Source: Streptosporangium amethystogenes
GTDB lineage: Bacteria > Actinomycetota > Actinomycetes > Streptosporangiales > Streptosporangiaceae
NCBI RefSeq assembly: GCF_000721075.1
Contig: NZ_JOEQ01000011.1
Location: 124,001 to 188,000 of the forward strand
Reading direction: 5' to 3'
Length of the DNA stretch: 64,000 nucleotides
Below the pieces are notes generated by a model. The model ran no database searches and was not told the DNA's origin. It saw nothing but the letters and a program-made list of their open reading frames with translations. Both the position numbers and the translations under genes were made by a program. Of this stretch, positions 1 to 64,000 are shown piece by piece. Numbering within the stretch: position 1 is the first letter of the stretch; each line of letters starts with the position of its first letter.

Positions 1-614
1 ATCAGGTCCGCGAGCAGTTCGCGCCCGGCGTTGTCGGCCACCACCACGACCTCGGCCCCGGGAGCGAGCGCGTTCCACATCTTCGCGCTGTCGTCGCAGA
101 CCAGCTCGGCACCCGACGCCTCGGTGAGGGTGCCCATCGCGAAACTCAGATCGGCGCGGTTGCCCCAGAGCGCGGCCAGCAGCTTCGCCTGGCCGGACGC
201 GCCGGCCGCCGGCCGCTCAAGGTCGGTGAGGGACGCGAGCTCGGCCCGCTTGAGAGGGGCGAACGGGTCCACTCCCCGCCACGGTCCCGGCTCGAAGAAC
301 CCGACCGCGTCAAGCACCCGCCGGTAGAAGTACGACTCCGACCAGAGGAAAGGGGCGTCCGACCAGGGTTTTCCGAAGTGGTCGGCACCCCAGCCCGCCC
401 ACACCCCCCGATCATGGGCGTGCGCGCCGAGCGGCTCCATCACCCCGGAGAGGATCTCGGCGAGCAACGCGTCCAGCGCGTCGTGCTCTTTCTGACCGTA
501 CGAATTCGTGTCCTTGATCTTCGCTACCAGCTTCGGAGTGCGATCGTGCCAGACCTGCCAGGCGTAGCCCTTCGGATCGCTGTTCAGCAACTCGGGCGGT
601 AGCTCGTCATTCAC
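1..614 (-). CDS. DUF89/ARMT1-like damage-control phosphatase, 3' end outside window
   Basis: I translated this frame by hand from a GTG at 614 (VNDELPPELLNSDPKGYAWQ). It stays open to the window edge, about 204 codons. Seen: a helical N-terminal part with LWGNRADLSF, then VVVADNAGRELLADL at the edge. The DNAG motif following a hydrophobic strand is the hallmark of the DUF89 family, metal-dependent phosphatases thought to remove damaged phosphometabolites (ARMT1 group). The C-terminal half with the remaining metal ligands is missing, so activity cannot be judged. The gene is divergent from the DUF4132 pair. Confidence 0.8.
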   Translation of the reverse strand, partial: MNDELPPELLNSDPKGYAWQVWHDRTPKLVAKIKDTNSYGQKEHDALDALLAEILSGVMEPLGAHAHDRGVWAGWGADHFGKPWSDAPFLWSESYFYRRVLDAVGFFEPGPWRGVDPFAPLKRAELASLTDLERPAAGASGQAKLLAALWGNRADLSFAMGTLTEASGAELVCDDSAKMWNALAPGAEVVVVADNAGRELLADL

Positions 615-793
615 CGAAGTTCTCTCGCTCCTCGTCGGCGGACGTCCGTATGACAACCGTACGCGTCGAGGTCGCGAAGACCGAACGCCTCTGCTCCACC
701 GGCTCACCGGGGTGTCGGTGAGAGCGGTTTCTGTCGGATTGAAATGCTACTGATGGCCATCACAGTGATTCCGATGATTTGTGGAGCCGCGTG

Positions 794-1186
794 ATGGCAA
801 CGGTCACCTTCCGGGATGAGACCGCGACGGGAAAGACGATGGAGGAGTTCACTCTCCCCGACCTGCCAGAGAACATCTCGGCGCGGGAGTTGGTCCGGCT
901 CAGGGTCCGCGAGGAGGTCGCCCGGTACAACGCGGCCCCCGCCGCCCGGTTCAACGGCCTGGTCCGTCCCGAGGACGCAGAGGTGGAGTTGAACGGCTAT
1001 CGGATGGGCACGAAGCGGCGGATCGACTGGGAACGGCAGGCGGACACCGCCGAGCGGGCGTTCCAGCGCAACGGGTTCCTGCTGCTCGTCGGGGAGCGTC
1101 AGATCGACGACCTGTCCGAGATGATCGACCTGACCGTCGACCCGGTGGTCTCCTTCATCAAGCTCGTTCCGCTGGTCGGGGGCTGA
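794..1186 (+). CDS. Hypothetical protein, 130 aa, paired with DUF4132
   Basis: Family not recognised. ATG 794 is preferred over upstream TTG 779 and GTG 791 because GGAG at 784-787 lies 6 nt before it. The protein starts MATVTFRDETATGKTMEEFT and is mixed alpha/beta and soluble, with an Arg/Glu-rich middle (ARELVRLRVREEVARYN) and a hydrophobic C-terminus (VVSFIKLVPLVGG). The stop codon is 3 nt before the GTG of the DUF4132 gene, so the two are probably translationally coupled and act together. The N-terminal stretch could be a small beta domain, but I cannot assign it. Confidence 0.7.
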   Translation: MATVTFRDETATGKTMEEFTLPDLPENISARELVRLRVREEVARYNAAPAARFNGLVRPEDAEVELNGYRMGTKRRIDWERQADTAERAFQRNGFLLLVGERQIDDLSEMIDLTVDPVVSFIKLVPLVGG

Positions 1187-1189
1187 GGA

Positions 1190-3610
1190 GTGGGCGTCAT
1201 CGACGACTTCCCCAGATCTCACGGCTATGTCATGCACCACCTGGACGCACCGACCCGTGAGATCTTCGCTCGCCTTGACGCGGCCTTCGAGGCGGGGCGG
1301 GAGCTTCCCGACGCGGAGAGCGACCCGAGGCTGTTCGGCCGCTGGGCGCAGCTGCGGCTCGGCAACGGGCACCACGAGGTCCACGAATACGACGAGCGTG
1401 TGCTGCGCGCGACCCGGCTGGCCGCCGCCGGTGACACCCCATGGACGTTGGAGGACGCCCGTTTCCTCTGGATGGCCGCCGACGCGCTGATGACCTGGGG
1501 GCACACCGACTATCCGGAGCTGTACCGGCTCCCGCTCGTCGCGATCCGGCGGCTGGACCACGCGGGACGCCGCCAGATCCTGGAGGGGACGCTGGAGTGG
1601 TTCCGGAAGTACCACCGGCCGGTCTGGGACGCCCTGCACGACCAGATGGAGGAGGTGCTGACCGAACCCGCCGAGAACGGCCCGGCCGGAGTGGTGCGGA
1701 ACGTCATCTGGGACTGCGACGAGGTCGCCCGCAGGCTGGCCGAGGAGTACGGCGCGCGCCTGGCCGCCCCCGAGGTCCTGCCCCTGTTGCGGCACTGGAA
1801 CAGCGCCCGGTTCTCCAAGCCCAGCGGGAAGTGGCTCAGGACCGCCGAAACGCTGCTGACCCCCGAGGCCGTCGGCCTCGTCCGCGAGATCCTCGTCCTG
1901 GTGGCGGCTCACCGGGAGAGGCAGGAGGAGAACCTTTACGGGTGGCGGGAGACCGTCTTCCTGCACGAGCGCACCGCCATGCCGGTGCGCGGCATGGTGT
2001 GGACGTGCGAGCTGATCGACGAGCCGTGGGTGACCTCACTCCTCGGCGATGTCGCGCTGACCTGCGGGACCGGGATCGGCGGGTCGGGCGCCAACTGCCG
2101 CAGTGAGCTGCTCGCCAACGCCGCGGTGCACACGCTGGCCCGCCGGGGCGGGTTGGAGGTGGTCGCGGCCCTGGCCAGGGTCCAGGTCAAGGTCCGCAAG
2201 AAGACCGTGCTGAGCAACGTGGCGCGCACCCTGGACGCGGTGGCCGCCGAGGTGGGGCTGGGCCGCGAGCAGTTGCTGGACCGTACCGTGCCCGCCTTCG
2301 GGCTCGGCCGGGACGGGGTGCGGGAGGAGAAGATCGGCGACTGCCTGGTACGGCTCCGCGCCGACGGTCCCGCGCTCCAGTTCGTCAACCCGGCCGGCCG
2401 GACGGTCAAGTCGGCGCCGCAGGCGATCCGCCAGGCCCCCGAGCTGGCCGTCCTCAAGACCACCCTGAAGGAGCTCAAGCAGGCACTGCCCGCCGAGCGG
2501 TTCCGGCTGGAGCGGGCGCTGATCGAGGAGCGGCTCTGGCGCTGGGCGGAGGTGACGGAGCTCTTCCTCGACCATCCGCTCACCGGCCTGTATGCCAGGA
2601 ACCTCATCTGGCAGACCCACCAGGGCCCGGCCGGGCTCCCCGTCCGGACCGACTCCGGATGGGAGCTCGCCGACCCGCAGGGCCGCCGCGTCCAGCCGGA
2701 CCCCGACACCCCGGTCCGGCTCTGGCATCCGATCCACGCGGCGGCCGAGGACGTGCGGGCCTGGCGCGACCACCTGCTGGAGCACGGCGTCCGCCAGCCG
2801 TACAAGCAGGCGTTCCGCGAGGTCTACCTGCTGACCCCGGCCGAGGAGCTGACCCGCACGTATTCCAACCGGTTCGCCGGGCACACGCTCCGCTACGGCC
2901 AGGCCAAGGCGTTGCTGAACCAGCGTGGCTGGAGCGGGCTGTCCATCGGTCACTGGGACTACGAGTGCGGCGGCGACCAGGGCGAGGCCGTCAGGGAACT
3001 GTCCGGCTGGCGGGCCCACTGGGGCATGTACGTGGTCGGTGACGCGGAGGCCGACGGGTGGGGGACCGCCTCCTTCTGCGCCGGCGAGCGGATTCGCTTC
3101 CACCGGGCCGACGACCTCGCCGGCGACGAGGGTGTGCCGCTGGCCGAGGTGCCGCCGCTGGTGCTGTCGGAGGTGCTGCGCGACGCCGACCTGGCGGTGG
3201 GCGTCACCTCGGTCGGCCTCGACCAGCAGGCCGCCGCCGGGCACGAGGAGTACTGGCGCTCCTACGGGTTCGGCGAACTCACCGAGACCGCCGGCACCCG
3301 GCGCGACGCGCTCGCCCGGCTGCTGCCCCGGCTGAGGATCGCCGACCGGGCCGAGCTGACCGACCGGTTCCTGCGGGTACGCGGAGACCGGCGGACCTAC
3401 CGGATCCACCTGGGCTCGGGCAACATCCTGATGGAGCCCAACGACGCCTACCTGTGCATCGTCCCCGGCCACGACCGCGAGGCCGCCTCGGTCTTTCTGC
3501 CCTTCGAGGAGAACGGCGGCATGCTGTCGATCATCCTGTCCAAGGCGTTCCTGCTCGCCGACGACACGGCCATCACCGACCCGTCGATCACCCGCCAGCT
3601 CGACGGCTGA
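1190..3610 (+). CDS. DUF4132 domain protein, 806 aa
   Basis: A large soluble protein with no signal peptide or membrane segment. The C-terminal third has the DUF4132 signature: an AKALLNQRGWSGLSIGHWDYE stretch around residue 570 and a closing strand set with GSGNILMEPNDAYLCIVPG near residue 745, as in MolR-like proteins. The N-terminal half is helical and repeat-like (HEAT-type impression). The biochemical role of the family is not established. The GTG start follows GAGGAG, which overlaps the end of the upstream gene. The gene converges on the RiPP exporter gene with a 42-bp gap. Confidence 0.8.
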   Translation: MGVIDDFPRSHGYVMHHLDAPTREIFARLDAAFEAGRELPDAESDPRLFGRWAQLRLGNGHHEVHEYDERVLRATRLAAAGDTPWTLEDARFLWMAADALMTWGHTDYPELYRLPLVAIRRLDHAGRRQILEGTLEWFRKYHRPVWDALHDQMEEVLTEPAENGPAGVVRNVIWDCDEVARRLAEEYGARLAAPEVLPLLRHWNSARFSKPSGKWLRTAETLLTPEAVGLVREILVLVAAHRERQEENLYGWRETVFLHERTAMPVRGMVWTCELIDEPWVTSLLGDVALTCGTGIGGSGANCRSELLANAAVHTLARRGGLEVVAALARVQVKVRKKTVLSNVARTLDAVAAEVGLGREQLLDRTVPAFGLGRDGVREEKIGDCLVRLRADGPALQFVNPAGRTVKSAPQAIRQAPELAVLKTTLKELKQALPAERFRLERALIEERLWRWAEVTELFLDHPLTGLYARNLIWQTHQGPAGLPVRTDSGWELADPQGRRVQPDPDTPVRLWHPIHAAAEDVRAWRDHLLEHGVRQPYKQAFREVYLLTPAEELTRTYSNRFAGHTLRYGQAKALLNQRGWSGLSIGHWDYECGGDQGEAVRELSGWRAHWGMYVVGDAEADGWGTASFCAGERIRFHRADDLAGDEGVPLAEVPPLVLSEVLRDADLAVGVTSVGLDQQAAAGHEEYWRSYGFGELTETAGTRRDALARLLPRLRIADRAELTDRFLRVRGDRRTYRIHLGSGNILMEPNDAYLCIVPGHDREAASVFLPFEENGGMLSIILSKAFLLADDTAITDPSITRQLDG

Positions 3611-3652
3611 GAGTCACCGGGGGGAGGATCCGGCCACCCAGCCGGGGCGCAC

Positions 3653-6532
3653 TCAGGAGAGCTGACGGGTGGCCAGCTGGGCGAACAGGCCGTCCTTCAC
3701 GGCCAGTAGTTCGTCGTAGGTGCCCTGCTGGACGATCCGCCCCTCGTCCATGACCACGATGCGGTCGGCGGCGACCACCGTGGAGAGCCGGTGGGCGATC
3801 ACCACCCGGGTGGCGTTGAGCCGGCGGGTGCTCTCGGCGACCCGGCTCTGGGAGGGGTTGTCCAGCGCGCTGGTGGCCTCGTCGAAGAAGACGATGCGGG
3901 GCCGGGCGACCAGCGCCCGAGCGATCATGAGACGCTGCCGCTGGCCGCCCGACAGTGTGCTGGTGCCCTCGGAGAGCACGGTGTGCATGCCCATCGGCAT
4001 GGCCCTGATGTCGTCGGCGAGCCCGGCCATCTCGGCCGCCGCCCAGGCGTCGTCCACCGTGTGGATGCTGCTGCCGACGATGTTGGCCTGGATGCTGCCC
4101 GCCTGCAGCGCGCCGTTCTGGAGCACCACCCCGCACTGGCGGCGGACGGCGGAGACGTCGAGTTCGGCGAGGTCCTGGCCGTCGTAGAGCACGGTGCCCG
4201 ACAGCGGGATCTCGAAGCCGAGCAGCAGCCGCAGCACCGTGGACTTGCCGCTGCCCGAGGGGCCGACCAGGGCCACGAACTCGCCGGGCTCGATCGACAG
4301 GGCGACCCCGTCCAGGGTCAGCGGACCGTCCTGGCCGTAGCGGAACGACACCTGACTGAGCGCGAGCCGCCCGGACAGGTCGCCGGGGTCGGCCTTGGTG
4401 CCGTCGGTCTCCGGCCGGGCCTCCAGGATCGGCTTGATGTTCTCCATCATCGGCACGACGCCCATCGCGCTGACGGCGGCGGCGGTGAACTGGAGGCTGG
4501 AGGCCAGCAGCAGGCTGAGCGCGGTGAAGAACGGCAGGAAGGTGGCGACCGAGATCTGGCCCGCCATCGGTCCCGCCACCACCGCGAACACGACCCCGGT
4601 GCAGACCAGCGGGAATCCGGCGTTGAACGTGGTCACCGCGTTCTGGATGCGGCGGGCCGAGGCGGTCAGTGAGCGGCCCCTGGTGACCTCGCGCGTCCAC
4701 TCGGCGAACGCCCGTTCCTCGGCGGCGGCGGCCCGCAGCTTCGGCATCGCGGTGAGCATCTGGAAGACCCGGGCCGACATGGTCCGCTCGTGCTCGTAGG
4801 ACTGCCGCTGCCAGCGAAGTTGCATCCGTCCCGCGACGATGGCGAACCCGAGCCCGAACAGCATGAGCCCGGTGGCGACCAGGGCCAGGCGCACGTCGTA
4901 GAAGTAGACCAGGATCAGATTGGCCGACCCGGTGAGCAGCCCCAGCGTGGCCGTGGTCAGCATCCCGGAGAGCATCTCCTGTGCCGAGCTGATGCCCAGC
5001 ACCGTGGTGCCCAGCTCGCCGGTGGAGTAGCGGGCGAAGAACCCGGCGGGCAGGGAGAGCAGCCGGGTCCACAGGCCCGACTGCAGGGCCGAGGTGGTGC
5101 GGCTCTCGACCCGCAGCACCGCGATGTTCTGCACCACCGACAGGGCCGCGACCACGAACCCGGAGCCGATCACCACCAGGGAGCCCTGCACGATGAGGTC
5201 GAGTTCGGCCCGGACCGTGAACACGCCGAGCACCTTGCCCGTCATGATCGGGACGAGCAGCCCGAGCAGCGCGACCAGCACCCCCATGGCGGCGAACCGC
5301 AGCAGGTCACGGTAGTTGCCGCTGTCGAGGAGCCCCAGGCGCAGCAGCGCGCCGACGGTCTTGATCGAGGCGGGCAGCGGCCGGTACAGCACGTGCGCCC
5401 GCTTCTCCAGGCCGCGGGCGACGGCCGCGGTGACCGGGGTGAGCACGCCGTCGTCCACCATGACGTAGCCGCGGCCCATGGTCAGCAGCGCCACGGGGCG
5501 CCCCGCGGAGTTGCTGCCCACCATGGGCCCCAGGTCCTGCGTCCACCACGGGCCGTCCAGCCGTACGAGCCGGGTTCTGACGCCGGAGGCCAGCGCTATC
5601 GCCTGCAGGTCGCCCACCGGGCGGTCCTGGCTGCCACGCCGTACCGGCGGCCGTACCTCGAATCCCTGGTGCGCCGCCACCAGCCGGGCGGCGGCCAGCG
5701 CGGGCGGATCGTTGGCCACGTCGGCCAGTTTCACCTGGACCTCGGTGTCCCGCAGCACGGCGTCGAAGCTCCGTACGGCCTGCGTCAGCACGGTGCTCTC
5801 GCGTTCCCGCAGGCCGGTCAGGGCGGCGCGCTCCTCCTCGCGCCGCCGTTCGATGCGTTCGTCGACGGTGTCGAGCAGCCGGACGGCGTGGGCGGCGAGG
5901 AACTCGCAGAGCAGGCCCTCGTCGAAGACCGAGTGCAGCGAGCGGACCCGCAGCCGGGTCCTGGTGCGGGCGACGAGCCAGTCCCTTTCGGTCAGGCAGA
6001 TGTCGCCGCCCGCGCCGAGCACCAGATCGTTGCCGCCGACCTCCACCTCACCCGCCTCGACGCGCACACAGCGCACGCCGTCGACCGATCGCACGGCGCG
6101 GCCCGCGTCCAGCTCGGCCGTCCCGCTGATGGGCAGCGGGACGAACTGGCGGGGTGGCAGGGGGGCGGGCAGCGCCCGGGCCAGCAGTTCGATGCCGCGG
6201 CCGAGCCCCTTGACCAGCCAGGCGGCGGCCTCGGCGGGCAGGTCGTGCAGAACCGCGACCGGGACGTCGGCGAGTACGGCGCCGGGCACCGGGCGGGCCA
6301 CGATCACGTGGCGCGGCCCCGACGGCACTCCGCAGGCCAGCACCGTGCCCGCCTCGGCCCGGCCCAGGAAGTTCCAGCGGCCGTCCAGCGCGCCGTCGGC
6401 GGTCCGGACCGCGAACAGGTCTACCAGGCCCGACTCGACCAGCAGCATCCGCCCGGGGTTGTCGAGGATCATGAACCGCTCGGTGCCGAGGTCCAGCGGG
6501 ATGGCGACTCCGGCGAGAGCATCGAGGCTCAC
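3653..6532 (-). CDS. NHLM-type ABC transporter, permease/ATPase without peptidase domain, 959 aa
   Basis: Half of the exporter for an NHLP-leader RiPP. The frame stays open far upstream into the next gene, but the start is the GTG at 6530-6532, which overlaps that gene's TGA (GTGA), giving VSLDALAGVAIPLDLGTERF. Residues 1-350 form the N-terminal region typical of the second NHLM ABC protein (no C39 cysteine, cyclic-nucleotide-like strands). Then come a six-helix membrane domain and an ATPase with Walker A GPSGSGKST, signature LSGGQRQRL and Walker B IVFFDEATSALD. Known for the family: it is encoded beside a C39-bearing ABC protein and an HlyD-like protein, as here. It is the last gene of the 13233-3653 transcription unit. 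Confidence 0.9.
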   Translation of the reverse strand: MSLDALAGVAIPLDLGTERFMILDNPGRMLLVESGLVDLFAVRTADGALDGRWNFLGRAEAGTVLACGVPSGPRHVIVARPVPGAVLADVPVAVLHDLPAEAAAWLVKGLGRGIELLARALPAPLPPRQFVPLPISGTAELDAGRAVRSVDGVRCVRVEAGEVEVGGNDLVLGAGGDICLTERDWLVARTRTRLRVRSLHSVFDEGLLCEFLAAHAVRLLDTVDERIERRREEERAALTGLRERESTVLTQAVRSFDAVLRDTEVQVKLADVANDPPALAAARLVAAHQGFEVRPPVRRGSQDRPVGDLQAIALASGVRTRLVRLDGPWWTQDLGPMVGSNSAGRPVALLTMGRGYVMVDDGVLTPVTAAVARGLEKRAHVLYRPLPASIKTVGALLRLGLLDSGNYRDLLRFAAMGVLVALLGLLVPIMTGKVLGVFTVRAELDLIVQGSLVVIGSGFVVAALSVVQNIAVLRVESRTTSALQSGLWTRLLSLPAGFFARYSTGELGTTVLGISSAQEMLSGMLTTATLGLLTGSANLILVYFYDVRLALVATGLMLFGLGFAIVAGRMQLRWQRQSYEHERTMSARVFQMLTAMPKLRAAAAEERAFAEWTREVTRGRSLTASARRIQNAVTTFNAGFPLVCTGVVFAVVAGPMAGQISVATFLPFFTALSLLLASSLQFTAAAVSAMGVVPMMENIKPILEARPETDGTKADPGDLSGRLALSQVSFRYGQDGPLTLDGVALSIEPGEFVALVGPSGSGKSTVLRLLLGFEIPLSGTVLYDGQDLAELDVSAVRRQCGVVLQNGALQAGSIQANIVGSSIHTVDDAWAAAEMAGLADDIRAMPMGMHTVLSEGTSTLSGGQRQRLMIARALVARPRIVFFDEATSALDNPSQSRVAESTRRLNATRVVIAHRLSTVVAADRIVVMDEGRIVQQGTYDELLAVKDGLFAQLATRQLS

Positions 6533-8772
6533 AATCCTCCTCCGGTGTTGAACAGCCGCGTGTAGATGCCGTCGGCGGCGAGCAGCTCCTCGTGGATGCC
6601 GCGCTCGGCGACCTCGCCGTGGTCCAGGACGATGATCTCGTCGGCGTCGCGGATGGTGGACAGCCGGTGGGCCATCAGCAGGCAGGCGCAGCCGCGGCGG
6701 CGCAGGTTGTCCATGATGACGTGCTCCGTCTCCGGGTCCAGGGCACTGGTGGCCTCGTCGAGGATCAGCAGGGTCGGCTCGGCGGCCAGCGCGCGGGCCA
6801 GTTCGAGCCGCTGCCGCTGGCCGCCGCTGAAGTTGCGGCCGTCCTCGCGGACGAACGAGTTGATCCCGCCGGGACGGGCCAGCACGGCGTCGTAGACGGC
6901 GGCGTCGCGGAGTGCGTCGAGCACCACCTCGTCGGGGACCGCCTCGTCCCACAGGGTCAGGTTGTCGCGTACGGTCCCGGCGAACAGCACGATGTCCTGG
7001 TCGACGTAGGCCATCGAGCTGGCGAGCACGGTGCGCGGGATCTCGTCCAGCGGGTGGCCGTCGAGCAGGATCTGGCCGGCGCGGGGCTCGTACAGGCCGG
7101 TCAGCAGGCGGCCCAGGGTGGACTTGCCGCTGCCGGAACCGCCCACGATCGCGACCCGGCTGCCCGGTGTCATGCTCAGCGAGAGGTTCTTGATGACCGG
7201 ATCGCTCAGCGGGCCGTACCCGAAGGTGATCTCCCGCAACTCCAGGCGGCCCTCCAGGCGGGTGCCGAGTTCCACCTCGCCCCCGGTGCGCTCGAAGCAG
7301 CGGGCGATCGGGTGCCGCTCCACGTCGTGGATGCGCTTGGCGTCGGCGCTGAGGTCCTGCAGGCGTCCGCCGAGGTTGGTGAGCTGGGTGACCGGCCTGC
7401 TCAGCGCGGCCAGCAGGGTCTGGAAGGAGATCAGGATGCCGATGCTGAGCACGCCTTCCACCACCCGCAGCCCGCCGATCAGCAGCATCAGGCCGGTGTT
7501 CACCGTGGCCAGCAGGGGCGGGACGACGACCAGCACCGCGGTGGGCACGCCGAGCCGCTGTTGTGCGGAGACGACCTTGGCCAGGAAACCCGCCCAGCGG
7601 GTGAAGGCGTCGGGCTCCGAGCCGGTGGCCTTGACCGTCTCGATCATGCTGAGCGTGGCGAAGGTGGTGCCGGTGAGGTTGCCGCGGTCGGTGCGGAGCG
7701 CGGTGACCGCGTCCTTGCGGGCTCGGGCGACCCAGCGCAGCACCAGGATGTTCAGCGCCGCCATGCCGACGCCGATGACGCCGAGCAGCACGTCGTAGCG
7801 GACCAGCAGGGCGGCGTAGAACGTCACCAGGACCATGTTGATCACCGTCAGCGCGAGGTCGCGGGAGAGGATCTCGGCCACCGTGTCGTTGGTGGAGATC
7901 CGCTTGGCGACCTCGGCCGGTCGGCGTTGCAGGAAGAACTCGATGGGCAGCCGGAGCAGGTGCCGGAAGAAGCGGGCGGAGCCGACCAGCCCGACCCTGA
8001 TCTCCAGCCGCAGAAGGTAGTACTGCTGCACCGAGGTCAGCACGAAGACGGCCGCCGCGGTGAACACCATGACGATCAGCAACGACGGCAGGATGCCGGG
8101 GGAGTTGCCGCTCAGCACCCGGTCGATGAACACCCGGTAGTAGGCGGGCCCGGCGATGCCGGGCAGCAGCAGCAGCGCGCTGGCCAGCAGCACCAGCGGC
8201 AGGGCGCGTCCGGACGGCAGCCGCCACTGGAGCAGCGCCTTGCTGAGCTTGGCGCGTTCCCCGCCCGGCTTGAAATCGGGGCCGGGTTCGAAGGTCAGCA
8301 TGATCCCGGTGAAGCCGGAGTCGAACTCCGACCACTCCATCAGCCGCGGACCCGAGGACGGGTCGTTGATCGCGACCATGGTGCGGCCGAACCGGGTCAC
8401 CAGTCCCTCGACCACGATGAAGTGCTGGAACGCCCAGAAAATGATCACCGGTCCGCTCTGGTCGCGGAGCAGTTCGGCCTCGACCTGGAAGCCCTTGGCG
8501 ATCATTCCGTAGGAGCGGGCCGCCGCGAGCATCGAGGATGCCTTGGACCCGTCCCTGGACACCCCGCACCGGCCCCGCAGCTCCTCAAGCGGCACGTGCT
8601 TGCCGTAGTGGCCCAGGACCATCGCCAGCGCGGCCGCGCCGCACTCGACCGACTCCATCTGGATCACGGTCGGCACCCGGTGATGGTTCTTCCTGCGGGG
8701 GCGCGGGGGACGTGGCTGCTTCCTGGGCGCGGGCTTGGCGGGTTCCGCGGGTTTCAATGTCGTGTTCGTCAT
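6529..8772 (-). CDS. NHLM-type ABC transporter with C39 leader peptidase, 747 aa
   Basis: Peptidase-permease-ATPase that should cleave the leader and export the modified peptide. Seen in order: a basic proline-rich N-terminus; a C39 peptidase domain with the catalytic cysteine in ESVECGAAAL (about residue 45) and the histidine in FWAFQHFIVVEG (about residue 128); a membrane domain from about residue 190 (LPLVLLASALLLLPGIAGPA); and an ATPase with Walker A GGSGSGKST, SGGQRQRLELARAL and LLILDEATSALD. C39 proteases of this group cut after Gly-Gly or Gly-Ala. The precursor has a Gly110-Ala111 pair at the expected place, so the two fit. Sixteen nt after the HlyD-like gene and 4-nt overlap with the next ABC gene. 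Confidence 0.93.
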   Translation of the reverse strand: MTNTTLKPAEPAKPAPRKQPRPPRPRRKNHHRVPTVIQMESVECGAAALAMVLGHYGKHVPLEELRGRCGVSRDGSKASSMLAAARSYGMIAKGFQVEAELLRDQSGPVIIFWAFQHFIVVEGLVTRFGRTMVAINDPSSGPRLMEWSEFDSGFTGIMLTFEPGPDFKPGGERAKLSKALLQWRLPSGRALPLVLLASALLLLPGIAGPAYYRVFIDRVLSGNSPGILPSLLIVMVFTAAAVFVLTSVQQYYLLRLEIRVGLVGSARFFRHLLRLPIEFFLQRRPAEVAKRISTNDTVAEILSRDLALTVINMVLVTFYAALLVRYDVLLGVIGVGMAALNILVLRWVARARKDAVTALRTDRGNLTGTTFATLSMIETVKATGSEPDAFTRWAGFLAKVVSAQQRLGVPTAVLVVVPPLLATVNTGLMLLIGGLRVVEGVLSIGILISFQTLLAALSRPVTQLTNLGGRLQDLSADAKRIHDVERHPIARCFERTGGEVELGTRLEGRLELREITFGYGPLSDPVIKNLSLSMTPGSRVAIVGGSGSGKSTLGRLLTGLYEPRAGQILLDGHPLDEIPRTVLASSMAYVDQDIVLFAGTVRDNLTLWDEAVPDEVVLDALRDAAVYDAVLARPGGINSFVREDGRNFSGGQRQRLELARALAAEPTLLILDEATSALDPETEHVIMDNLRRRGCACLLMAHRLSTIRDADEIIVLDHGEVAERGIHEELLAADGIYTRLFNTGGGL

Positions 8773-8787
8773 CGGTGCCTCCTCCGC

Positions 8788-9600
8788 TCAGCGCCCGAGC
8801 ACCAGGTCGAACGGCGTCTGCTCGCCCAGGTGGATGGAGGCCGACACGGTCACCTGGGAGTCGAGCTGCACGGGCGGTCCCTGCGCGGTCGACCAGGTGT
8901 ATCCCGAATGCGAGGCCTGGTCGGGGATCAGGTCCACGATGATCATCAGGGGGGCCTGGACCGCCGCGTATCTCCTGGCGGCCAGCTCGCCGCCGACCAG
9001 CCCGGCCAGCGCCTCACCGGTCAGGGGGTAGCGGCTGACCGAGGTGACCTGGCCGCGCAGCAGCCCGAAGGCCGCGGCGGGCGCGGTGGACACCTCCAGG
9101 TCGACCGGGCGGCCGGGGGCGATCCAGGCCGCCCGGTCGGCGGGTACGAACACCATGGCGACCAGGCGGTCGTCGGGCAGGTCGGTCCGCTCGACCGTGG
9201 CGACCGTGGTGCCGACGGCGACCACCTGGCCGTCGCTGACCGTGGTGCCGACCACCTGGCCGGTGAACGGGCTGGCCACCTCCTGGGTCTTGCCGTCGGC
9301 GTCCTGCAGTTCGGCGATGGACTGACCGACGATCACCCGGTCGCCCGGCCGGACCAGCACGCGGCGGGCCAGCCCCGAGTAGTGGCTCTGGATGCGGGCC
9401 GTACCGCCCGGGTGGGTGAGGACACCCGGGGCGGCGACCGAGATGCGCAACTCGCCGACGAACGCCCAGACCAGCCCGCCCGCCATCACGATCATCACGA
9501 CGAAGACCGCGATCCAGCCCCGGGGGGTGGCCAGCAGGGTGGGGGAGTCCAGCTCGTCGGGCTCGCGCATTCGTTGCAGCGCCTGGTAGCGGAACCTCAT
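8788..9600 (-). CDS. NHLM-type secretion adaptor (HlyD/membrane-fusion family), 270 aa
   Basis: Membrane-anchored periplasmic-adaptor-like protein of the NHLM export system. Seen: a short cytoplasmic N-terminus, one transmembrane helix (about residues 30-50, WIAVFVVMIVMAGGLVWAFV), then a biotinyl/lipoyl-like barrel (VLVRPGDRVIVGQSIAELQDADGK) and a beta-rich C-terminal part. It is short for the HlyD family and lacks the long coiled-coil hairpin that would reach an outer membrane protein, in keeping with a Gram-positive host. The ATG at 9600 follows the SagB stop closely, within the same operon as both NHLM ABC proteins. Confidence 0.88.
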   Translation of the reverse strand: MRFRYQALQRMREPDELDSPTLLATPRGWIAVFVVMIVMAGGLVWAFVGELRISVAAPGVLTHPGGTARIQSHYSGLARRVLVRPGDRVIVGQSIAELQDADGKTQEVASPFTGQVVGTTVSDGQVVAVGTTVATVERTDLPDDRLVAMVFVPADRAAWIAPGRPVDLEVSTAPAAAFGLLRGQVTSVSRYPLTGEALAGLVGGELAARRYAAVQAPLMIIVDLIPDQASHSGYTWSTAQGPPVQLDSQVTVSASIHLGEQTPFDLVLGR

Positions 9601-9606
9601 GGCGGT

Positions 9607-10983
9607 CTACTCCTCCGTCCGGGGCCGGGAGCCGAGTACGAGTTCCCCGACCGTGCCCTCAAGGAGCGGGTCGCGTCCCGAGGCGGTGGCGAAGGCCGCG
9701 GCGTCCCCGCCGCCCAGGCCGCACACGGCCAGGTCCATCGCGGTGGCCACCAGGTAGAGGGTCTGGTAGAGCACCCCCACGTGCTTGAGGACCAGCGGGT
9801 AGGCGACGGTCTCGTACTTCCACATCACCCGGCCGAACCGGGCCGCCACCAGCAGCACCACCTGTGGATCGGACTCCAGCATGGCGGCGCCCCGAGCCTG
9901 GCCGACCAGCGCCTCGGTGGCCTTGCCCGGTTCGGCGACGAGTTCCAGCTCGTGCCGGTCGGTCGCGTAGTGCCACAGTCCGGGCGCCAGTCCCTCGCAC
10001 GCCGTCACCAGCGGGTAGACCTCCAGCTCGTGTACGGCACCGCCGCTCGGATACGGCCGGTCGGCCAGTTCCTGGCCGTCGCCGCCGGTCATGGTGCCCC
10101 GTCTGCGCAGGCTCCGGTAGAGCAGCTCGCCGAGCTGGGCGAGGGTGATCGGTCTGTCCTGGTCGTGGGCGCGGATCGAGCGGCGCCGTTCGAGCACCTC
10201 GGTGAGCGACGGGTCCTTGGCCGCGACCTCGTCCAGGTCGGGCACCGGCAGCGCGACGGTCCGGGTGCCGGCGGGCGGCGGGGAGACCGGTTCCGGTGCG
10301 AAGCGGTCTTTGATGGGATAGGTCCCGCCGTATCCGCCGACCGAGGCGGGGAAGCGTGTACGGGAGTGGAAGGCCAGGTCGGCGGGGTGCCACTGCGCGT
10401 AGGGGCGCTCGGCCACCTCCACGTCCCCATCGGGACCGCCCGGCGCCAGCAGACCGGCCGTGGCCAGCAGCCGCAGCACCGGGGCGGGTACGGAGGTGCT
10501 CCAGGTCGCCAGCTCGCCGAGCAGCCCGGCGGCCTGCGGCATCAGCTCGACGGCCAGGTGACGGCCGGGGGTCTGCAGGGTCAGTGTGCCGTCCACCACC
10601 CGCGCCTCGGCGAAGCGCGACAGCCGTACCGGGCCGGTGGGGGCCGCCGCCAGCAGCGTCGGACCCCGGCCGACGGAGAAGAGCCTGGCCACCGCGGTGC
10701 CGTCCACCGCCGCGGCGTGTTCGAGCAGCCCGGAGGTGTTCAGCCCGCGGAACAGCATGTGCCAGCGGAGCAGTCCCGCCTCGCCGTCCGCCGTGGTCAC
10801 CGCGCCTGCCAGGGCGGCGTCATCGTGGTCGCCCTCGGCCAGCAGCTTCAGGGCCGTGCCCTGTCCCGGCGACAGGTTCCTCAGTTCGAGAGCCGTGGTG
10901 GTCAGTTGGATGCGCTCACCGGAGAACGACGCGTCCCGGCGCAGCCGGGAGACGATGATGGGGTTCATGGGGGGACCGTTCAC
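9607..10983 (-). CDS. SagB-type FMN-dependent azoline dehydrogenase, 458 aa
   Basis: Oxidises thiazolines/oxazolines made by the cyclodehydratase to thiazoles/oxazoles. Residues 1-230 form a winged-helix-like N-terminal domain found in longer SagB proteins. From about residue 235 the nitroreductase fold appears: RRSIRAHDQDRPITLAQL (FMN phosphate binding), YPSGGAVHELEVYPLV and VLKHVGVLYQTLYLVA. A Lys-Tyr pair occurs in MWKYETVAYP, matching the conserved catalytic KY pair of SagB enzymes. GTG 10983 directly follows the YcaO stop (TAAGTG). ATG 10968 is an alternative; neither has a clear ribosome binding site, so coupled translation is likely. Confidence 0.92.
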   Translation of the reverse strand: MNGPPMNPIIVSRLRRDASFSGERIQLTTTALELRNLSPGQGTALKLLAEGDHDDAALAGAVTTADGEAGLLRWHMLFRGLNTSGLLEHAAAVDGTAVARLFSVGRGPTLLAAAPTGPVRLSRFAEARVVDGTLTLQTPGRHLAVELMPQAAGLLGELATWSTSVPAPVLRLLATAGLLAPGGPDGDVEVAERPYAQWHPADLAFHSRTRFPASVGGYGGTYPIKDRFAPEPVSPPPAGTRTVALPVPDLDEVAAKDPSLTEVLERRRSIRAHDQDRPITLAQLGELLYRSLRRRGTMTGGDGQELADRPYPSGGAVHELEVYPLVTACEGLAPGLWHYATDRHELELVAEPGKATEALVGQARGAAMLESDPQVVLLVAARFGRVMWKYETVAYPLVLKHVGVLYQTLYLVATAMDLAVCGLGGGDAAAFATASGRDPLLEGTVGELVLGSRPRTEE

Positions 10984-13233
10984 TTAGAAGAACACGTTCC
11001 AGGAGTTGATCTCGTCCTGGGGGGTCGGCCGGTCGAGCCAGCCGAGCCGTACCGGTGCGTCGTAGAGGCGGCCGGGCGCCAGGCGGCGCCAGAAGTGCCG
11101 CAGGCCGGGCGCCATCACCTTGACGACGTTCAGCTCCAGATCGGGACGGGTCTGGTCGAGGACGATCACTTCGGATCCGGCCGCCTCGATCGAGTCCACG
11201 CACTGGCGCACGCACACGGCCAGGTCGGTGGGGGCGGGCGGGCCGACGGTGACCGGCGGGAGGCCGGGGTCCGGCAGCAGCCAGGGCTCCCGGTCGACCT
11301 TGGCCTCCTTGCACCAGGCCAGCATCTCCGGGTCGTCCACCCGGTAGAGCGTGTTGCCCTGCTCGTCACGCCGGTCCACGGTCGGCAGGAACTGGTTGAG
11401 CTCGGTGAGCGCGCGGAACGCCGCGATGCGCGGGTCCGGGTGGCTGCCGAAGCCGACCATGATGTCCTCCACCTCGTGGCGGCGCCGGGAGACCGCGGCG
11501 TACACCGGGATGCCCACGTCGGTGGTGAGGTCGAGCATCCACAGGTCGCGGTCCATGGCCCCGTAGAAGTCCCGCAGCTCGCCCACGTAGGGGTCGTCCA
11601 GCGAGTCGAGGTCGAAGGCGGGGCGGCGCAGCCGGTTGTACCACCACAGCGCCACGGAGTCGCGCTCGACCAGCTCGCAGATGCCCTGCAGGATGGCCTC
11701 CTCCAGGGTGTTGCCCGCCGCGCTGCCGTTGGAGTCCGCGATGCAGAAGAAGTGCTGGTAGAGGTCGGGGTGGCCGTACCAGCCGTAGGCGGCGGGGACC
11801 AGCCGTTCCTCGTCGAGGGTCAGCGACCAGGCCCGCGACCAGTCGAACGGCACGTCCTCCTTGAACGGGTCGGGCACCTGCTGCAGCCGGTGCGCCGGGT
11901 CGGCGTTCCACTCCTTGCGCCCGGCCCGCTGCTCGTCGGAGAAGAGCAGCAACCGGTCCGGGTGCACCGCCGTCGCCGGATCCAGGTCGGCGTAGGCGGC
12001 CCGGATGACGGGCTCGTCCCCCCGCCAGACCCCCGAGTACCGTTCGATCGCCTCGCAGAGCGCGCTGACCTTCGCCTGGATCTCCGAGCGCCCCTTGCCG
12101 CCGCTCTGCCCGCGCAGGTTGCGGCGGAGCAGGTCCATGCTGTCGTTGACCATGGCGAAGTTGTGACCGGCGGCGTAGCTGTAGGTCAGGCCGCTGGGGT
12201 CGGTACCGATCGAGACCAGCTTGGTGATCGCGCCCAGGTGCGGGCTGATGTGCCGCTCCAGCCGCGCGAACGTGTCCTGCGGCTGGTCGACCCGGTAACC
12301 GCCGTCGGTGACGTGGTTGGCCTGCCGCGGGGTGAGCACGATCTTGGGGTTGTCGTCGGGCGGCGTGCCGCACGAGGGGCACTGCGGCTGGCGGATCAGG
12401 ACGTGCCTGCTGGTCTCCATGGTCGCCAGGTCGAGGGCGACCATCTGGCCGCAGAGCGCACCCGGCTCGCCGGTCGCCACGATCCTGGCGACCTCGGCCG
12501 CCAGCATCCCGGCCAGCGCCAGCGGCCCGGCCGAGATCTGCGCGCGCACCGGGTGGAACGGCGTCCGCTCACCCCGCTTCCCCGCCAGGTAGCGCTCCAG
12601 CTGGCGGTTGCCGCTGAGCCGCTGCGCCAGGCACGACCAGCAGCCCGTGTGGTCGGGATCGAGGAAGGGGCCGAGCCACGGGCTGACGCCGCCCGGCTTG
12701 GCCAGCAGCCAGGGGAGCCCGGATGCCAGCTGCGACGCGTTGCGCCGCTCCAGGGCCGGGTCGAGGTAGTCGTCCACGAGCACGACCGAGACCCCCTCGG
12801 CGGGCACCTCGTCGATCGCGCCGGTGAGCACCTTCAGCCCCAGCTCGGTCAGGGCGGCCGTGACCGGGGTGGCGTCCACCCCCTCGGCGGCCGCGACGGT
12901 GACCGGCGTGCCCTTCGTGACGGCCGCCGGGTCGATGCCCAGCGCGTCCCAGTAGGCCAGCACCTTCTCCGGCAGGTCCGGCCTGCCCTCCGCGAGGTGC
13001 CCCGCCGCCTCGTAGCGGCGCAGCGTGGTCAGCACCGTGGTGAATGGAACGCTCCCGGCCAGCTCCTGGACGATCTCACTCACACTCCTGCGGCCGTCGA
13101 GGTAGGGGAGCACCGCCACGGCGGCCTTCCCCGGCACCAGGAAGTCCTTCCCCTCGGCGAACAGGAAGACCCGGGATCCGTCCACGACCTCGACATGGAA
13201 ATGGGCCTTTAGTCGTGGACTCTCCATCAGCAT
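10984..13233 (-). CDS. TOMM cyclodehydratase: fused leader-binding (C) and YcaO (D) protein, 749 aa
   Basis: ATP-dependent enzyme that converts Cys (and Ser/Thr) of the core peptide to azolines. Seen: an N-terminal PqqD/RRE-like winged-helix stretch (about residues 1-85) for leader recognition; an E1-like region with two zinc-type pairs, CWSC (about 198) and CPSC (about 290); and a YcaO domain with ATP-site motifs ALCEAIERYSG and EEAILQGICELVERD. The C-terminus is INSWNVFF and lacks the PxPxP ending common in azoline-forming YcaO proteins. AAGG fits ATG 13227 (second Met) better than ATG 13233. First gene of the unit that runs through SagB, HlyD and both NHLM ABC proteins. Confidence 0.93.
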   Translation of the reverse strand: MLMESPRLKAHFHVEVVDGSRVFLFAEGKDFLVPGKAAVAVLPYLDGRRSVSEIVQELAGSVPFTTVLTTLRRYEAAGHLAEGRPDLPEKVLAYWDALGIDPAAVTKGTPVTVAAAEGVDATPVTAALTELGLKVLTGAIDEVPAEGVSVVLVDDYLDPALERRNASQLASGLPWLLAKPGGVSPWLGPFLDPDHTGCWSCLAQRLSGNRQLERYLAGKRGERTPFHPVRAQISAGPLALAGMLAAEVARIVATGEPGALCGQMVALDLATMETSRHVLIRQPQCPSCGTPPDDNPKIVLTPRQANHVTDGGYRVDQPQDTFARLERHISPHLGAITKLVSIGTDPSGLTYSYAAGHNFAMVNDSMDLLRRNLRGQSGGKGRSEIQAKVSALCEAIERYSGVWRGDEPVIRAAYADLDPATAVHPDRLLLFSDEQRAGRKEWNADPAHRLQQVPDPFKEDVPFDWSRAWSLTLDEERLVPAAYGWYGHPDLYQHFFCIADSNGSAAGNTLEEAILQGICELVERDSVALWWYNRLRRPAFDLDSLDDPYVGELRDFYGAMDRDLWMLDLTTDVGIPVYAAVSRRRHEVEDIMVGFGSHPDPRIAAFRALTELNQFLPTVDRRDEQGNTLYRVDDPEMLAWCKEAKVDREPWLLPDPGLPPVTVGPPAPTDLAVCVRQCVDSIEAAGSEVIVLDQTRPDLELNVVKVMAPGLRHFWRRLAPGRLYDAPVRLGWLDRPTPQDEINSWNVFF

Positions 13234-13485
13234 CCGCCTTTTTATATCAAGCTCTCGACAACCCTCTTCAGTGCGGATTTAAACACGGGGGGACCCGGAT
13301 GGTGAATGCGCAAAAAATCGTACGCATCGCGCGGCCGATACTTAGGGCACCGACGTATTCGCCTCGGTATCACCGCGCCGGACGCCCGGGATCGGTGGCC
13401 ATGGCCCACTCCTGAACCGGTACCGCCGAGAAAGACGGGCACCGAACCCGTTGAGATCCGTATCGGGAGAATGGGACGATGAGGC
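13234..13485. promoter_or_regulatory. Divergent promoter region of the YcaO operon and the LuxR regulator
   Basis: A 252-bp gap between the starts of two divergent genes, more AT-rich than the flanking genes (ATTTAAAC near 13277). It contains GATACTTA at 13337-13344, also found just upstream of the P450 gene at 25549-25556, and ACGTATTC at 13353-13360, which matches half of the AATACGTAT element seen elsewhere in the cluster. I cannot place -35/-10 boxes with confidence. Confidence 0.45.
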
Positions 13486-15924
13486 ATGGCACCGCTTCTT
13501 CACAGAGACAGAGAACTGGCTGTCTTCCGAGAGGCTCTCGACGAACTACGGGCCGGCCGCCCCACCGTCGCGGCGATCCTGGGCGGAAACGGAATGGGAA
13601 AGAGTTCCCTGCTCGGCGCCATGACCGAAATGCTTCCCCCGCGCAGTCTGGTGCTGCGGGCGCGCTGTCACCCGAGCGAGAGTCATTTCGCCTACGGTAT
13701 GGTCCGCCAGCTCTTCGACCCGGTGATGTCCGCCGGCGAGCGGCCCCGCGGGCAGTTCGACCACGCCGCCGACGATGACGGCGCCGCCACCCAGGACCTG
13801 CTGATCAGTCTGTTCCACATGACCCGCGACCTGGTCGCGGAGCAGCCGGTGGTCATCGCGATCGACGACCTGTCCTTCGCCGACACGCCGTCGCTGCGAT
13901 GGTTCTCCTACATCGCGCGCCGCCTGGACGACCTGCCGGTGATGATGATCGCCACGCTGCCCGGCAGCCCCCCGGCCGGGCTGGGCACGGATCTGGCCAA
14001 GCTGCCCTATGCGCGGTTCGTCCAGCTCAGACCGTTCTGCGCCACCTGTACGGCCGACTTCGTCGCCGAGGCGCTGGGTGCGCCGCCCGATGTGGAGCTG
14101 GCCGCGCTCTGCCACACGCTCTCGCAGGGGAACCCGCTGGTATTGCGCCAGCTGACCAGCCGGATGCGGCAGGCCAGGATCAGTCCGGGCGAGCCCGACC
14201 CCGACCAGGTGCTGGAGATCGGCACGGCGGCCCTGTCCGCCACCGTGCTCGAATGGCTGCACGACCACGACCCGGTGGCCTACGAACTGCTCACCCAGCT
14301 CGCCGTCATGGGGCCGGACACCGACGTGACCGTGGCGGCGATCCTGCTGAGTCAGGGCGAGCCGCAGATCCGGCAGGCCCGCCGGGCCCTCGCCCAGGCG
14401 GGTCTGATCACGGCGGGGTCGCCCGTGCGGTTCCACAACCCCCTGATCCGCACGGCCGTACTGTCGCGCATCGACAACCAGACCCGGCTCGGCCTGCACG
14501 AACGCGGAGCCGCGCTGCTGGCCAGGCTGGGCGCGCCGGCCGCCCAGACCGCCGAGCACCTGATGCTCACCGACTCCGACTGGGGCGTTCCGGTGCTGCG
14601 CAGGGCGGCCACCGAGGCGGTCGCGGCCCGCGAGTACGACGACGCGACCCGTTACCTGCGCCGCGCGCTGGCCTGCTCCGACGATCCGGCCACCATTCAC
14701 GAGCTGACCCTGCAGCTCGGCACGGTCGAGCTCCGCCACGACCTGGACGCCTGCGTCCGGCACGCGGAGACACTGGTCAGCACCGCGCCCGACCCCGTCA
14801 GGCGGGCCAGGTCGCTGCTGAACCTGGCCAGCCCCGCGCTGGTCGCCAGCACGGTGGGGGTCCGGCCGTTCGTCACGGTGGCCCACGAACTGGCGGCCAT
14901 GGCGGACCCGCCGAGGGAGCCGCTGCTCCGGCTGACCGCGCAGGGGGTGCTGTCCGGGTACCGCGCCGGGTTGCGCAGGTCGGTGCGGATGGCCTCCTCT
15001 GGCCTGCCGGATTCGGCGGCGAAGGAGCTCGCAGGGGCGCTGGCGGCGATGGTCGCGGCGAGCGGGCGGTATCCGGGCACCGCCAGGCGGCTGGCGACGC
15101 GGGCCTCCCGGGAGCGTTCCCGCCGGGATCGGCCCGCGGGGACCGGGCTGGTGGGCGCCGCGCTGGCGTTCGGCTGGACGGGGCGTCCGGAGGAGGCGCT
15201 GGCCGTGTGCGACCGGATCCTGCAGGACGCCCGCACCTGGGACCAGCCGGATCTGCACGTGCTCGGGCTGTTGCTGCGGGCCGATATCGGCCACCGGCGG
15301 GGCGACTCGGCCGACAGCCTGCGAGACGCGCTCGACGCGCGGGAGGGGGCCGAGCGGATCGGCGCGCGGGTGCTGACCACGGCGGCGCGCGCCTGTGGCG
15401 CGCGGGCCCTGATCCGGATGGACCGCGCCCAGGACGCCGCGGAGCTGGTACGCGGGATGACGATGCCCGCGGACGCCCACCCCCTGATCAAGAGCCTGAT
15501 CCTGGAGGTCCAGGGACTGATCGCGGCGGCGACGGGCGACCACGTCACCGCGCTGAGCCTGTTCCTCGACTGCGGGCACCGGCTCTCCGCCCGCGGCATC
15601 ACCAACCCCGCCTGCCTGCCCTGGCGCGCGCACGCCGCCAAGGCGTACAACGCGCTGGGCGAGCACACCGCGGCCCGTACGATCGCCGCCGAACCGCCGG
15701 CGAGCCCGGAGCACGCGCCGGACGCGCGGCCCGCGCAGGCCCAGATCCTGCTCACCCCCGCCGAGCAGCGGGTCGTCGAGCTGGTACGGCAGGGCATGAG
15801 CAGCATGGAGGTCGCCGAGCGGCTCTGCCTGAGCAAGCGCACCATCGACACCCACCTGGGCCGCATCTACCGCAAGCTCGGTATCCGAGGGCGGCACCAG
15901 CTGGCCGCCGCCCTCGGTCTGTGA
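13486..15924 (+). CDS. LuxR-family regulator with N-terminal AAA/STAND ATPase (LAL type), 812 aa
   Basis: Probable pathway-specific activator of the RiPP cluster. Seen: Walker A GGNGMGKSS at residues 33-41, Walker B-like VVIAIDDLSFAD near 125, a long helical TPR-like middle, and a C-terminal LuxR helix-turn-helix (LTPAEQRVVELVRQGMSSME followed by LCLSKRTIDTHLGRIYRKLG). The length fits the LAL class (800-1000 aa). Upstream in-frame ATG 13471 is followed by a stop, so ATG 13486 is used. It is the only plus-strand gene between two minus-strand blocks, and its stop codon abuts the halogenase stop with no gap. Confidence 0.9.
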   Translation: MAPLLHRDRELAVFREALDELRAGRPTVAAILGGNGMGKSSLLGAMTEMLPPRSLVLRARCHPSESHFAYGMVRQLFDPVMSAGERPRGQFDHAADDDGAATQDLLISLFHMTRDLVAEQPVVIAIDDLSFADTPSLRWFSYIARRLDDLPVMMIATLPGSPPAGLGTDLAKLPYARFVQLRPFCATCTADFVAEALGAPPDVELAALCHTLSQGNPLVLRQLTSRMRQARISPGEPDPDQVLEIGTAALSATVLEWLHDHDPVAYELLTQLAVMGPDTDVTVAAILLSQGEPQIRQARRALAQAGLITAGSPVRFHNPLIRTAVLSRIDNQTRLGLHERGAALLARLGAPAAQTAEHLMLTDSDWGVPVLRRAATEAVAAREYDDATRYLRRALACSDDPATIHELTLQLGTVELRHDLDACVRHAETLVSTAPDPVRRARSLLNLASPALVASTVGVRPFVTVAHELAAMADPPREPLLRLTAQGVLSGYRAGLRRSVRMASSGLPDSAAKELAGALAAMVAASGRYPGTARRLATRASRERSRRDRPAGTGLVGAALAFGWTGRPEEALAVCDRILQDARTWDQPDLHVLGLLLRADIGHRRGDSADSLRDALDAREGAERIGARVLTTAARACGARALIRMDRAQDAAELVRGMTMPADAHPLIKSLILEVQGLIAAATGDHVTALSLFLDCGHRLSARGITNPACLPWRAHAAKAYNALGEHTAARTIAAEPPASPEHAPDARPAQAQILLTPAEQRVVELVRQGMSSMEVAERLCLSKRTIDTHLGRIYRKLGIRGRHQLAAALGL

Positions 15925-17325
15925 TCAGTGCGGTGACACCGGCTCGGTGGCCCGTCCGATGCCCAGCCTCGGTTCGGTGACCAGGTACAGCCCGGCGGCG
16001 GTGCCGCCGGTGTTCTCGTGGCCCGCACGGTCCTGGCCCGCGGTCAGCTCGCCTGCCAGCACCATCGCGTCCAGCGGCACCGCGCCGCCGACGCGGGTGG
16101 CGTCGTCCAGGTCGGTCAGGCCCGCGGTGATCGAGGCGAAGGCGCCGTCGGAGGGCGCCGGGGCGCGGCCGACGCGCTTCTTCATCAGCTCCGGATACTG
16201 GCCCCTGGCCAGGCGCTGCGCCAGCCAGAAGTAGCTGTTCCTGCCCCGGTACTGCTCGTAGAAGCCGGCGACCATGGAGAACATCCGGCCGTAGGCGTTG
16301 CGGTAGTGGGACTCGTAGAATCCCAGCGCCTCGCGCTCGGTGACCTCCCCGGCGTGCGCGGACAGGATGGTCGCGGCCGCCAGCATGCCGCTGTACATGG
16401 CCAGGTGCACGCCGGTGGAGAGCAGCGGGTCCAGGAAGCAGGCGGAGTCGCCCGCCAGGAAGTAGCCGGGGCCGCAGAAGCTGTCAGCCGAGTAGGAGAA
16501 GTCCTGCTCGACGCGGACCTCGCCCTGGAAGTCGCCGCTCGCCACCAGTTCCGCCACCGTCTCGGACTCCGCGACCAGGGCCAAGAACATCTCGTCCGGC
16601 GAGGAGAACCCGGACCTGCGGGCCAGGAACTGGTCCTTGTGGGTGACGAAGCCCACGCTGTAGACGTCGCCGCTGAGCGGGATGACCCAGTACCAGCCGT
16701 TGGGCGAGGAGATCACGTTGATGCCGCCCCTGGGGGTGCTGGGCAACAGGGCGCCGCCCCGGTAGTAGCCCCAGATGGCGACGTTGCGGAAGACGTCGTG
16801 CGGCTGCCGGTTGCGGAAGTGCTGTGCGGAGAGCACGCCTGCGCGGCCGGAGGCGTCCACCACGAAGTCGGCCGCGGTCTCCTGGCGGTGCCCCTCGTGT
16901 ACCCATTCCACGCCCACGGCGCGGCCGTCGTCGAAGCCGACCTTCTTCACGCGGGCCCCGTGGACCACCTCCACGCCCTGCTCGGCGGCGTGCTTGAGCA
17001 GGACGTCGTCGAAGTCGGCGCGGTCCACCTGCCAGGATCGCACCTGGTCGCCGAAGAGGTCCGGCCAGTTGATCGTCCAGTCGCGCTCCGCGCCCCAGCG
17101 GAGCAGCAGGCCCTCCTTGACCTGGTAGCCGCGGGCCTCGACCTTCTCCCGCGCGCCGACCAGGTCGATGATGGCCCGGCAGGAAGAGGAGATCGACTCG
17201 CCGATGTGGTATCGGGGGAAGAAGTCCCGTTCCAGCAGGCGCACCCGGGCACCGGCCCGGGCCAGCAGTGCCGAGGAGATCGCCCCCGCCGGGCCCCCGC
17301 CTATAACCACCACGTCAGGCGCCAT
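15925..17325 (-). CDS. Flavin-dependent halogenase (tryptophan-halogenase superfamily), 466 aa
   Basis: FAD/FADH2-dependent halogenase. Seen: dinucleotide-binding VVIGGGPAGAISSALLARAG at residues 6-25; YQVKEG with Lys70 where the catalytic lysine is expected; the halogenase motif WYWVIP (WxWxIP) at residues 211-216; and a second FAD motif, GPGYFLAGDSACFLDPLLST, near residue 300. The overall pattern is closer to the phenol/pyrrole and carrier-protein group than to free-tryptophan halogenases. Tyr118-Tyr119 of the precursor core are the obvious candidate substrates, but this is inference. A partner flavin reductase is not encoded nearby. Preceded by a 91-bp AT-rich gap holding the AATACGTATT palindrome. 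Confidence 0.87.
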   Translation of the reverse strand: MAPDVVVIGGGPAGAISSALLARAGARVRLLERDFFPRYHIGESISSSCRAIIDLVGAREKVEARGYQVKEGLLLRWGAERDWTINWPDLFGDQVRSWQVDRADFDDVLLKHAAEQGVEVVHGARVKKVGFDDGRAVGVEWVHEGHRQETAADFVVDASGRAGVLSAQHFRNRQPHDVFRNVAIWGYYRGGALLPSTPRGGINVISSPNGWYWVIPLSGDVYSVGFVTHKDQFLARRSGFSSPDEMFLALVAESETVAELVASGDFQGEVRVEQDFSYSADSFCGPGYFLAGDSACFLDPLLSTGVHLAMYSGMLAAATILSAHAGEVTEREALGFYESHYRNAYGRMFSMVAGFYEQYRGRNSYFWLAQRLARGQYPELMKKRVGRAPAPSDGAFASITAGLTDLDDATRVGGAVPLDAMVLAGELTAGQDRAGHENTGGTAAGLYLVTEPRLGIGRATEPVSPH

Positions 17326-17390
17326 GGAATACCCCTCCCGCAGGAAAACTGCTAACCGTTTAATCCTCGCAAGGTGCGGTGAATATTGTT

Positions 17391-17400
17391 AATACGTATT
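17391..17400. promoter_or_regulatory. Perfect palindrome AATACGTATT upstream of the halogenase gene
   Basis: The 10-bp palindrome lies 66 bp before the halogenase start in an AT-rich 91-bp gap (TTAATACGTATTTATACGC). The core AATACGTAT occurs twice more at 25514-25522 and 25537-25545, upstream of the P450 gene of the same cluster. I did not notice it in the rest of the window. A shared operator or promoter element is inferred. Confidence 0.4.
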
Positions 17401-17416
17401 TATACGCATTTATGGA

Positions 17417-18076
17417 TTAATTCAGGATGGTGAGACCGAAGACCGCGCCCAGTGGGTCGGCGAGCAGGCCGTTTTCCAGCGGGCGGGCGCCGGCCGCCAG
17501 GGCCGCCGCGACGGCACCGGCACTGTCACCGTCACCGGCACCGAAGAACGGCACCCAGCCGGTTCTGGCGGAGGGGCGGATCACCAGGGGCACGTCGCCG
17601 TACAGGTTCCGGTAGAACTCCGTCGCCGCCTCCTGGCCGGAGGTGTGCAACTCGCAGGCGCACAGGGCGCCGGGCTCGTCCACCAGGACCACGCCCTCGT
17701 CCCTGCCGCCCTCCCAGAAGCCGACCGCCGCGCCCGAGGGGTCGACCGCCAGGCAGAGCCGGCCGTTCTCGCCCGCGGGCACCGGGCCCATCACGATCCG
17801 GCCGCCCAGGCGCCCGACCTCCGCCCGGGTGTGGCCGAGGTCCTTGGCGGCCAGGTAGACGTTCCAGGACGAGCCGAAGGCCGGGCCCATCGGGCTGGGG
17901 CCGAGGCCGCCGATGATCTCTCCGCGCAATGTGATCAGGTGGTAGCCACGGCTGTTCTCCCTGGTGAACTCCCAGCCGAAGAGGTCACCGTAGAACTGTT
18001 TCGCGCCGGTCAGGTCGACAGTGATGTGATCAACCCAGCACGGCGTTCCCGGGCCGTACGCGGTCCGCCGGGGCAT
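17417..18076 (-). CDS. VOC (glyoxalase-fold) protein, two domains, 219 aa
   Basis: Two tandem beta-alpha-beta-beta-beta units: residues about 10-115 (CWVDHITVDLTGAKQFYGDLFGWEF) and about 125-219 (ACELHTSGQEAATEFYRNLYG). Family members include metalloenzymes (glyoxalase, dioxygenase) and drug-binding resistance proteins, and sequence alone cannot decide between them. First-domain His17 and second-domain His are possible ligands. ATG 18076 has a strong AAGGAG five nt upstream, although the gene start overlaps the upstream reading frame by 67 nt. Self-protection by product binding is one possible role in the cluster. Confidence 0.82.
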   Translation of the reverse strand: MPRRTAYGPGTPCWVDHITVDLTGAKQFYGDLFGWEFTRENSRGYHLITLRGEIIGGLGPSPMGPAFGSSWNVYLAAKDLGHTRAEVGRLGGRIVMGPVPAGENGRLCLAVDPSGAAVGFWEGGRDEGVVLVDEPGALCACELHTSGQEAATEFYRNLYGDVPLVIRPSARTGWVPFFGAGDGDSAGAVAAALAAGARPLENGLLADPLGAVFGLTILN

Positions 18077-18885
18077 GGGGGCTCCTTCTGGATCCTGTCG
18101 TCGATGAGTGCCGCGGCCTCCTCCGCGCCGCCGAACTCCGGCATGAGCAGCCGGTAGCGGGGCGCGTCGGCCAGTTCCGTGGCGGCCGGCGGCCAGATGT
18201 GCGGCTGGAACGACCAGGGCTCAAGCCTGCAGCGGTCGTCGTCTCCCTGGCAGAGCCTGACCAGCGTGGGCGGGGCCAGCCTGGCGGTGATCGGGACGGG
18301 CGGGCCCAGCCGCTCAGGGCGGACCAGAACGGACTCCCCGGCCAGTGCGGGATGAGCCTGCCGCCAGATCGCCGGGTCCGGCTCCTGGCCGATCAGCCCG
18401 CCGCTTCTCGCCGACTCCAGGGCGCCGCCGCGCAGGTCCAGCGGGATGTGGAAGGGGAGGGTGTGCCCGGTGGTCCGGTCGACCACGAGGAGTTGCCCCG
18501 ACACCGGCCGCCAGGACCGGCCGGCCAATGCGGCCGCCACGCCGGCGCTGGGCGAGCAGGCACTGCCGATCAGCGCGACCGTCACGTCGTCCTTGGCCAT
18601 GACGACGGCACGCATCACCAGGTAGAGATGGTCGAGTACGGCGAATGGAGGAAGCGGTGGTGGCATGGTGCTCCACCCTCGGAACACGCGACGCTGGAGC
18701 AACATCCCGTCGGGACGCTGGACCAGCAGTTCTCCCTCTGAGGCCTTGTTGGTGAGAAGCTTCACGGCGAGCTGTGGTTCGCCGGTCTCCACCAGATGGG
18801 GGCCGAACAGGAACGCCAGGTCGGTGGGGTCGAGTTTGGTCAGCACCATGATGGTCATACCGAAGAAACTCAATAACAGGGGCAA
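18010..18885 (-). CDS. Unknown RiPP-cluster protein, possible degenerate HPr-kinase-like fold, 291 aa
   Basis: No sure family. Seen: a hydrophobic N-terminus (MTIMVLTKLDPTDLAFLF), VALIGSACSPSAGVAAAL near residue 105 where a P-loop would lie but without the GK(S/T), then LLVVDRTTGHTLPFHIPLDLR, which resembles the HprK-like kinase strand pattern found in some RiPP clusters. That suggests a kinase-fold protein that has lost its nucleotide loop; this is inference. TTG 18885 has a GGGGGGA five nt upstream; ATG 18858 is the alternative start. Its last 67 nt overlap the VOC gene, so the C-terminal tail (rich in Arg/Pro) may be non-conserved. Confidence 0.65.
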   Translation of the reverse strand: MPLLLSFFGMTIMVLTKLDPTDLAFLFGPHLVETGEPQLAVKLLTNKASEGELLVQRPDGMLLQRRVFRGWSTMPPPLPPFAVLDHLYLVMRAVVMAKDDVTVALIGSACSPSAGVAAALAGRSWRPVSGQLLVVDRTTGHTLPFHIPLDLRGGALESARSGGLIGQEPDPAIWRQAHPALAGESVLVRPERLGPPVPITARLAPPTLVRLCQGDDDRCRLEPWSFQPHIWPPAATELADAPRYRLLMPEFGGAEEAAALIDDRIQKEPPCPGGPRTARERRAGLITSLST

Positions 18886-18932
18886 CTATCCCCCCTTACG
18901 GTTGTCCTAATCTAAGCATTCTTACAATCAGG

Positions 18933-19727
18933 TCAAGCAGTGTCTACTCTCTCAGATAACGCCAGTCCCGCAAATACCGCTTCAGCTGACATCTCTGGAC
19001 ATTCAAGCAGGGGGAGGTGTCCGGAGTTATGAATCGTATGAATGTTGCATTGTGCCACCATCTTTCCCAGCATTTTGGCATTGTCTACGAAGACAGGCAT
19101 GTCCGAATCTCCGATGATCACCGTGGTCCTGGCCCTGATCCGGATCAGATCCTCGGCCGAGTGCCGATGCGCGGTGAGCCCCGCCATCGCCCCGCTGTCC
19201 AGCTCGGCCCAGGAGTGCCTGCCGATCACCTCGCGTAGCCGGGCCCGCAGTTCTGGATGGGCCTCGGTGCCGCGGAAGATGTCAGGCGGGGAGCTCATCC
19301 ACAGCTCGGCCATCTGCTCCCGCGCGCCGCCCGCCCTGCGCACCATCATGAGCTCCAGGTAACGCCGCCTGGCCGCGGGGTCGGGTGGCGCACCGCCGAG
19401 CGTCGGTGCCGCGAGCACCAGGTTCCGCACCACCTCGGGCGCCTCCAGGGCCATCTGCAGCGCGACGCAGGAGCCGAAGGAGAGTCCCACGACCCGGTCC
19501 GCCCGCTCGGCCGAGGCGATCTCGGCCAGCCGTACCGCCAGGGCGGGCAGCGTGACACCGGGCCGCAGCGGCTCGGAGCCGCCGTGACCGGGGAGATCCA
19601 CGCCGATGTGCCGCCAGCCGGGCAGCAGCCTCCACAGCGGTTCCCACAGGGTGAGGTCCATGGTGTAGCCGTGCACCCACAGCACCGCCGGACCCGTCCC
19701 CGACTCGACCACGCGCAGCCCGTTCAC
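18933..19727 (-). CDS. Alpha/beta hydrolase, 264 aa
   Basis: Serine hydrolase fold. Seen: oxyanion-type WVHGYTMDLTLWEPLW (residues about 17-32), nucleophile elbow GLSFGS near residue 85, a putative acid in IIGDSDMPV, and the catalytic histidine in HNSGHLPLLECP near 240. The start is GTG 19725-19727, overlapping the Rieske stop (GTGA); the frame is open further upstream but that part lies inside the Rieske gene. It could hydrolyse an ester or amide, or trim a peptide during tailoring; no substrate can be assigned. Confidence 0.87.
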   Translation of the reverse strand: MNGLRVVESGTGPAVLWVHGYTMDLTLWEPLWRLLPGWRHIGVDLPGHGGSEPLRPGVTLPALAVRLAEIASAERADRVVGLSFGSCVALQMALEAPEVVRNLVLAAPTLGGAPPDPAARRRYLELMMVRRAGGAREQMAELWMSSPPDIFRGTEAHPELRARLREVIGRHSWAELDSGAMAGLTAHRHSAEDLIRIRARTTVIIGDSDMPVFVDNAKMLGKMVAQCNIHTIHNSGHLPLLECPEMSAEAVFAGLALSERVDTA

Positions 19728-20629
19728 GCCGGCTCCCGAAAGCCCGCGCAGAACCCCCGGTAGGCCACCACGGCCGCGTCCCCGCCGTCGAAGCGGGGCA
19801 CCACCCGCGGATTCAACCGTTCCCAGACCACCGCGTCCTCGGCCAGCGCCCGCTCGCTGCCGCTGATGAGCAGCGGCAGTTCGCCCTGCTGCTCGGGGCG
19901 GACGCCGATCGCCACCCGCGCCACGCACCCGCCGCTCTCCCGGGGCACGGCGGCGGTGACGATGACCTGCTCCCACCCCGGCGGCCCGAACCGGGTGACG
20001 ACCACGCCGGGACTGTAGGCGCATGCCAGGAAGCGCGCCCGGGTGACCGAAGGACCGGAGGCGCTCCCCGGCTTGGCCCCCATGACGAACTCGCCCTCGA
20101 TGATCAGCTCGCCCTCCTCCCCGTCCCGGTGCGCCATCCCGCGGAGCCGCGGCACCTTGTGCACCTCGGTGAAGTGGTCGATGTCGAAGGCGTTCTCCAC
20201 GATCATCACCGGATCGACGTCCACCGGCTTGATCACGGCCGCGGTGAGCGGATGGGTCCCGCCCAGTTCCTTGAGCGCCCGGGTGAGCCCCCGGTCGTCG
20301 TCAGGGGTGTCCGAGAGCCGTACGAACACGGCATCGCCGGAGACGATCACGTGGTGCTCGCGTACCGACCACCGCCTGGTGGTGTCGCCCAGTGCGATCC
20401 GGCGGCCGTGGAACGGGCAGATCAGGCAGTCGCCCGAGAGCCGTCCCCCGTAACCGAGGTGCGCGCCCCGATGCGGGCAGTCGGCGTCGAAGACCCGGAT
20501 CCCCGTCTCGTCCCGCACGGCCACCAGCCGCCGGGTGCCGATCTCCAGGGGGGTCACCTCGGCGGTCAGCTCGGAGGTGAAGGCCGGTAGGTACCAGCCG
20601 GAATGCGGTGTCCCCAACTGCGCTGTCAT
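19724..20629 (-). CDS. Rieske non-heme iron oxygenase, 301 aa
   Basis: Oxygenase alpha-type subunit. The Rieske [2Fe-2S] site is complete: CPHRGAH (about 49) and CPFHGR (about 70), i.e. CxH-x(n)-CxxH. The mononuclear iron site is visible as ENAFDIDHFTEVH (D..H....H, about 145-157). ATG 20627-20629 overlaps the stop of the FAD gene by one base (TGATG). No ferredoxin or reductase is encoded next to it, so electrons must come from generic partners. Rieske oxygenases in natural-product clusters do hydroxylation, N-oxygenation or oxidative ring closure; which one applies here is unknown. Confidence 0.9.
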   Translation of the reverse strand: MTAQLGTPHSGWYLPAFTSELTAEVTPLEIGTRRLVAVRDETGIRVFDADCPHRGAHLGYGGRLSGDCLICPFHGRRIALGDTTRRWSVREHHVIVSGDAVFVRLSDTPDDDRGLTRALKELGGTHPLTAAVIKPVDVDPVMIVENAFDIDHFTEVHKVPRLRGMAHRDGEEGELIIEGEFVMGAKPGSASGPSVTRARFLACAYSPGVVVTRFGPPGWEQVIVTAAVPRESGGCVARVAIGVRPEQQGELPLLISGSERALAEDAVVWERLNPRVVPRFDGGDAAVVAYRGFCAGFREPA

Positions 20630-21831
20630 CAGCCCATCGCCTCCAGGAGCCGGTCGGCGGCGAGCACCCCGCTGGCGATCGCCCCCTGAACCCACGGCAG
20701 TCGCATTCCCGAGACCGTGGCCTCGCCCGCGAAGAAGAGTGTGTCGGCGACCGGCTCGGCCCAGCGCGCGGGAGCCCGCTCGGCGCCGAGCAGCGGCGCG
20801 GTGAACGCACCCCGGCTCCACGGGTCGGCTCCCCAGTCGGCGATCCGCCGCTCCAGCACCCGGGCCCCCGCCGCCCAGGGCAGCGCCACCGTGAGCATGG
20901 CCGACAGGTCGGGACCGGTGGCGGCCCGCACACAGGCCGCCGCCGCGTCCTTGGCCACGATCAACGCCTCGGGGCGCCCCTCGCGGCAGCTCACGAAGCC
21001 GCTGACGCCGTCCGCGTCGAACACCGACGCGGTCTCCGGCGCGGGCACCGACAGGGTCGCCACCACGCAGCAGCCGTCACCCGCCGACAGCTCCCGGGCA
21101 GCCTCGATCTTGTGCTCGGGCAGATCCTTGATGGTGAGGGTGCCGTAGGTCACCACGGCGGGCGGCACGGTCACCACCACCCGCTCCGCCTCCACGGTCC
21201 CGGCCTGCGTCAGTGCGGCGACCCGCCCCGGCGACCAGCCGAGCACCTGGACAGGGCATCCGGTGTGCACCTCCAGCCCCGCCGCCAGCCGTCGCGGCAG
21301 CAGGTCGAACCCGCCGAACACGATGTACTCTCCCGATCCGCCGTCGTCCCCCCGATGGGCCGCGGCCACGCCGGCGGCGCTGAGCCGCTCCGGGTCCGCG
21401 GCCCAGATCTGCCGGAACCACTCGCTCGCCACCGGGTAGGGCCCGCCGACGTCGCCGAGCCAGCCGTTCACCGACCCGCCGGCCCCGGCGCCCTCCGCGC
21501 TCAGCCTGGCCTCCAGCAGCCAGGGCGGATGCGGCGTGCGGGCCAGCGCCCCCATGGGGCGGCCCACCCGCCCGCTGATCACCCGGGCCGCGGTCGGCCG
21601 CGGCGCCGTCCCGGTCTCCACGAGCCCGTGGACGGGGTTGCGGTCGCCGTGCACGACCTGGGCGCCCAGCTCCAGCGGGGGCCCGCCGTCCGCGGGCCGG
21701 AAGGTCCGTATCCGCCCGCCGATCCGTGACCTGGCCTCGACGACCACGGTGCGCACCCCGGCCCTGGTCAGGCGGTCGGCGCAGGTCAGCCCGCTGACGC
21801 CGGCGCCGATCACGAGAACCTCAGTTCGCAT
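20629..21831 (-). CDS. FAD-dependent amine oxidase-like flavoprotein, 400 aa
   Basis: Flavin amine oxidase / protoporphyrinogen-oxidase-like fold. Seen: N-terminal VLVIGAGVSGLTCADRLTRA, then VVVEARSRIGGRIRT (the FAD-binding GGR motif), and at the C-terminus LFFAGEATVSGMRLPWVQGA, the second FAD contact typical of the family. Substrates range from amines to carbon-carbon dehydrogenations. It starts 11 nt inside the end of the P450 gene, so the P450-FAD-Rieske-hydrolase block is one tightly coupled operon. It might oxidise the N-terminal residue or a C-C bond of the azole peptide; this is inference. Confidence 0.88.
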   Translation of the reverse strand: MRTEVLVIGAGVSGLTCADRLTRAGVRTVVVEARSRIGGRIRTFRPADGGPPLELGAQVVHGDRNPVHGLVETGTAPRPTAARVISGRVGRPMGALARTPHPPWLLEARLSAEGAGAGGSVNGWLGDVGGPYPVASEWFRQIWAADPERLSAAGVAAAHRGDDGGSGEYIVFGGFDLLPRRLAAGLEVHTGCPVQVLGWSPGRVAALTQAGTVEAERVVVTVPPAVVTYGTLTIKDLPEHKIEAARELSAGDGCCVVATLSVPAPETASVFDADGVSGFVSCREGRPEALIVAKDAAAACVRAATGPDLSAMLTVALPWAAGARVLERRIADWGADPWSRGAFTAPLLGAERAPARWAEPVADTLFFAGEATVSGMRLPWVQGAIASGVLAADRLLEAMG

Positions 21832-23011
21832 CCCCGCCTCCCAGCCGCACCGGGAGGGCGCGCAGCCGCCGGGGGATCAGCGTGCCGGCCCAGGCCGGCT
21901 CCGGATCGGCCAGCGACGCGGCGGGGAACCGCTCGGCCAGCCGGGCCAGCAGCACCGCCCCGGTCTGCCGGACGAGTTGCGCCGCCAGGCAGAAGTGCGG
22001 CCCTCCGCCGAAGGCCAGGTGCGGGTTGGGCGTCCGGTCGAGCACCAGCTCCCCGGCCCTTTCGAAAACGGCCGGGTCCCGGTTGGCGGCGGCCACGACC
22101 GCCAGCACCCTGGCCCCCTGGGGCACCTGCCCGCCGGGCAGCGCCACGTTCCGGATCGCGACCCTGGCGGTGAACGGAATCGGCGCTTCCAGCCGCAGCA
22201 ACTCGTCCATCGCGATGCGCGCCGGCTCCCGGCCACCCTCGCGCAGCACGGCCAGCGCCTCGGGCCGGGGCAGCAGCCAGTACAGCGCGTTGCCGATCGC
22301 CTCGGCCAGCGGCTGCCACCCGCCCACCACGGCCAGCCCGAGCACCCCCAGCATCTCCCGCCTGCTCAGCCGGTCGTCGGCGGCCAGCCGGGCCAGCGGG
22401 CTGGGCGGCGCGGACGCGCAGTGCGCGTCCAGGAACCGGGTCAGCTCTGCCATGGCCGACCTGCCCAGCGCCGCCACCTGCGGCCCGGCCAGCGGGTCCA
22501 GATTGATCGAGGCAGCCTGGGCGAGCTGCGCGAAGACCCTCCGGTCGCCCTCCGTCAGCCCGAACAGCCGCAGGAAGACCGAGGTGGCCAGCGGGCTGCC
22601 GATCTCCGTGACCCCGTCGACCATGGACCGTTCCGCCAGCCGGTCGAGGAGCCCGTCCACGTCGGCGGCGATCGCCTCGGCCACCGACGCGATCGCCGCG
22701 GGTCCGAGCAGCAGCAGCCCCGGCGCGCGCAACCGGGTGTGGTCGGGGGGGTCCGTGGTGAGCATCGACGGCGGCAACTCCTCGTCGCGCGCCCGCCCCT
22801 GCTGACCGGCACTCGCCGAGAAACCCTGGTCACGCAGTACGGCGGCGCAGTCGGCGTGCCCGGTCACCAGCCAGAGCCGCGACGCCGCGTCGTAGTGGAC
22901 CGGAGCGCGGGCGCGTAGCCAGTCGTAGGCCGGATAGGGATCGGCCCGTCCCGCGGGGGAGAAGGGGTGAGCCAGGTGGGCAGGAAAGCGGATCTGGGTG
23001 CCTACCGTCAC
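21821..23011 (-). CDS. Cytochrome P450 with atypical I-helix, 396 aa
   Basis: Soluble bacterial P450. Seen: the ExxR pair in DELLRLEAP, PERF-region equivalents (AVFERAGELVLDR), and the heme-thiolate loop AFGGGPHFCLAAQL. The I-helix reads LGLAVVGGWQPLAEAIG in place of the usual AGxE/DT(T): both the acidic residue and the threonine used in O2 activation are absent. P450s with such changes often catalyse atypical reactions (coupling, peroxide use, or oxygen supplied by another group). GTG 23011 is the start. It heads the P450-FAD-Rieske-hydrolase block, 31 nt after the ABC permease stop. Confidence 0.88.
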   Translation of the reverse strand: MTVGTQIRFPAHLAHPFSPAGRADPYPAYDWLRARAPVHYDAASRLWLVTGHADCAAVLRDQGFSASAGQQGRARDEELPPSMLTTDPPDHTRLRAPGLLLLGPAAIASVAEAIAADVDGLLDRLAERSMVDGVTEIGSPLATSVFLRLFGLTEGDRRVFAQLAQAASINLDPLAGPQVAALGRSAMAELTRFLDAHCASAPPSPLARLAADDRLSRREMLGVLGLAVVGGWQPLAEAIGNALYWLLPRPEALAVLREGGREPARIAMDELLRLEAPIPFTARVAIRNVALPGGQVPQGARVLAVVAAANRDPAVFERAGELVLDRTPNPHLAFGGGPHFCLAAQLVRQTGAVLLARLAERFPAASLADPEPAWAGTLIPRRLRALPVRLGGGDAN

Positions 23012-23042
23012 GCGTCAGTCTCCCTTGCGATCGCTTACCTGA

Positions 23043-23894
23043 TCAGCGCACACGCGCGCTGCGCCAGCCGAACGTCAGCGCGGTCAGTAGCAGGCCGCCG
23101 ACCGCCCACAGTCCGAGGACCAGCGCGATGCGGCCGAGTTCCCACCCGCCCGCCGGTTCCACCACGGTGAAGGCGTCCGGCAGGAACACCGAACGGAACC
23201 CCTGCGCCATCCACTTCACCGGGAAGAGCGCGGCCGTGTTCTGCATCCACTCGGGAAGCTGGTGAAAGGGGTAGAAGACCCCGGAGATGAACTGCAGCAC
23301 CATGAACACCGGCGTCACGATCGCCGCGGCGGACCGGCTGTTCGGGATGGCCGCGCTGTAGGCGCTCCCGGCCAGCGCGCAGGTGACGGTACCCAGCGTC
23401 AGCACCCAGCCGAGGGTGAACCAGCGGTGCGCGGTGCTCGGCCAGGGCAACCCGAACGCGGTCACCGCGATGCCGAGCAGCAGCACCGTCTCCAACACGG
23501 TGGTCACCACGACCTTGACCAGCTTGCCGATGAAGTAGGCGGACTTGGGCATCGGCGTCATGGCCAGCCTGCTGATGAGGCCGGTGTCCCGCTCGATGGC
23601 GATGTTGATGGCCAGCCCGGAGAAGGCGGTGCTCATCACACCGGCGGCCACGATGCCCGCCATGAAGACCTGCCGGAAATCGGTCTGGGTGCCCTCCACC
23701 TTGCCGGTGAAGATCGTGCCGAACACCACAAGCAGGATCACCGGAAAGAAAAGGGTGAAGACCAGGGACTGCCTGTTGCGGAAGAATGACTTCAGCTCGA
23801 CCGACGACCGGGCGGCACTGGCCCGCCACAGCCCGGGGAGCAGCCCCTCCCCGAGTTCCTGGCCGGGGGCGCGAACGGAATCGGTGACGCTCAC
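23043..23894 (-). CDS. ABC-2 type transporter permease (DrrB-like), 283 aa
   Basis: Integral membrane half of a drug-type exporter. Seen: six likely helices, starting with LVFTLFFPVILLVVFGTIF (about 45-63), followed by VMSTAFSGLAINIAIERDTGLISRLAMTPM, the pattern of the ABC-2 membrane family, and ending in LVLGLWAVGGLLLTALTFGW. Its start overlaps the ATPase stop by 4 nt. Together the two genes form a DrrAB-type pump, probably for self-resistance or a second export route for the mature compound. Confidence 0.9.
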   Translation of the reverse strand: MSVTDSVRAPGQELGEGLLPGLWRASAARSSVELKSFFRNRQSLVFTLFFPVILLVVFGTIFTGKVEGTQTDFRQVFMAGIVAAGVMSTAFSGLAINIAIERDTGLISRLAMTPMPKSAYFIGKLVKVVVTTVLETVLLLGIAVTAFGLPWPSTAHRWFTLGWVLTLGTVTCALAGSAYSAAIPNSRSAAAIVTPVFMVLQFISGVFYPFHQLPEWMQNTAALFPVKWMAQGFRSVFLPDAFTVVEPAGGWELGRIALVLGLWAVGGLLLTALTFGWRSARVR

Positions 23895-24844
23895 TTGTTC
23901 TCCTCCGGCTGTTGTCGATGCTGGTCGATGAGGTCGAGGTAGATCTCTTCCAGCGTGGGACGGTGCACGATCAGCTCGGGCAGCTCGGCCTCGGCCCAGG
24001 ACGCCAGCAGGCTCACCAGTCCGGTGGGTTCCGAGGTCAGCACGGTGACCAGGTCACCCGCGCCCGTCGGTCCCGGTTCGAGCACCGCGCCACGGGGCAG
24101 CTCGGGAAGTTCCCGGCTGGCCAGCGCCTCGGAGCGCCGGAACGACACGGCGGCCGAGGTCGTCGCACGTCCCCCCAGCTCGCCCGGTGGTGCGCAGGCC
24201 ACCAGCCGGCCGCCCGCGATCACACCGACCCGCGCGGCCAGCGTCTCGGCCTCGTCCAGGTAGTGGGTGGTGAGCACCGTGGTGCAGCCGCGGGCGGAGA
24301 AGAACCGCACCAGGTCCCAGGCCTCGCGGCGGGCGACCGGATCGAGCCCGGTGGTGGGCTCGTCCAGAAAGATCAACTCGGGGTCGCCGATCACGCCGAC
24401 GGCCACGTCCAGACGACGCTGCTGGCCGCCGGAGAGCTCGGTGGTCTTCTTCTTCTCGTACGTGCCCAGGCCGACCATGTCGAGCACCTGCGTGGACGGC
24501 AGCGGCCTGGGGTACATGGCGGCGAACTGCCTGACCACCTCACCCACGGTGAGATCGGGGTAGGCGCCGGTCGATTGGCTGACCACCCCGATACGCGCCC
24601 GCCATTCCCGGGGGTCCCTGGCCGGATCCTGGCCGAGGACCTCCACGTCTCCACCGCTCCGCCGCCTCACTCCCGTCAGTATTTCGACGGTCGTGGTCTT
24701 TCCCGCGCCGTTCGGCCCGAGCAGGGCGAACACCTCGCCGCGGTGTACCCGCAGGCTCAGATCGGTGAGCACCAGGTGCTCTCCATAACGCTTGTTCAGG
24801 CCGGTGACGGCGACCGGGTCATTTTCCGCGGCGGCGGAAACCAT
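23891..24844 (-). CDS. ABC transporter ATP-binding protein (DrrA-like), 317 aa
   Basis: ATPase of the drug-type exporter. Seen: Walker A LLGPNGAGKTTTVEILTG (about 38-55), signature TELSGGQQRRLDVAVGV, Walker B LIFLDEPTTGLDP, and switch His in VLTTHYLDEAE. The C-terminal 90 residues form the extra domain usual in DrrA proteins. GGAGGAG lies just upstream of the ATG. It follows the precursor gene by 99 bp that hold a perfect 14-bp palindrome (24901-24914). Confidence 0.92.
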   Translation of the reverse strand: MVSAAAENDPVAVTGLNKRYGEHLVLTDLSLRVHRGEVFALLGPNGAGKTTTVEILTGVRRRSGGDVEVLGQDPARDPREWRARIGVVSQSTGAYPDLTVGEVVRQFAAMYPRPLPSTQVLDMVGLGTYEKKKTTELSGGQQRRLDVAVGVIGDPELIFLDEPTTGLDPVARREAWDLVRFFSARGCTTVLTTHYLDEAETLAARVGVIAGGRLVACAPPGELGGRATTSAAVSFRRSEALASRELPELPRGAVLEPGPTGAGDLVTVLTSEPTGLVSLLASWAEAELPELIVHRPTLEEIYLDLIDQHRQQPEENK

Positions 24845-24900
24845 CGACTTACTCCTCCGATGGAGACGGGAACGGGAACGGCATGGCGAATTTGGAAACC

Positions 24901-24914
24901 CGCTGAATTCAGCG
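24901..24914. promoter_or_regulatory. 14-bp palindrome between precursor and exporter genes
   Basis: CGCTGAATTCAGCG is a perfect inverted repeat 30 nt after the precursor stop codon. In RNA it could fold as a small hairpin that stabilises or attenuates the precursor transcript, giving more precursor than exporter mRNA. There is no run of T after it on the minus strand, so a simple intrinsic terminator is not supported. It could equally be a protein-binding site. Confidence 0.35.
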
Positions 24915-24943
24915 AATTCGGTGAATGTTGGGAACGCGGTGGA

Positions 24944-25330
24944 TCAGGTGCAGCAGCAGCACGGGCAGCAGCAGTAGTAGCAGGCCTCCGCGGAGGCGGC
25001 GCCGGCCGCGATGTCGGACAGGTCGCCCTCGCTGAGCTCGGCCGCGTCGACCACCGGGGTCTCGGGGATGTGGAGCTCGTACTGACCGGTCGCCTGGCCG
25101 ACCTCCCAGAGGCCGACCTGGACGTCCAGGTTGCCCTCCTCGTGCCCCTCGGGGATGTGGCGCACGATGACGATCTCGGCGTCCTCCGGGATGGTCAGAC
25201 CGGACTCGGCCAGCGCGGCGCGCGGGTCCGCGTTCAGCCGGGCCGCGTACTCCTCGTCCGACCAGGCGGTGATGAGGGTGCGGGTGTAGGCGTTGATGAA
25301 TTCTGCCCGCTCCTGCGGTTCGAGCGCCAT
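24944..25330 (-). CDS. NHLP-leader TOMM precursor peptide with core CYYCCCPCCCCT, 128 aa
   Basis: Substrate of the cluster. ATG 25330 has GAGGGAG about 6 nt upstream. Residues 1-70 resemble the nitrile hydratase alpha subunit (AWSDEEYAARLNADPRAAL, then LAESGLTIPEDAEIVIV), the NHLP leader family. Residues 99-111 (LSEGDLSDIAAGA) form the cleavage region; a cut after Gly110-Ala111 would leave ASAEACYYCCCPCCCCT. The core has eight Cys (117, 120-122, 124-127), two Tyr, one Pro, one Ser and a C-terminal Thr. All eight Cys could become thiazoles, giving a tri- and a tetra-thiazole run separated by Pro. First gene of a minus-strand block, divergent from the plus-strand P450. Confidence 0.95.
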   Translation of the reverse strand: MALEPQERAEFINAYTRTLITAWSDEEYAARLNADPRAALAESGLTIPEDAEIVIVRHIPEGHEEGNLDVQVGLWEVGQATGQYELHIPETPVVDAAELSEGDLSDIAAGAASAEACYYCCCPCCCCT

Positions 25331-25580
25331 GTCATTCTCCCTCTGTTTGTTTACCGCTGCTTTCTGCGTCGGCAACTGAAAGGACTGTCGCATGGCGCAC
25401 GGCATATACCAAGACTTAAGTTATTCGCCATTGATGTAAGTATTGATACCTTCATCAACGCGGTGTTACATTAGCAGCATGCCACAGTACGGATGTGCTC
25501 ATCAATGACATTCAATACGTATATCCGGTACTCGTGAATACGTATCGGAGATACTTAAGCACCGTTAAGCGGAGGCGTCG
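25331..25580. promoter_or_regulatory. Divergent regulatory region between precursor and P450 genes
   Basis: An AT-rich 250-bp gap in an otherwise GC-rich cluster. It carries two copies of AATACGTAT (25514-25522 and 25537-25545, centres 23 bp apart), ACTTAAG at 25413-25419 and again within ATACTTAAGC at 25551-25560. The element matches the palindrome upstream of the halogenase gene. Promoters for the precursor (minus) and the P450 (plus) should lie here. The LuxR-type regulator of the cluster is a candidate binder, by inference. Confidence 0.5.
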
Positions 25581-26897
25581 GTGACGACTACCAGCACGCA
25601 GCTGCCCCCGGGCCCGCCCGGCCCGGTGGACATGGAACGTATGCGTAGTGACCCACTGGGGTTCGTGACCGGCTTGGCCCGGCACTACGGGGACGTCACC
25701 GGCCACCATGCGAACGGCGAGACCGTGTTCATGGCGCACCGCCCGGATCTCGCCCGGCACATCCTCAAGGACAACGTCGGCAACTACACGAAGGAGAACA
25801 CGCCCGACGACCACATGCTCCGCCCGCTACTCGGAAACGGCCTGCTCACCAGCGACGGCGCGGAATGGGCGCGGCAGCGCCGGCTCTGCGCCCCGGCCTT
25901 CCGGCGCAGCGCGGTCGCCTCCTTCGACCAGATCATCACCGACGAGACCTCGGCGCTGCTGACCCGCTGGCGGGCCGCCGCGGAGACCGGCGCACCCCAG
26001 CCGATCGACCACCACCTCACCTCGCTGACCCTATCGATCCTGACCCGCGCGGTGCTCGACGTGGACCTCGGCGCGGCGGGCGACGGGTTCGGCCGTGCGG
26101 TGGACGCTGTCAATCGCTTCATCGGCCACTACGTACCCGACCCCGATCCCGATCCGGTGGACACGAGCCGCCGCCGGCGGGAGTACGCACGCGCCCGCGC
26201 ACTGCTCGACATGATGACGCGCACCGTCATCGCCTCCCGCCGGGCCGCTCCCGCCGCCACCGGCACCCTGCTCGACACCATGCTCGGCGCGCTGTCCGAC
26301 GCCGACCTCCGCGACCAGGTACTGACCTTGATCATGGCTGGTCACGAGACCACCGCCAAGGCCCTGACCTGGACCTTCTATCTCCTGGACCGCCATCGGG
26401 AGGAGGCGGAACGGGTCCGGGCCGAGGTCGACCGGGTGCTGGGCGGACGCCCGCCCACGGCCGCGGACCTGCCCGACCTGCCGCTCTGCCGCCGGGCCGT
26501 ACAGGAGGCGATGCGTCTGTACCCGCCGGTCTGGCTGATCTCCCGCCGCGCGACCGGCCCCGACGAGCTCGACGGCCATCCGGTACGGCCGGGCACGCTC
26601 GTCTGCGTCAGCCAGTGGGTCCTGCACCGCGACCCCCGCTACTGGGACCGCCCGGATGCGTACGTACCCGACCGTTTCGACGGCGCCGACCTCCCGAGTC
26701 ATCTGTACCTGCCGTTCGGCGGCGGCGAGCGCATCTGTATCGGCCAGCACCTGGCGCTGATCGAGGCGACGCTGGTCCTGGCGATGCTCTCCCAGGCGGT
26801 ACGGCTGACGCTGGAACCCGGCTTCCCGGTGGAACCGGAGGCGCTGGTGACACTACGGCCGAAGCACGGCATGCGCATGATCGTGAGCCCCCGATGA
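25581..26897 (+). CDS. Cytochrome P450, canonical type, 438 aa
   Basis: Second P450 of the cluster, with all standard features: I-helix MAGHETTAKALTWTF (about 254-268), ExxR in EAMRLYPP, a PERF-like VPDRFDG and the heme loop LPFGGGERICIGQHLA. The sequence is closer to the CYP102-like/eukaryote-like class than to short actinomycete P450s (ERICIG loop, YPPVWLISR). GTG 25581 has GGAGG five nt upstream. The stop overlaps the methyltransferase start (ATGA). A hydroxylation or oxidative coupling on the azole peptide is likely, but the site is unknown. Confidence 0.92.
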   Translation: MTTTSTQLPPGPPGPVDMERMRSDPLGFVTGLARHYGDVTGHHANGETVFMAHRPDLARHILKDNVGNYTKENTPDDHMLRPLLGNGLLTSDGAEWARQRRLCAPAFRRSAVASFDQIITDETSALLTRWRAAAETGAPQPIDHHLTSLTLSILTRAVLDVDLGAAGDGFGRAVDAVNRFIGHYVPDPDPDPVDTSRRRREYARARALLDMMTRTVIASRRAAPAATGTLLDTMLGALSDADLRDQVLTLIMAGHETTAKALTWTFYLLDRHREEAERVRAEVDRVLGGRPPTAADLPDLPLCRRAVQEAMRLYPPVWLISRRATGPDELDGHPVRPGTLVCVSQWVLHRDPRYWDRPDAYVPDRFDGADLPSHLYLPFGGGERICIGQHLALIEATLVLAMLSQAVRLTLEPGFPVEPEALVTLRPKHGMRMIVSPR

Positions 26898-27871
26898 CCA
26901 CTCTCCCCACGCCCCCGCACCCCCCGGCCACCGTCACCGACCGCGGCGCCGCTCCCGGCACCCCGATACCGGACTCCGGTCCTTACCGCCCCGCCACCCC
27001 GCCGGAGCCGTACGCGGATCCGGCAGGCCCCGCCGGCCGGCCGGATCCCAACCCCCCGACCCCGAACGCCGGTTCGTACAACCCCGCCACCACCACCGCG
27101 GGTGGGCTGGCGGGGGAGCTGGCGCGGCTGGAGGCGCAGGCGGAGCTCTCGTTCGACGAGGAGCTGAGCCTGCTGCGCGAACTGGGCCTGACCGCGTCGG
27201 GCGGCCCGCTGGTCGAGATCGGCGCGGGGTCCGGCGCGATCACCAGGCGCCTGCGGCAGGCACTGCCCGAGTTGTCACTGGTCGCGGTGGACATCGACCC
27301 GGACCTGCTCGCCCATGCCGACGGCGCCGGTGCCGAACTGGTCGTCGCCGATGCCGCCGACCTGCCGCTGGAGACGGCGAGCGCGCAGTACGTACTCCTC
27401 AGGTACGTCCTTCAGCACCTTCCCGATCCCGCACCGGCCCTCGCCGAGGCACGCAGGATCCTCCGCCCCGGTGGCCGCATCCTGGTCACCGAGGTGGACG
27501 CCTCCTGCTGGGGACTGGCCGACCCGGTCTACCCGGAACTGGTGGGAATCCACGCCAAGATGGCGGCGACCCAGCAGGCCGCCGGCGGCGACCGCACGAT
27601 CGGCCGCCGTCTCACCCGCCTGCTCCGGGACGCCGGCTTCACGGAGATCGCCCTTCGCCCGTTCGCCACCACCAACGACACCCGACCCACGGATGACTTC
27701 GCCCCCCACCTCGGCCCAGGACGGCTACAGCCGCTCGTGACGGCCGGAGTGTTGTCGCTCCGCGAGTTCGCCCTCGCCGCCGACCGCTGGAACCGGTTCC
27801 GCGCAGACCCCAATGCCTGGGTGATGCTCCTCGGGTTCACCGCAGCCGGTACCGCCCCCGACGCTCCCTGA
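26894..27871 (+). CDS. SAM-dependent methyltransferase with Pro-rich N-terminus, 325 aa
   Basis: Class I methyltransferase. The first 70 residues are a low-complexity Pro/Ala/Thr stretch (PTPPHPPATVTD...), probably disordered. SAM motifs follow: PLVEIGAGSGAITRRLRQAL (motif I), VAVDIDPDLL, VVADAADLPLE and ILRPGGRILVTEVDASCWG. It could methylate the N-terminus of the core, a tyrosine oxygen or the C-terminal carboxylate; linear azole peptides such as plantazolicin carry N-methylation, but the enzymes need not be related. ATG overlaps the P450 stop. A later start after the Pro-rich part is possible but has no clear ribosome binding site. Confidence 0.88.
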   Translation: MTTLPTPPHPPATVTDRGAAPGTPIPDSGPYRPATPPEPYADPAGPAGRPDPNPPTPNAGSYNPATTTAGGLAGELARLEAQAELSFDEELSLLRELGLTASGGPLVEIGAGSGAITRRLRQALPELSLVAVDIDPDLLAHADGAGAELVVADAADLPLETASAQYVLLRYVLQHLPDPAPALAEARRILRPGGRILVTEVDASCWGLADPVYPELVGIHAKMAATQQAAGGDRTIGRRLTRLLRDAGFTEIALRPFATTNDTRPTDDFAPHLGPGRLQPLVTAGVLSLREFALAADRWNRFRADPNAWVMLLGFTAAGTAPDAP

Positions 27872-27900
27872 GAAGGCCGTCGCCCCACCGAAGGAATCCA

Positions 27901-28086
27901 GTGAACACCAACGTCAAGATCTTCATCACGATCTTCTGCTACATCAGCGCGGTGATGGGCCTCGTCACCGCCGTCATCCAGGCCAGCACCACCCCCGCCA
28001 ACACCCCCGGAGCCATCGGCTCCGGAGTCGTCGGCGGCATCTTCCTGGTGGCCGGCGTGGCACTGAGCCGCAAACCCCGCTACTGA
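27901..28086 (+). CDS. Small two-helix membrane protein, 61 aa
   Basis: GTG 27901 has AAGGA five nt upstream and lies 29 nt after the methyltransferase stop, so it probably ends that operon. The protein has two hydrophobic segments, IFITIFCYISAVMGLVTAVI and GVVGGIFLVAGVALS, and a basic C-terminus (RKPRY). No family recognised. Position at the end of a RiPP operon makes an immunity or transport-accessory role possible, but nothing in the sequence proves it. Confidence 0.65.
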   Translation: MNTNVKIFITIFCYISAVMGLVTAVIQASTTPANTPGAIGSGVVGGIFLVAGVALSRKPRY

Positions 28087-28100
28087 AACCGTCCGCTACC

Positions 28101-28117
28101 CCGCGCCGGCCGCGCGG
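28101..28117. terminator. Possible terminator hairpin between convergent genes
   Basis: CCGCGC-CGGCC-GCGCGG can form a six-pair GC stem 14 nt after the stop of the small membrane protein gene and before the convergent gene end at 28195. There is no T-run, so the call rests only on position and stem. Confidence 0.25.
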
Positions 28118-28194
28118 CGTGTCCGGGTCGCCGGATGATCGAGCCCAGGGGTCTGGCCGACGACCCGCACGTCATCGACAGGGACCCCGCTCCC

Positions 28195-28917
28195 TTAGTC
28201 GGGTGACCCCGGGGTCGTGGGCGCGGGGGAGCAGCCGTGGGTCACGAAGTAGATCTCCGCGGAGATCGACCCGCTCGGAGCGGAGAGGTCGTGGAAGTCA
28301 CGGGTCACGGCCGTTCCAAAGGTACCCGGGTACGCCGCGAGGATGGCCGCGTTGACCCTGGAGGCCAGGTGCACGCCGCCCCTGGCGCCACCGTCGGAGC
28401 CGAAGGTCAGCAGCATGCCGACGCGCCGTCCGGCGAGTCTGTCCCGGTGCCTGCGTAACTCCTGGCGGACCTGCGCGGCCAGTACGCCGTCACCGGCGCC
28501 GGGGGTGACCCGGAACGAGAGCGTGACCGGTTTCGCCCGGACGCCTCCGACGAGGCCGGTGCAGGGGGACGGCGAAGGGCCGGGCTTTTCCGGGCTCTTC
28601 TTCTCCGGGGGCTTCTCGGGCCGGCCCTCTCTCTCCGAGGTTCCCTTCTCCGGCGGCTTCTCGGTCGGTGACTTCTCGGTCGGTGACTCCTCGGTCGGAG
28701 GTTCTTCGGTCGGAGGTTCTTCGGCCGGGGGCCGGGTGGAGTCAGGCGGGGACTGGAAGGGCGCCGGTTGGAACCGGGCGGTGTCCGCCACAGGGTCGGT
28801 GGGTGAGAGGGGTGGTGCCTGCGCTCCCAGCATGATGATCGTGAGCCCGAGCAGCAGGTCGGCGAAGAGCCAACCGGCCATCAGGGTCGTGGTGGAGGTT
28901 CTTCGGCGGGTGGTCAC
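28195..28917 (-). CDS. Single-helix protein with membrane Asp, MotB/ZorB-like architecture, 240 aa
   Basis: Seen: a basic N-terminus, one transmembrane helix (about residues 13-32, GWLFADLLLGLTIIML) with an aspartate at its start, a long low-complexity linker of Glu/Pro/Ser/Thr repeats (EEPPTEESPTEKSPTEK), and a folded C-terminal domain (from about 135) containing VGMLLTFGSDGGARGGVHLA and ASRVNAAIL. A membrane Asp followed by a linker and a C-terminal domain is the MotB/ExbD/ZorB layout. The C-terminal domain is only vaguely OmpA-like. Its ATG overlaps the stop of the partner gene (28914), so both are made together. Confidence 0.6.
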   Translation of the reverse strand: MTTRRRTSTTTLMAGWLFADLLLGLTIIMLGAQAPPLSPTDPVADTARFQPAPFQSPPDSTRPPAEEPPTEEPPTEESPTEKSPTEKPPEKGTSEREGRPEKPPEKKSPEKPGPSPSPCTGLVGGVRAKPVTLSFRVTPGAGDGVLAAQVRQELRRHRDRLAGRRVGMLLTFGSDGGARGGVHLASRVNAAILAAYPGTFGTAVTRDFHDLSAPSGSISAEIYFVTHGCSPAPTTPGSPD

Positions 28918-30548
28918 AGCGGAGTCCGGGTTCTCTGGCGTGAGTCCGGGTCGTCGTCACCGCTGCCGTCTGTTTCGTTGTCGCCGCCGTCGGCTCGGAC
29001 GTCTCCGCTGTCCCCGCCGCCGTTGGGGCCCTCGCCGTTGCCGCCGCCCTCGCCGTTCTCCCCGTTCTTGCCGTTCTTGCCGGGACCGCCGGCCGGGAGA
29101 GCCCAGAGGCCGTCGGCCGGAAGCCGCAGCCGGGTGCCCGCCTGCTCCGAGCCGGTCGTCTCGCGCTCGGCGAGCTCCCTCGACGGCAGGTCGGCCAGCG
29201 CGCTCGCGAGCGCGGTGGGAAGCCGGTCTAGCGCCTCCCGCGTCCGCTCCAGCAGGGCGACCGTCTCGATGGTGGTGTCGATCCGGGAGGCATGGGTCCC
29301 GGTGGCGGCGGACCAGCTCTCCAGGGCCTCCCGGATCTCCGTACCGGCACCTTCGAAGGTCCGGTGAAACTCCCTGGCCGTGCCCGCGATGGTGTCGGTG
29401 ACCCGTGCGCCGAGCAGGCTGACCGCCTTCTCCGCCGACGAGCCGACCGAATCGATCGAGATGGCCGCGCGGTCGACGGCGTGACTGATGCCCGCCGTCG
29501 CGCCGACCAGCTCGTTGATCCGGAGGTCCAGGCCGGAGACGCTGCCCTGGACCGAGCTCACGGACCGTACGAGTTCGTCGTTGAACGCCTGGCGCATGTC
29601 AAGGGTGGTCCGGGAGATGGTCGTCGACAACTGGTTCCCGACATCGGTGACGGCCTGGCCGGCCGTGGACCCCGCGGTGTCGATCACGGCCGAGAACCGG
29701 GCCACCGCCGCGGCGAGGTCGTCACAGGTGCTGTTGACGGCGGCCAGGTGCCCGCCCAGGTGCTCGACGGCGTCGCGCACGTCGATCGCGCTACCGGCCA
29801 GCGCGTCCGTGGTCTTACGGGTGGCCTCCAGGGTCAGGGTGAGCGCCTCGACCAGCTCGGTGTGCACCTTGCGCGCCGTGGTCCCGACGAAGCCGATGTC
29901 GGCCGCCGCCCTGTTGAGCTCGGCCCCGAACCGCTCCGGTGCGGAGAGCCGTACCTGACCGAGTACCAGGCTCGCCTCGGTCAGCGCCCCGCGGAGCCGG
30001 ACGCGGAGGGCACGGAGTTCCCGCTCCGCGGCGTCCTCCCTGGTGTTCCGCGTGATGTTCTCGAACACGGTCCAGCAGATGAGGCAGAAGATGGCCGCGA
30101 GGGTGCAGAGCGCGATGTTGTCGAACTCGAAGACCCCGGGCAACCTGCCGTCGAAGCCCTGCTGCCACATCTCCAGGAAGGGCCGCCGGGCCGCGTTCAG
30201 GCCACCGGCGGCGAGGACGTCGCCGTAGGCGCCGGTGGCCATCATCAGGCCGAGCCAGGTGATGAAGATCGGTACGAAGACGAGGGCGGGGCCGATGGCG
30301 CCGCTGAGCCCCCGTCGCCATCCCGGCCTCCTCGGCGAGGACGTGCTCTCCGCCGGTTCCCCGTCCACCAGGATGGTGTCGTCGGGGGAGAAGGCGGCGA
30401 ACAGGTCGATCTCGCACCAGTGTCCGGCCATGTCAGGATCGGTGACCGCGTCCGCGAGATCGCGTAGCTGGTCCTGACGGGCCGCCAGGTGGGGGTGATC
30501 GGCAAGCTCGCGAAGCTCGCCGGCGAGCTCCAGATCCGTCACGGACAA
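28914..30548 (-). CDS. Membrane protein with long coiled-coil tail, possible MotA/ZorA-like partner, 544 aa
   Basis: Seen: a soluble N-terminal part of about 80 residues, two clear membrane segments (IGPALVFVPIFITWLGLMM and IALCTLAAIFCLICWTVFEN), then about 270 residues of helical, heptad-like sequence with repeated TAG/ISH/AVD patterns and a disordered Gly/Asn/Asp tail. The TTG at 30548 is preferred because AGGAGAGG lies 7 nt upstream; GTG 30542 is the alternative. Two helices are fewer than MotA (four) or ZorA (three), so homology to stator proteins is uncertain. Pairing with a membrane-Asp protein supports a proton-driven motor-like complex, by inference. Confidence 0.6.
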   Translation of the reverse strand: MSVTDLELAGELRELADHPHLAARQDQLRDLADAVTDPDMAGHWCEIDLFAAFSPDDTILVDGEPAESTSSPRRPGWRRGLSGAIGPALVFVPIFITWLGLMMATGAYGDVLAAGGLNAARRPFLEMWQQGFDGRLPGVFEFDNIALCTLAAIFCLICWTVFENITRNTREDAAERELRALRVRLRGALTEASLVLGQVRLSAPERFGAELNRAAADIGFVGTTARKVHTELVEALTLTLEATRKTTDALAGSAIDVRDAVEHLGGHLAAVNSTCDDLAAAVARFSAVIDTAGSTAGQAVTDVGNQLSTTISRTTLDMRQAFNDELVRSVSSVQGSVSGLDLRINELVGATAGISHAVDRAAISIDSVGSSAEKAVSLLGARVTDTIAGTAREFHRTFEGAGTEIREALESWSAATGTHASRIDTTIETVALLERTREALDRLPTALASALADLPSRELAERETTGSEQAGTRLRLPADGLWALPAGGPGKNGKNGENGEGGGNGEGPNGGGDSGDVRADGGDNETDGSGDDDPDSRQRTRTPL

Positions 30549-30818
30549 CCGACATCCTCTCCTGGTGGCGCTGAGCGCCTTTTCGGCAATCCGGATGGAC
30601 CGATTCACGCCTCCGGGAGGCGTGATCATTTTGGCATATGGCGCGCATGTCGGCGGAAAGAACGGTCCGGTGCGAAGGAGGGCACGCCGAACCGACGACG
30701 GCGGGCGCGGACGGTGCCGTACGGCACGGTGGGTCAGGCCCGTGAAACGGAGGCGTGGAGAACTCGATCCGCGGCATCGGGTGAAAGAGAGTGACCGGAC
30801 CCAGGAAACGGAGTTCGC

Positions 30819-31409
30819 TTGAGCGCGGAGACAGATCTGGACGACGCGGAGGTGATCAGGCGTGCCCGGCGTGATTCCGCCGCTTTCTCGGTGCTGTTCG
30901 ACCGACATGCCCCCGCCCTGCACCGTTACGTGACGCGGCGACTGGGGGACTCGATGGCCGACGACATCGTGGCCGAGACGTTCCTCACCGCCTTCCGGCG
31001 GCTCGGGCGCTACGACACCGACTACCGCGATGCCCGCCCCTGGTTGTACGGCATCGCCGCCAACCTCATCGGCAAGCACCACCGCGCCGAGGTCAGGGCG
31101 TATCTCTCGCTGGCCAGGACCGGGGTGGACGAGGTGGCCGAGAGCTACGCCGACCGGGTGGAGGCCCGGGTGACGGCCTCGGCGGCGCAGCGCGATCTGG
31201 TGAGGGCACTCGCCGCGTTGGCGTCGAAGGATCGCGAGGTGCTGCTGATGATCGCCTGGGCGGATCTCAGCTACGAGGAGACGGCGCGGGCACTCGGCAT
31301 CCCGATCGGCACGGTGCGCTCGCGCCTGCACCGCGCCAGGAGGAAGACCCGTGAGGCCCTGGGCGGGGTCGATCCGTCCGCTATCTCGGAGGAGACCGGC
31401 CGTGGATGA
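30819..31409 (+). CDS. ECF-family RNA polymerase sigma factor, 196 aa
   Basis: Seen: sigma-70 region 2 (AFSVLFDRHAPALHRYVTRR, then ADDIVAETFLTAFRRL and RPWLYGIAANLIGKHHRAEV) and region 4 helix-turn-helix (LSYEETARALGIPIGTVRSR). No C-terminal extension. TTG 30819 is the start, with GGAG 5 nt upstream. It overlaps the next gene by 8 nt, so that protein is its likely partner or regulator. Confidence 0.9.
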   Translation: MSAETDLDDAEVIRRARRDSAAFSVLFDRHAPALHRYVTRRLGDSMADDIVAETFLTAFRRLGRYDTDYRDARPWLYGIAANLIGKHHRAEVRAYLSLARTGVDEVAESYADRVEARVTASAAQRDLVRALAALASKDREVLLMIAWADLSYEETARALGIPIGTVRSRLHRARRKTREALGGVDPSAISEETGRG

Positions 31410-32394
31410 CCTGGAACTGCTGAGCGAGCTGCGGGCGAACGCGCCCGAGCCCGATGCCGACCGTCTGCGCGCGCTGCGGGCGCGTTCCCTGCGGCGCCGC
31501 CGGATGCGGCCGGTGCTCTCGCTGCCGCTGGCCATGACGGCGGCCGTCGCGGTGATCGCGGCGGTGGCCGTGGTGGTGCACGACGACGAACGGCCGGTCG
31601 CGCGGCCACCCGGCACCGCGGAGGCGACGCCGGTGAGCGCGGAGGTCATGCTGAGGCAGGCGGCGCTGATGGCCGAGAAGCGCCTGCCGGACGGCATCTC
31701 GCCCCGTCCCGACCAGTGGCTGTACCGCAAAAGCGTCGTCAGGCAGCCCGCCGACAGCTCGGTCGAGACCCAGGAGTACTGGACGCGCTACGACGGCACC
31801 CGGCAGGCGACCAGGCTGGGCCCGCGCCCGATGGAGACACGGACCATCGAGCCGGACCCGGGCAACGACGACCTGTCCCCCCGGCAGTACGCGGCCAGGC
31901 TGGCCAAGCTGCCCACCGACCCGGACCGGCTGCTGGCCCACGTCAGAGGCGACAGGCACTGGAAGGACAAGCCAGACGAGGAGCGGGGTCTCGATGAGCC
32001 CGCGGACGCGCGGGCGTTCCGGGTGCTGTCGGTCTACCTCGGCCAGGAGGTCTACCTGCCGCCCAAGCTGGAGGCGGCGATCTTCCGCGCTCTGGCCAGG
32101 ATTCCGGGAGTCCGGGTGGACCTCGGCATCCGCGACGCGGCGGGCAGGTCAGGTATGGGCATCGCCTACGAGGTCGGGGCTCCGGGCTTCGGCACGCGGC
32201 GCGACGAGAACGGTCAGGTCACCGAGCGGTCCTACGTCATCCTCGACGGCACGACCTATCGCTATCTCGGCTCGCGGACGGACTACCTGCGGGACCAGCT
32301 CATCAACGGCGCGGTGGCCTTCCCGCAGGGGAGCTTCTTCGCGACCGCCGAGGTCGCGGCGGGGATCGTCGACGAACCCGGACAGATCCCCTAG
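31402..32394 (+). CDS. CU044_5270 family membrane protein, likely partner of the ECF sigma factor, 330 aa
   Basis: GTG 31402 (VDDLELLSELRANAPEPDAD) has GGAGGAGA about 6 nt upstream, preferred over the longer open frame. Seen: an N-terminal segment of about 45 cytoplasmic residues, one membrane helix (LPLAMTAAVAVIAAVAVVV), and a long extracytoplasmic domain with WLYRKSVVRQ and YWTRYDGTRQATR. Family members are typically encoded directly after an ECF sigma gene and are assumed to modulate it; a canonical anti-sigma zinc motif is not seen. Confidence 0.8.
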   Translation: MDDLELLSELRANAPEPDADRLRALRARSLRRRRMRPVLSLPLAMTAAVAVIAAVAVVVHDDERPVARPPGTAEATPVSAEVMLRQAALMAEKRLPDGISPRPDQWLYRKSVVRQPADSSVETQEYWTRYDGTRQATRLGPRPMETRTIEPDPGNDDLSPRQYAARLAKLPTDPDRLLAHVRGDRHWKDKPDEERGLDEPADARAFRVLSVYLGQEVYLPPKLEAAIFRALARIPGVRVDLGIRDAAGRSGMGIAYEVGAPGFGTRRDENGQVTERSYVILDGTTYRYLGSRTDYLRDQLINGAVAFPQGSFFATAEVAAGIVDEPGQIP

Positions 32395-32404
32395 TGCGAC
32401 TTCT

Positions 32405-33982
32405 TCACCCGACCGTCGGCTCGGGCCCCGTGCCGACGGCGGGAGTCCACTCGGAGTCGACCAGGCGGGGGAGACCGAGCGGATTGAGCTCCCGCAGCGC
32501 TGCCGGTAGGACGGCGTCGGGCGTGTTCTGGTACGACACCGGTCGCAGGAATCGACGGATCGCCGCAGGTCCCACGGAGGTGTGGGCGGCCGAACTCGTG
32601 GCGGGGTACGGGCCGCCGTGGTGCATGGCCTCCGTCACCGCGACCCCCGTGGGGTAGTCGTTCCAGACGATCCTCCCGGCCCTGTCGGCGGCGAGGGCGA
32701 CCACAGGGTCAAGGGCGTCCCCCGGTTCGGCGTGGATGGTGAACGTCAGGCTGCCCGGCAGGAGGTCCAACATCGACAGGAGCTCGGCCGGTGGACCGAA
32801 TCGGACCACGACGGACGCGGGGCCGAAGTGCTCCTCCCGGAGGTGCGGGCCGGCGAAGAAGGCGTCGGCGTCCGCGATGACCAGGGTGTTCTCCAGCTCG
32901 ACGGCCGACAGCCGGTGGCCCCCGGCCGCGAGACGCACTCCCGGTGTCGCGCACGCTTCCTCAAGCGCGGAGGTCAGCGACTCGGCCATGCCCGCGCTCA
33001 GCATCGGCCCGCGGCCACCGGCGAGCAGCTCCCGGCGGAGCGCGGCCACCAGCGCGTCACCGGGCTCTCCCTCGGGAACGAAGAGGAGACCGGGGCTGGT
33101 GCACATCTGGCCGGCGCGGGTCAGCAGCGATCCGGCCAGTTCGGTCGCGATCCGCGCGCCGCGAACCCTCAACGCGGATTCGAAGATCACTAATGGGTTC
33201 ACGCTGCCCATTTCCGCGTAGACCGGGATCGGTTCCGGGCGGGCCGCGGCGAGGTCGTGGAGCGCCCGTCCGCCGCCCGTCGATCCGGTGAAGCCCACGG
33301 CCTTGATCCCCGGCTCGGTGACCAGCCGGCGGGCGACCGCGTGGGAATCTCCCTGGAGCAGGGAGAACGTGCCAGGAGGTGCGGCCACATCGCGCAGGGC
33401 GGCGTGGACGGCCTCCGCGCACAGCGTCGAGGTGACCGGGTGCAGCGGGTGGCCCTTGACGACGACCGGGCACCCGGCGGCCAGAGCCGACGCCGTGTCG
33501 CCGCCGGCCACCCCGAAGGCGAGGGGGAAGTTGCTGGCCTCGAACACCGCGACGGGACCGACCGGCACGTTCATCCGGCGCAGGTCGGGGCGCGGCGGGC
33601 GGGCATCGGGATCCGCGTGGTCGATCGTCGCCTCAAGGTGGCGACCGGTGAGCACCAGGCGGGAGAACATCCGGAGCTGGCCGATGGTGCGTACGGACTC
33701 TCCCTCCAGGGCTGGCACGGCGAGGCCCGTCTCCAGGTGGGCCGCGGCGACGATCTCGTGGCTCCGGTGCTCGAATGCGTCGGCGACGGCGTCCAGGAGA
33801 GCCGCCAGCCGGGACGGCCGCCAGGTCCGCAGCGTTCGGTACGCGTCCGTGGCGGCCGCCACGGACGCCGTGACCTGGGCCGCGGTGGTCTCGGGAATCG
33901 AAGGACCCTTCTCGCCCGTGAGGGGAGACGTCGCACGGAAGGTCGTCGGCTCGGCCGTCTGGCCGGGGGCATGAGGGGGCAT
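32405..33982 (-). CDS. Aldehyde dehydrogenase, 2-oxoglutarate-semialdehyde type, 525 aa
   Basis: NAD(P)-dependent oxidation of an aldehyde, most likely 2,5-dioxopentanoate to 2-oxoglutarate. Seen: VFEASNFPLAFGVAGGDTAS (cofactor site), FTGSTGGGRALHDL, catalytic Glu in YAEMGSVNPLVI and catalytic Cys in AGQMCTSPG. The FPLAFGVAGGDTASALAAG pattern and EMGSVNP are typical of the ketoglutarate-semialdehyde group. ATG 33982 is chosen; a TTG at 34048 overlapping the upstream stop would add 22 residues. Last gene of the minus-strand catabolic unit and 10 nt from the convergent CU044_5270 gene. Confidence 0.88.
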   Translation of the reverse strand: MPPHAPGQTAEPTTFRATSPLTGEKGPSIPETTAAQVTASVAAATDAYRTLRTWRPSRLAALLDAVADAFEHRSHEIVAAAHLETGLAVPALEGESVRTIGQLRMFSRLVLTGRHLEATIDHADPDARPPRPDLRRMNVPVGPVAVFEASNFPLAFGVAGGDTASALAAGCPVVVKGHPLHPVTSTLCAEAVHAALRDVAAPPGTFSLLQGDSHAVARRLVTEPGIKAVGFTGSTGGGRALHDLAAARPEPIPVYAEMGSVNPLVIFESALRVRGARIATELAGSLLTRAGQMCTSPGLLFVPEGEPGDALVAALRRELLAGGRGPMLSAGMAESLTSALEEACATPGVRLAAGGHRLSAVELENTLVIADADAFFAGPHLREEHFGPASVVVRFGPPAELLSMLDLLPGSLTFTIHAEPGDALDPVVALAADRAGRIVWNDYPTGVAVTEAMHHGGPYPATSSAAHTSVGPAAIRRFLRPVSYQNTPDAVLPAALRELNPLGLPRLVDSEWTPAVGTGPEPTVG

Positions 33983-34044
33983 CGGAGCTGTTTCCTTGGG
34001 AGTGCGATTCGGACGAGGCCGCACGAAGGCGGCCTCGTAGATCT

Positions 34045-35787
34045 TCAAGAACGCCCCACGACGGGTTCCACGAAGCGGCGGTGTTCAGGGGTCGGCGCCT
34101 GGAGGAAGTCGAGATCACATCCTTCGGGCGCCTGGGTCACGTGGTCCTGGTAGAGGCGAGGCCAGCCGCGTAGATGCGGGGTGCGGAAGGGGTCGGCGAG
34201 CCGGCGGCGCGCCTCGAACTCCGACTCGGAGACATCGACCTGGAGCAGACCGGCCTCCACGTCGAGTTCGATCATGTCCCCGTCCTGGACCAGCCCGAGG
34301 GGGCCTCCGGCCGCCGCCTCGGGTGCCACGTGGAGCACGCAGGTCCCGAAACTCGTCCCGCTCATCCGCCCGTCGCTGATCCGCACCATGTCCTTGACCC
34401 CGGCCGCCGCCAGGCGCGCGGGAATCGGGATCATCCCCCATTCCGGCATTCCGGGCACGCCCTTGGGGCCGCAACCGGTCAGCACGAGGACCGTGTCCGC
34501 GCTGAGCGGCAGGTCGGGGTCGTCCAGCCGCCGCCGCAGATCGTGCCACCCCCGGAAGACGAGGGCGGGGCCACGGTGGCGGAACAGTTCGGGGCTCGCG
34601 GCGGCGGTCTTCAGGACGGCTCCGTCCGGGGCGAGGTTGCCCCGCAGCACGGCGATGCCGCCGCGCTCCCGGACCGGGGAGTCCAGACTTCGGATCGCGC
34701 CGCGCGGGGACCCGCCGGTAGCGGCGACGTAGTCGCTCAGCGGGCCTCCGGTGACCGTCGTCGTCCGAAGGTCGAGATGGTCGGCGATCTCGGCGAGCAG
34801 GGCGGGCAGCCCGCCGGCCCGGTCGAAGGCGTCCATCAGGTATCGCCCCGACGGCGACACGTCGGCCAGGACGGGTACTCGAAGGCCCAGTTCCTGGAAC
34901 CGTTCGAGAGGGATTCGCAGTCCCAGCCGGCCGGCGATCGCGCAGAGATGGATGACGGCGTTGGTCGACCCGCCGATCGCGGCGAGCACCGTGACCGCGT
35001 TGTCGAAGGCGGCCAAGGTCATGATCGTCGAAGGGCGAAGCCCCTCCTCCACCATGGCCACGACGCGGCGACCGGCCTGTTCCGCCCCCACCCGGGCGCG
35101 CGGGTCGCCGGTCGGGATCGACGCCGTTCCGGGCAGGGACATGCCGATGGACTCGGCGAGCAGCGCCATCGTCGACGCCGTCCCCATCGTGTTGCAGGCG
35201 CCGGGACCGCAACCGAGGCAGCGTTCCAGCGCGGCCCAGTCCTCCGGGCTCAGCAGGCCGTTGCGGTACTCCTCCCAGAGCCGCCACAGGTCCGTCCCCG
35301 CGCCGATCGGCCTCCCCCGGAAGGTCGCGACCGGCCGGGACCCACCGGCGACCTGGATCGCCGGGAGGTCCGCGCTCGCGGCGGCCATGAGCTGGGCGGG
35401 GATCGTCTTGTCGCAGTTGCCCAGCAGGACCACCCCGTCGATCGGGTGGGCCCGCAGGGTCTCCTCGACGTCCATGGCCATGAGGTTGCGGTACAGCATG
35501 GCGCTGGGCTTCATGAGGTCCTCGCCCAGGCTGATGGTGGGGAACTCCAGGGGAATTCCCCCGGCGGACCGCACCCCTTCCTTCACCGCCTCGGCGAGGT
35601 CGCGGAGTCCCTCGTTGCAGGGGTTGAGGTCGCTGACGGACTGCGCGATGCCGATGACCGGCCGGGGGTCGCCGGGCGAGACGGCGATCCCCAGCGACCC
35701 GAGGGCGGCCCGGTGCTCGACGGCGACCTCGTCGTCACCCTCGAACCACGCGGCGCTGCGCAATGACGGCGTCACGGCCGGGACCAC
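34045..35787 (-). CDS. IlvD/Edd-family dehydratase, sugar-acid type, 580 aa
   Basis: Iron-sulfur dehydratase removing water from a sugar acid or dihydroxy acid. Seen: SVSDLNPCNEGLRDLAEAVK, the cluster cysteines in LLGNCDKTIPAQLMAA and CLGCGPGACNTMGTAST, Mg-binding GGSTNAVIHL, and C-terminal GCGPKGVPGMPEWG plus ISDGRMSGTSFGTCVLH. The downstream ketoglutarate-semialdehyde-type dehydrogenase suggests the arabonate/xylonate dehydratase side of the family instead of branched-chain amino acid synthesis. GTG 35787 sits only 2 nt after GGAGG; GTG 35775 is an alternative start. Confidence 0.88.
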   Translation of the reverse strand: MVPAVTPSLRSAAWFEGDDEVAVEHRAALGSLGIAVSPGDPRPVIGIAQSVSDLNPCNEGLRDLAEAVKEGVRSAGGIPLEFPTISLGEDLMKPSAMLYRNLMAMDVEETLRAHPIDGVVLLGNCDKTIPAQLMAAASADLPAIQVAGGSRPVATFRGRPIGAGTDLWRLWEEYRNGLLSPEDWAALERCLGCGPGACNTMGTASTMALLAESIGMSLPGTASIPTGDPRARVGAEQAGRRVVAMVEEGLRPSTIMTLAAFDNAVTVLAAIGGSTNAVIHLCAIAGRLGLRIPLERFQELGLRVPVLADVSPSGRYLMDAFDRAGGLPALLAEIADHLDLRTTTVTGGPLSDYVAATGGSPRGAIRSLDSPVRERGGIAVLRGNLAPDGAVLKTAAASPELFRHRGPALVFRGWHDLRRRLDDPDLPLSADTVLVLTGCGPKGVPGMPEWGMIPIPARLAAAGVKDMVRISDGRMSGTSFGTCVLHVAPEAAAGGPLGLVQDGDMIELDVEAGLLQVDVSESEFEARRRLADPFRTPHLRGWPRLYQDHVTQAPEGCDLDFLQAPTPEHRRFVEPVVGRS

Positions 35788-35832
35788 CGCCTCCGGTCGT
35801 CCCGTACCCCTCGTTCACGGTCGGCGCGCACG

Positions 35833-36756
35833 CTAGGCCACCCGGCGGGGGACGCCGAGCCCCGCCGCGTGCGGTCCGGACTGGACCGCGTCGGCACCGG
35901 AGCGGGCCAGCCATTCCAGGGCGACCGCCGCCCGATGGACCTTGGCGCGGACGTTGCGGATCGCGTCCTCGAGGATCTGCTCCCCGCACGGGTAGACGTC
36001 CCGGGCGTTGCGCAGGCCGAACTTCGCGTACAGCGGTGCCCCGATCGCGACCAGGTCCGCGATCTCATGACCCCGGACGACGCCCCCGAGGCCGTCGGAC
36101 GACTCGAGATAGAGGTCGAGAGGGAGGTCGGTGACCGCCCGCATCTCGGCCAGGTCGGCGTAGGTCAGGTCCGAGGGGACGTTGACCGTGGACGCCCCGA
36201 GGTCCGCGAGCACCCGCAGTGCCGCCGGGTTGGAGGGGGCGAGGGAGACGCTGATCTTCCACACGCACTCCTCGGGGAGGTCACCGGTCCGCTGGAGGTC
36301 GCGGAGGGCGACGAGCAGTCCGATGTCGGCGATGAGGAAGCTCCGGATGCCCGCGTCCACGGCGCGGATGATGTCCTCGACCCCGTACATGAGCTGCCGC
36401 AGCCCGCGCAGCTGCCCTCCGCGGCCCGCCCCCTCGGGGGTGCGTGCGTTGGCGCCGACGTCGAAGGACTCGCGCGGCCCCACGAACAGCGACACCTCAA
36501 GGCCGTTCTCGGCGCCCATCGCGGCCATGTCGCGTAGCTCGGACACGGTGAGCAGCATGGCTCCCGATCCCTGCGAGACGCGGTTCACCACGACGCCGTA
36601 CTCCGTGGCGGCGGACAGCACCGCCTCAAGGACCGCCGGGCCCTCGACGCTGGGTATCTCGATGCGGAAGCCGGCGCCGTCCGGAAAGCGACCACCGCTC
36701 AAAGGGACGCCGTGCCGGTACGGCAGTCGGTAGGTCTGGTTCAGTAGCGCTGGCAT
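35833..36756 (-). CDS. U32-like TIM-barrel protein, 307 aa
   Basis: ATG 36756 follows GAGGAG by 4 nt. The chain shows a regular barrel of alternating strands and helices: VVVNRVSQGSGAMLLTVSEL, LEVSLFVGPRESFDVGA, IRSFLIADIGLLVAL, VNVPSDLTYADLAEM, LDLYLESSDGLGGVVRG and APLYAKFGLRNARDVYPCG. This resembles the U32 peptidase-like family, in which many members are not proteases. It is encoded between HyuB and the IlvD dehydratase, so it probably acts on a pathway intermediate or assists cofactor insertion; both ideas are inference. Confidence 0.7.
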   Translation of the reverse strand: MPALLNQTYRLPYRHGVPLSGGRFPDGAGFRIEIPSVEGPAVLEAVLSAATEYGVVVNRVSQGSGAMLLTVSELRDMAAMGAENGLEVSLFVGPRESFDVGANARTPEGAGRGGQLRGLRQLMYGVEDIIRAVDAGIRSFLIADIGLLVALRDLQRTGDLPEECVWKISVSLAPSNPAALRVLADLGASTVNVPSDLTYADLAEMRAVTDLPLDLYLESSDGLGGVVRGHEIADLVAIGAPLYAKFGLRNARDVYPCGEQILEDAIRNVRAKVHRAAVALEWLARSGADAVQSGPHAAGLGVPRRVA

Positions 36757-36821
36757 TTTTCTCCTCGATGAGAACGCCAAGGTTGGGAGGGAGGGAAGGC
36801 GGACGGTCGGTGGGACGGGTC

Positions 36822-37061
36822 TCACTCGCGCGCGTCGCGCGCGGCCACCAGGCCGGCCGGTAAGGTGCGGTCGATCGGCGGGTAGTCGGCCCGCAGGCGC
36901 TTGAGGCGGTGCCACAGTGCCTCGTCCCCCTGCCGGCAGGCCCGCAGGGTGGCGTCGCCGTCGGCGAACTGCCAGTACGTGTGGATCAGGAGGTTTCCAC
37001 ACACGTCGCAGTAGTCGACGGAGGTGTCCTGCCAGTTCTTGGTCAGATCCTGCCAGCTCAT
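36822..37061 (-). CDS. Small CxxC protein, possible gamma-type subunit, 79 aa
   Basis: Starts MSWQDLTKNWQDTSVDYCDVCG; ATG 37061 overlaps the HyuB stop (ATGA). It has a CxxC pair (CDVCGNLL) and a third Cys (LRACRQG), a likely metal site. Small cysteine-bearing gamma-like subunits accompany the HyuA/HyuB-type subunits in acetone- and acetophenone-carboxylase complexes. The gene order here (A, B, small protein) fits that pattern, so I read it as a third subunit, with moderate confidence. Confidence 0.7.
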   Translation of the reverse strand: MSWQDLTKNWQDTSVDYCDVCGNLLIHTYWQFADGDATLRACRQGDEALWHRLKRLRADYPPIDRTLPAGLVAARDARE

Positions 37062-38836
37062 GCGGATGTCCCTTCACGGAGACGGGCGGTGGCCACGGGG
37101 TCGACGTCGCCGGCGGCGTCCAGGCGGACCCGGTACACCGACTCCGCGTCCTCGGGGCTCACGTAGCCCTCACGGACGTCCTGTGCGACGAGCTCGGGGA
37201 CGCGTTCGGACGCCGGGCCGTAACCGGCACCCGAGGGGGACGTCAGGCGTACCCGGTCGCCCCGGTGCAGGCGGACGTTGGTGAACTTGGTCGGGCTCAC
37301 CAGCCCGAAGTGCTGCTGGAAGCTGACGAACTCGTCGCTTCCCGCCGGGCTGATCTCGATCCTGGTCCGGCTGCCGTCGGACCCGCCGAACAGGCCCCAC
37401 GGCTCCTGGTTGGCCCGGTCGGACAGCGCGCTCACCGAGATGGTGTCCGCGGCGACCTCCAGCACCCGGACCACACCCGCGCCGCCGCGCAGCCTTCCGG
37501 CTCCGACCTCGTCGCGCGCGAGCCGGTAGCTCTCGTGGATCCACGGCCACCGCAGTTCGAAGATCTCGACGGGCGTGTTGCGGCAGTTGGCGTGGGGAGG
37601 CATGGTCGCGTTGTTGCCGTCGGTGCTCATCCGGCCGCCCCAGCCGGTCGCCTCGAAGTGGTAGTGGGCGTAGTAGTCGCCGGTCCGAGGGTCGGTACCG
37701 CCGAACAGGAAGTTGAGCGAGGTGTTGCCGCTGGACGCGGCGGCCCGCTCCGGCAGGAGGGGGCCGAGGACCTGGCCCATGATCATCTCCATGACCCGGG
37801 GCTGGTACTCGGTCTGGCCGCCGACGCAGGCACCCGGCAGCTGGACGCAGCAGATGGTGCCGGGCTTGGTGACGATCCGTACCGGGCGGTTGAGCCCCGC
37901 GTTGACCGGCAGGTCGGTTCCGATCATGTACAGGAGCGCGTTCAGCGACGCGGACATGGTCACGACGTAGGGCGCGTTGATGGGCCCGGTCGCCTGGGGA
38001 TCCGAGCGGGAGTAGTCGAAGATGATCTCGTCGCCGTCGACGATCAGGCTGAGGCGGATCGCGTACGGGGTCGCGGTGATGCCGTCGTCGTCGAACCATT
38101 CCATCCCGTGGTAGACGCCGTCGGGAAGCGCCCGGATGTTCTCCCGAAGCGCCGCCTCGGTGTAGTCCTGGATGCCGCTGAACACGCCGGTCACCAGATC
38201 GATGCCACGCTCCTCCATCAGTTGCTCCAGGCGCCGCCGGCCCACCTGGAGTGACCCGTACATCGCGTGGAGGTCGCCCCAGGAGTCGTTGGGCGTCCGG
38301 TGGTTGGCGAGCATGATCCGCCAGATGTCCCGGACGGGCTCACCGCCCCGGTAGAACAGGACCGGGGGGAGCCGGAGCCCTTCCTGGTAGACATCGGTGG
38401 CGGTGGCGGCGAAGGACCCGGGCGCCATCCCGCCGATCTCGGCCATGTGGGCGATGTTGCCGATGAAGGCGACGAGCTCTCCGTCGACGAACATCGGCAT
38501 GACCATCATGTGCTCGGGCATGTGCGACCCGCCCCGGTAGGGGTCGTTGTGGATATAGACGTCGCCCTCGGCGAAGTTCTCCGCGCCGACCTCTCGCACG
38601 ATCCAGGTCGCCGCGTACAGCGACGCCCCGAGCATCGAGGGATTCAGGCCCGCGTTGGCGACGAGGTTGCCGTCCCGGTCGAGGATGAGCGTGGAGAAGT
38701 CCAGCCCCTCCGAGAAGATCGGTGAGTAGGCGGTCCTCATCATGGACACGGCCATCTCGTCGCAGGTGTTGACCAGCTGGCGATGGACCAGGGTCAGGGT
38801 GATCTTGTCAACGTCCGTGCCCGTCCGTGTGCTCAC
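37058..38836 (-). CDS. Hydantoinase B/oxoprolinase family protein (HyuB-like), 592 aa
   Basis: Second catalytic subunit of an ATP-dependent ring-opening or carboxylating enzyme. Seen: LTLVHRQLVNTCDEMAVSMM, TAYSPIFSEGLDFSTLI, the metal-site stretch YIHNDPYRGGSHMPEHMM with HMAEIGGM, and SGNTSLNFLFGGTD. GTG 38836 overlaps the HyuA stop (GTGA). The length of 592 aa fits the shorter hydantoinase-B group; acetone carboxylase alpha subunits are nearer 770. The true substrate (hydantoin, lactam, oxoproline or ketone) cannot be told from sequence. Confidence 0.9.
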   Translation of the reverse strand: MSTRTGTDVDKITLTLVHRQLVNTCDEMAVSMMRTAYSPIFSEGLDFSTLILDRDGNLVANAGLNPSMLGASLYAATWIVREVGAENFAEGDVYIHNDPYRGGSHMPEHMMVMPMFVDGELVAFIGNIAHMAEIGGMAPGSFAATATDVYQEGLRLPPVLFYRGGEPVRDIWRIMLANHRTPNDSWGDLHAMYGSLQVGRRRLEQLMEERGIDLVTGVFSGIQDYTEAALRENIRALPDGVYHGMEWFDDDGITATPYAIRLSLIVDGDEIIFDYSRSDPQATGPINAPYVVTMSASLNALLYMIGTDLPVNAGLNRPVRIVTKPGTICCVQLPGACVGGQTEYQPRVMEMIMGQVLGPLLPERAAASSGNTSLNFLFGGTDPRTGDYYAHYHFEATGWGGRMSTDGNNATMPPHANCRNTPVEIFELRWPWIHESYRLARDEVGAGRLRGGAGVVRVLEVAADTISVSALSDRANQEPWGLFGGSDGSRTRIEISPAGSDEFVSFQQHFGLVSPTKFTNVRLHRGDRVRLTSPSGAGYGPASERVPELVAQDVREGYVSPEDAESVYRVRLDAAGDVDPVATARLREGTSA

Positions 38837-40971
38837 GCGTCCGCTCCCGTGTCGAGGTTCTCCCCGAGACCCTTGACGGCCTCGATGATCAGGCAGTACG
38901 TCCCGTCCACTTCCATGCGGTACCCGGGAGGGACGAAGGTGGTGGAGTTGGGTTCCTCCACGATCGCCGGTCCGTTCAGCGTGTAGCCCGGCTGGAGTTC
39001 CTCGCGGTCGACGACCACGGTGTCGGCCCAGACGCCCTCGCCGACCTGGACCCTCCTGGTGGAGATCCGCGGGTTCCGAGTGGTACGCGTGTAGGGGACG
39101 AACCGCACCTCTCCTCCCGCGAGGAGGGCGGTCGCGCCGACGTAGACGCTCTGGACGGCCTGCTCGGGAAGGTCGTACCCGTACACGCGGGCGTGCGAGG
39201 CGTGGAACATCTCCACCAGGCGCCGGTCCAGATCCGGATCGTCCGGAGAGGCAGGGAGCAGTGACTCGTAGGAGCGGTCCAGGTGGCCCCGGTAGGTCCG
39301 GATCTCCTGCTCGTAGTTCTGCCCCACGTACCGGCAGCTGACGTAGGTGGTGACGACGATGTCGCCGGTCGCGTCGGCGCGGCGCTGCGCGGCCAGTTCC
39401 GCGTGCGCCTCGCGCGCGAGGCGGGCGAGGATACCGGCCAGATCCGTCGCCTCCGGGGTGTCGAGCCGGCGGACGGCGGTCATCCGGCGGTCCACGCGCT
39501 GGTCGGAGATGATCGTTCCGAATGCCGACACCAGACCGGGTGTCGGCGGCACGATGACCCGCCGCATCCGCATGTGCCGGGCGATGGCCGCCGCGTGGAG
39601 CGGGCCGGCACCGCCGAAGGCGACCAGGTCGAACTCGCGGTAGTCGTGCCCCCGGTCGACGGTGACCAGCCGGACCGCGCCGGCCATGTTCTCCACGGCC
39701 AGGGTGAGGACCGCCTCGGCGGCGGCGTCGACTCCCAGCTCCAGGGAGTCCGCCAGTTCGGCGACCGCCGTCCCGGCGCGCTCCGCGTCCAGGGTGAGCT
39801 CTCCGCCGAGGAAGTGATCGGGATGCAGCCGTCCCATGACCAGGTTGGCGTCGGTCACCGTCGGCTGGGTGCCGCCCCGGCCGTAACAGACCGGGCCGGG
39901 GTCGGCCCCGGCGCTGGCCGGTCCCACGTGCAGCAGCCCGTCGTTGCCCACGTAGGCCAGCGAGCTTCCGCCCGCGCCGATCGTCGAGACGTCGATGATC
40001 GGTACGGCGATGGGCACGCCCCACTCCACCTCGAACAGCCCGGTGTACTGGAGCTGCCCGTCCACGACCACTCCGACGTCCGCGCTGGTCCCGCCCATGT
40101 CGAGGGTGACGGCCTTCTCCGACCCGACCGCGCGCGCCCAGTAGCCACCGCCCATCATGCCGCCGGCCAGCCCGGACAGGACGAGCTCGATGGGACGGTC
40201 GGCGGAGTGCTCCAGCGGCACCTGGCCGCCGTTGGACTTCATGAGGGCGTGCCATCCGGACATGGCCCGCTCGTTCAGGCCCGTCGCGAGGGTGTGCGCG
40301 AACCGCTGGACGATGGGGCTCACGTAGGCGTCCATCGCGGTGGTCGCGGTGCGCTCGTACTCGCGCCACACGGGGGCCACCTCAGCGGACAGCGAGACCG
40401 CCACCTGCGGGAACGCCGCACGCAGTTTCGCCGCCAGGGCCCGCTCGTGGTCGGGGTTGAGGTAGCTGTTGAGCAGGGAGACCGCGATGGCGGCGCCTTC
40501 GTGCTCGGCCAGCAGGCCGCCGACGGTCTCGATGACCCGGTCGACCTCCTCGTCCGCCAGCGCGAGGCGGACCGTCCCGTCGGCGAGCACCCGTTCCTCG
40601 ACCCCGACCGTGTTCCGGCGGGAGGCGTAGGGCTCCGCCTTGACCCACTGGAGGTCGTACCGGCCGGGCCGGTCGATGCGCTGGATGTAGAGAACGTCCT
40701 CGAAACCGGCCGTGGTCAGCAGGATGACGGGGGCGCCGCGGCGCATGATGACCGCGTTGGTGGCGATCGTGGTGCCGAGGACGAAGTCGTCGAGGTCGCG
40801 GGTCAGGTCCAGACCGGTGCGCTCCAGGGCGGCGAACACGGCGTCCGAAGGGCGCCGCGGAGTGGAGCTGACCTTCCGTAGCAGCAACTGTCCCTGGTCG
40901 GACAGGGCGACGAGGTCGGTGAACGTCCCACCGGTGTCCATCCCGACGCGCCAGCGGGGCGAGGTCGTCAC
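38833..40971 (-). CDS. Hydantoinase A/oxoprolinase family protein (HyuA-like), 712 aa
   Basis: ATP-binding subunit. Seen: actin-like phosphate loop RVGMDTGGTFTDLVAL at the N-terminus, GTTIATNAVIMRRGA (about 67-81), MGGTSADVGVVVDGQLQYT (about 290), and GGAGPLHAAAIARHM, all classic HyuA signatures. The GTG start overlaps the stop of the ABC ATPase gene. It belongs to the translationally coupled series permease-ATPase-HyuA-HyuB-small protein, so importer and enzyme probably share a substrate. Confidence 0.92.
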   Translation of the reverse strand: MTTSPRWRVGMDTGGTFTDLVALSDQGQLLLRKVSSTPRRPSDAVFAALERTGLDLTRDLDDFVLGTTIATNAVIMRRGAPVILLTTAGFEDVLYIQRIDRPGRYDLQWVKAEPYASRRNTVGVEERVLADGTVRLALADEEVDRVIETVGGLLAEHEGAAIAVSLLNSYLNPDHERALAAKLRAAFPQVAVSLSAEVAPVWREYERTATTAMDAYVSPIVQRFAHTLATGLNERAMSGWHALMKSNGGQVPLEHSADRPIELVLSGLAGGMMGGGYWARAVGSEKAVTLDMGGTSADVGVVVDGQLQYTGLFEVEWGVPIAVPIIDVSTIGAGGSSLAYVGNDGLLHVGPASAGADPGPVCYGRGGTQPTVTDANLVMGRLHPDHFLGGELTLDAERAGTAVAELADSLELGVDAAAEAVLTLAVENMAGAVRLVTVDRGHDYREFDLVAFGGAGPLHAAAIARHMRMRRVIVPPTPGLVSAFGTIISDQRVDRRMTAVRRLDTPEATDLAGILARLAREAHAELAAQRRADATGDIVVTTYVSCRYVGQNYEQEIRTYRGHLDRSYESLLPASPDDPDLDRRLVEMFHASHARVYGYDLPEQAVQSVYVGATALLAGGEVRFVPYTRTTRNPRISTRRVQVGEGVWADTVVVDREELQPGYTLNGPAIVEEPNSTTFVPPGYRMEVDGTYCLIIEAVKGLGENLDTGADA

Positions 40972-42518
40972 GATGATTTCTCCGTTCTCTCGGACGGGCC
41001 GACGAGGGTCGTAAGACCGGTCGAGGGCTGGTCCTGGGGTGTGTCGACGCCTTCGAGCAGTGCGAGGGCGTGCGCGAAGGCGTCGACGGTGTCGTAGTCG
41101 CGGACCGCCAGCTCCTGGACGATCCGGCCGCCTTCCAGGACCATCACCCGGTTGGCGACCTCGAAGACCTCAGGGGCCTCGGTACAGAACACGACGACGG
41201 CGCGGCCGTCGGCGGCGAATTCGTTGAGCATGGTGTAGATCTCGGCCTTGCTGCCGATGTCCACGCCGCGGGTGGGTTCCTCGATGACCAGCACGTCGGG
41301 CATGGTGGCCATCGCGGCGGCGATGGCCACCTTCTGCTGGTTCCCACCGCTGAGCGCCGACAGGTTCTGGGCAGGTCCGGAGGTGCGGACCCCGTACCGC
41401 TCGATCATCTGACGGGACCGGGACTGGATCTCCCGTCGGCGCAGGCGTGCGAACGGCCCGCAGATCTCGCGCCGTCCGAGACGGAGAACGAGGTTCTCAC
41501 CCACGGACATGTGCTGGAACAGCATCTCCTGGCGGTCCGCCGAGAGATAGGAGGTCCTCGCCCGCAGGGCCTTGGCACCGTGCGTGCCGTTCAGACGTGC
41601 CGTGCCGGTCGCGGGACGATGCCCGCCCAGGGAGGCCACCAGCTCACGCCCGCCGGACCCCTCCACACCGACGACCGCCAGCACGTCTCCCTGGCGAAGG
41701 GCGAGGTCCAATGGGCGGAACGCCCCGGCCCCGTCACTCCAACCGGTCACGGCCAGCACCTCCGCGGCGGAGGTTTCGCCATCGGTGAGCCGGGAGGTCG
41801 CGCGGTGCTCGGTGCGCACCGCCTGGCCGGCGACGAGTTCGACGGCGATGGCGGTCTCCGTGAGCGCGTCCCCGGTCAGGGTCGCCGCGGGCAGGCCGTC
41901 CCTGATCACCACGACACGGTCGCAGTGCGCGACCATCTCGGACAGGCGGTGGGAGATGAAGACCACGATGTAGCCCTGATCCGCCAGACCGTGCATGAAG
42001 GCGAAGAGCGCATGGGACTCCTCGTCGGTGAGGGCGGAGTTCGGCTCGTCGAAGAGGAAGAACCGGGCCGACCTGACCAGGGCGCGAGCGATCTCCGTCC
42101 GCTGTCGCACCGCGAGCGTGCATCGTTCCAGCGGCTGGTCGGCGAGGTGGGCCACGCCGAGCGACCGCAGGATGCGCCGCTGCTCCTCTCCCGCCGCCGG
42201 GGCTCGCCAGCGGGAGCCCTCGTTTCCCACGAGCAGGTTCTCCTCAAGAGTGAGGTTGGTCCACACCTGGGGTTCCTGGTGAACGATGGCGATCGGGTCC
42301 GAGACGTCTCCCGGCTGCCAGGGGCGTCCGTCGACGAGGATCTCGCCGGAGTCCATCGACTCCTCCCCACAGAGGATCCTCGTCAGGGTGCTCTTACCGG
42401 CGCCGTTGGGCCCGGCGATGCCGAGGATCTCGCCACCGCGCAGGGTGAGGTCGACTCCGGCCAGCGCCTGCGTGCCTCCGAACCGCTTGCGTACCCCCCG
42501 GATCTCCATGGTGGTCAC
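40968..42518 (-). CDS. Sugar-type ABC importer ATPase (RbsA/MglA-like), 516 aa
   Basis: Two fused ATPase domains. The first is intact: Walker A GIAGPNGAGKSTLTRIL, LAVRQRTEIARALVRSA in place of a perfect signature, and FFLFDEPNSALTDEE. The second has a degenerate Walker A (VVGVEGSGGRELVASL) but a good signature, SALSGGNQQKVAIAAAM, and VIEEPTRGVDIGSK. This asymmetry is normal for the carbohydrate uptake CUT2 class. GTG 42518 overlaps the permease stop (GTGA). Confidence 0.92.
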   Translation of the reverse strand: MTTMEIRGVRKRFGGTQALAGVDLTLRGGEILGIAGPNGAGKSTLTRILCGEESMDSGEILVDGRPWQPGDVSDPIAIVHQEPQVWTNLTLEENLLVGNEGSRWRAPAAGEEQRRILRSLGVAHLADQPLERCTLAVRQRTEIARALVRSARFFLFDEPNSALTDEESHALFAFMHGLADQGYIVVFISHRLSEMVAHCDRVVVIRDGLPAATLTGDALTETAIAVELVAGQAVRTEHRATSRLTDGETSAAEVLAVTGWSDGAGAFRPLDLALRQGDVLAVVGVEGSGGRELVASLGGHRPATGTARLNGTHGAKALRARTSYLSADRQEMLFQHMSVGENLVLRLGRREICGPFARLRRREIQSRSRQMIERYGVRTSGPAQNLSALSGGNQQKVAIAAAMATMPDVLVIEEPTRGVDIGSKAEIYTMLNEFAADGRAVVVFCTEAPEVFEVANRVMVLEGGRIVQELAVRDYDTVDAFAHALALLEGVDTPQDQPSTGLTTLVGPSERTEKSS

Positions 42519-43582
42519 GAGGCCGCCCCCGCAACCGCCAGTCCTCGCCGACGGCTCCCGAGGTCACTCGTCACCCGGTCGAGGATCACCGCTCCGATGG
42601 TCACGAAGCCCACGAAGAGCAACTGGGCGAAGGCGCCGATGCCGAGCAGGGCGAGACCGTTGGCCAGTACGGCGAGCAGCATCGCTCCGAGGAGGGTTCC
42701 CCAGATGGTCCCGCGCCCACCCATGAGGCTCGCGCCGCCGATCACCACGGCCGCGATCACCTGGAGGTTGAGCTGGCCGGCGGAGTTCGGCCCGACCGAG
42801 CCGACGTAGGAGAAGTCCAGGATGCCGGCGATGGCCGCCATCAGGGCGCTGATCACGAATACCGCCATCCGGTAGCGCCGGATCGGCAGACGCGCGATCG
42901 CCGCGGCCTTGGGGTTGCCCCCGATCGCCAGGAGGCGGAACCCGGCGATGCTCCGGTGGCGGAGGAACCAGAAGACGCCGAAGAAGAGCGCGAGCCACAG
43001 CACCTGGATCGGAATGCCGAACGGAAGCTGCGTGCCGCCGAGAGCCTGGAAGAATTGCAGCTCCCATGATGGCGGGGGCGGCGTGTTGTACGCGGGGTTG
43101 AAAGTGGAGGCGTTGCTGATCAGCAGTTCCGTGCCGGAGGCGAGGCTGAGCAACCCGAGGGTCGCGATGAATGAGTGGATCTTGAGATAGGCGGTCAGGA
43201 ACCCGCTCAGCGCGCCGGCGAACAGGCCGATGAGCAACGCCCCCGCCAGGGCGGGGAGGAACGGAAGCGTGAAGGGGAGGCTTCCGCCGCCCAGCCACAG
43301 CACCGCCAGGGAGGTCGAGACCAGGCCGTAGATCGCGCCCACAGCGAGGTCGATCTCACCCAGCAGGATGACGAGCAGCTGGGCGAAGGCGATGATGCCG
43401 AGTGAGGACATCGAGCGCAGCAGGGTCAGCAGGTTGTCGCCGCTGAGAAACGTCGACCGTTGCGACTGGAAGAACAGGCCGATCAGAATGATCGCGAGCA
43501 CCAGCCCGAGGGTTCGCAGGCGCTCCAAGGGCAGTGCCGCGCGTTGGGCGGGCGGGCTAACGACGTCGGATGTGGCTGACAT
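42515..43582 (-). CDS. Sugar-type ABC importer permease (RbsC-like), 355 aa
   Basis: Multi-helix permease of the CUT2 class. Seen: about nine hydrophobic segments, LLVILLGEIDLAVGAIYGLV with the conserved GxIDLSVG-like motif, and VIGGASLMGGRGTIWGTLLGA near the C-terminus, the EAA-like family signature. It follows the substrate-binding protein gene by 72 bp and is coupled to the ATPase gene by a 4-nt overlap. Confidence 0.92.
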   Translation of the reverse strand: MSATSDVVSPPAQRAALPLERLRTLGLVLAIILIGLFFQSQRSTFLSGDNLLTLLRSMSSLGIIAFAQLLVILLGEIDLAVGAIYGLVSTSLAVLWLGGGSLPFTLPFLPALAGALLIGLFAGALSGFLTAYLKIHSFIATLGLLSLASGTELLISNASTFNPAYNTPPPPSWELQFFQALGGTQLPFGIPIQVLWLALFFGVFWFLRHRSIAGFRLLAIGGNPKAAAIARLPIRRYRMAVFVISALMAAIAGILDFSYVGSVGPNSAGQLNLQVIAAVVIGGASLMGGRGTIWGTLLGAMLLAVLANGLALLGIGAFAQLLFVGFVTIGAVILDRVTSDLGSRRRGLAVAGAAS

Positions 43583-43654
43583 GTGACACCTCCTGGCACT
43601 CGATGCGCATTGGGTGGTTCGTCGGCGTGACGACTGTTTCGACGAGACGCACGT

Positions 43655-44788
43655 CTACGGCGTCGTGGCGTCGGCGAGGCGCTTGCGTGCTTCCGCGGTG
43701 GTCATGAGCCCGGAGCCGCCGTCCTTGGTGATCACGATCGGATCCAGGTACTGCAGGGGTTCCGCGGGGACCTTTCCACTGGTCAGGTAGTCCACGCACG
43801 CCGAGACGGGCGCCTCGGCCTGGTTGTCGAAGCCCTGGTCGATGGTGACCAGCGTCCGGCCCGCGTCGATCGAGTCGAGGATCGGACCGCTGACGTTGAA
43901 GCCGGAGGTCCACACCTTGCCTGCCAGGTTCTTGCTCTTGATGATGTCGCCGACTCCCTCGACCCCCTGGTCGGTGTGGAAGAACAGGTTGACGTCGTTG
44001 TGAGCCAGCAGGAACGGGCCGACGCTGTTGAGCACTTCCTGGGTGGTGAAGTTGTCGCCGGTGGGGATGCCGCTCTTGGGATCGTTGAAGAAGCGGGCGT
44101 CGGGGAAGACCGAGGTGAACCCGGCGACGAAGCCGGTCATGCGGGCCTGCGCCCACGGCCCGGCCGGCTGGCCGCTGCCCAGGGCGATGGTGTCGAGCTG
44201 ATAACCCTTGGCCTTGACGATGGCCGCGGTGGTCTTGCCGTTGATCTCACCGGACTGCTGCTCGTTCAGGGCGTAGAACGCGAACCGCTTCGAGTTGGGG
44301 ACATCGTTGTTCAGGGTGAAGACCGGGACGCCCGCCTGGACGTACTTGTCGATGATGCCCACGTACTGGTCGGGGAGGGGTGACTGAAGGCCCAGGCAGT
44401 CCACCTGGTTGCCGCTGAGCAGCGTCTCCAGCTCGGCCAGCTGTGCCGAGGTGTTGGTGGTGACGGGGCCGGTGAGCCGGCACGCGATCCCCAGCCGGGT
44501 CTTTTCCTTCTCGCAGCCGCGCTGCATGCCGATGCGCATCTGCGCGCCCTGGATCGGCAGTGCGGTGCCCTGGATGTCGATGACGATGTTCGCCTGCTCG
44601 CCTTTCTTGATCTTCTCGGCGATGCGCGGCGCGAGCTTGAACCCACCCCACGGGAACGTGTGCGACATCGCCTCGGCAGGCACCTCGATCCCCGTGGCGG
44701 TCGGCGTTTCCGGGCTCTGACAACCTGCGGCCACGAGGACGGCCGTGAGGCCGGCCACGCCTAACGACCAGGAGCGATAGCGGAGCAT
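43655..44788 (-). CDS. ABC substrate-binding lipoprotein (periplasmic sugar-binding type), 377 aa
   Basis: Lipoprotein signal with lipobox LVAAGC near residue 25 of the mature start region (LGVAGLTAVLVAAGCQSPET). The fold is type I periplasmic binding protein: NIVIDIQGTALPIQGAQM, GVPVFTLNNDVPNSKRFAFY, VDCLGLQSPLPDQY and FFHTDQGVEGVGDIIKSK. ATG 44788 is preferred (AGGGTGG 5 nt upstream); GTG 44797 would add three residues. First gene of the catabolic unit, just downstream of the IclR half-sites. Confidence 0.9.
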   Translation of the reverse strand: MLRYRSWSLGVAGLTAVLVAAGCQSPETPTATGIEVPAEAMSHTFPWGGFKLAPRIAEKIKKGEQANIVIDIQGTALPIQGAQMRIGMQRGCEKEKTRLGIACRLTGPVTTNTSAQLAELETLLSGNQVDCLGLQSPLPDQYVGIIDKYVQAGVPVFTLNNDVPNSKRFAFYALNEQQSGEINGKTTAAIVKAKGYQLDTIALGSGQPAGPWAQARMTGFVAGFTSVFPDARFFNDPKSGIPTGDNFTTQEVLNSVGPFLLAHNDVNLFFHTDQGVEGVGDIIKSKNLAGKVWTSGFNVSGPILDSIDAGRTLVTIDQGFDNQAEAPVSACVDYLTSGKVPAEPLQYLDPIVITKDGGSGLMTTAEARKRLADATTP

Positions 44789-44808
44789 ACGTTCCACCCT
44801 AGATCTTG

Positions 44809-44927
44809 TTCGGTATCACCAAACGGGGTTATGTGATACGAAACTATGGCATTCGGAAATTACGGACGTCAAGGAGGTATGTGCCGCTTTAGGTGAGCAG
44901 CTTGACGTCTGCGTTCGGTGATACCGA
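44809..44927. promoter_or_regulatory. IclR-type operator half-sites between divergent genes
   Basis: TTCGGTATCACC (44809-44820) and its exact inverse GGTGATACCGA (44917-44927) flank the intergenic region; a further GTGATAC at 44833-44839 pairs with the first as TATCAC-N13-GTGATA. One copy lies just inside the IclR coding region. This arrangement suggests autoregulation of the IclR gene and control of the divergent importer operon. Binding is inferred from symmetry and position only. Confidence 0.5.
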
Positions 44928-45729
44928 TAATCGTTCGGTGACCCCAAACAGCGACAACGCCGACAAGTACCGCGTGAAGAGCCTGGATCACGCCATCGAC
45001 GTCGTGGAGGCGCTCGCGGACGGCGGGCGTGACGGCCTCGCCGTCACCGAGGTCGCGACCGCCGTCGGCATGTCCAAGAGCAGCGCCTACTCCATCCTGC
45101 AGACGCTGCTGAGACGCGGATTCGTGGCCAGCCAGGGGAGCGGTCCGACTCGGAGGTACCGCCTCGGCTTGAGTTTCGCCTACCTGGGAGACCGGGTGAC
45201 CTCCCAGACCGGGCTCCGCGAGGTCGCGATGCCCTATCTGGAGGAACTGACCCGAGCCGCCGGCCTGACCTCACGTCTTGCGATCTTCGATGAGGGGTAC
45301 GCCGTGGCCATCGGACGAGTCGACGGCCCCGGCACGATCCGTATCGCCCCGTTCCTCGGCCGCCGCGAGCTGCCACACGCCACCGCGATCGGCAAGGCGA
45401 TGCTCGCCACCCTTGGCGACGACGAGATCCATAGGATCATCAAGTCGACCGGCCTCCCGGCGCGTGGCCCCAATACCATCGTCGATGTCGACACCCTGCT
45501 ACGAGACCTCCGCCGCACCGCTGAACGGGGCTACGCGGTCGACGACGAGGAGGACACAGCCGGAGTCGTGTGCATCGGTGCGAGCGTGCTCGACCGCACG
45601 GGCACCTGCGTCGGCGCGATCAGCGTGACGGCGCTCAAGCACGAGATGCGTGCCGACGCCGTCGCCGAGATCGGCGTCCTCGTCCGCCGCTACGCCGACA
45701 CCATCACCGCCGAACTGGGGGGCCGCTAG
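44893..45729 (+). CDS. IclR-family transcriptional regulator, 278 aa
   Basis: Seen: N-terminal winged helix-turn-helix (KSLDHAIDVVEALADGGRDG, then VTEVATAVGMSKSSAYSIL) and the C-terminal IclR effector domain (LTSRLAIFDEGYAVAIGRVD, ATAIGKAMLATLGDDE, YAVDDEEDTAGVVCIGASVL). Divergent from the importer/HyuAB operon, so it is its likely regulator, responding to a pathway metabolite. The GTG start overlaps the stop of a five-codon ATG reading frame (44879-44896) that directly follows a perfect AAGGAGGT. Confidence 0.9.
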   Translation: MSSLTSAFGDTDNRSVTPNSDNADKYRVKSLDHAIDVVEALADGGRDGLAVTEVATAVGMSKSSAYSILQTLLRRGFVASQGSGPTRRYRLGLSFAYLGDRVTSQTGLREVAMPYLEELTRAAGLTSRLAIFDEGYAVAIGRVDGPGTIRIAPFLGRRELPHATAIGKAMLATLGDDEIHRIIKSTGLPARGPNTIVDVDTLLRDLRRTAERGYAVDDEEDTAGVVCIGASVLDRTGTCVGAISVTALKHEMRADAVAEIGVLVRRYADTITAELGGR

Positions 45730-45889
45730 TGTCCTTCGGCTGAAACAGTGATCCTGGATCTGTGCCCCGTTGTCATGTCGCCGGGTCCTCGTGCTGTTGA
45801 GGTCCGCCTGCCCGATGAGGAGCGGTCCTCGCTTTCTCCCAGGCCGGCCCGGGGAAGCGCCGCTTCGTAGTCGATGGGCGCCACCGAAC

Positions 45890-46708
45890 TCAATCGACTC
45901 GTGAACGCGATCCTTCGAGCCGGTCGGCCGTGAGCATCAACGGGGTGCCGACCCCGTTCCGGGAGGCCGCCTCGGCGAGGAAGGCGGCCAGCCATCCCAG
46001 CGCGTCCAACGACCATTCGGTGAGGACACCGTGGAATGTGGCCCGGTGCCGGGCGGGCCCGCGCCACAGCTCGTCGATGACCGCGGGTTCCAGGACCATG
46101 CCGTCGTCGGTCAAGTCGTCGGTCAGGGAGAACGAGTCGCACGCGAAGACGTCCTGCGTGAAACTCCGTATCCACTGGAGCATCTCGGGTGCCGCCGAGT
46201 GGATGGACGGATCCTGCCCGCCGTCCAACGTCACCCGTACCGGTGTTCTCCACCGCGGGTCACCGTCGGCGAACCAGCCGGCGTCCTGGAACAGGGGCAG
46301 CACAGCACTCGCCCGCGTTGAGGCGTCGAGGCTCTGCACCGGCAGCAGGAGCTGAACCGCTCGCAGGCGCGGAGTGCCGATACGCGCCACCACGTCGCCC
46401 GCACACGAGAGGAACGCCTGAACCGGCAACGGCCGGCCGTCGGGAACCGGTTCGGTCAACGACACCTGGAACCACGCGATGCGTGACGGCTCCGGGCCCT
46501 GCCCGGCGTCGTTCATCCCCCACAGGCCACCGGACGCGTTCTCGGTGGCCTCGGTGAGCCATCCCAGCGCGGACGACCTCGCGACGAACAGGCTGTACGC
46601 GTCCGAGGAGGCGACGCGAGGATCTCGCCACGGATGCAACGCCAGCTCGCCGTGCAGAGCCGCGAACATGGTGCTGTCGGGTCTGATGCTCACGTCGCCC
46701 TCTTCCAC
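45890..46708 (-). CDS. Hypothetical protein, 272 aa
   Basis: No family recognised. Soluble, Trp-rich mixed alpha/beta protein (LHPWRDPRVASSDAYSLFVA, GLWGMNDAGQGPEPSRIAWF, LPVQAFLSCAGDVVARIGTP, WSLDALGWLAAFLAEAA). GTG 46708 overlaps the TAG of the secreted-protein gene by one base; GTG 46693 has a good GAAGAGGG upstream and may be the real start. Coupled to the secreted protein, so the two may work together. Confidence 0.65.
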   Translation of the reverse strand: MEEGDVSIRPDSTMFAALHGELALHPWRDPRVASSDAYSLFVARSSALGWLTEATENASGGLWGMNDAGQGPEPSRIAWFQVSLTEPVPDGRPLPVQAFLSCAGDVVARIGTPRLRAVQLLLPVQSLDASTRASAVLPLFQDAGWFADGDPRWRTPVRVTLDGGQDPSIHSAAPEMLQWIRSFTQDVFACDSFSLTDDLTDDGMVLEPAVIDELWRGPARHRATFHGVLTEWSLDALGWLAAFLAEAASRNGVGTPLMLTADRLEGSRSRVD

Positions 46709-47265
46709 TATCGCCTGCAGTAGATGTTCCGGCTCGGTGTGTAGAGCTTGCCCGGGTCGTCGGCCAGGCCGACCAGGTCCACATCGACGACGCTACGCCA
46801 TCCCGTCAGGCTGTTGCTGTTGCAGCCGCCGCGTCCGGTCGCCCGGTTGCCGGCGCCGCCGCCGGAGCGCACCGTCGCACGGCCCGCCGTGCCGGCGTTT
46901 CTCCAGCTGCCGTCGGAGTAGTACTGCTGCAGCTGCACGGTGACGACCGCCAGGGTGGCGTTGCAGTTGCCGTTGACCCACCAGCCGTGCCCGGAGGCCT
47001 CGAAGGCGGACGAGGAGACGTGGACGTAGTCCCCCGCGGTGTTGAAGACGCACAGCGCCCGGGTGCTCGTCGCGGAACCGGTGTTCTCCAGGCTCGCCTC
47101 GCTCCCCGCGGGAGCCCGGCCGGTATCGGGGGCCGGAGCGGGGGTGGGAGGGGGTGCGAGGACGGACGCCGACGGAACCGCGATCGCCGCGGTCTGCGAC
47201 ATCCCGAGGAGCGCCGCGCTGACGATGCCAGCCGTCATGGAGACCTTGCGGAGTGATTGACGCAT
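46708..47265 (-). CDS. Secreted hypothetical protein, 185 aa
   Basis: A signal peptide is clear: basic MRQSLRKVSM, a hydrophobic run AGIVSAALLGMSQTAAIA and cleavage near AVPSA. A Pro/Ala linker (APPPTPAPAPD) leads to a small folded domain with LCVFNTAGDYVHVSSSAF, WWVNGNCNATLAVVTVQLQQ and a closing NIYCRR; four cysteines could form two disulfides. It resembles secreted actinomycete beta-rich proteins, but I cannot name a family. Confidence 0.72.
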   Translation of the reverse strand: MRQSLRKVSMTAGIVSAALLGMSQTAAIAVPSASVLAPPPTPAPAPDTGRAPAGSEASLENTGSATSTRALCVFNTAGDYVHVSSSAFEASGHGWWVNGNCNATLAVVTVQLQQYYSDGSWRNAGTAGRATVRSGGGAGNRATGRGGCNSNSLTGWRSVVDVDLVGLADDPGKLYTPSRNIYCRR

Positions 47266-47746
47266 GATCGTACCTCCGTGCTGAGTCGAGTCGAGCAGGG
47301 ACAGGAGCTGCTGTGCGAATCCTGTCTGGCGGTTGAGAATGCGCGCGGTGCTGATCTCAGGTAATGGCGCCAGGCATTGGTAAACGTGTCATTTCCGCTC
47401 TGTCATGTCAACGGAAAAAGAATTATTGACGGCGTTTGGGCGACTGTTCGATCTATGATTTACCGCCATAGGCGGACAATTCATCGAATAATTATTTATT
47501 TTTCGTCAAAGTCCATTAAGGATCTCATGTTGCCGTAGGTGCTAATTCGCAAAAAAGGCTGATAAGACGACCGCCGTACGGCGTCGCCGTTCCCGTTGCC
47601 GATCTTCAATTCATGGAGTTCGGCGGCCCGATGGAGCCAAGGGGAGCGGCGGGATGCGGGTCGGCGTGAAGAACGCATGCCGGTGGGCTTACCCCGGCTG
47701 TCCGAACGTTCAGGTGGACGGGATCATCTACACATCGTCTTGAACG
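47266..47746. other. Intergenic region, promoter side AT-rich, no gene seen
   Basis: The first part upstream of the secreted-protein gene, and especially 47400-47530, is much more AT-rich than the flanks (AATTATTTATTTTTCG). No reading frame with a plausible start and codon use was found. It probably holds the promoter of the secreted-protein gene. Confidence 0.4.
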
Positions 47747-47867
47747 TCAGATGCGGAGCCGCATCGCCCGAACGTCGGTGATCAGGGTGGTGATCGTGCC
47801 GTCGTCGGTGCGGGTGAAGTACCGGGCGTTTCCGGAGGTGATGGAACCGTTTCCGGTGACTCCTATT
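47747..47867 (-). pseudogene. Fragment of a decayed gene (C-terminal end)
   Basis: The minus frame reads TGNGSITSGNARYFTRTDDG then TITTLITDVRAMRLRI and a TGA at 47747-47749. Codon use is coding-like, but there is no start codon or ribosome binding site before it and the reading frame does not continue sensibly upstream. I read it as a gene relic; the family is not identified. Confidence 0.35.
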
Positions 47868-47978
47868 TGAAGCCGTCACATTCACCCGTTTGGGAACTAT
47901 CGCAGCTGAAATGCCGTTGGCATGATGAACATCGACAGCAGGACATGTGGACACGATGTCCTGCGGATCGGAGATGAG

Positions 47979-48263
47979 ATGGGCAGCGATCCCCAGAAGG
48001 TCCGTCAGTATCACCTGAGACCTGGAAATGTCCGTGAGATGAGGGACAACGTGATCGTCGGTTTCCGGAAGCTCTGGACGCCACGAGGACTGGTCACGCT
48101 GGGAGCGGTGGCCCTCTGGGTGGTCGGTGTCATGGTCGTTTCTCCGCTCCTGTTCCCCGATCCCCTCTGGCCAGGTGGTCTCCGCCGGAGCGGATTGGAG
48201 TCGGGGGTGTGCCTGGCCGGGACCATGGTGATCGCCTCCAGGATCTTGCGCCCCTGGAGGTGA
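47979..48263 (+). CDS. Small membrane protein, possibly truncated, 94 aa
   Basis: ATG 47979 has GGAG 5 nt upstream, better than ATG 47922. The chain (MGSDPQKVRQYHLRPGNVRE) has two hydrophobic stretches, LVTLGAVALWVVGVMVVSPLLF and SGVCLAGTMVIASRIL. Its last codons overlap the antisense NB-ARC relic, so the natural C-terminus may have been lost in the same rearrangement. No family recognised. Confidence 0.4.
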   Translation: MGSDPQKVRQYHLRPGNVREMRDNVIVGFRKLWTPRGLVTLGAVALWVVGVMVVSPLLFPDPLWPGGLRRSGLESGVCLAGTMVIASRILRPWR

Positions 48264-48779
48264 CGAACGCGCTTTGCGCCTTCCCCTGCTCGGCGTCCAC
48301 CGGCCGGTATTCGGCGGTGACGGCCCGCAGCAGGGCGACGGCCTCCGGCTCGGCAGCGTGCGTCGCCGCATTGTCCAGGACGACCAGCACCCGGCGGCCG
48401 ACCAGTCGCGAGCGGTAGAGCTGCCCGTCGGGAAAACGGTCCCGAACCTGATAGGCCCAGCGCAGCGCGAGGGATGTCTTCCCCACGCCCGCGGTCCCGG
48501 CGATCACGCACACCGAGATGACCCGCGGATCGCCGTCTTCGCCGATCAGGATCGTGTTCAGTTCTTCGAACTCGCCGGTGCGGTTGACGAACCCACGCAC
48601 ATCGGCCGGTAGCTGCCGTGGGGTGAGGTTCGTGGAACCGCTCCGGTCCGGTCTGCCGTGCTCGTGGAAGTGGACTCCGCCACTGACGTCCCTGGCCTGT
48701 ACGACATCACGCGAAGACCCCGACAGTTCGGAATGCGAGCTGCCGGGGTGTTTCTCGTCTTCTCCGGGCTTTTTGACGC
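48200..48779 (-). pseudogene. Internally deleted NB-ARC (AfsR/STAND-type) regulator relic
   Basis: The minus frame from about 48779 reads KKPGEDEKHPG..., VVQARDVSGGVHFHEHG, NLTPRQLPADVRGFVNRTGE, then Walker A VIAGTAGVGKTSLALRWAY and RFPDGQLYRSRLVGRRVLVVLDNAA. Intact relatives have roughly 50 residues between DGQLY and the LAGRR segment; here they are joined directly. There is no in-frame start codon upstream, and after VTSRGA the frame loses family resemblance. This is a decayed remnant of an NB-ARC protein. Confidence 0.7.
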
Positions 48780-49409
48780 CTACTCCGCCTTCGTCGTGGG
48801 CGAGGGAAGGTGTGCCACCTCGCGGTCGAAGTAGGACATCACATCTTCACCGGCCTCGTAGAGGCTTTTGAGGTATTTTTCCCAACCGCCGATCAGGCCG
48901 GGATCGGTGTAGCGAACCGCGCCGTTCGGGACGCCGATTTCGGTGTAGAGAACGTGGTATAGGGTTCGGCCGCCGAGGATGACCACTTCCGGTAGTGGAG
49001 CGGTCCTCTCCGAGGCCGCCACCTTTTCCACGCCGACCACGCGGACCCGCTCACCGCATTCGGCACGCAGTCGCAGCGAGTGCAGCTCCCACTGCATATA
49101 TGGCGTGAGCGGCGTCTCGACCACGCGTATCCGGTGGAAGAAGGAACCGCGGCGTTCGTCCTCCCGGGCGACCGCGAGCAGGTCGTCTCGCCTTTCGTTG
49201 AGAAGCCGCAGCGCTTCCTCCCAGTCGCCCCGGCGAAACGCGTCACGGCTGGGACTGCCCTGTTCCTCGAAGTGCTGCCGCCGCTCGAACTTCCAGGAGT
49301 CCCGGTTGCGAATCTGCGCGTCCCGGTGCCGGAAGTCGCGTCGGTAGGCGTCCCTGACGAGCCTTTCGCCCTGTGCGGGGACGAGGAAGGGAGCGCGGGG
49401 ATCAAGCAT
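48780..49409 (-). CDS. DUF6879-type protein, 209 aa
   Basis: ATG 49409 (MLDPRAPFLVPAQGERLVRD) overlaps the upstream gene by 8 nt. The chain has the family look: HRDAQIRNRDSWKFERRQHF, WEEALRLLNERRDDLLAV, PYMQWELHSLRLRAECGERV, LPEVVILGGRTLYHVLY. These proteins are common beside small partner genes and helix-turn-helix regulators in actinomycetes; their function is unknown. The pair with the 89-aa protein fits that pattern. Confidence 0.7.
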   Translation of the reverse strand: MLDPRAPFLVPAQGERLVRDAYRRDFRHRDAQIRNRDSWKFERRQHFEEQGSPSRDAFRRGDWEEALRLLNERRDDLLAVAREDERRGSFFHRIRVVETPLTPYMQWELHSLRLRAECGERVRVVGVEKVAASERTAPLPEVVILGGRTLYHVLYTEIGVPNGAVRYTDPGLIGGWEKYLKSLYEAGEDVMSYFDREVAHLPSPTTKAE

Positions 49410-49671
49410 CGGCGATGTCCGCCTTCGCCGCGCTGAGCATGATGCCCGGGATGACGACCAGCCGCTCATCGGGGGCGAGGGACACGCCCTCCGGCAGGCG
49501 GGGGCCGTAGGCGGCGGTGAGGTCCCTGCCGATCACTGCGATGTCACCGTTGTCGAGTTGCCAGATATCTGGACATTCGTCGCGGCCGTCCGAACGGTCC
49601 AGCTCTTTGGCCGACTTCCCTAATCGCCGCTCGAATGACGCGGAAGGGTCAGCTTCCCAGGAACGAGCCAT
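49402..49671 (-). CDS. Small DUF6879-associated protein, 89 aa
   Basis: ATG 49671 follows GGAGG by 5 nt (MARSWEADPSASFERRLGKS). It contains CPDIWQLDNGDIAVIGRDLT, a beta-hairpin motif typical of small proteins encoded directly before DUF6879 genes. Its stop overlaps the partner's start by 8 nt, which points to stoichiometric production. Role unknown. Confidence 0.68.
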   Translation of the reverse strand: MARSWEADPSASFERRLGKSAKELDRSDGRDECPDIWQLDNGDIAVIGRDLTAAYGPRLPEGVSLAPDERLVVIPGIMLSAAKADIADA

Positions 49672-50032
49672 GCCCGCCTCCACTTGGCTTGGCTGTGCGT
49701 TCTACCTGTGCGGAGCATATGTTGGACGGCACTCCGGGACAACGGAATGGGTGGATTATCGCGCGAACATGGCCGAAAAAACAAACCGCCTGACCGAAAC
49801 GGCGGACAAATGAGCTGAGTGGAAGGTGTTCACGACGCCTGCCTGCCGATTTTCGATGCGTATGGTGACGAAGGCTTGATGTCGAACCGGCCTCGACCTG
49901 CCGGTCATCGATCAGTGGACATTTTCCGGGTCCGCAGTACGTCCGCACATTCCGACATCCAGCACTTCGGTGCTTGATTCTGGTTGTCCGTGGACTTCGG
50001 AGATGCCGAGAACATCACGGCAGTAACAGTGC
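49672..50032. other. Intergenic region, no gene seen
   Basis: The region between the minus-strand DUF6879 pair and a small relic. It holds the presumed promoter of the pair. I saw no reading frame with coding-like composition on either strand. Confidence 0.35.
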
Positions 50033-50161
50033 GTGCGGGATTGTCTGCTGCCACAAAGTCTCATATTTAATGAGAAGGGCGTCATCGCCGACCGGGACTC
50101 CATCGGCGGCGCCCGGATTGCATGGCTCACGGTCTACGACAGCCGGTACGAGGACGGCTGA
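50033..50161 (+). pseudogene. Small reading frame or gene relic, 42 aa
   Basis: From GTG 50033 the frame reads VRDCLLPQSLIFNEKGVIAD then RDSIGGARIAWLTVYDSRYEDG and TGA. The second half has coding-like codon use, but there is no ribosome binding site and nothing is conserved upstream. I take it as the C-terminal end of a lost gene; a real tiny gene is possible. Confidence 0.3.
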
Positions 50162-50181
50162 TCGGGGCTGTCGAAGGACGA

Positions 50182-50511
50182 TCAGTCCATTTCCTGTGGT
50201 CTGTAGGGCTTTGGAGCATCGAAGGTGATCCCACCTTCGATATCCCTGGCCTGCACCGCGTTACCGTGCACGGTGCCACTGATCTCGTTGTGGACACCGC
50301 CGGGCTCGGGGCCAGGCCCGGCCTCCTCGGGGCGTGTGGAAACAGCGCCGAAAACCGCCAGCCCCAGCCCCAGCAGTCCGACGAAGGCGCCGAGCACGCT
50401 GGCGAGCTTGTCGGCGCGATCCAGGCCGACCGCGATGAAATACCACCCCAGCGCGACCAGGGCCGCCAGCGCCACGGTTACGCCCGACCAGACCAGTGTG
50501 CGTCTCGACAT
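50182..50511 (-). CDS. Small membrane protein with QARDIEGG motif, 109 aa
   Basis: Two membrane helices (TLVWSGVTVALAALVALGWYF, ASVLGAFVGLLGLGLAVFGAV), a Pro/Glu linker, then VHNEISGTVHGNAVQARDIE and GGITF. The motif QARDIxGGI/V also occurs in the NB-ARC relic of this window (VVQARDVSGGVHFH). In actinomycetes this short motif recurs in NB-ARC, TPR and small membrane proteins, so a shared interaction element is inferred. Function unknown. Confidence 0.7.
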   Translation of the reverse strand: MSRRTLVWSGVTVALAALVALGWYFIAVGLDRADKLASVLGAFVGLLGLGLAVFGAVSTRPEEAGPGPEPGGVHNEISGTVHGNAVQARDIEGGITFDAPKPYRPQEMD

Positions 50512-50906
50512 GCGTTCAGTGTCGGCCAGGTTTCAGAACGGGGGAAGCCCGGCGCTCCGGTGCGTTGACCGCGATGCTCGGCCCTTCGCGAGCAGGCGTC
50601 CGTCGAACTTCGCCGTTCTGGTCTTCACAGACCTCGGCCACGTCGGCTGGGAGTCGACCGAGACCACTGATGACGTGGCCTCGTTCACCGGTCCGAACGC
50701 GGATCCGCGCCCTGGTCACCGACGGTGTAGCCCGTGCTCGGCCTCGGCTCGGGTCGATGCGACCGGACGCCGAGGTGGACCGTGCGCACGGGTCCGGGGA
50801 GTCTCAGCACCGGTCTCGCGGAACGCCTGGGTGGTGAGGAGTCCCGCGAACGGCGACCAGGCTGCCCCGTAACGCCATGCGTCAGGCGGTTCAGTGGTTC
50901 AGTGGT
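50512..50906. other. Intergenic region, no gene seen
   Basis: A 395-bp GC-rich gap between a minus-strand membrane protein gene and the 3' end of the TetR gene. Several open frames exist, but none has a ribosome binding site or a family resemblance. A partial decayed gene cannot be excluded. Confidence 0.3.
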
Positions 50907-51509
50907 TCACAGCAGCCGTCTCTGTACGATGTCGGCGATGACCGTGGTCACCACCTTGCCGACGGCTCCGGTCTCCACCGGGGCGGCTTCCCGGTCGGCG
51001 AACAGCAGGTGCCCGGCCCCGATCAGTGAGAGCGCGAGCGTGTCGACGTCGGCGTCGGCCGCGATACGGCCCAGCTCGCATTCGTCGTTGAGGTAGCAGG
51101 CGATCATGGCCACGGCCTCCGTCATGACCGGGATACCGTGGCCCGGCCTGGCGTGGCGCAGCCGAGCGCGCAGCTCGTCCCGGAAGATGACGAGACCGAC
51201 GATCGCCACCGCGACCGGGTCGAACAGGTCCATCAGCGCGCCGGTGAGGTTGACGGCGACGGTGCCGGTCCCGGCGGACTCGCGCAAGGCGGCGGTCTGG
51301 TCGTCGATCCGGGCGATACGGTCTCGCACGAGCTCGGCGAGGAAGTCGTCGAAGTCGGCGAAGTGCCGGTGCAGGACGCCCTTGGCGACGCCTGCCTCGG
51401 TGGTGACCGCACGGCTGGTCAGCGCGTTCGGCCCGTCCTGAAGCAGGACGCGCTCGGCGGCGTCGAACAACTGCCGGCGGACGTCACGGATGTGCACTCC
51501 GGTCGGCAC
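50907..51509 (-). CDS. TetR-family transcriptional regulator, 200 aa
   Basis: GTG 51509 has AAGGAGG 8 nt upstream and is preferred over ATG 51563, which would lie within the operator. Seen: N-terminal helix-turn-helix (IRDVRRQLFDAAERVLLQDG, then TTEAGVAKGVLHRHFADFDD) and a helical ligand-binding domain. Divergent from a methyltransferase gene whose start codon lies within the tandem palindromes 51556-51591, the likely operator. Confidence 0.88.
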   Translation of the reverse strand: MPTGVHIRDVRRQLFDAAERVLLQDGPNALTSRAVTTEAGVAKGVLHRHFADFDDFLAELVRDRIARIDDQTAALRESAGTGTVAVNLTGALMDLFDPVAVAIVGLVIFRDELRARLRHARPGHGIPVMTEAVAMIACYLNDECELGRIAADADVDTLALSLIGAGHLLFADREAAPVETGAVGKVVTTVIADIVQRRLL

Positions 51510-51555
51510 CGCGCGTTCCTCCTTACGCTCACCGCGGACGTTACCCTGTTGGCAA

Positions 51556-51591
51556 GTGGGCATGTGCCCACTATGGTGGGCGCATGCCCAC
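51556..51591. promoter_or_regulatory. Tandem palindromic operator GTGGGC-N4-GCCCAC
   Basis: Two 16-bp inverted repeats, GTGGGCATGTGCCCAC (51556-51571) and GTGGGCGCATGCCCAC (51576-51591), with centres 20 bp apart, about two helical turns. They lie between the divergent TetR and methyltransferase genes and cover the methyltransferase start codon. This is the usual layout for a TetR-family repressor controlling itself and its neighbour. Confidence 0.75.
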
Positions 51592-52399
51592 TATGTCGCA
51601 GGGACAATCGAATGAGCCGCACAAGGCCAGACAGATGGCGGAGTCGTTCGGGGCGGACGCCGAACGCTACGACCGGGCCCGGCCCCGCTATCCCGACGCT
51701 CTCGTACAGCGGATCGTCGCCGCCAGCCCCGGGCCTGACGTCCTGGACGTCGGCTGCGGCACCGGTATAGAGGCCCGGCAGTTCCAGGCGGCCGGCTGCA
51801 CGGTGCTGGGCGTCGACCCCGATGAGCGAATGGCCGAGTTCGCGCGGCGCAGTGGGGTCGAAGTGGAGGTGGCGACGTTCGAGGCCTGGGATTCGGCCGG
51901 CCGAACGTTCGACGCGGTCATCGCGGGCCAGGCCTGGCACTGGGTGGACCCGGTCGCGGGCGCCGTGAAGGCGGCCCAGGTCCTGCGGCCCGGCGGCCGG
52001 CTGGCGGTGTTCGCGCATGTCTTCGAGCCTCCGCCCGCCATCGCGGAGGCCTTCACGGCGGTCTATCGGCGGGTGGTGCCCGACTCGCCGTTCAACGGCC
52101 AACCACCGAAGCAGACCCGGGACATCTACCAGGAGATGTTCACCATGTTCGCCGACGGAATCCGAAAGGCGGATGAGCTCGGCGACCCGGAGCAGTGGCG
52201 ATTCGACTGGGAGCGGTTCTACACCCGCGACGAGTGGCTGGATCTGCTGCCCACGACCGGTGGCCTCACCCGGCTCCCGGCGGACCAGCTGGCCGAAGTG
52301 CTGGCAGGCGTCGGGGCCGCCATCGACGCGATCGGGGGCGGCTTCACGATGCCCTACACCATGGTGGCGGTCACCGCGGTAAGAACCGGCGCCGGCTGA
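51584..52399 (+). CDS. Class I SAM-dependent methyltransferase, 271 aa
   Basis: Seen: motif I VLDVGCGTGIEARQFQAAGC (about 43-62), VLGVDPDERM, FDAVIAGQAWHWVDPVAGAV and LRPGGRLAVFAHVFEPP, the UbiE/Methyltransf_11 pattern, and AESFGADAERYDRARPRYPD at the N-terminus, typical of this subgroup. ATG 51584 and ATG 51593 are both possible; neither has a ribosome binding site, and both lie at or next to the operator, so the message may be nearly leaderless. The substrate is probably a small toxic or signalling molecule sensed by the TetR protein (inference). Confidence 0.87.
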   Translation: MPTMSQGQSNEPHKARQMAESFGADAERYDRARPRYPDALVQRIVAASPGPDVLDVGCGTGIEARQFQAAGCTVLGVDPDERMAEFARRSGVEVEVATFEAWDSAGRTFDAVIAGQAWHWVDPVAGAVKAAQVLRPGGRLAVFAHVFEPPPAIAEAFTAVYRRVVPDSPFNGQPPKQTRDIYQEMFTMFADGIRKADELGDPEQWRFDWERFYTRDEWLDLLPTTGGLTRLPADQLAEVLAGVGAAIDAIGGGFTMPYTMVAVTAVRTGAG

Positions 52400-52708
52400 C
52401 CCGGCTTTCCGGGGTATCCGACGCTGAGGGCAGGGCGCCGGCCTTGTGGCCGGTAGCGCTACTGACGATCAAAGGTGGACGTTACACGAAGGCCATCTAT
52501 CGCCGCAGGTCAGCGGCATGATCGCATGTAACTTTGAGCTTTCGTGTTCAGTACGCGACCAACATGGGACTCGCCAGAGGTCGGGCAGTGGCCGCCCGTC
52601 AAGGGAGAGATCCAGGTCTTACCGGCGGCGGCGTGAAAGTACATCCGGAGCCGGTGCTCGATTAGGGTTGAGCGCCTTGTTGGCTTTCTCGCCCCCCGGG
52701 AAGTACAC
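52400..52708. other. Intergenic region with kinase-gene relic
   Basis: Holds the first copy of the duplicated kinase 5' region (52548-52640). The rest shows no coding signal. The promoter of the plus-strand membrane protein gene at 52709 should lie in its last 60 bp. Confidence 0.4.
52548..52640 (-). pseudogene. Relic of a Ser/Thr kinase 5' end, copy 1
   Basis: On the minus strand ATG 52565 reads MLVAY then stops. The preceding 75 bp (CTTGACGGGC, CCCGACCTCTGGC, GAGTCCC before ATG) match copy 2 at 53749-53905. Copy 2 reads MLVAQRYELRQPI, the usual start of actinomycete Ser/Thr kinases. Only the promoter, leader and four codons remain here. Confidence 0.5.
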
Positions 52709-53524
52709 ATGCGCCCCATCCGTTCGGGCCGTCGATATCGTTTCGGATGGCCCGCCGCATTCGTCGTGGGCGGTTACCTGGCCGCGGTGCTCGCATTCGG
52801 CGTCGTCGCGCTGGTGAGCGGTGACGACAGGATCCTCCGGCTGCTGGTGGCTCTCCGGGGAGAGCCGGGCATGGGCTGGCAGGTGTTGCTCCTGCTCCTG
52901 GCCGGTGTGGCGCAGGGCTGGGCGCTGTGGCAGATCCTCCGCGGGCGGGTCGCCGGGGAGATCGGCGAACAGGGGAGAGCCGTCCGGCTGTTGCGGGTGG
53001 CGCTCTATGTCAATGTGGCCCTCTTCTTGCCTGATTTGTTCGCGGCCTATCTGCCGTGGCGGACCTACGGCCTGGAAGAGCTCGGACAGCTCGCCCTGGT
53101 GGTGCTGTTCCACCGGGTGCTGGACGGCGCCTCCCGCCCGCTGCGGCTCACCGCGCTGGTGGCCGGGACGCTCGACGTGGCGGGCTCGATCGGGGCGGAG
53201 GCGTTCGGCGGGGTCTTCGAGATCGTCCAGCTGAACGGGTGGACCTGGCTGCTCTGGATGCTGCTGACCGTCGTGGCCCAGGCCGGGGACGGCAGGTGGG
53301 GCAGGGGCACCGTGTGGTCGGGGGTGGCGGCCATGGTGCTGCCGTTATTCGTCGCACCGCTGGTGTTCGCCCTCATCGATGACTACTCCGCCTTCACACC
53401 GCTCCTGGGGGTGGTCGCCCTTTTCCGGCCGGTCTGGCTGGCCCGGTCCGCCCACGACCTCGCCGGCCCGCACCCCAGGCGGGTACGGACGGAGGAGAAG
53501 CGGACCGGGGCCCCGTTCGACTGA
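52709..53524 (+). CDS. Multi-pass membrane protein, 271 aa
   Basis: Starts MRPIRSGRRYRFGWPAAFVV and has about seven hydrophobic segments (FVVGGYLAAVLAFGVVALVS, QVLLLLLAGVAQGWALWQIL, LLRVALYVNVALFLPDLFAA, GQLALVVLFHRVL, WTWLLWMLLTVVAQA, VAAMVLPLFVAPLVFALI, FTPLLGVVALFRPVWLA). No transport or enzyme motif recognised. It is bracketed by the two kinase-gene relics. Confidence 0.7.
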   Translation: MRPIRSGRRYRFGWPAAFVVGGYLAAVLAFGVVALVSGDDRILRLLVALRGEPGMGWQVLLLLLAGVAQGWALWQILRGRVAGEIGEQGRAVRLLRVALYVNVALFLPDLFAAYLPWRTYGLEELGQLALVVLFHRVLDGASRPLRLTALVAGTLDVAGSIGAEAFGGVFEIVQLNGWTWLLWMLLTVVAQAGDGRWGRGTVWSGVAAMVLPLFVAPLVFALIDDYSAFTPLLGVVALFRPVWLARSAHDLAGPHPRRVRTEEKRTGAPFD

Positions 53525-53529
53525 TGGCC

Positions 53530-53765
53530 GCTGCCGGTCACGGCCGTCGTGCTGCCGTTGCTCCCGGTGGCGGACCAGGTACGCGGCCCGGTCACCTCGC
53601 GCGGCGACCGCGAGCCGCCCGAGCATGGGTGGAACGCGGGCGGCGACCCCAGGACGCCCCCGTCGACTGGATCCGCGTCCACTACGCCTGGCTCCCCTGG
53701 AAGGGCGAGAAGTACGGCCTGGAGAGGCATTGGGGGCGGGAGGGCCGTCTAGGCCCGAGCGTGCC
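53530..53765 (+). pseudogene. Possible frameshifted gene remnant
   Basis: Two plus frames look coding in succession: DREPPEHGWNAGGDP (about 53605-53650) in one frame and APVDWIRVHYAWLPWKGEKY then GLERHWGREGRLG (about 53660-53750) in another. Codon use is typical of the genome in each, which suggests a single gene broken by a frameshift. No family identified and no start found. Confidence 0.3.
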
Positions 53766-53905
53766 CTGACCGGTCGGTCATGTCGATCGGCTGCCGTAGC
53801 TCGTAGCGCTGCGCGACCAACATGGGACTCCTCTTGTCAGAGGTTGGGCATCGGGCGCCCGTCGGGGATAGCCGGATCCGGATCTTACCGGTGGTTCGAT
53901 CGGAA
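53749..53905 (-). pseudogene. Relic of a Ser/Thr kinase 5' end, copy 2
   Basis: ATG 53823 with AGAGGAG 4 nt upstream reads MLVAQRYELRQPI, which matches the start of actinomycete Ser/Thr kinases (MLVAQRYELREPIGRGGMG in typical members). After Ile13 the sequence diverges (DMTDRSGHARA) and stops at 53749. The upstream 75 bp share long identical stretches with copy 1 (52548-52640), for example 18 identical bases around the start codon. Confidence 0.55.
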
Positions 53906-53918
53906 AAGGTGCGAGTGG

Positions 53919-54560
53919 TCAGTCGTTCAGGGCGACGGTGACACCGTCGGAGAAGATGGAGTCGTGGAGTTCGATCGCCTTGATCCTGAAGTTCTTCGGG
54001 ACGTCGAAGAGCAGGATCCCGTTGACCGCGTTGCCGGGGTTGATGGTGTTGAGGAAGGCGTTGGAATTCTTCAGCCCGAGGGCGGCGGCACCGGAGTCGG
54101 GGTCGTACTGCCTGCCCTTGGTGTCGATGAGCTTCTGTGAGGAGTCGCTGAACAGCTGGGACTCGTCGCCGATGTTCTTCACGGTGACGTGCACCAGGAC
54201 GTACTGGCCCTGGGCATCGGATCCGAGGTATTCGCCGCCGACCCGCTCGACGCCCTTCTCGACCTTGGTGACCTTGAAGGCGAACTTGCCGTCCTTGACG
54301 GTGTCGCCGAGTCCCGCCGGCTTGTTCTTCCTCTCCGCCGGGGCGGCCTCGGCGACCGTGGTGTCGGCCGAGCTCGCCGGGTCCCCGCCGTCCTTGTCGC
54401 CTCCGCCGAGGAGCCCGCCGATCACCACCAGGCCGGCCAGTACGGCGGCGCCGATGAGGAACGCGCGCAGGCAACCGCCTCCCTTCCGTTGCACGATCAC
54501 GGTCTGCGGAGGGGGCTGGGAGTAGCCGTACTGCGGCGGCTGTTGCGGGTTTCCGTGCAT
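53919..54560 (-). CDS. DUF4352-type membrane-anchored protein, 213 aa
   Basis: N-terminal Pro/Gln/Tyr-rich cytoplasmic segment (HGNPQQPPQYGYSQPPPQ), a membrane helix (LRAFLIGAAVLAGLVVIGGLL), a linker, and an extracytoplasmic immunoglobulin-like DUF4352 domain (VLVHVTVKNIGDESQLFSDS, LIDTKGRQYDPDSGA, INPGNAVNGILLFDVPKNF). Such proteins are common actinomycete cell-surface proteins of unknown role. Its promoter region holds the palindrome at 54629-54647. Confidence 0.85.
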   Translation of the reverse strand: MHGNPQQPPQYGYSQPPPQTVIVQRKGGGCLRAFLIGAAVLAGLVVIGGLLGGGDKDGGDPASSADTTVAEAAPAERKNKPAGLGDTVKDGKFAFKVTKVEKGVERVGGEYLGSDAQGQYVLVHVTVKNIGDESQLFSDSSQKLIDTKGRQYDPDSGAAALGLKNSNAFLNTINPGNAVNGILLFDVPKNFRIKAIELHDSIFSDGVTVALND

Positions 54561-54628
54561 GGCGGGGCTCGCTTTCCGGGGGTGGGGGCGATTGCGCGAC
54601 GCCAGTGAATCATAGTGTGAACACGATG

Positions 54629-54647
54629 CACAAGACTAAATCTTGTG
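54629..54647. promoter_or_regulatory. Palindrome CACAAGA-CTAAA-TCTTGTG upstream of DUF4352 gene
   Basis: A perfect 7-bp inverted repeat with a 5-bp spacer lies about 70 bp upstream of the DUF4352 start in AT-rich DNA. It is a candidate operator; its AT-rich loop and position argue against a terminator. Confidence 0.35.
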
Positions 54648-54943
54648 ACTGCAACATATGTGTGTATCATCACTAATTGATGTATCTCGTTTAGGTCTGA
54701 TGGGGTCGCCCCAAGGCGCGGCAGATATCCCGGAGCGCGGGTGTTGCTGCCCCCCTGTGCGGGCAGGTTCAGGCGGCCAGGACGATTGCCCTGGTCGCTG
54801 GACCAAGAGACGGGTCGGTTCGTTCTACGAGCACGAGCGCGGCCTGACCGCCGTGTTCGACGGCGACGAACTCGTCGCCCCTCACCTCACGGATCCGGCA
54901 GGAGAGCGCGGTTGGCGCGGCGCGCGGCCAGGGGGCGGCGACG

Positions 54944-54982
54944 GGGAAAACAAAGAGGGCGCGGTCCGAAGACCGCGCCCTC
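54944..54982 (-). terminator. Intrinsic terminator with 12-bp stem and UUCG loop
   Basis: On the minus strand GAGGGCGCGGTC, loop TTCG, GACCGCGCCCTC is followed by TTTGTTTT. The stem is perfect and the tetraloop is the stable UUCG type. It lies about 175 bp after the stop of the nuclease-helicase gene and is the best intrinsic terminator in the window. Confidence 0.8.
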
Positions 54983-55157
54983 GGGGGCATGAAGCCCCGG
55001 GTAAGCCCGTGCTCGCTTTCGCGACTCCGCGAATGTACCCGGCATCGGGGCGACCGACCACGGTTTTTTGGAAACCCTCCACCGGAACCCCGGCACTCCA
55101 GCCGCACATCGAGAGCTTGGGTTGAACTGGTCGTTCCGGACGTCTAGGACATAACCA

Positions 55158-57032
55158 TCAGGAGGTGAGACGGGAGAGGAACTCCTGGGTTTCCGGGTCC
55201 GTGGAGTAGACGAACGTGCCGATCATCCCTCGGGTCAGGAGCACCTTGTAGGTGTTGCGGATCAGTCGATCCGCCTGCTCGTCGGTGGTCCCCCGGGTGA
55301 GCGAGGGGTCCTTGCTGAACGCCCTCCTCGTGTGGAGCCTGCCGTCCCGGACGACGAGATCGGGTCCGATGATCACACCGTTCCAGTCGTACTCGAATCC
55401 CTGCGCGGTGTAGACACAGCCGACCTGTTCGAACCCTCCGTCCAAGGTCGCCCACAGCGCGCTCGCGGGTGCGCTGCCCACGGCCCTGTCACCCTTGACG
55501 TTCCACGGATGGGACCAGTCACCGATCCGGACGTCGTGAACGAGCGTGTCGTCGCTCTGCGGGGCGCTCCATGGCCAGCAGAAGCCGGCGGTCATCCGCG
55601 CCGAGTAGCCCTCGTCCAGTTTCGAACGCAGCAGGGTCTCGAGCTCCTGTGGTGACTCCGCCGGAGACACCACGAAGTGATCGTCTCCAGACCACGGCAG
55701 GGGACGGTCGCCCCGCAGGCCGAGGAGGTGCAGCACCCACTCCTCGTAGGCGCGGCTGCCTCCGCAGCGGAACTGCTCGTCGAGCGAGATCTCGTGAACG
55801 CGGAGGCCCCGGGCCTCGGCGTGCTCTCTGATCTCGGCGGTGGTGCCCATCTCGCCGGGCCGCACGACCTGGTGTTCGTCCAGCAGGAAGACGGGAACGC
55901 GGGCTGCGTCGATCAGCTCGTCGACCTGACGGCGGTCGCTTCGCAGGCGCGCGGGTGTGTAGCGGTTCTGTGAGGTCTCGCGGAGACGGTGGGACTCGTC
56001 GCAGATGAGAACCTCAAGACCGTTCTGCTCGGCGGTCATGAAGCTGTTGAAGTATTTGAAGAGGTTCTGCACCTTCGAGGAGCCCTTGCCCGGGACCTTG
56101 CGCAGCGTCTCGGTGAACGACCGCGACCCGGTGGCGTGCAGGACCGCCCGTCCCTGTCTCGACAACTCACCCAGCAGGGAGAGCGCGATGACGCTCTTGC
56201 CGCTTCCCGGGCCGCCGGTGACGATGACGACCTCCTTCGAGTCCGCCCGGCGAGCCCGGTCCACGGCGTTCAGGACGATCTCGTACGCGAGCCGCTGCTC
56301 CGCCAGCAGCACGAACTGCTCCCGGTCCTTGATCTCCCGGGCGGCCAGCTTGAGCAGCTGCTTGGAGGGACGAACGGCACTGGTGAGCAGCCGGTCGGCC
56401 GCGTCCGCGCCGGACTCGGGAGCGAACCGGTCACGCAGGTAGGTGAGGAAGGCGCCCCGCCGGGTCTTGGTGAACAGGCGGCTCCGTTCGTCCTGCTCAC
56501 GCGTGTAGAGATCCTGGACGTCGAGGTCGGCCGCGTTGTGCAGGTAGGCCACCCCTCGGAGCGCGTCGTCCCTGCCCTCCAGGGCGCCGACGAAGTCGGT
56601 GAGGTAGTCGCAGTAGCCCCGCACCTGGAGCGCGGGGTGCAGCTTGGGGCCGCCCGGAGTGCCCTCGACCAGCACGAGGTCCGGATCCTCCTCGAAGAGC
56701 TCGGCCCGGCTCCACTGCTTCAGCTCCACCACCAGATAGGCGTCGCCGCCGGTGCGGCGATCGACTCCCGCGAGCACGACATCGGCCCGCTTGCTGGTCA
56801 GCGGAAGCTGGTACTCGATCAGCATCTCGACGTCGCCCAGCCCGGCGTCGACCAGGTCGCGGGCGAGGACGGGCAGGCTGCGATCCCAGGACCTGCGCTC
56901 GGCCTCGGAGGGGTTGACGCGCACCGTTCTTCTGAGATGTTCGGCGATGGTCTCGCTGAGTCGTTTTTCGGGGACCGAACCGTCGGTCGCCAGCTTGGCC
57001 AGACTTTCGGCGGAGTGCCGAAATGCCGTCAC
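55158..57032 (-). CDS. Nuclease-helicase fusion: PD-(D/E)xK-like N-terminus and DUF2075 helicase, 624 aa
   Basis: Seen: an N-terminal domain with ADVVLAGVDRRTGG then AYLVVELKQW (D...ExK nuclease-like site, about residues 80-105), then the DUF2075/Schlafen-type helicase: Walker A VIVTGGPGSGKSVIALSLLG (about 265), LEVLICDESHRLRE (Walker B), FLLDEHQVVRPGE, and motif VI-like NTYKVLLTRGMIGTFVYST at the C-terminus. Proteins of this make-up are found in defence islands. GTG 57032 is chosen; the frame opens 21 nt earlier. Followed by the 54944-54982 terminator. Confidence 0.82.
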   Translation of the reverse strand: MTAFRHSAESLAKLATDGSVPEKRLSETIAEHLRRTVRVNPSEAERRSWDRSLPVLARDLVDAGLGDVEMLIEYQLPLTSKRADVVLAGVDRRTGGDAYLVVELKQWSRAELFEEDPDLVLVEGTPGGPKLHPALQVRGYCDYLTDFVGALEGRDDALRGVAYLHNAADLDVQDLYTREQDERSRLFTKTRRGAFLTYLRDRFAPESGADAADRLLTSAVRPSKQLLKLAAREIKDREQFVLLAEQRLAYEIVLNAVDRARRADSKEVVIVTGGPGSGKSVIALSLLGELSRQGRAVLHATGSRSFTETLRKVPGKGSSKVQNLFKYFNSFMTAEQNGLEVLICDESHRLRETSQNRYTPARLRSDRRQVDELIDAARVPVFLLDEHQVVRPGEMGTTAEIREHAEARGLRVHEISLDEQFRCGGSRAYEEWVLHLLGLRGDRPLPWSGDDHFVVSPAESPQELETLLRSKLDEGYSARMTAGFCWPWSAPQSDDTLVHDVRIGDWSHPWNVKGDRAVGSAPASALWATLDGGFEQVGCVYTAQGFEYDWNGVIIGPDLVVRDGRLHTRRAFSKDPSLTRGTTDEQADRLIRNTYKVLLTRGMIGTFVYSTDPETQEFLSRLTS

Positions 57033-57158
57033 GGACCTACCCCCAGGCAGCACGAGAGACTCGTGCGGTATGGGAGCGTGTCCGCGATCAGGCGATCGGC
57101 GGAAGCCCGTCGGGCCGCATCACTACGCCCGGCACATTACCGCGATCATCCGGAAAAA

Positions 57159-57515
57159 TCAGACGAGCGGCGGAGCCTTCCTGGCCGACCCCCGGTAAGC
57201 CTCCACGCTGTAGCGCTTCTCGCTCTGGTCGAGCTTGGCGTGGGCGGCTTCGATGAGATCGACGTTCAGCACATCGGCGAGCCGGGTCAGGTAGATCATG
57301 ACGTCGGCGAGTTCGGAGCGCAGCCGTCCGGCGGCCTCCGGGTCCTCCATGGCCCGCGTGGACTCCTCGGGAGTGAGCCACTGCAGCTCCGCGAGGAGTT
57401 CCCCGACCTCTCCGGCCAGGGCCATGGCCAGGTTCTTCGGGGTATGGAACTGCTCCCACTCCCTGTCGCGGGCGAACCGCCGCAACCTGCCGGCCAACTC
57501 CTCAAGCTCCGTCAT
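57159..57515 (-). CDS. MazG-like nucleotide pyrophosphohydrolase, 118 aa
   Basis: All-alpha NTP pyrophosphatase family. Seen: NLAMALAGEVGELLAELQWL with the metal-binding ExxE (EVGELLAE, about 36-43) and RLRSELADVMIYLTRLADVL with the second ExxD pair (ELADV). Length and motifs fit the house-cleaning MazG-like/RS21-C6 group. Same strand as the nuclease-helicase gene, 126 bp upstream of it; a shared transcript is likely. Confidence 0.85.
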   Translation of the reverse strand: MTELEELAGRLRRFARDREWEQFHTPKNLAMALAGEVGELLAELQWLTPEESTRAMEDPEAAGRLRSELADVMIYLTRLADVLNVDLIEAAHAKLDQSEKRYSVEAYRGSARKAPPLV

Positions 57516-57600
57516 GACAGCACGCTACAAGCCGCGGAAACCAGGGTTCGAGCAACCCCGGTACAGTCTCCGGGATTCCGGTAGACCAGGAGAGGACGAG

Positions 57601-58092
57601 GTGAGCCAAGACTCCCGGACGCTCTGCGCGATCCTGCTGAATCCCGCGCTCCGGCCCGCCCCCGAGACCATCTCGTTCCGCAACCTCGGTTGTGCTCTCC
57701 CCCTGGTGGGCTGCGAGCGGATCCGGCTGGCGAACCTGCTGGACGTCCCCACCAAGGACCAGGGTCAGCTCGGCGCCACTGTGATCGAGGAGTCCGAGGT
57801 GGCCCGGTCTCGGACCCTGCTCGCCGAGGCGGTCCTCGCCGCCGACGAGATCCTGTTCGCCTGGGGATCGAACCGGGTCACCGGCCGGACCGGTGTCGTA
57901 CTGCGTGAGCAGGTCTCCTGGCTGCGCGGGCACCTGAGGGACGCCGGGGTCCGCCGGACCTGGATGGTGGCGGGCACCCCGCGCCACCCCTCCCGCTGGC
58001 GGCAGTACGTCGGACCGGAGAAGGCGAGGGTGCAGGGCAGCACCTTCGAGGACCGCCTGGCGAAGGTACTGGCCGCCCACCCGCTCGAATAA
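57601..58092 (+). CDS. DUF1643 domain protein, 163 aa
   Basis: GTG 57601 follows AGGAGAGGACGAG. The chain shows DUF1643 features: LCAILLNPALRPAPETISFR, ERIRLANLLDVPTKDQGQLG, EILFAWGSNRVTGRTGVVLR and TWMVAGTPRHPSRWRQYVG. DUF1643 proteins are often carried by phages and defence islands; the activity is unknown. Divergent from the MazG-like gene with 85 bp between. Confidence 0.78.
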   Translation: MSQDSRTLCAILLNPALRPAPETISFRNLGCALPLVGCERIRLANLLDVPTKDQGQLGATVIEESEVARSRTLLAEAVLAADEILFAWGSNRVTGRTGVVLREQVSWLRGHLRDAGVRRTWMVAGTPRHPSRWRQYVGPEKARVQGSTFEDRLAKVLAAHPLE

Positions 58093-58182
58093 CGCGCGGC
58101 TCCGGTCGAGGTGAGCGTCACAGTCTCGGCCATCATCGTGACTCCCCGGAGGCGAAAGGCTTTTTGTGACTGAAAGGGAAGA

Positions 58183-58305
58183 ATGACCAGTGCTTTGGTT
58201 ATTCGCCCCGAATGGCAATTTTGGGTGGTCCGTTTGGCCGGGAGAGGACCCGGGGAATGGTTCTCGGCGGTCGGGGCGGTGAATCGGTGTAGTTTTGCCG
58301 CATAA
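58183..58305 (+). CDS. Possible small protein, 40 aa
   Basis: ATG 58183 has AAGGGAAGA just upstream and reads MTSALVIRPEWQFWVVRLAG then RGPGEWFSAVGAVNRCSFAA. It lies in the 248-bp gap before the kinase gene. No family is recognised and codon use is not distinctive; it could be a leader peptide or chance. Confidence 0.25.
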   Translation: MTSALVIRPEWQFWVVRLAGRGPGEWFSAVGAVNRCSFAA

Positions 58306-58340
58306 CAGAGCCCTTCGGGTGGCCGGTGGAGGCGGATCGG

Positions 58341-59906
58341 GTGATCATCGACGGTCGCTACGAGCTGGATGCCCTCCCGCTGGGGCAAGGTGGAATGGGC
58401 GAGGTCTACGGGGCCTACGACCAGAAGCTCGACCGCCGGGTCGCCGTCAAACTGCTCCGCTTCCCCTACGGCAAGCCCGACGACGAACTGGTCAGGCGCT
58501 TCCTGCACGAGGCGCGGATTATGGCCAAGCTGGAGCATCCGGGCACACCGCCCATCCATGACGTCGGCGTCTTCGAGGACCCGAAGGTGGGGCCCCGGCC
58601 GTTCATGGTGATGCAGTTCGTCGAGGGCGCCACGGTGGACCATGTCCTGGGGGAGCACGGCGTGCTCCCCGTCGGCTGGGCCGTGGGGATCACCGCGCAG
58701 GTGGCCGCCGTGCTCTGCGCCGCGCATGAGCGGGGCGTCTTCCACCGTGACCTCAAACCGTCGAACCTGATGGTCTGCCTGGACGGCACCGTCAAGGTGC
58801 TGGACTTCGGCCTGGCCATGTTCCACGATCCTGAGCTGTCCAGGCTCACCCGGACCGGAACCATCCTGGGCACGCCCCTGTACATGTCGCCGGAGCAGGT
58901 CCGGGGTGCGGCGGTCACCCCGCAGAGCGACCTCTACTCCCTCGGTCTCATCCTGCACGAGATGCTCACCGGGGAGCGGGTGTTCGACGGGGAGTCGGAG
59001 TATCACATCTTCGATCGGCAGGTGAACGAGGCCGCCCCCTCGCTGCGGGATTACCGTTCCGACGTGCCCGCCGAGTTGGACAGGCTCGTGCTGCAGCTGC
59101 TGGCCAAGCGTGCGGAGGATCGGCCCGCCCGCGCCGAAACCCTGCACACCGCGCTGCTGTCCTTCGTGGACGAGGTGGGACCGCTGCCCGGGGTGACGAG
59201 CCCCGGTCCCAGCCCGGTGCGGATGTACGCGGAGGTGGTCAGCCGCATCATCGACCCCGGGGACGCGCGGCCGGGTTCCGTTCGGCGGGAACCGGCCGGG
59301 CAAGTCGGGTCCGAGGAGCAGTCCGGGGCGGGGGAGGGGGACGAGAGCTTCAGCCGGGAGGACCTGGCTCGGGCCCGAAGTGAGGCCGAGACGCTGGCGA
59401 AGGCGTCCCGCTACGGCCAGGCGGTCGAGGTGCTCGACGCCGTCGTCGCCCCCGCCGGCCGGATGGCCGGTCCTCTCGACGAGGAGGTGCTCGCCGCGCG
59501 TCTGCGTCTGGGGGATGTGCTCTTCGAAGGCGGTGACTACCGCCGGGCAGCCCCGGTCTTCGGGGAGCTACGTGTCGACCTGACGCGCAAGCACGGTCCG
59601 CACGACGAGGGAGTGCTGCACTGCCGTCGCCAGGAGGCGACCTGCCAGGCGCTCATGGGGGAGACCGGGCAGGCTCTGGAGATGTTGAGGAGCCTGCTGG
59701 TCCAGGAGCAGGCCGTCTACGGCAGACATGATCCCCGGCCGTTGGAGCTGAGGCGACAGATCGGCCTCCTCGAACTCGGTGCCGGTGACACGGAACGCGC
59801 CCGGTACACCCTGTCCGGCCTGCTGGAGGATCTGGTCCGGCTGCACGGGCCGGAGCACCCCGACACGGTCAAGGTCCGGGACGGGCTCGCGCGCCTCTCC
59901 ATGTGA
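58341..59906 (+). CDS. Ser/Thr protein kinase with C-terminal TPR-like region, 521 aa
   Basis: Seen: Gly-rich loop LGQGGMGEVYGAYD, VAVKLL lysine, catalytic HRDLKPSNLM, DFGLA, and GTPLYMSPEQVRG (activation segment) in the first 270 residues. A linker follows, then helical pairs typical of TPR repeats (ARSEAETLAKASRYGQAVEV, LRLGDVLFEGGDYRRAAPVF, LMGETGQALEMLRSLLVQEQ). No membrane helix, so it is a soluble kinase. GTG 58341 is preferred (GGAGG 8 nt upstream); GTG 58326 would add five residues. Confidence 0.85.
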   Translation: MIIDGRYELDALPLGQGGMGEVYGAYDQKLDRRVAVKLLRFPYGKPDDELVRRFLHEARIMAKLEHPGTPPIHDVGVFEDPKVGPRPFMVMQFVEGATVDHVLGEHGVLPVGWAVGITAQVAAVLCAAHERGVFHRDLKPSNLMVCLDGTVKVLDFGLAMFHDPELSRLTRTGTILGTPLYMSPEQVRGAAVTPQSDLYSLGLILHEMLTGERVFDGESEYHIFDRQVNEAAPSLRDYRSDVPAELDRLVLQLLAKRAEDRPARAETLHTALLSFVDEVGPLPGVTSPGPSPVRMYAEVVSRIIDPGDARPGSVRREPAGQVGSEEQSGAGEGDESFSREDLARARSEAETLAKASRYGQAVEVLDAVVAPAGRMAGPLDEEVLAARLRLGDVLFEGGDYRRAAPVFGELRVDLTRKHGPHDEGVLHCRRQEATCQALMGETGQALEMLRSLLVQEQAVYGRHDPRPLELRRQIGLLELGAGDTERARYTLSGLLEDLVRLHGPEHPDTVKVRDGLARLSM

Positions 59907-60241
59907 AGGAGCAGGCCGCAGAGTACGCAGCCAAAAATCAGTGAGCTAAGTACACAATCTTTCTTGCGGTGACTGTTGTTTTGTGTGTACGTTTTACTTG
60001 AGCTTGGGAAATTCTAGTGCGGCCCATGGCAATGGGAAAATCGTGCGCCCTATTTGTAGAACATAAGCGCCTTTGGTGCCCATGTCTGGTTTGTGGACTT
60101 GTGTCGACTGTGGCAGGAGTGGGCGATCTTAGCCTGTCGCAAACTACTTCAAAATCCGCCAAGTTGGACAAATGTCCTGAAAGCATATTTTGACCGCTTA
60201 TTCATTTATGGACAGACCGAAAGGGCTTCAAGCGCTGTGAG
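59907..60241. other. AT-rich intergenic region before the helicase-methylase genes
   Basis: A 335-bp stretch far richer in A/T than the window, with an imperfect inverted repeat GTACACAA (59950-59957) / TTGTGTGTAC (59981-59990). No gene found. It probably holds the promoter of the helicase operon and may mark the edge of acquired DNA. Confidence 0.45.
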
Positions 60242-63200
60242 ATGTCTACCCCGTCCAGGCCGCGGGATCCCGCGATGACGGGGGCCAGGCTGGAGGAACT
60301 CACCCCCGGCGCCGTCGTCGGCGGGGTGACGCCGGGCGGTGACGTCACCGTCGTCGCGGTCAAGTGGTACGGCTCGAACGCGGTCAACCTCACCTACAAG
60401 ACCGACGCCGGCCAGGTGACCGAGCAACTCCTCTACCGCGACCACGAGGCCCGGCTCACCCTGCGTAGGTCGTCCGCCGCCTACGGGTTCGACGGCGACG
60501 GCGCGCTGTTCAAGCTCGCCGCCGAGGCGCTCCGCCTCCGGATGGCCGCCCGCTTCGACCCGATGCTCGCGGTGACCACCAGCGACCTGGAGCCGCTGCC
60601 GCACCAGATCCAGGCGGTCTACGGCGAGCTGCTCGACCGCACCCCGCTCCGCTTCGTCCTGGCCGACGATCCCGGTGCCGGGAAGACCATCATGGCCGGG
60701 CTCTACATCAAGGAGCTGATGCTCCGGGGCGACGTGGAACGATGCATGATCGTCGCGCCGGGCGGCCTGGTCGAGCAGTGGCAGGAGGAGCTGCTGGAGA
60801 AGTTCGGCCTCCGGTTCGAGCAGCTCACCCGCCAGCTCATCGACGCCCAGCTCGACGCGAACGTCTTCGACAGCCAGCCGCTGCTCATCGCCCGGATGGA
60901 CCAGCTCTCCCGCAGCGAGGAACTGCAGGCCCAGCTCGCCCGCAGTGACTGGGACCTCGTCGTGGTCGACGAGGCCCACCGGATGTCCGCCCGCTACTTC
61001 GGCGACGAGCTGAAGAAGACCAGGCGCTACCAGCTCGGCGAGCTGCTCGGCAGGCACACCCGCCACCTGCTGCTGATGACCGCGACCCCGCACGCCGGCA
61101 GCGAGGCCGACTTCCAGCTCTTCATGGGCCTGCTCGACTCCGACCGCTTCGAGGGCAAGTACCGCGAGGGGCTCAGCTCCGCCGACACCGACGGCCTGAT
61201 GCGCCGCATGGTCAAGGAGGACCTGCTCACCTTCGAGGGCAAGCCGCTCTTCCCCGAGCGCCGCGCCTACACCGTCCCGTACGAGCTGTCCGAGGCCGAG
61301 AAGGAGCTGTACGGGGTCGTCACCGACTACGTCCGCGAGCAGATGGGCCGGGCCCAGCAGCTCGCCGCCCGGGGCGAGGGGCGGCGCGGCAACACCGTCG
61401 GCTTCGCGCTCACCGTGCTGCAGCGCCGCCTCGCCTCCAGCCCGGAGGCGATCCTCCGCTCCCTGGAGCGCCGCCACAAGCGGCTCGGCCGGCTCCGTCA
61501 GGAGATGGCCGCCGGCCCGAGTCCGCTGGAGGGCCGGCTCAAGGACCGGCTCGCGGGCCTGCTGGGCAAGGCCCCCGACGCCCTCGACGCCGACCTCGAC
61601 GACCTGTCCAGCACCGAGGTGGAGGAGCTGGAGGACGACGTCGTCGACGCCGCGACCACCGCGCAGACGATCGCCGAACTCGACAAGGAGCTCGGCCTCC
61701 TCGTCGACCTGGTCGAACTGGCCCGCCGGGTGCGCAACTCCGGCACCGACCGCAAGTGGAGCGAGCTGTCCGAGCTGCTGCAGGGCAACACCCTGATCCG
61801 CGACACCGACGGCACCCCCCGCAAGCTCATCGTGTTCACCGAGCACAAGGACACCCTCGAATACCTCGTCGAGCGGATCCGCGGCCTGATCGGCCGGGAG
61901 GAGGCGGTGGTCGCCATCCACGGCGGCGTCTCCCGCGACCAGCGCCGCCGGATCAAGGAGCTGTTCACCCAGGACCCGGAGTGCCGGATCCTGGTCGCCA
62001 CCGACGCGGCAGGCGAGGGCCTGAACCTGCAGCGGGCCCACCTCATGGTCAACTACGACCTGCCGTGGAACCCCAACCGGATCGAGCAGCGCTTCGGCCG
62101 GATCCACCGCATCGGCCAGACCGAGGTCTGCCACCTGTGGAACCTCGTCGCCATCGGCACCCGCGAGGGCGACGTCTTCTACCGGCTGCTGGAGAAGATC
62201 GAGGAGCAGCGCCGCGCCTACAAGGGCAAGGTCTTCGACGTCCTCGGCGAGGCGTTTCAGGGCGAGCCGCTGCGCAAGCTGCTGATGGAGGCCATCCAGT
62301 ACGGGGACCGGCCGGAGATCCGCGACCGGCTCAACCAGGTCATCGACGCCTCGGTCGGCGAGGGCCTCGACCGGCTGATGGCCGAGCGTGCGCTGGCCCA
62401 CCAGCGGCTGGGCGAGAGCGATGTCGCCGAGTGGCGGCTGCGGATGGAGGAGGCCCAGGCCCGGCGGCTGCAGCCGCACTACGTCCGGGCCTTCTTCCTG
62501 GCCGCCTTCAAGCTGCTCGGCGGGCGGGTCGCCGAGCGCGAGTCCGGCCGCTACGAGATCAAGCACGTCCCCGGCGACCTGCTGGCGCATGACCGGCAGA
62601 TCAGGGTGGGTGTCCCGGTGTTGCGCCGCTACGAGCGGGTCACCTTCGCCCGCGAGCTGGTCAGGCCCGCGGGCCGCCCCCGCGCCGACCTGCTCGCCCC
62701 CGGCCACCCGCTGCTCGACGCGGTGGTCTCGCTGGTCGTCGAGCGGTACGGCACGCAGCTCAAGCAGGGCGCGCTGCTGGTCGACCGCCGGGACGCGGGG
62801 GAGGAGCCGCACCTGTTGGCCGCCGTCTCTCAGGAGGTCGCCGACGGCCACGACCGGATCGTCAGCAAGCGCTTCGACTTCGTGGAGATCGGCCCTTCCA
62901 CCGCCCGTACGGCCGGCGCCGCCCCCTACCTCGACTACGCACCCGCCTCGGCGGAGGAGCGGCACCTGGTGGCCGGGGTGCTGGAGGAGGGCTGGCTGGC
63001 GAGCGGAATGGAGGACCTCGCCGTCGGCTGGGCCGTGCAGAACGGGCTGGCCTCGTTCGTCGACGAGCTCAGGGCACGGCTGGCGGCGGAGACCGCCCGC
63101 ACCCGCGGCCTGGTACGGCAGCGGCTGCTCCAGGAGATCAACTACTGGGACACCCGGCACGCCGACCTGCTGGACGCCGAGCTGACCGGAAAGAAGCTCA

Positions 63201-63787
63201 AGATCCGTCCGGAGACCGCTGCCCGGCGGGCCAGGGACCTGGAGGCCCGGCTCCGCCGCCGGATGGAGCAGCTCGACAGGGGTGAGCTGCTCCAGGTCCG
63301 GCCCCCGCAGGTGGCGGGTGGCGCGCTGGTCGTCCCGCAGGGCCTGCTCGACCGGCTGGCCGGGCTCCGCGACGACCCGGCGACGGCGTACGCGCGGCAG
63401 ACGGCCGAGGTGGAGCGGCGCGCGGTGGACCGGGTGCTGGACGAGGAACGCAGGCTCGGCCGGCTGCCCGAGGAGATGGCGCACAACAACCCCGGCTACG
63501 ACATCCGCTCCCGGACGGTGGACGACCACTGGGTCTTCATCGAGGTCAAGGGCCGGATCGCCGGGGCGAGGGACTTCCACGTCACCCGGACCGAGGTGCT
63601 GACCGGCAAGAACGCGGGCCGGTCCTTCCGGCTCGCGCTGGTGAGCGTGCACCCGGACGGTGCGGCGTACGACGAGGTCCGCTACCTCGTCGACCCGTTC
63701 AGGGACGTGGACTTCGGCGACTTCGTCGCCACCGACCTCGGTGGCGATTGGAACAGGGAATGGGCACGAGGAGGAGCACCGGTATGA
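60242..63787 (+). CDS. SNF2/superfamily-2 helicase with C-terminal DUF3883, 1181 aa
   Basis: Seen: [20 protein letters not shown] (Q-like motif), Walker [25 protein letters not shown] box [20 protein letters not shown], and the C-terminal helicase half with [15 protein letters not shown] and [17 protein letters not shown]. The C-terminal end shows DUF3883: [20 protein letters not shown] then [11 protein letters not shown]. This is the helicase family of DISARM-like and related defence systems. ATG 60242 has only a weak ribosome binding site. Its stop overlaps the methylase start (ATGA). Confidence 0.9.
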
Positions 63788-64000
63788 GCGCTGGTACGAG
63801 CACTGGCACGGGTACGGATGGATACCGGCGCAAGCTGATCGAGGTGGCCCTTCCGCTGGAGGAGATCAACAAGCAGTCGGCCAGGGAGAAGTCGATCCGG
63901 CACGGCCACCCGTCGACCCTGCACCTGTGGTGGGCCCGCCGTCCGCTGGCCGCCTGCCGCGCGGTGCTCTTCGCCCAGCTCGTGGACGATCCGTCTTCGC
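63784..64000 (+). CDS. DUF1156-type adenine-specific DNA methyltransferase, 5' end only
   Basis: From ATG 63784 the frame reads a Ser/Gly/Thr-rich start then [40 protein letters not shown] and [19 protein letters not shown], which is the N-terminal signature of DUF1156 proteins ([16 protein letters not shown]). Catalytic motifs lie beyond the window. The 4-nt overlap with the helicase gene shows that both are made together, as in helicase-DUF1156 modification/defence systems. Confidence 0.88.

Follow-up and report, generated by a model that had tools for sequence, protein, structure and literature searches.

Positions 3653-28086 of the window, by which we mean the whole 64,000-nucleotide stretch of Streptosporangium amethystogenes DNA that was analysed, read as a single biosynthetic locus in a 9.44-Mb draft genome. 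We consider it probable that this locus represents a conserved subfamily of azole-containing proteusins (NHLP-type TOMM) in which a flavin halogenase is an accessory step, and we are highly confident in the narrower prediction that its product is an azole-modified, exported peptide. The sequences themselves show the set of genes, their catalytic motifs in intact form, the spacing of the leader motif, a tract made almost exclusively of Cys/Ser/Thr, and conservation over 24 mapped clusters. Several features that mark membership are present, namely an LxxxxL motif, a leader-binding domain with YcaO, an azoline dehydrogenase and a complete NHLM exporter.

Gene content of the locus

The left part of the locus encodes, all on the minus strand, NHLM ABC2, ABC1 with its C39 peptidase, HlyD, SagB and the leader-binding/YcaO protein, followed by a LuxR-type regulator on the plus strand (Table 1). 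The minus strand then carries the halogenase-like, VOC, HPr-kinase-fold, hydrolase, Rieske, amine-oxidase-like, P450a, ABC-2 permease, ABC-2 ATPase and precursor genes, and P450b, the methyltransferase and a 61-aa membrane protein form the right end on the plus strand. A preliminary description had proposed an NHLP-type TOMM cluster with a poly-cysteine core and a rich oxidative set, and the gene families present support this; the genes it named are open frames at the places given, with profile scores for the claimed families. The LuxR-type regulator, the ABC-2 permease/ATPase pair, the HPr-kinase-fold protein and the 61-aa membrane protein were absent from that earlier list.

Table 1. Features of the locus (positions within the window).
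Feature	Position	Strand	Basis or conservation
NHLM ABC2, permease/ATPase	3653..6532	-	TIGR03797 above cut-off
NHLM ABC1, C39 peptidase/permease/ATPase (predicted leader removal and export)	6529..8772	-	TIGR03796 above cut-off
NHLM HlyD-type export adaptor	8788..9600	-	TIGR03794 above cut-off
SagB-type azoline dehydrogenase	9607..10983	-	TIGR03605 above cut-off
Fused leader-binding (RRE/ocin-ThiF-like) and YcaO cyclodehydratase, 749 aa, LynD/MusD/TruD-like	10984..13233	-	TIGR03604, TIGR03882
LuxR-type regulator carrying an AAA ATPase domain, oriented divergently to YcaO	13486..15924	+	AAA_16, GerE
Flavin-dependent halogenase-like enzyme, 466 aa	15925..17325	-	Lys70, WYWVIP, DPLLSTG intact
VOC-fold protein, KbpA-like	17417..18076	-	17/24 relatives
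HPr-kinase/PEPCK-fold protein without P-loop, start codon uncertain	18010..18858	-	
Alpha/beta hydrolase	18933..19727	-	Ser83 in 23/24, His237 in 24/24
Rieske non-heme iron oxygenase-like protein	19724..20629	-	2Fe-2S and Fe ligands intact
FAD amine-oxidase-like enzyme	20629..21831	-	23/24 relatives
P450a, I-helix acid-alcohol pair replaced (GGWQPL)	21821..23011	-	22/24 relatives
ABC-2 type permease	23043..23894	-	
ABC-2 type ATPase	23891..24844	-	
NHLP-like precursor, 128 aa	24944..25330	-	
P450b, canonical AGHETT I-helix	25581..26897	+	22/24 relatives
Class I SAM methyltransferase	26894..27871	+	22/24 relatives
Conserved 61-aa small hydrophobic protein, probably two membrane helices	27901..28086	+	21/24 relatives

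The exporter proteins matched NHLM_micro_ABC1 (952.6 bits, cut-off 853.3), ABC2 (794.5, cut-off 709.4) and HlyD (163.2, cut-off 156.2), and the azole machinery matched TOMM_cyclo_SagD (246.3, cut-off 219.25), the TIGR03882 leader-binding model (143.8, cut-off 36.9) and SagB (149.1, cut-off 78.4). The YcaO protein aligned with LynD from the PDB at 568 bits over residues 7-744, and the nearest solved relatives of the whole protein are LynD, MusD and TruD, all of which bind their leader via an N-terminal RRE. SagB Lys389-Tyr390 is kept in 29/29 relatives and the C39 triad of ABC1 (C44/H117/D137) in 24/24.

The tailoring proteins likewise exceeded their models, with 39.5 bits for Rieske (cut-off 20.3), 148.8 for Amino_oxidase (cut-off 19.8), and 42.1 and 244.7 for the two P450s (cut-off 22.8). 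The Rieske ligands C51/H53/C71/H74 and D149/H152/H157 are kept in 24/24 relatives and the P450 heme Cys is invariant in every relative examined; the position of the hydrolase Asp varies among relatives. It is possible that the VOC-fold protein has a product-binding or immunity role. The HPr-kinase-fold protein scored 21.5 against TIGR04352 (cut-off 200) and its predicted fold is similar to HPr kinase; the prediction was poor from a single sequence (pLDDT 37.9) and good with 14 sequences, and the P-loop pattern G-x4-GK[ST] occurs in 0/14 proteins of this type. A scan of 18 proteins of the locus detected neither a LanM-bC (DUF4135) dehydratase nor a PatA/PatG-type protease.

The precursor peptide and a predicted pathway

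The precursor ends in CYYCCCPCCCCT, and its leader, residues 1-110, contains LSEGDL, which places L99 and L104 at -12 and -7 relative to Gly110. In proteusins, LxxxxL is spaced -12 to -7 before the leader/core boundary (PMC10858898); because the motif has this spacing to Gly110, cleavage by the C39 domain is predicted after Gly110, and the core would begin at residue 111 as AASAEACYYCCCPCCCCT. The leader matched TIGR03793 (NHLP) at E=2.4e-8 and 33.7 bits, below the curated cut-off of 50.9, and NHase_alpha at 20.5 bits, below 27.2. The protein database search returned 47 precursor homologues at E <= 0.001, many of which carry the Pfam tag PF27793; the family of precursors itself has therefore been noticed before.

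Eight Cys surround a Pro in the window core, in a tract with the pattern CYY-CCC-P-CCCC-T. The LxxxxL motif precedes the Gly boundary in 63/65 distinct precursors, and 64 of these 65 could be aligned over the tract, one with a collapsed core being dropped. The seven tract positions hold 431 Cys, 15 Ser/Thr and 2 Ala in 448 residues, and the Pro is fixed (64/64). Such a near-exclusive Cys/Ser/Thr tract is the pattern expected if YcaO turns each position into a ring. A C-terminus this dense in Cys could also be left unmodified and bind metal in a metallothionein-like or chalkophore-like manner, a reading that we consider extremely improbable, as YcaO and SagB are intact with conserved catalytic residues in 29/29 relatives and 15/17 non-Cys cells of the tract are Ser/Thr, a substitution more in keeping with heterocyclisation than with metal binding.

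Some features of the cores count against the proposed reading. A spacer of 5-9 residues lies ahead of the Cys tract in the window and in G003, G012, G013, G085, G089 and G091, so the true N-terminus may arise by further trimming. Cys follows Gly-1 directly in G001, G002 and G004, where it cannot be a ring fused to the cleaved bond. The G211 core is divergent (VACCCCTPCCCA). Trp occurs neither in the window core nor in the 24 mapped cores; it is present in a second precursor of G014.

We propose that the fused YcaO protein would bind LxxxxL in the leader through its N-terminal RRE and would cyclodehydrate the Cys tract in an ATP-dependent manner, after which SagB would oxidise the azolines to give two contiguous thiazole blocks flanking the invariant Pro. 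The Rieske protein, the amine oxidase, the two P450s, the hydrolase and the methyltransferase would then tailor the peptide, the flavin halogenase would add an accessory step in a minority of clusters, and ABC1 of the NHLM exporter would cut after Gly110 with its C39 domain during export. Ring formation, the order of steps, the cleavage site and all tailoring sites are predictions from the sequences. For the predicted core, the computed [M+H]+ is 1867.54 without modification and 1707.33 with eight thiazoles, a loss of 20.03 Da for each ring. If confirmed, contiguous blocks of 3+4 or 4+4 thiazoles would place the product among the densest ribosomal azole peptides.

Distribution of the cluster and the accessory halogenase

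A scan of genome contigs with YcaO yielded 15 loci, all of whose genomes carry the precursor (15/15), in Streptomyces, Kitasatospora, Yinghuangia, Nakamurella and a Helcobacillus/Dermabacter record. An order-wide search with the precursor returned 23 genomes at E <= 0.001, and 15 of the 345 genomes were kept (E <= 2.4e-48, own genome included) and eight dropped (E 7.9e-14 to 9.0e-4); apart from the window's genome, 14 members of its order thus carry the precursor. Gene maps were drawn for 24 relatives, the 15 from the YcaO scan and nine from the order-wide search, while G082, G084, G087, G088 and G090 entered the YcaO tree and the halogenase count only. The distribution is patchy, as none of the 15 other same-genus genomes listed had the precursor. 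The YcaO tree places the window with Streptomyces clusters (support 99/97), not with those of its own order, which suggests that the cluster has been exchanged between lineages. Relatives recovered by a plasmid search with YcaO are all below 45% identity.

Precursor, YcaO, SagB, HlyD, ABC1, ABC2, Rieske and hydrolase genes occur in 24/24 mapped relatives, the amine oxidase and ABC-2 ATPase in 23/24, P450a, P450b, the methyltransferase and the ABC-2 permease in 22/24 each, the small membrane protein in 21/24, VOC in 17/24, the HPr-kinase-fold protein in 12/24 and the halogenase in 9/24. Several of these counts are lower bounds set by contig ends and by the limits of the sequence covered: gaps in VOC or the HprK-like gene (e.g. 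G007, G009, G001) are partly due to contig ends, and in G206 and G211 P450b, the methyltransferase and the small ORF fall outside the sequence covered. A LuxR-type regulator adjoins the cluster in 27/29 relatives. The oxidative set, which the preliminary description had called unusually rich, is not that of a one-off cluster, since it is nearly invariant across the 24 mapped relatives, and 47 precursor homologues together with the same gene set in these relatives represent more than chance.

It could be argued that the flanking oxidative genes form a small-molecule pathway of their own and only happen to lie beside the TOMM genes, as some relatives have P450a and the NHLM block in inverted or shifted positions inside the locus. 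Despite this rearrangement, Rieske and hydrolase genes (24/24), the amine oxidase (23/24) and both P450s and the methyltransferase (22/24) stay with the precursor, and we regard two separate pathways as very improbable. The family reaches several actinomycete orders while its unusually oxidative tailoring set stays almost constant, and this argues for a single useful scaffold, seemingly never isolated.

The halogenase is the accessory, variable part, present in 10/30 clusters. It scored 126 bits against Trp_halogenase PF04820 (cut-off 21), Lys70 and WYWVIP are each found in 10/10 enzymes and DPLLSTG is kept in the 9 relatives that carry the gene; the enzyme looks catalytically intact. Against NCBIfam families it reached 250.4 for CmlS (cut-off 900) and 196.8 for QhpG monooxygenase (cut-off 240), which is nearer its own threshold, and a QhpG-type peptide monooxygenase that hydroxylates side chains or rings would be compatible with cores devoid of aromatic residues. 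However, its best solved-structure matches are halogenases (253.8, 244.3, 208.6 and 201.4 bits), far ahead of peptidyl Trp dihydroxylase (43 bits), and the catalytic Lys is retained in 10/10 enzymes; such a monooxygenase is therefore unlikely in our estimation.

If the enzyme is a halogenase, chlorination or bromination of core Tyr119 (next to CCC) or Tyr118 is possible, though we hold it with less than even confidence. Tyr occurs at that place in 7/7 members of the window's halogenase-bearing clade, the phenol halogenase RadH is among the nearest solved relatives, and raw counts, which leave out the aromatic second precursor of G014, lean to Tyr, with an aromatic core residue in 7/10 clusters with and 3/20 without a halogenase. 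Among the first 15 relatives the halogenase tracked a Cys-x-Tyr core perfectly (6/6 with, 0/9 without, plus the window). This rule was rejected, as those first bearers form one clade and the three order-wide bearers disagree: G230 (VDINCCCCPCCCCT), G199 (DVNCCCCPCCCCT) and G060 (SSIGCCCCPCCSCT) have a halogenase and no aromatic core residue. The gene lies on the same contig, in an operon-like row with the VOC gene, in G230 and G199; in G060 it was assigned across contigs, from a different contig where it lies beside a related regulator, and G060 and G199 have 7-8% estimated contamination. Conversely, G005, G011 and G206 have Tyr in the core and no halogenase, and a tree-aware test of Tyr against halogenase offers only 4 independent pairs, too few to decide. 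Core Tyr may thus be what the enzyme modifies in the clade that includes the window; given the three bearers with aromatic-free cores, it cannot be the general target.

Because the halogenase is kept beside cores without aromatic side chains, we tentatively suggest, as a rather doubtful reading, that it acts on a feature common to all cores, most plausibly a thiazole C5-H, or else the Pro/C-terminal Thr region after oxidation. If true, the enzyme would halogenate azoles of a RiPP under guidance by the leader, and we know of no characterised RiPP with such a reaction. The substrate could also differ from clade to clade. G230 and G168 share the predicted core VDINCCCCPCCCCT and only G230 has the halogenase; a comparison of the products of this natural pair would reveal the role of the enzyme.

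The halogenase tree broadly agrees with the YcaO tree, and the history of the enzyme needs at least 4 changes, which fits inheritance with loss; repeated gain is possible as well. No halogenase remnant was found at a useful E-value in 12 clusters without the gene (best 0.031). We also observed that G008 has a halogenase homologue of 63% identity outside its cluster, on another contig near a ketosynthase-like ORF.

Comparison with known systems

The preliminary description knew of no product that joins this core to halogenase, Rieske and amine-oxidase-like steps. Searches of the open-licence PMC literature turned up neither a product nor an account of this core family, and the core letters searched as a motif matched no paper there; however, NHLP, YcaO and a flavin halogenase together are precedented by SrpE/SrpC/SrpI, with the core LCCCW (PMC10858898). 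The two systems share the LxxxxL spacing, YcaO azolines on contiguous Cys and a leader-borne halogenase step. They differ in that SrpE/SrpC/SrpI has bromination of a core Trp, whereas the window core has eight Cys, an invariant Pro and no Trp, and in the Rieske, amine oxidase, P450 and hydrolase set of the window's cluster.

The same literature characterises two azole proteusins, nostatin A and carnazolamide (PMC11583998, PMC10676384). Nostatin A resembles the window's cluster in its NHLP leader, YcaO cyclodehydratase, oxidase and azoles, and its core Pro bears an alkyl group (PMC11583998). Unlike the window's cluster, it has a 30-aa Ser/Thr/Cys core, a LanM-like dehydratase, an epimerase and a sactionine, and the excerpts of its description name no P450, halogenase or Rieske protein (PMC11583998). 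Carnazolamide and the dehydrazoles share an NHLP leader, Cys-rich core, YcaO, dehydrogenase and methyltransferase, and a P450 occurs in one predicted member from Streptomyces; however, dehydrazoles are defined by a LanM-bC dehydratase (PMC10676384), and none was detected in the 18 window proteins scanned.

The NHLP family described in 2010 by Haft, Basu and Mitchell (PMC2887384) and the NHLP/Nif11 TOMM group of a 2015 survey (PMC4603692) share the leader, fused cyclodehydratase and NHLM exporter; in the excerpts of these papers no actinomycete core or tailoring set of this kind is mentioned, and the word 'halogenase' has 0 occurrences in the two texts. The cyanobactin heterocyclases LynD, TruD and MusD are whole-length relatives of the YcaO protein, whereas the scanned proteins of the window's cluster include no PatA/PatG-type protease and export would use the NHLM system. 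As judged from these comparisons, the cluster is a conserved orphan variant among the azole-containing proteusins.

Oxidative and accessory proteins of the cluster

The I-helix change in P450a, a cytochrome P450, is of the identical kind in all 22 relatives that carry the enzyme. The protein with the HPr-kinase/PEPCK fold lacks a P-loop, occurs in 12 of the 24 mapped clusters and is possibly a pseudokinase of the peptide pathway. The small hydrophobic protein is kept next to the methyltransferase in 21 of the 24 mapped relatives, and it is possible that it serves in immunity or as an export helper. Of the 19 genes in the cluster, only the hydrolase gene contains a TTA codon, a single one, which may represent a bldA control point.

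Coordinates and distinguishing traits of the features discussed
Feature	Position	Strand	Trait
61-aa hydrophobic protein	27901-28086	+	adjoins methyltransferase gene
P450a	21821-23011	-	I-helix acid-alcohol pair replaced by GGWQPL
HPr-kinase/PEPCK-fold protein	18010-18858	-	P-loop absent
Hydrolase	18933-19727	-	
Halogenase homologue (63%)	L049:8670-10181 (genome G008)		outside the peptide cluster; ketosynthase-like gene nearby

Precursor variants in relatives

Tandem precursor pairs are found in three clusters (loci L027/L033 of genome G005, L031/L034 of G014 and L063/L073 of G206), and the second precursor of G014 bears the core IWDPYCCSCCPSCCSASGSG, which is unlike that of the first. The Cys tract of P0009, the precursor homologue of Streptosporangium sp. 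NPDC002721, has shrunk to YYCCST; its cluster is perhaps decaying.

A halogenase homologue outside the cluster

The homologue in G008 possibly represents the origin of the halogenase family.
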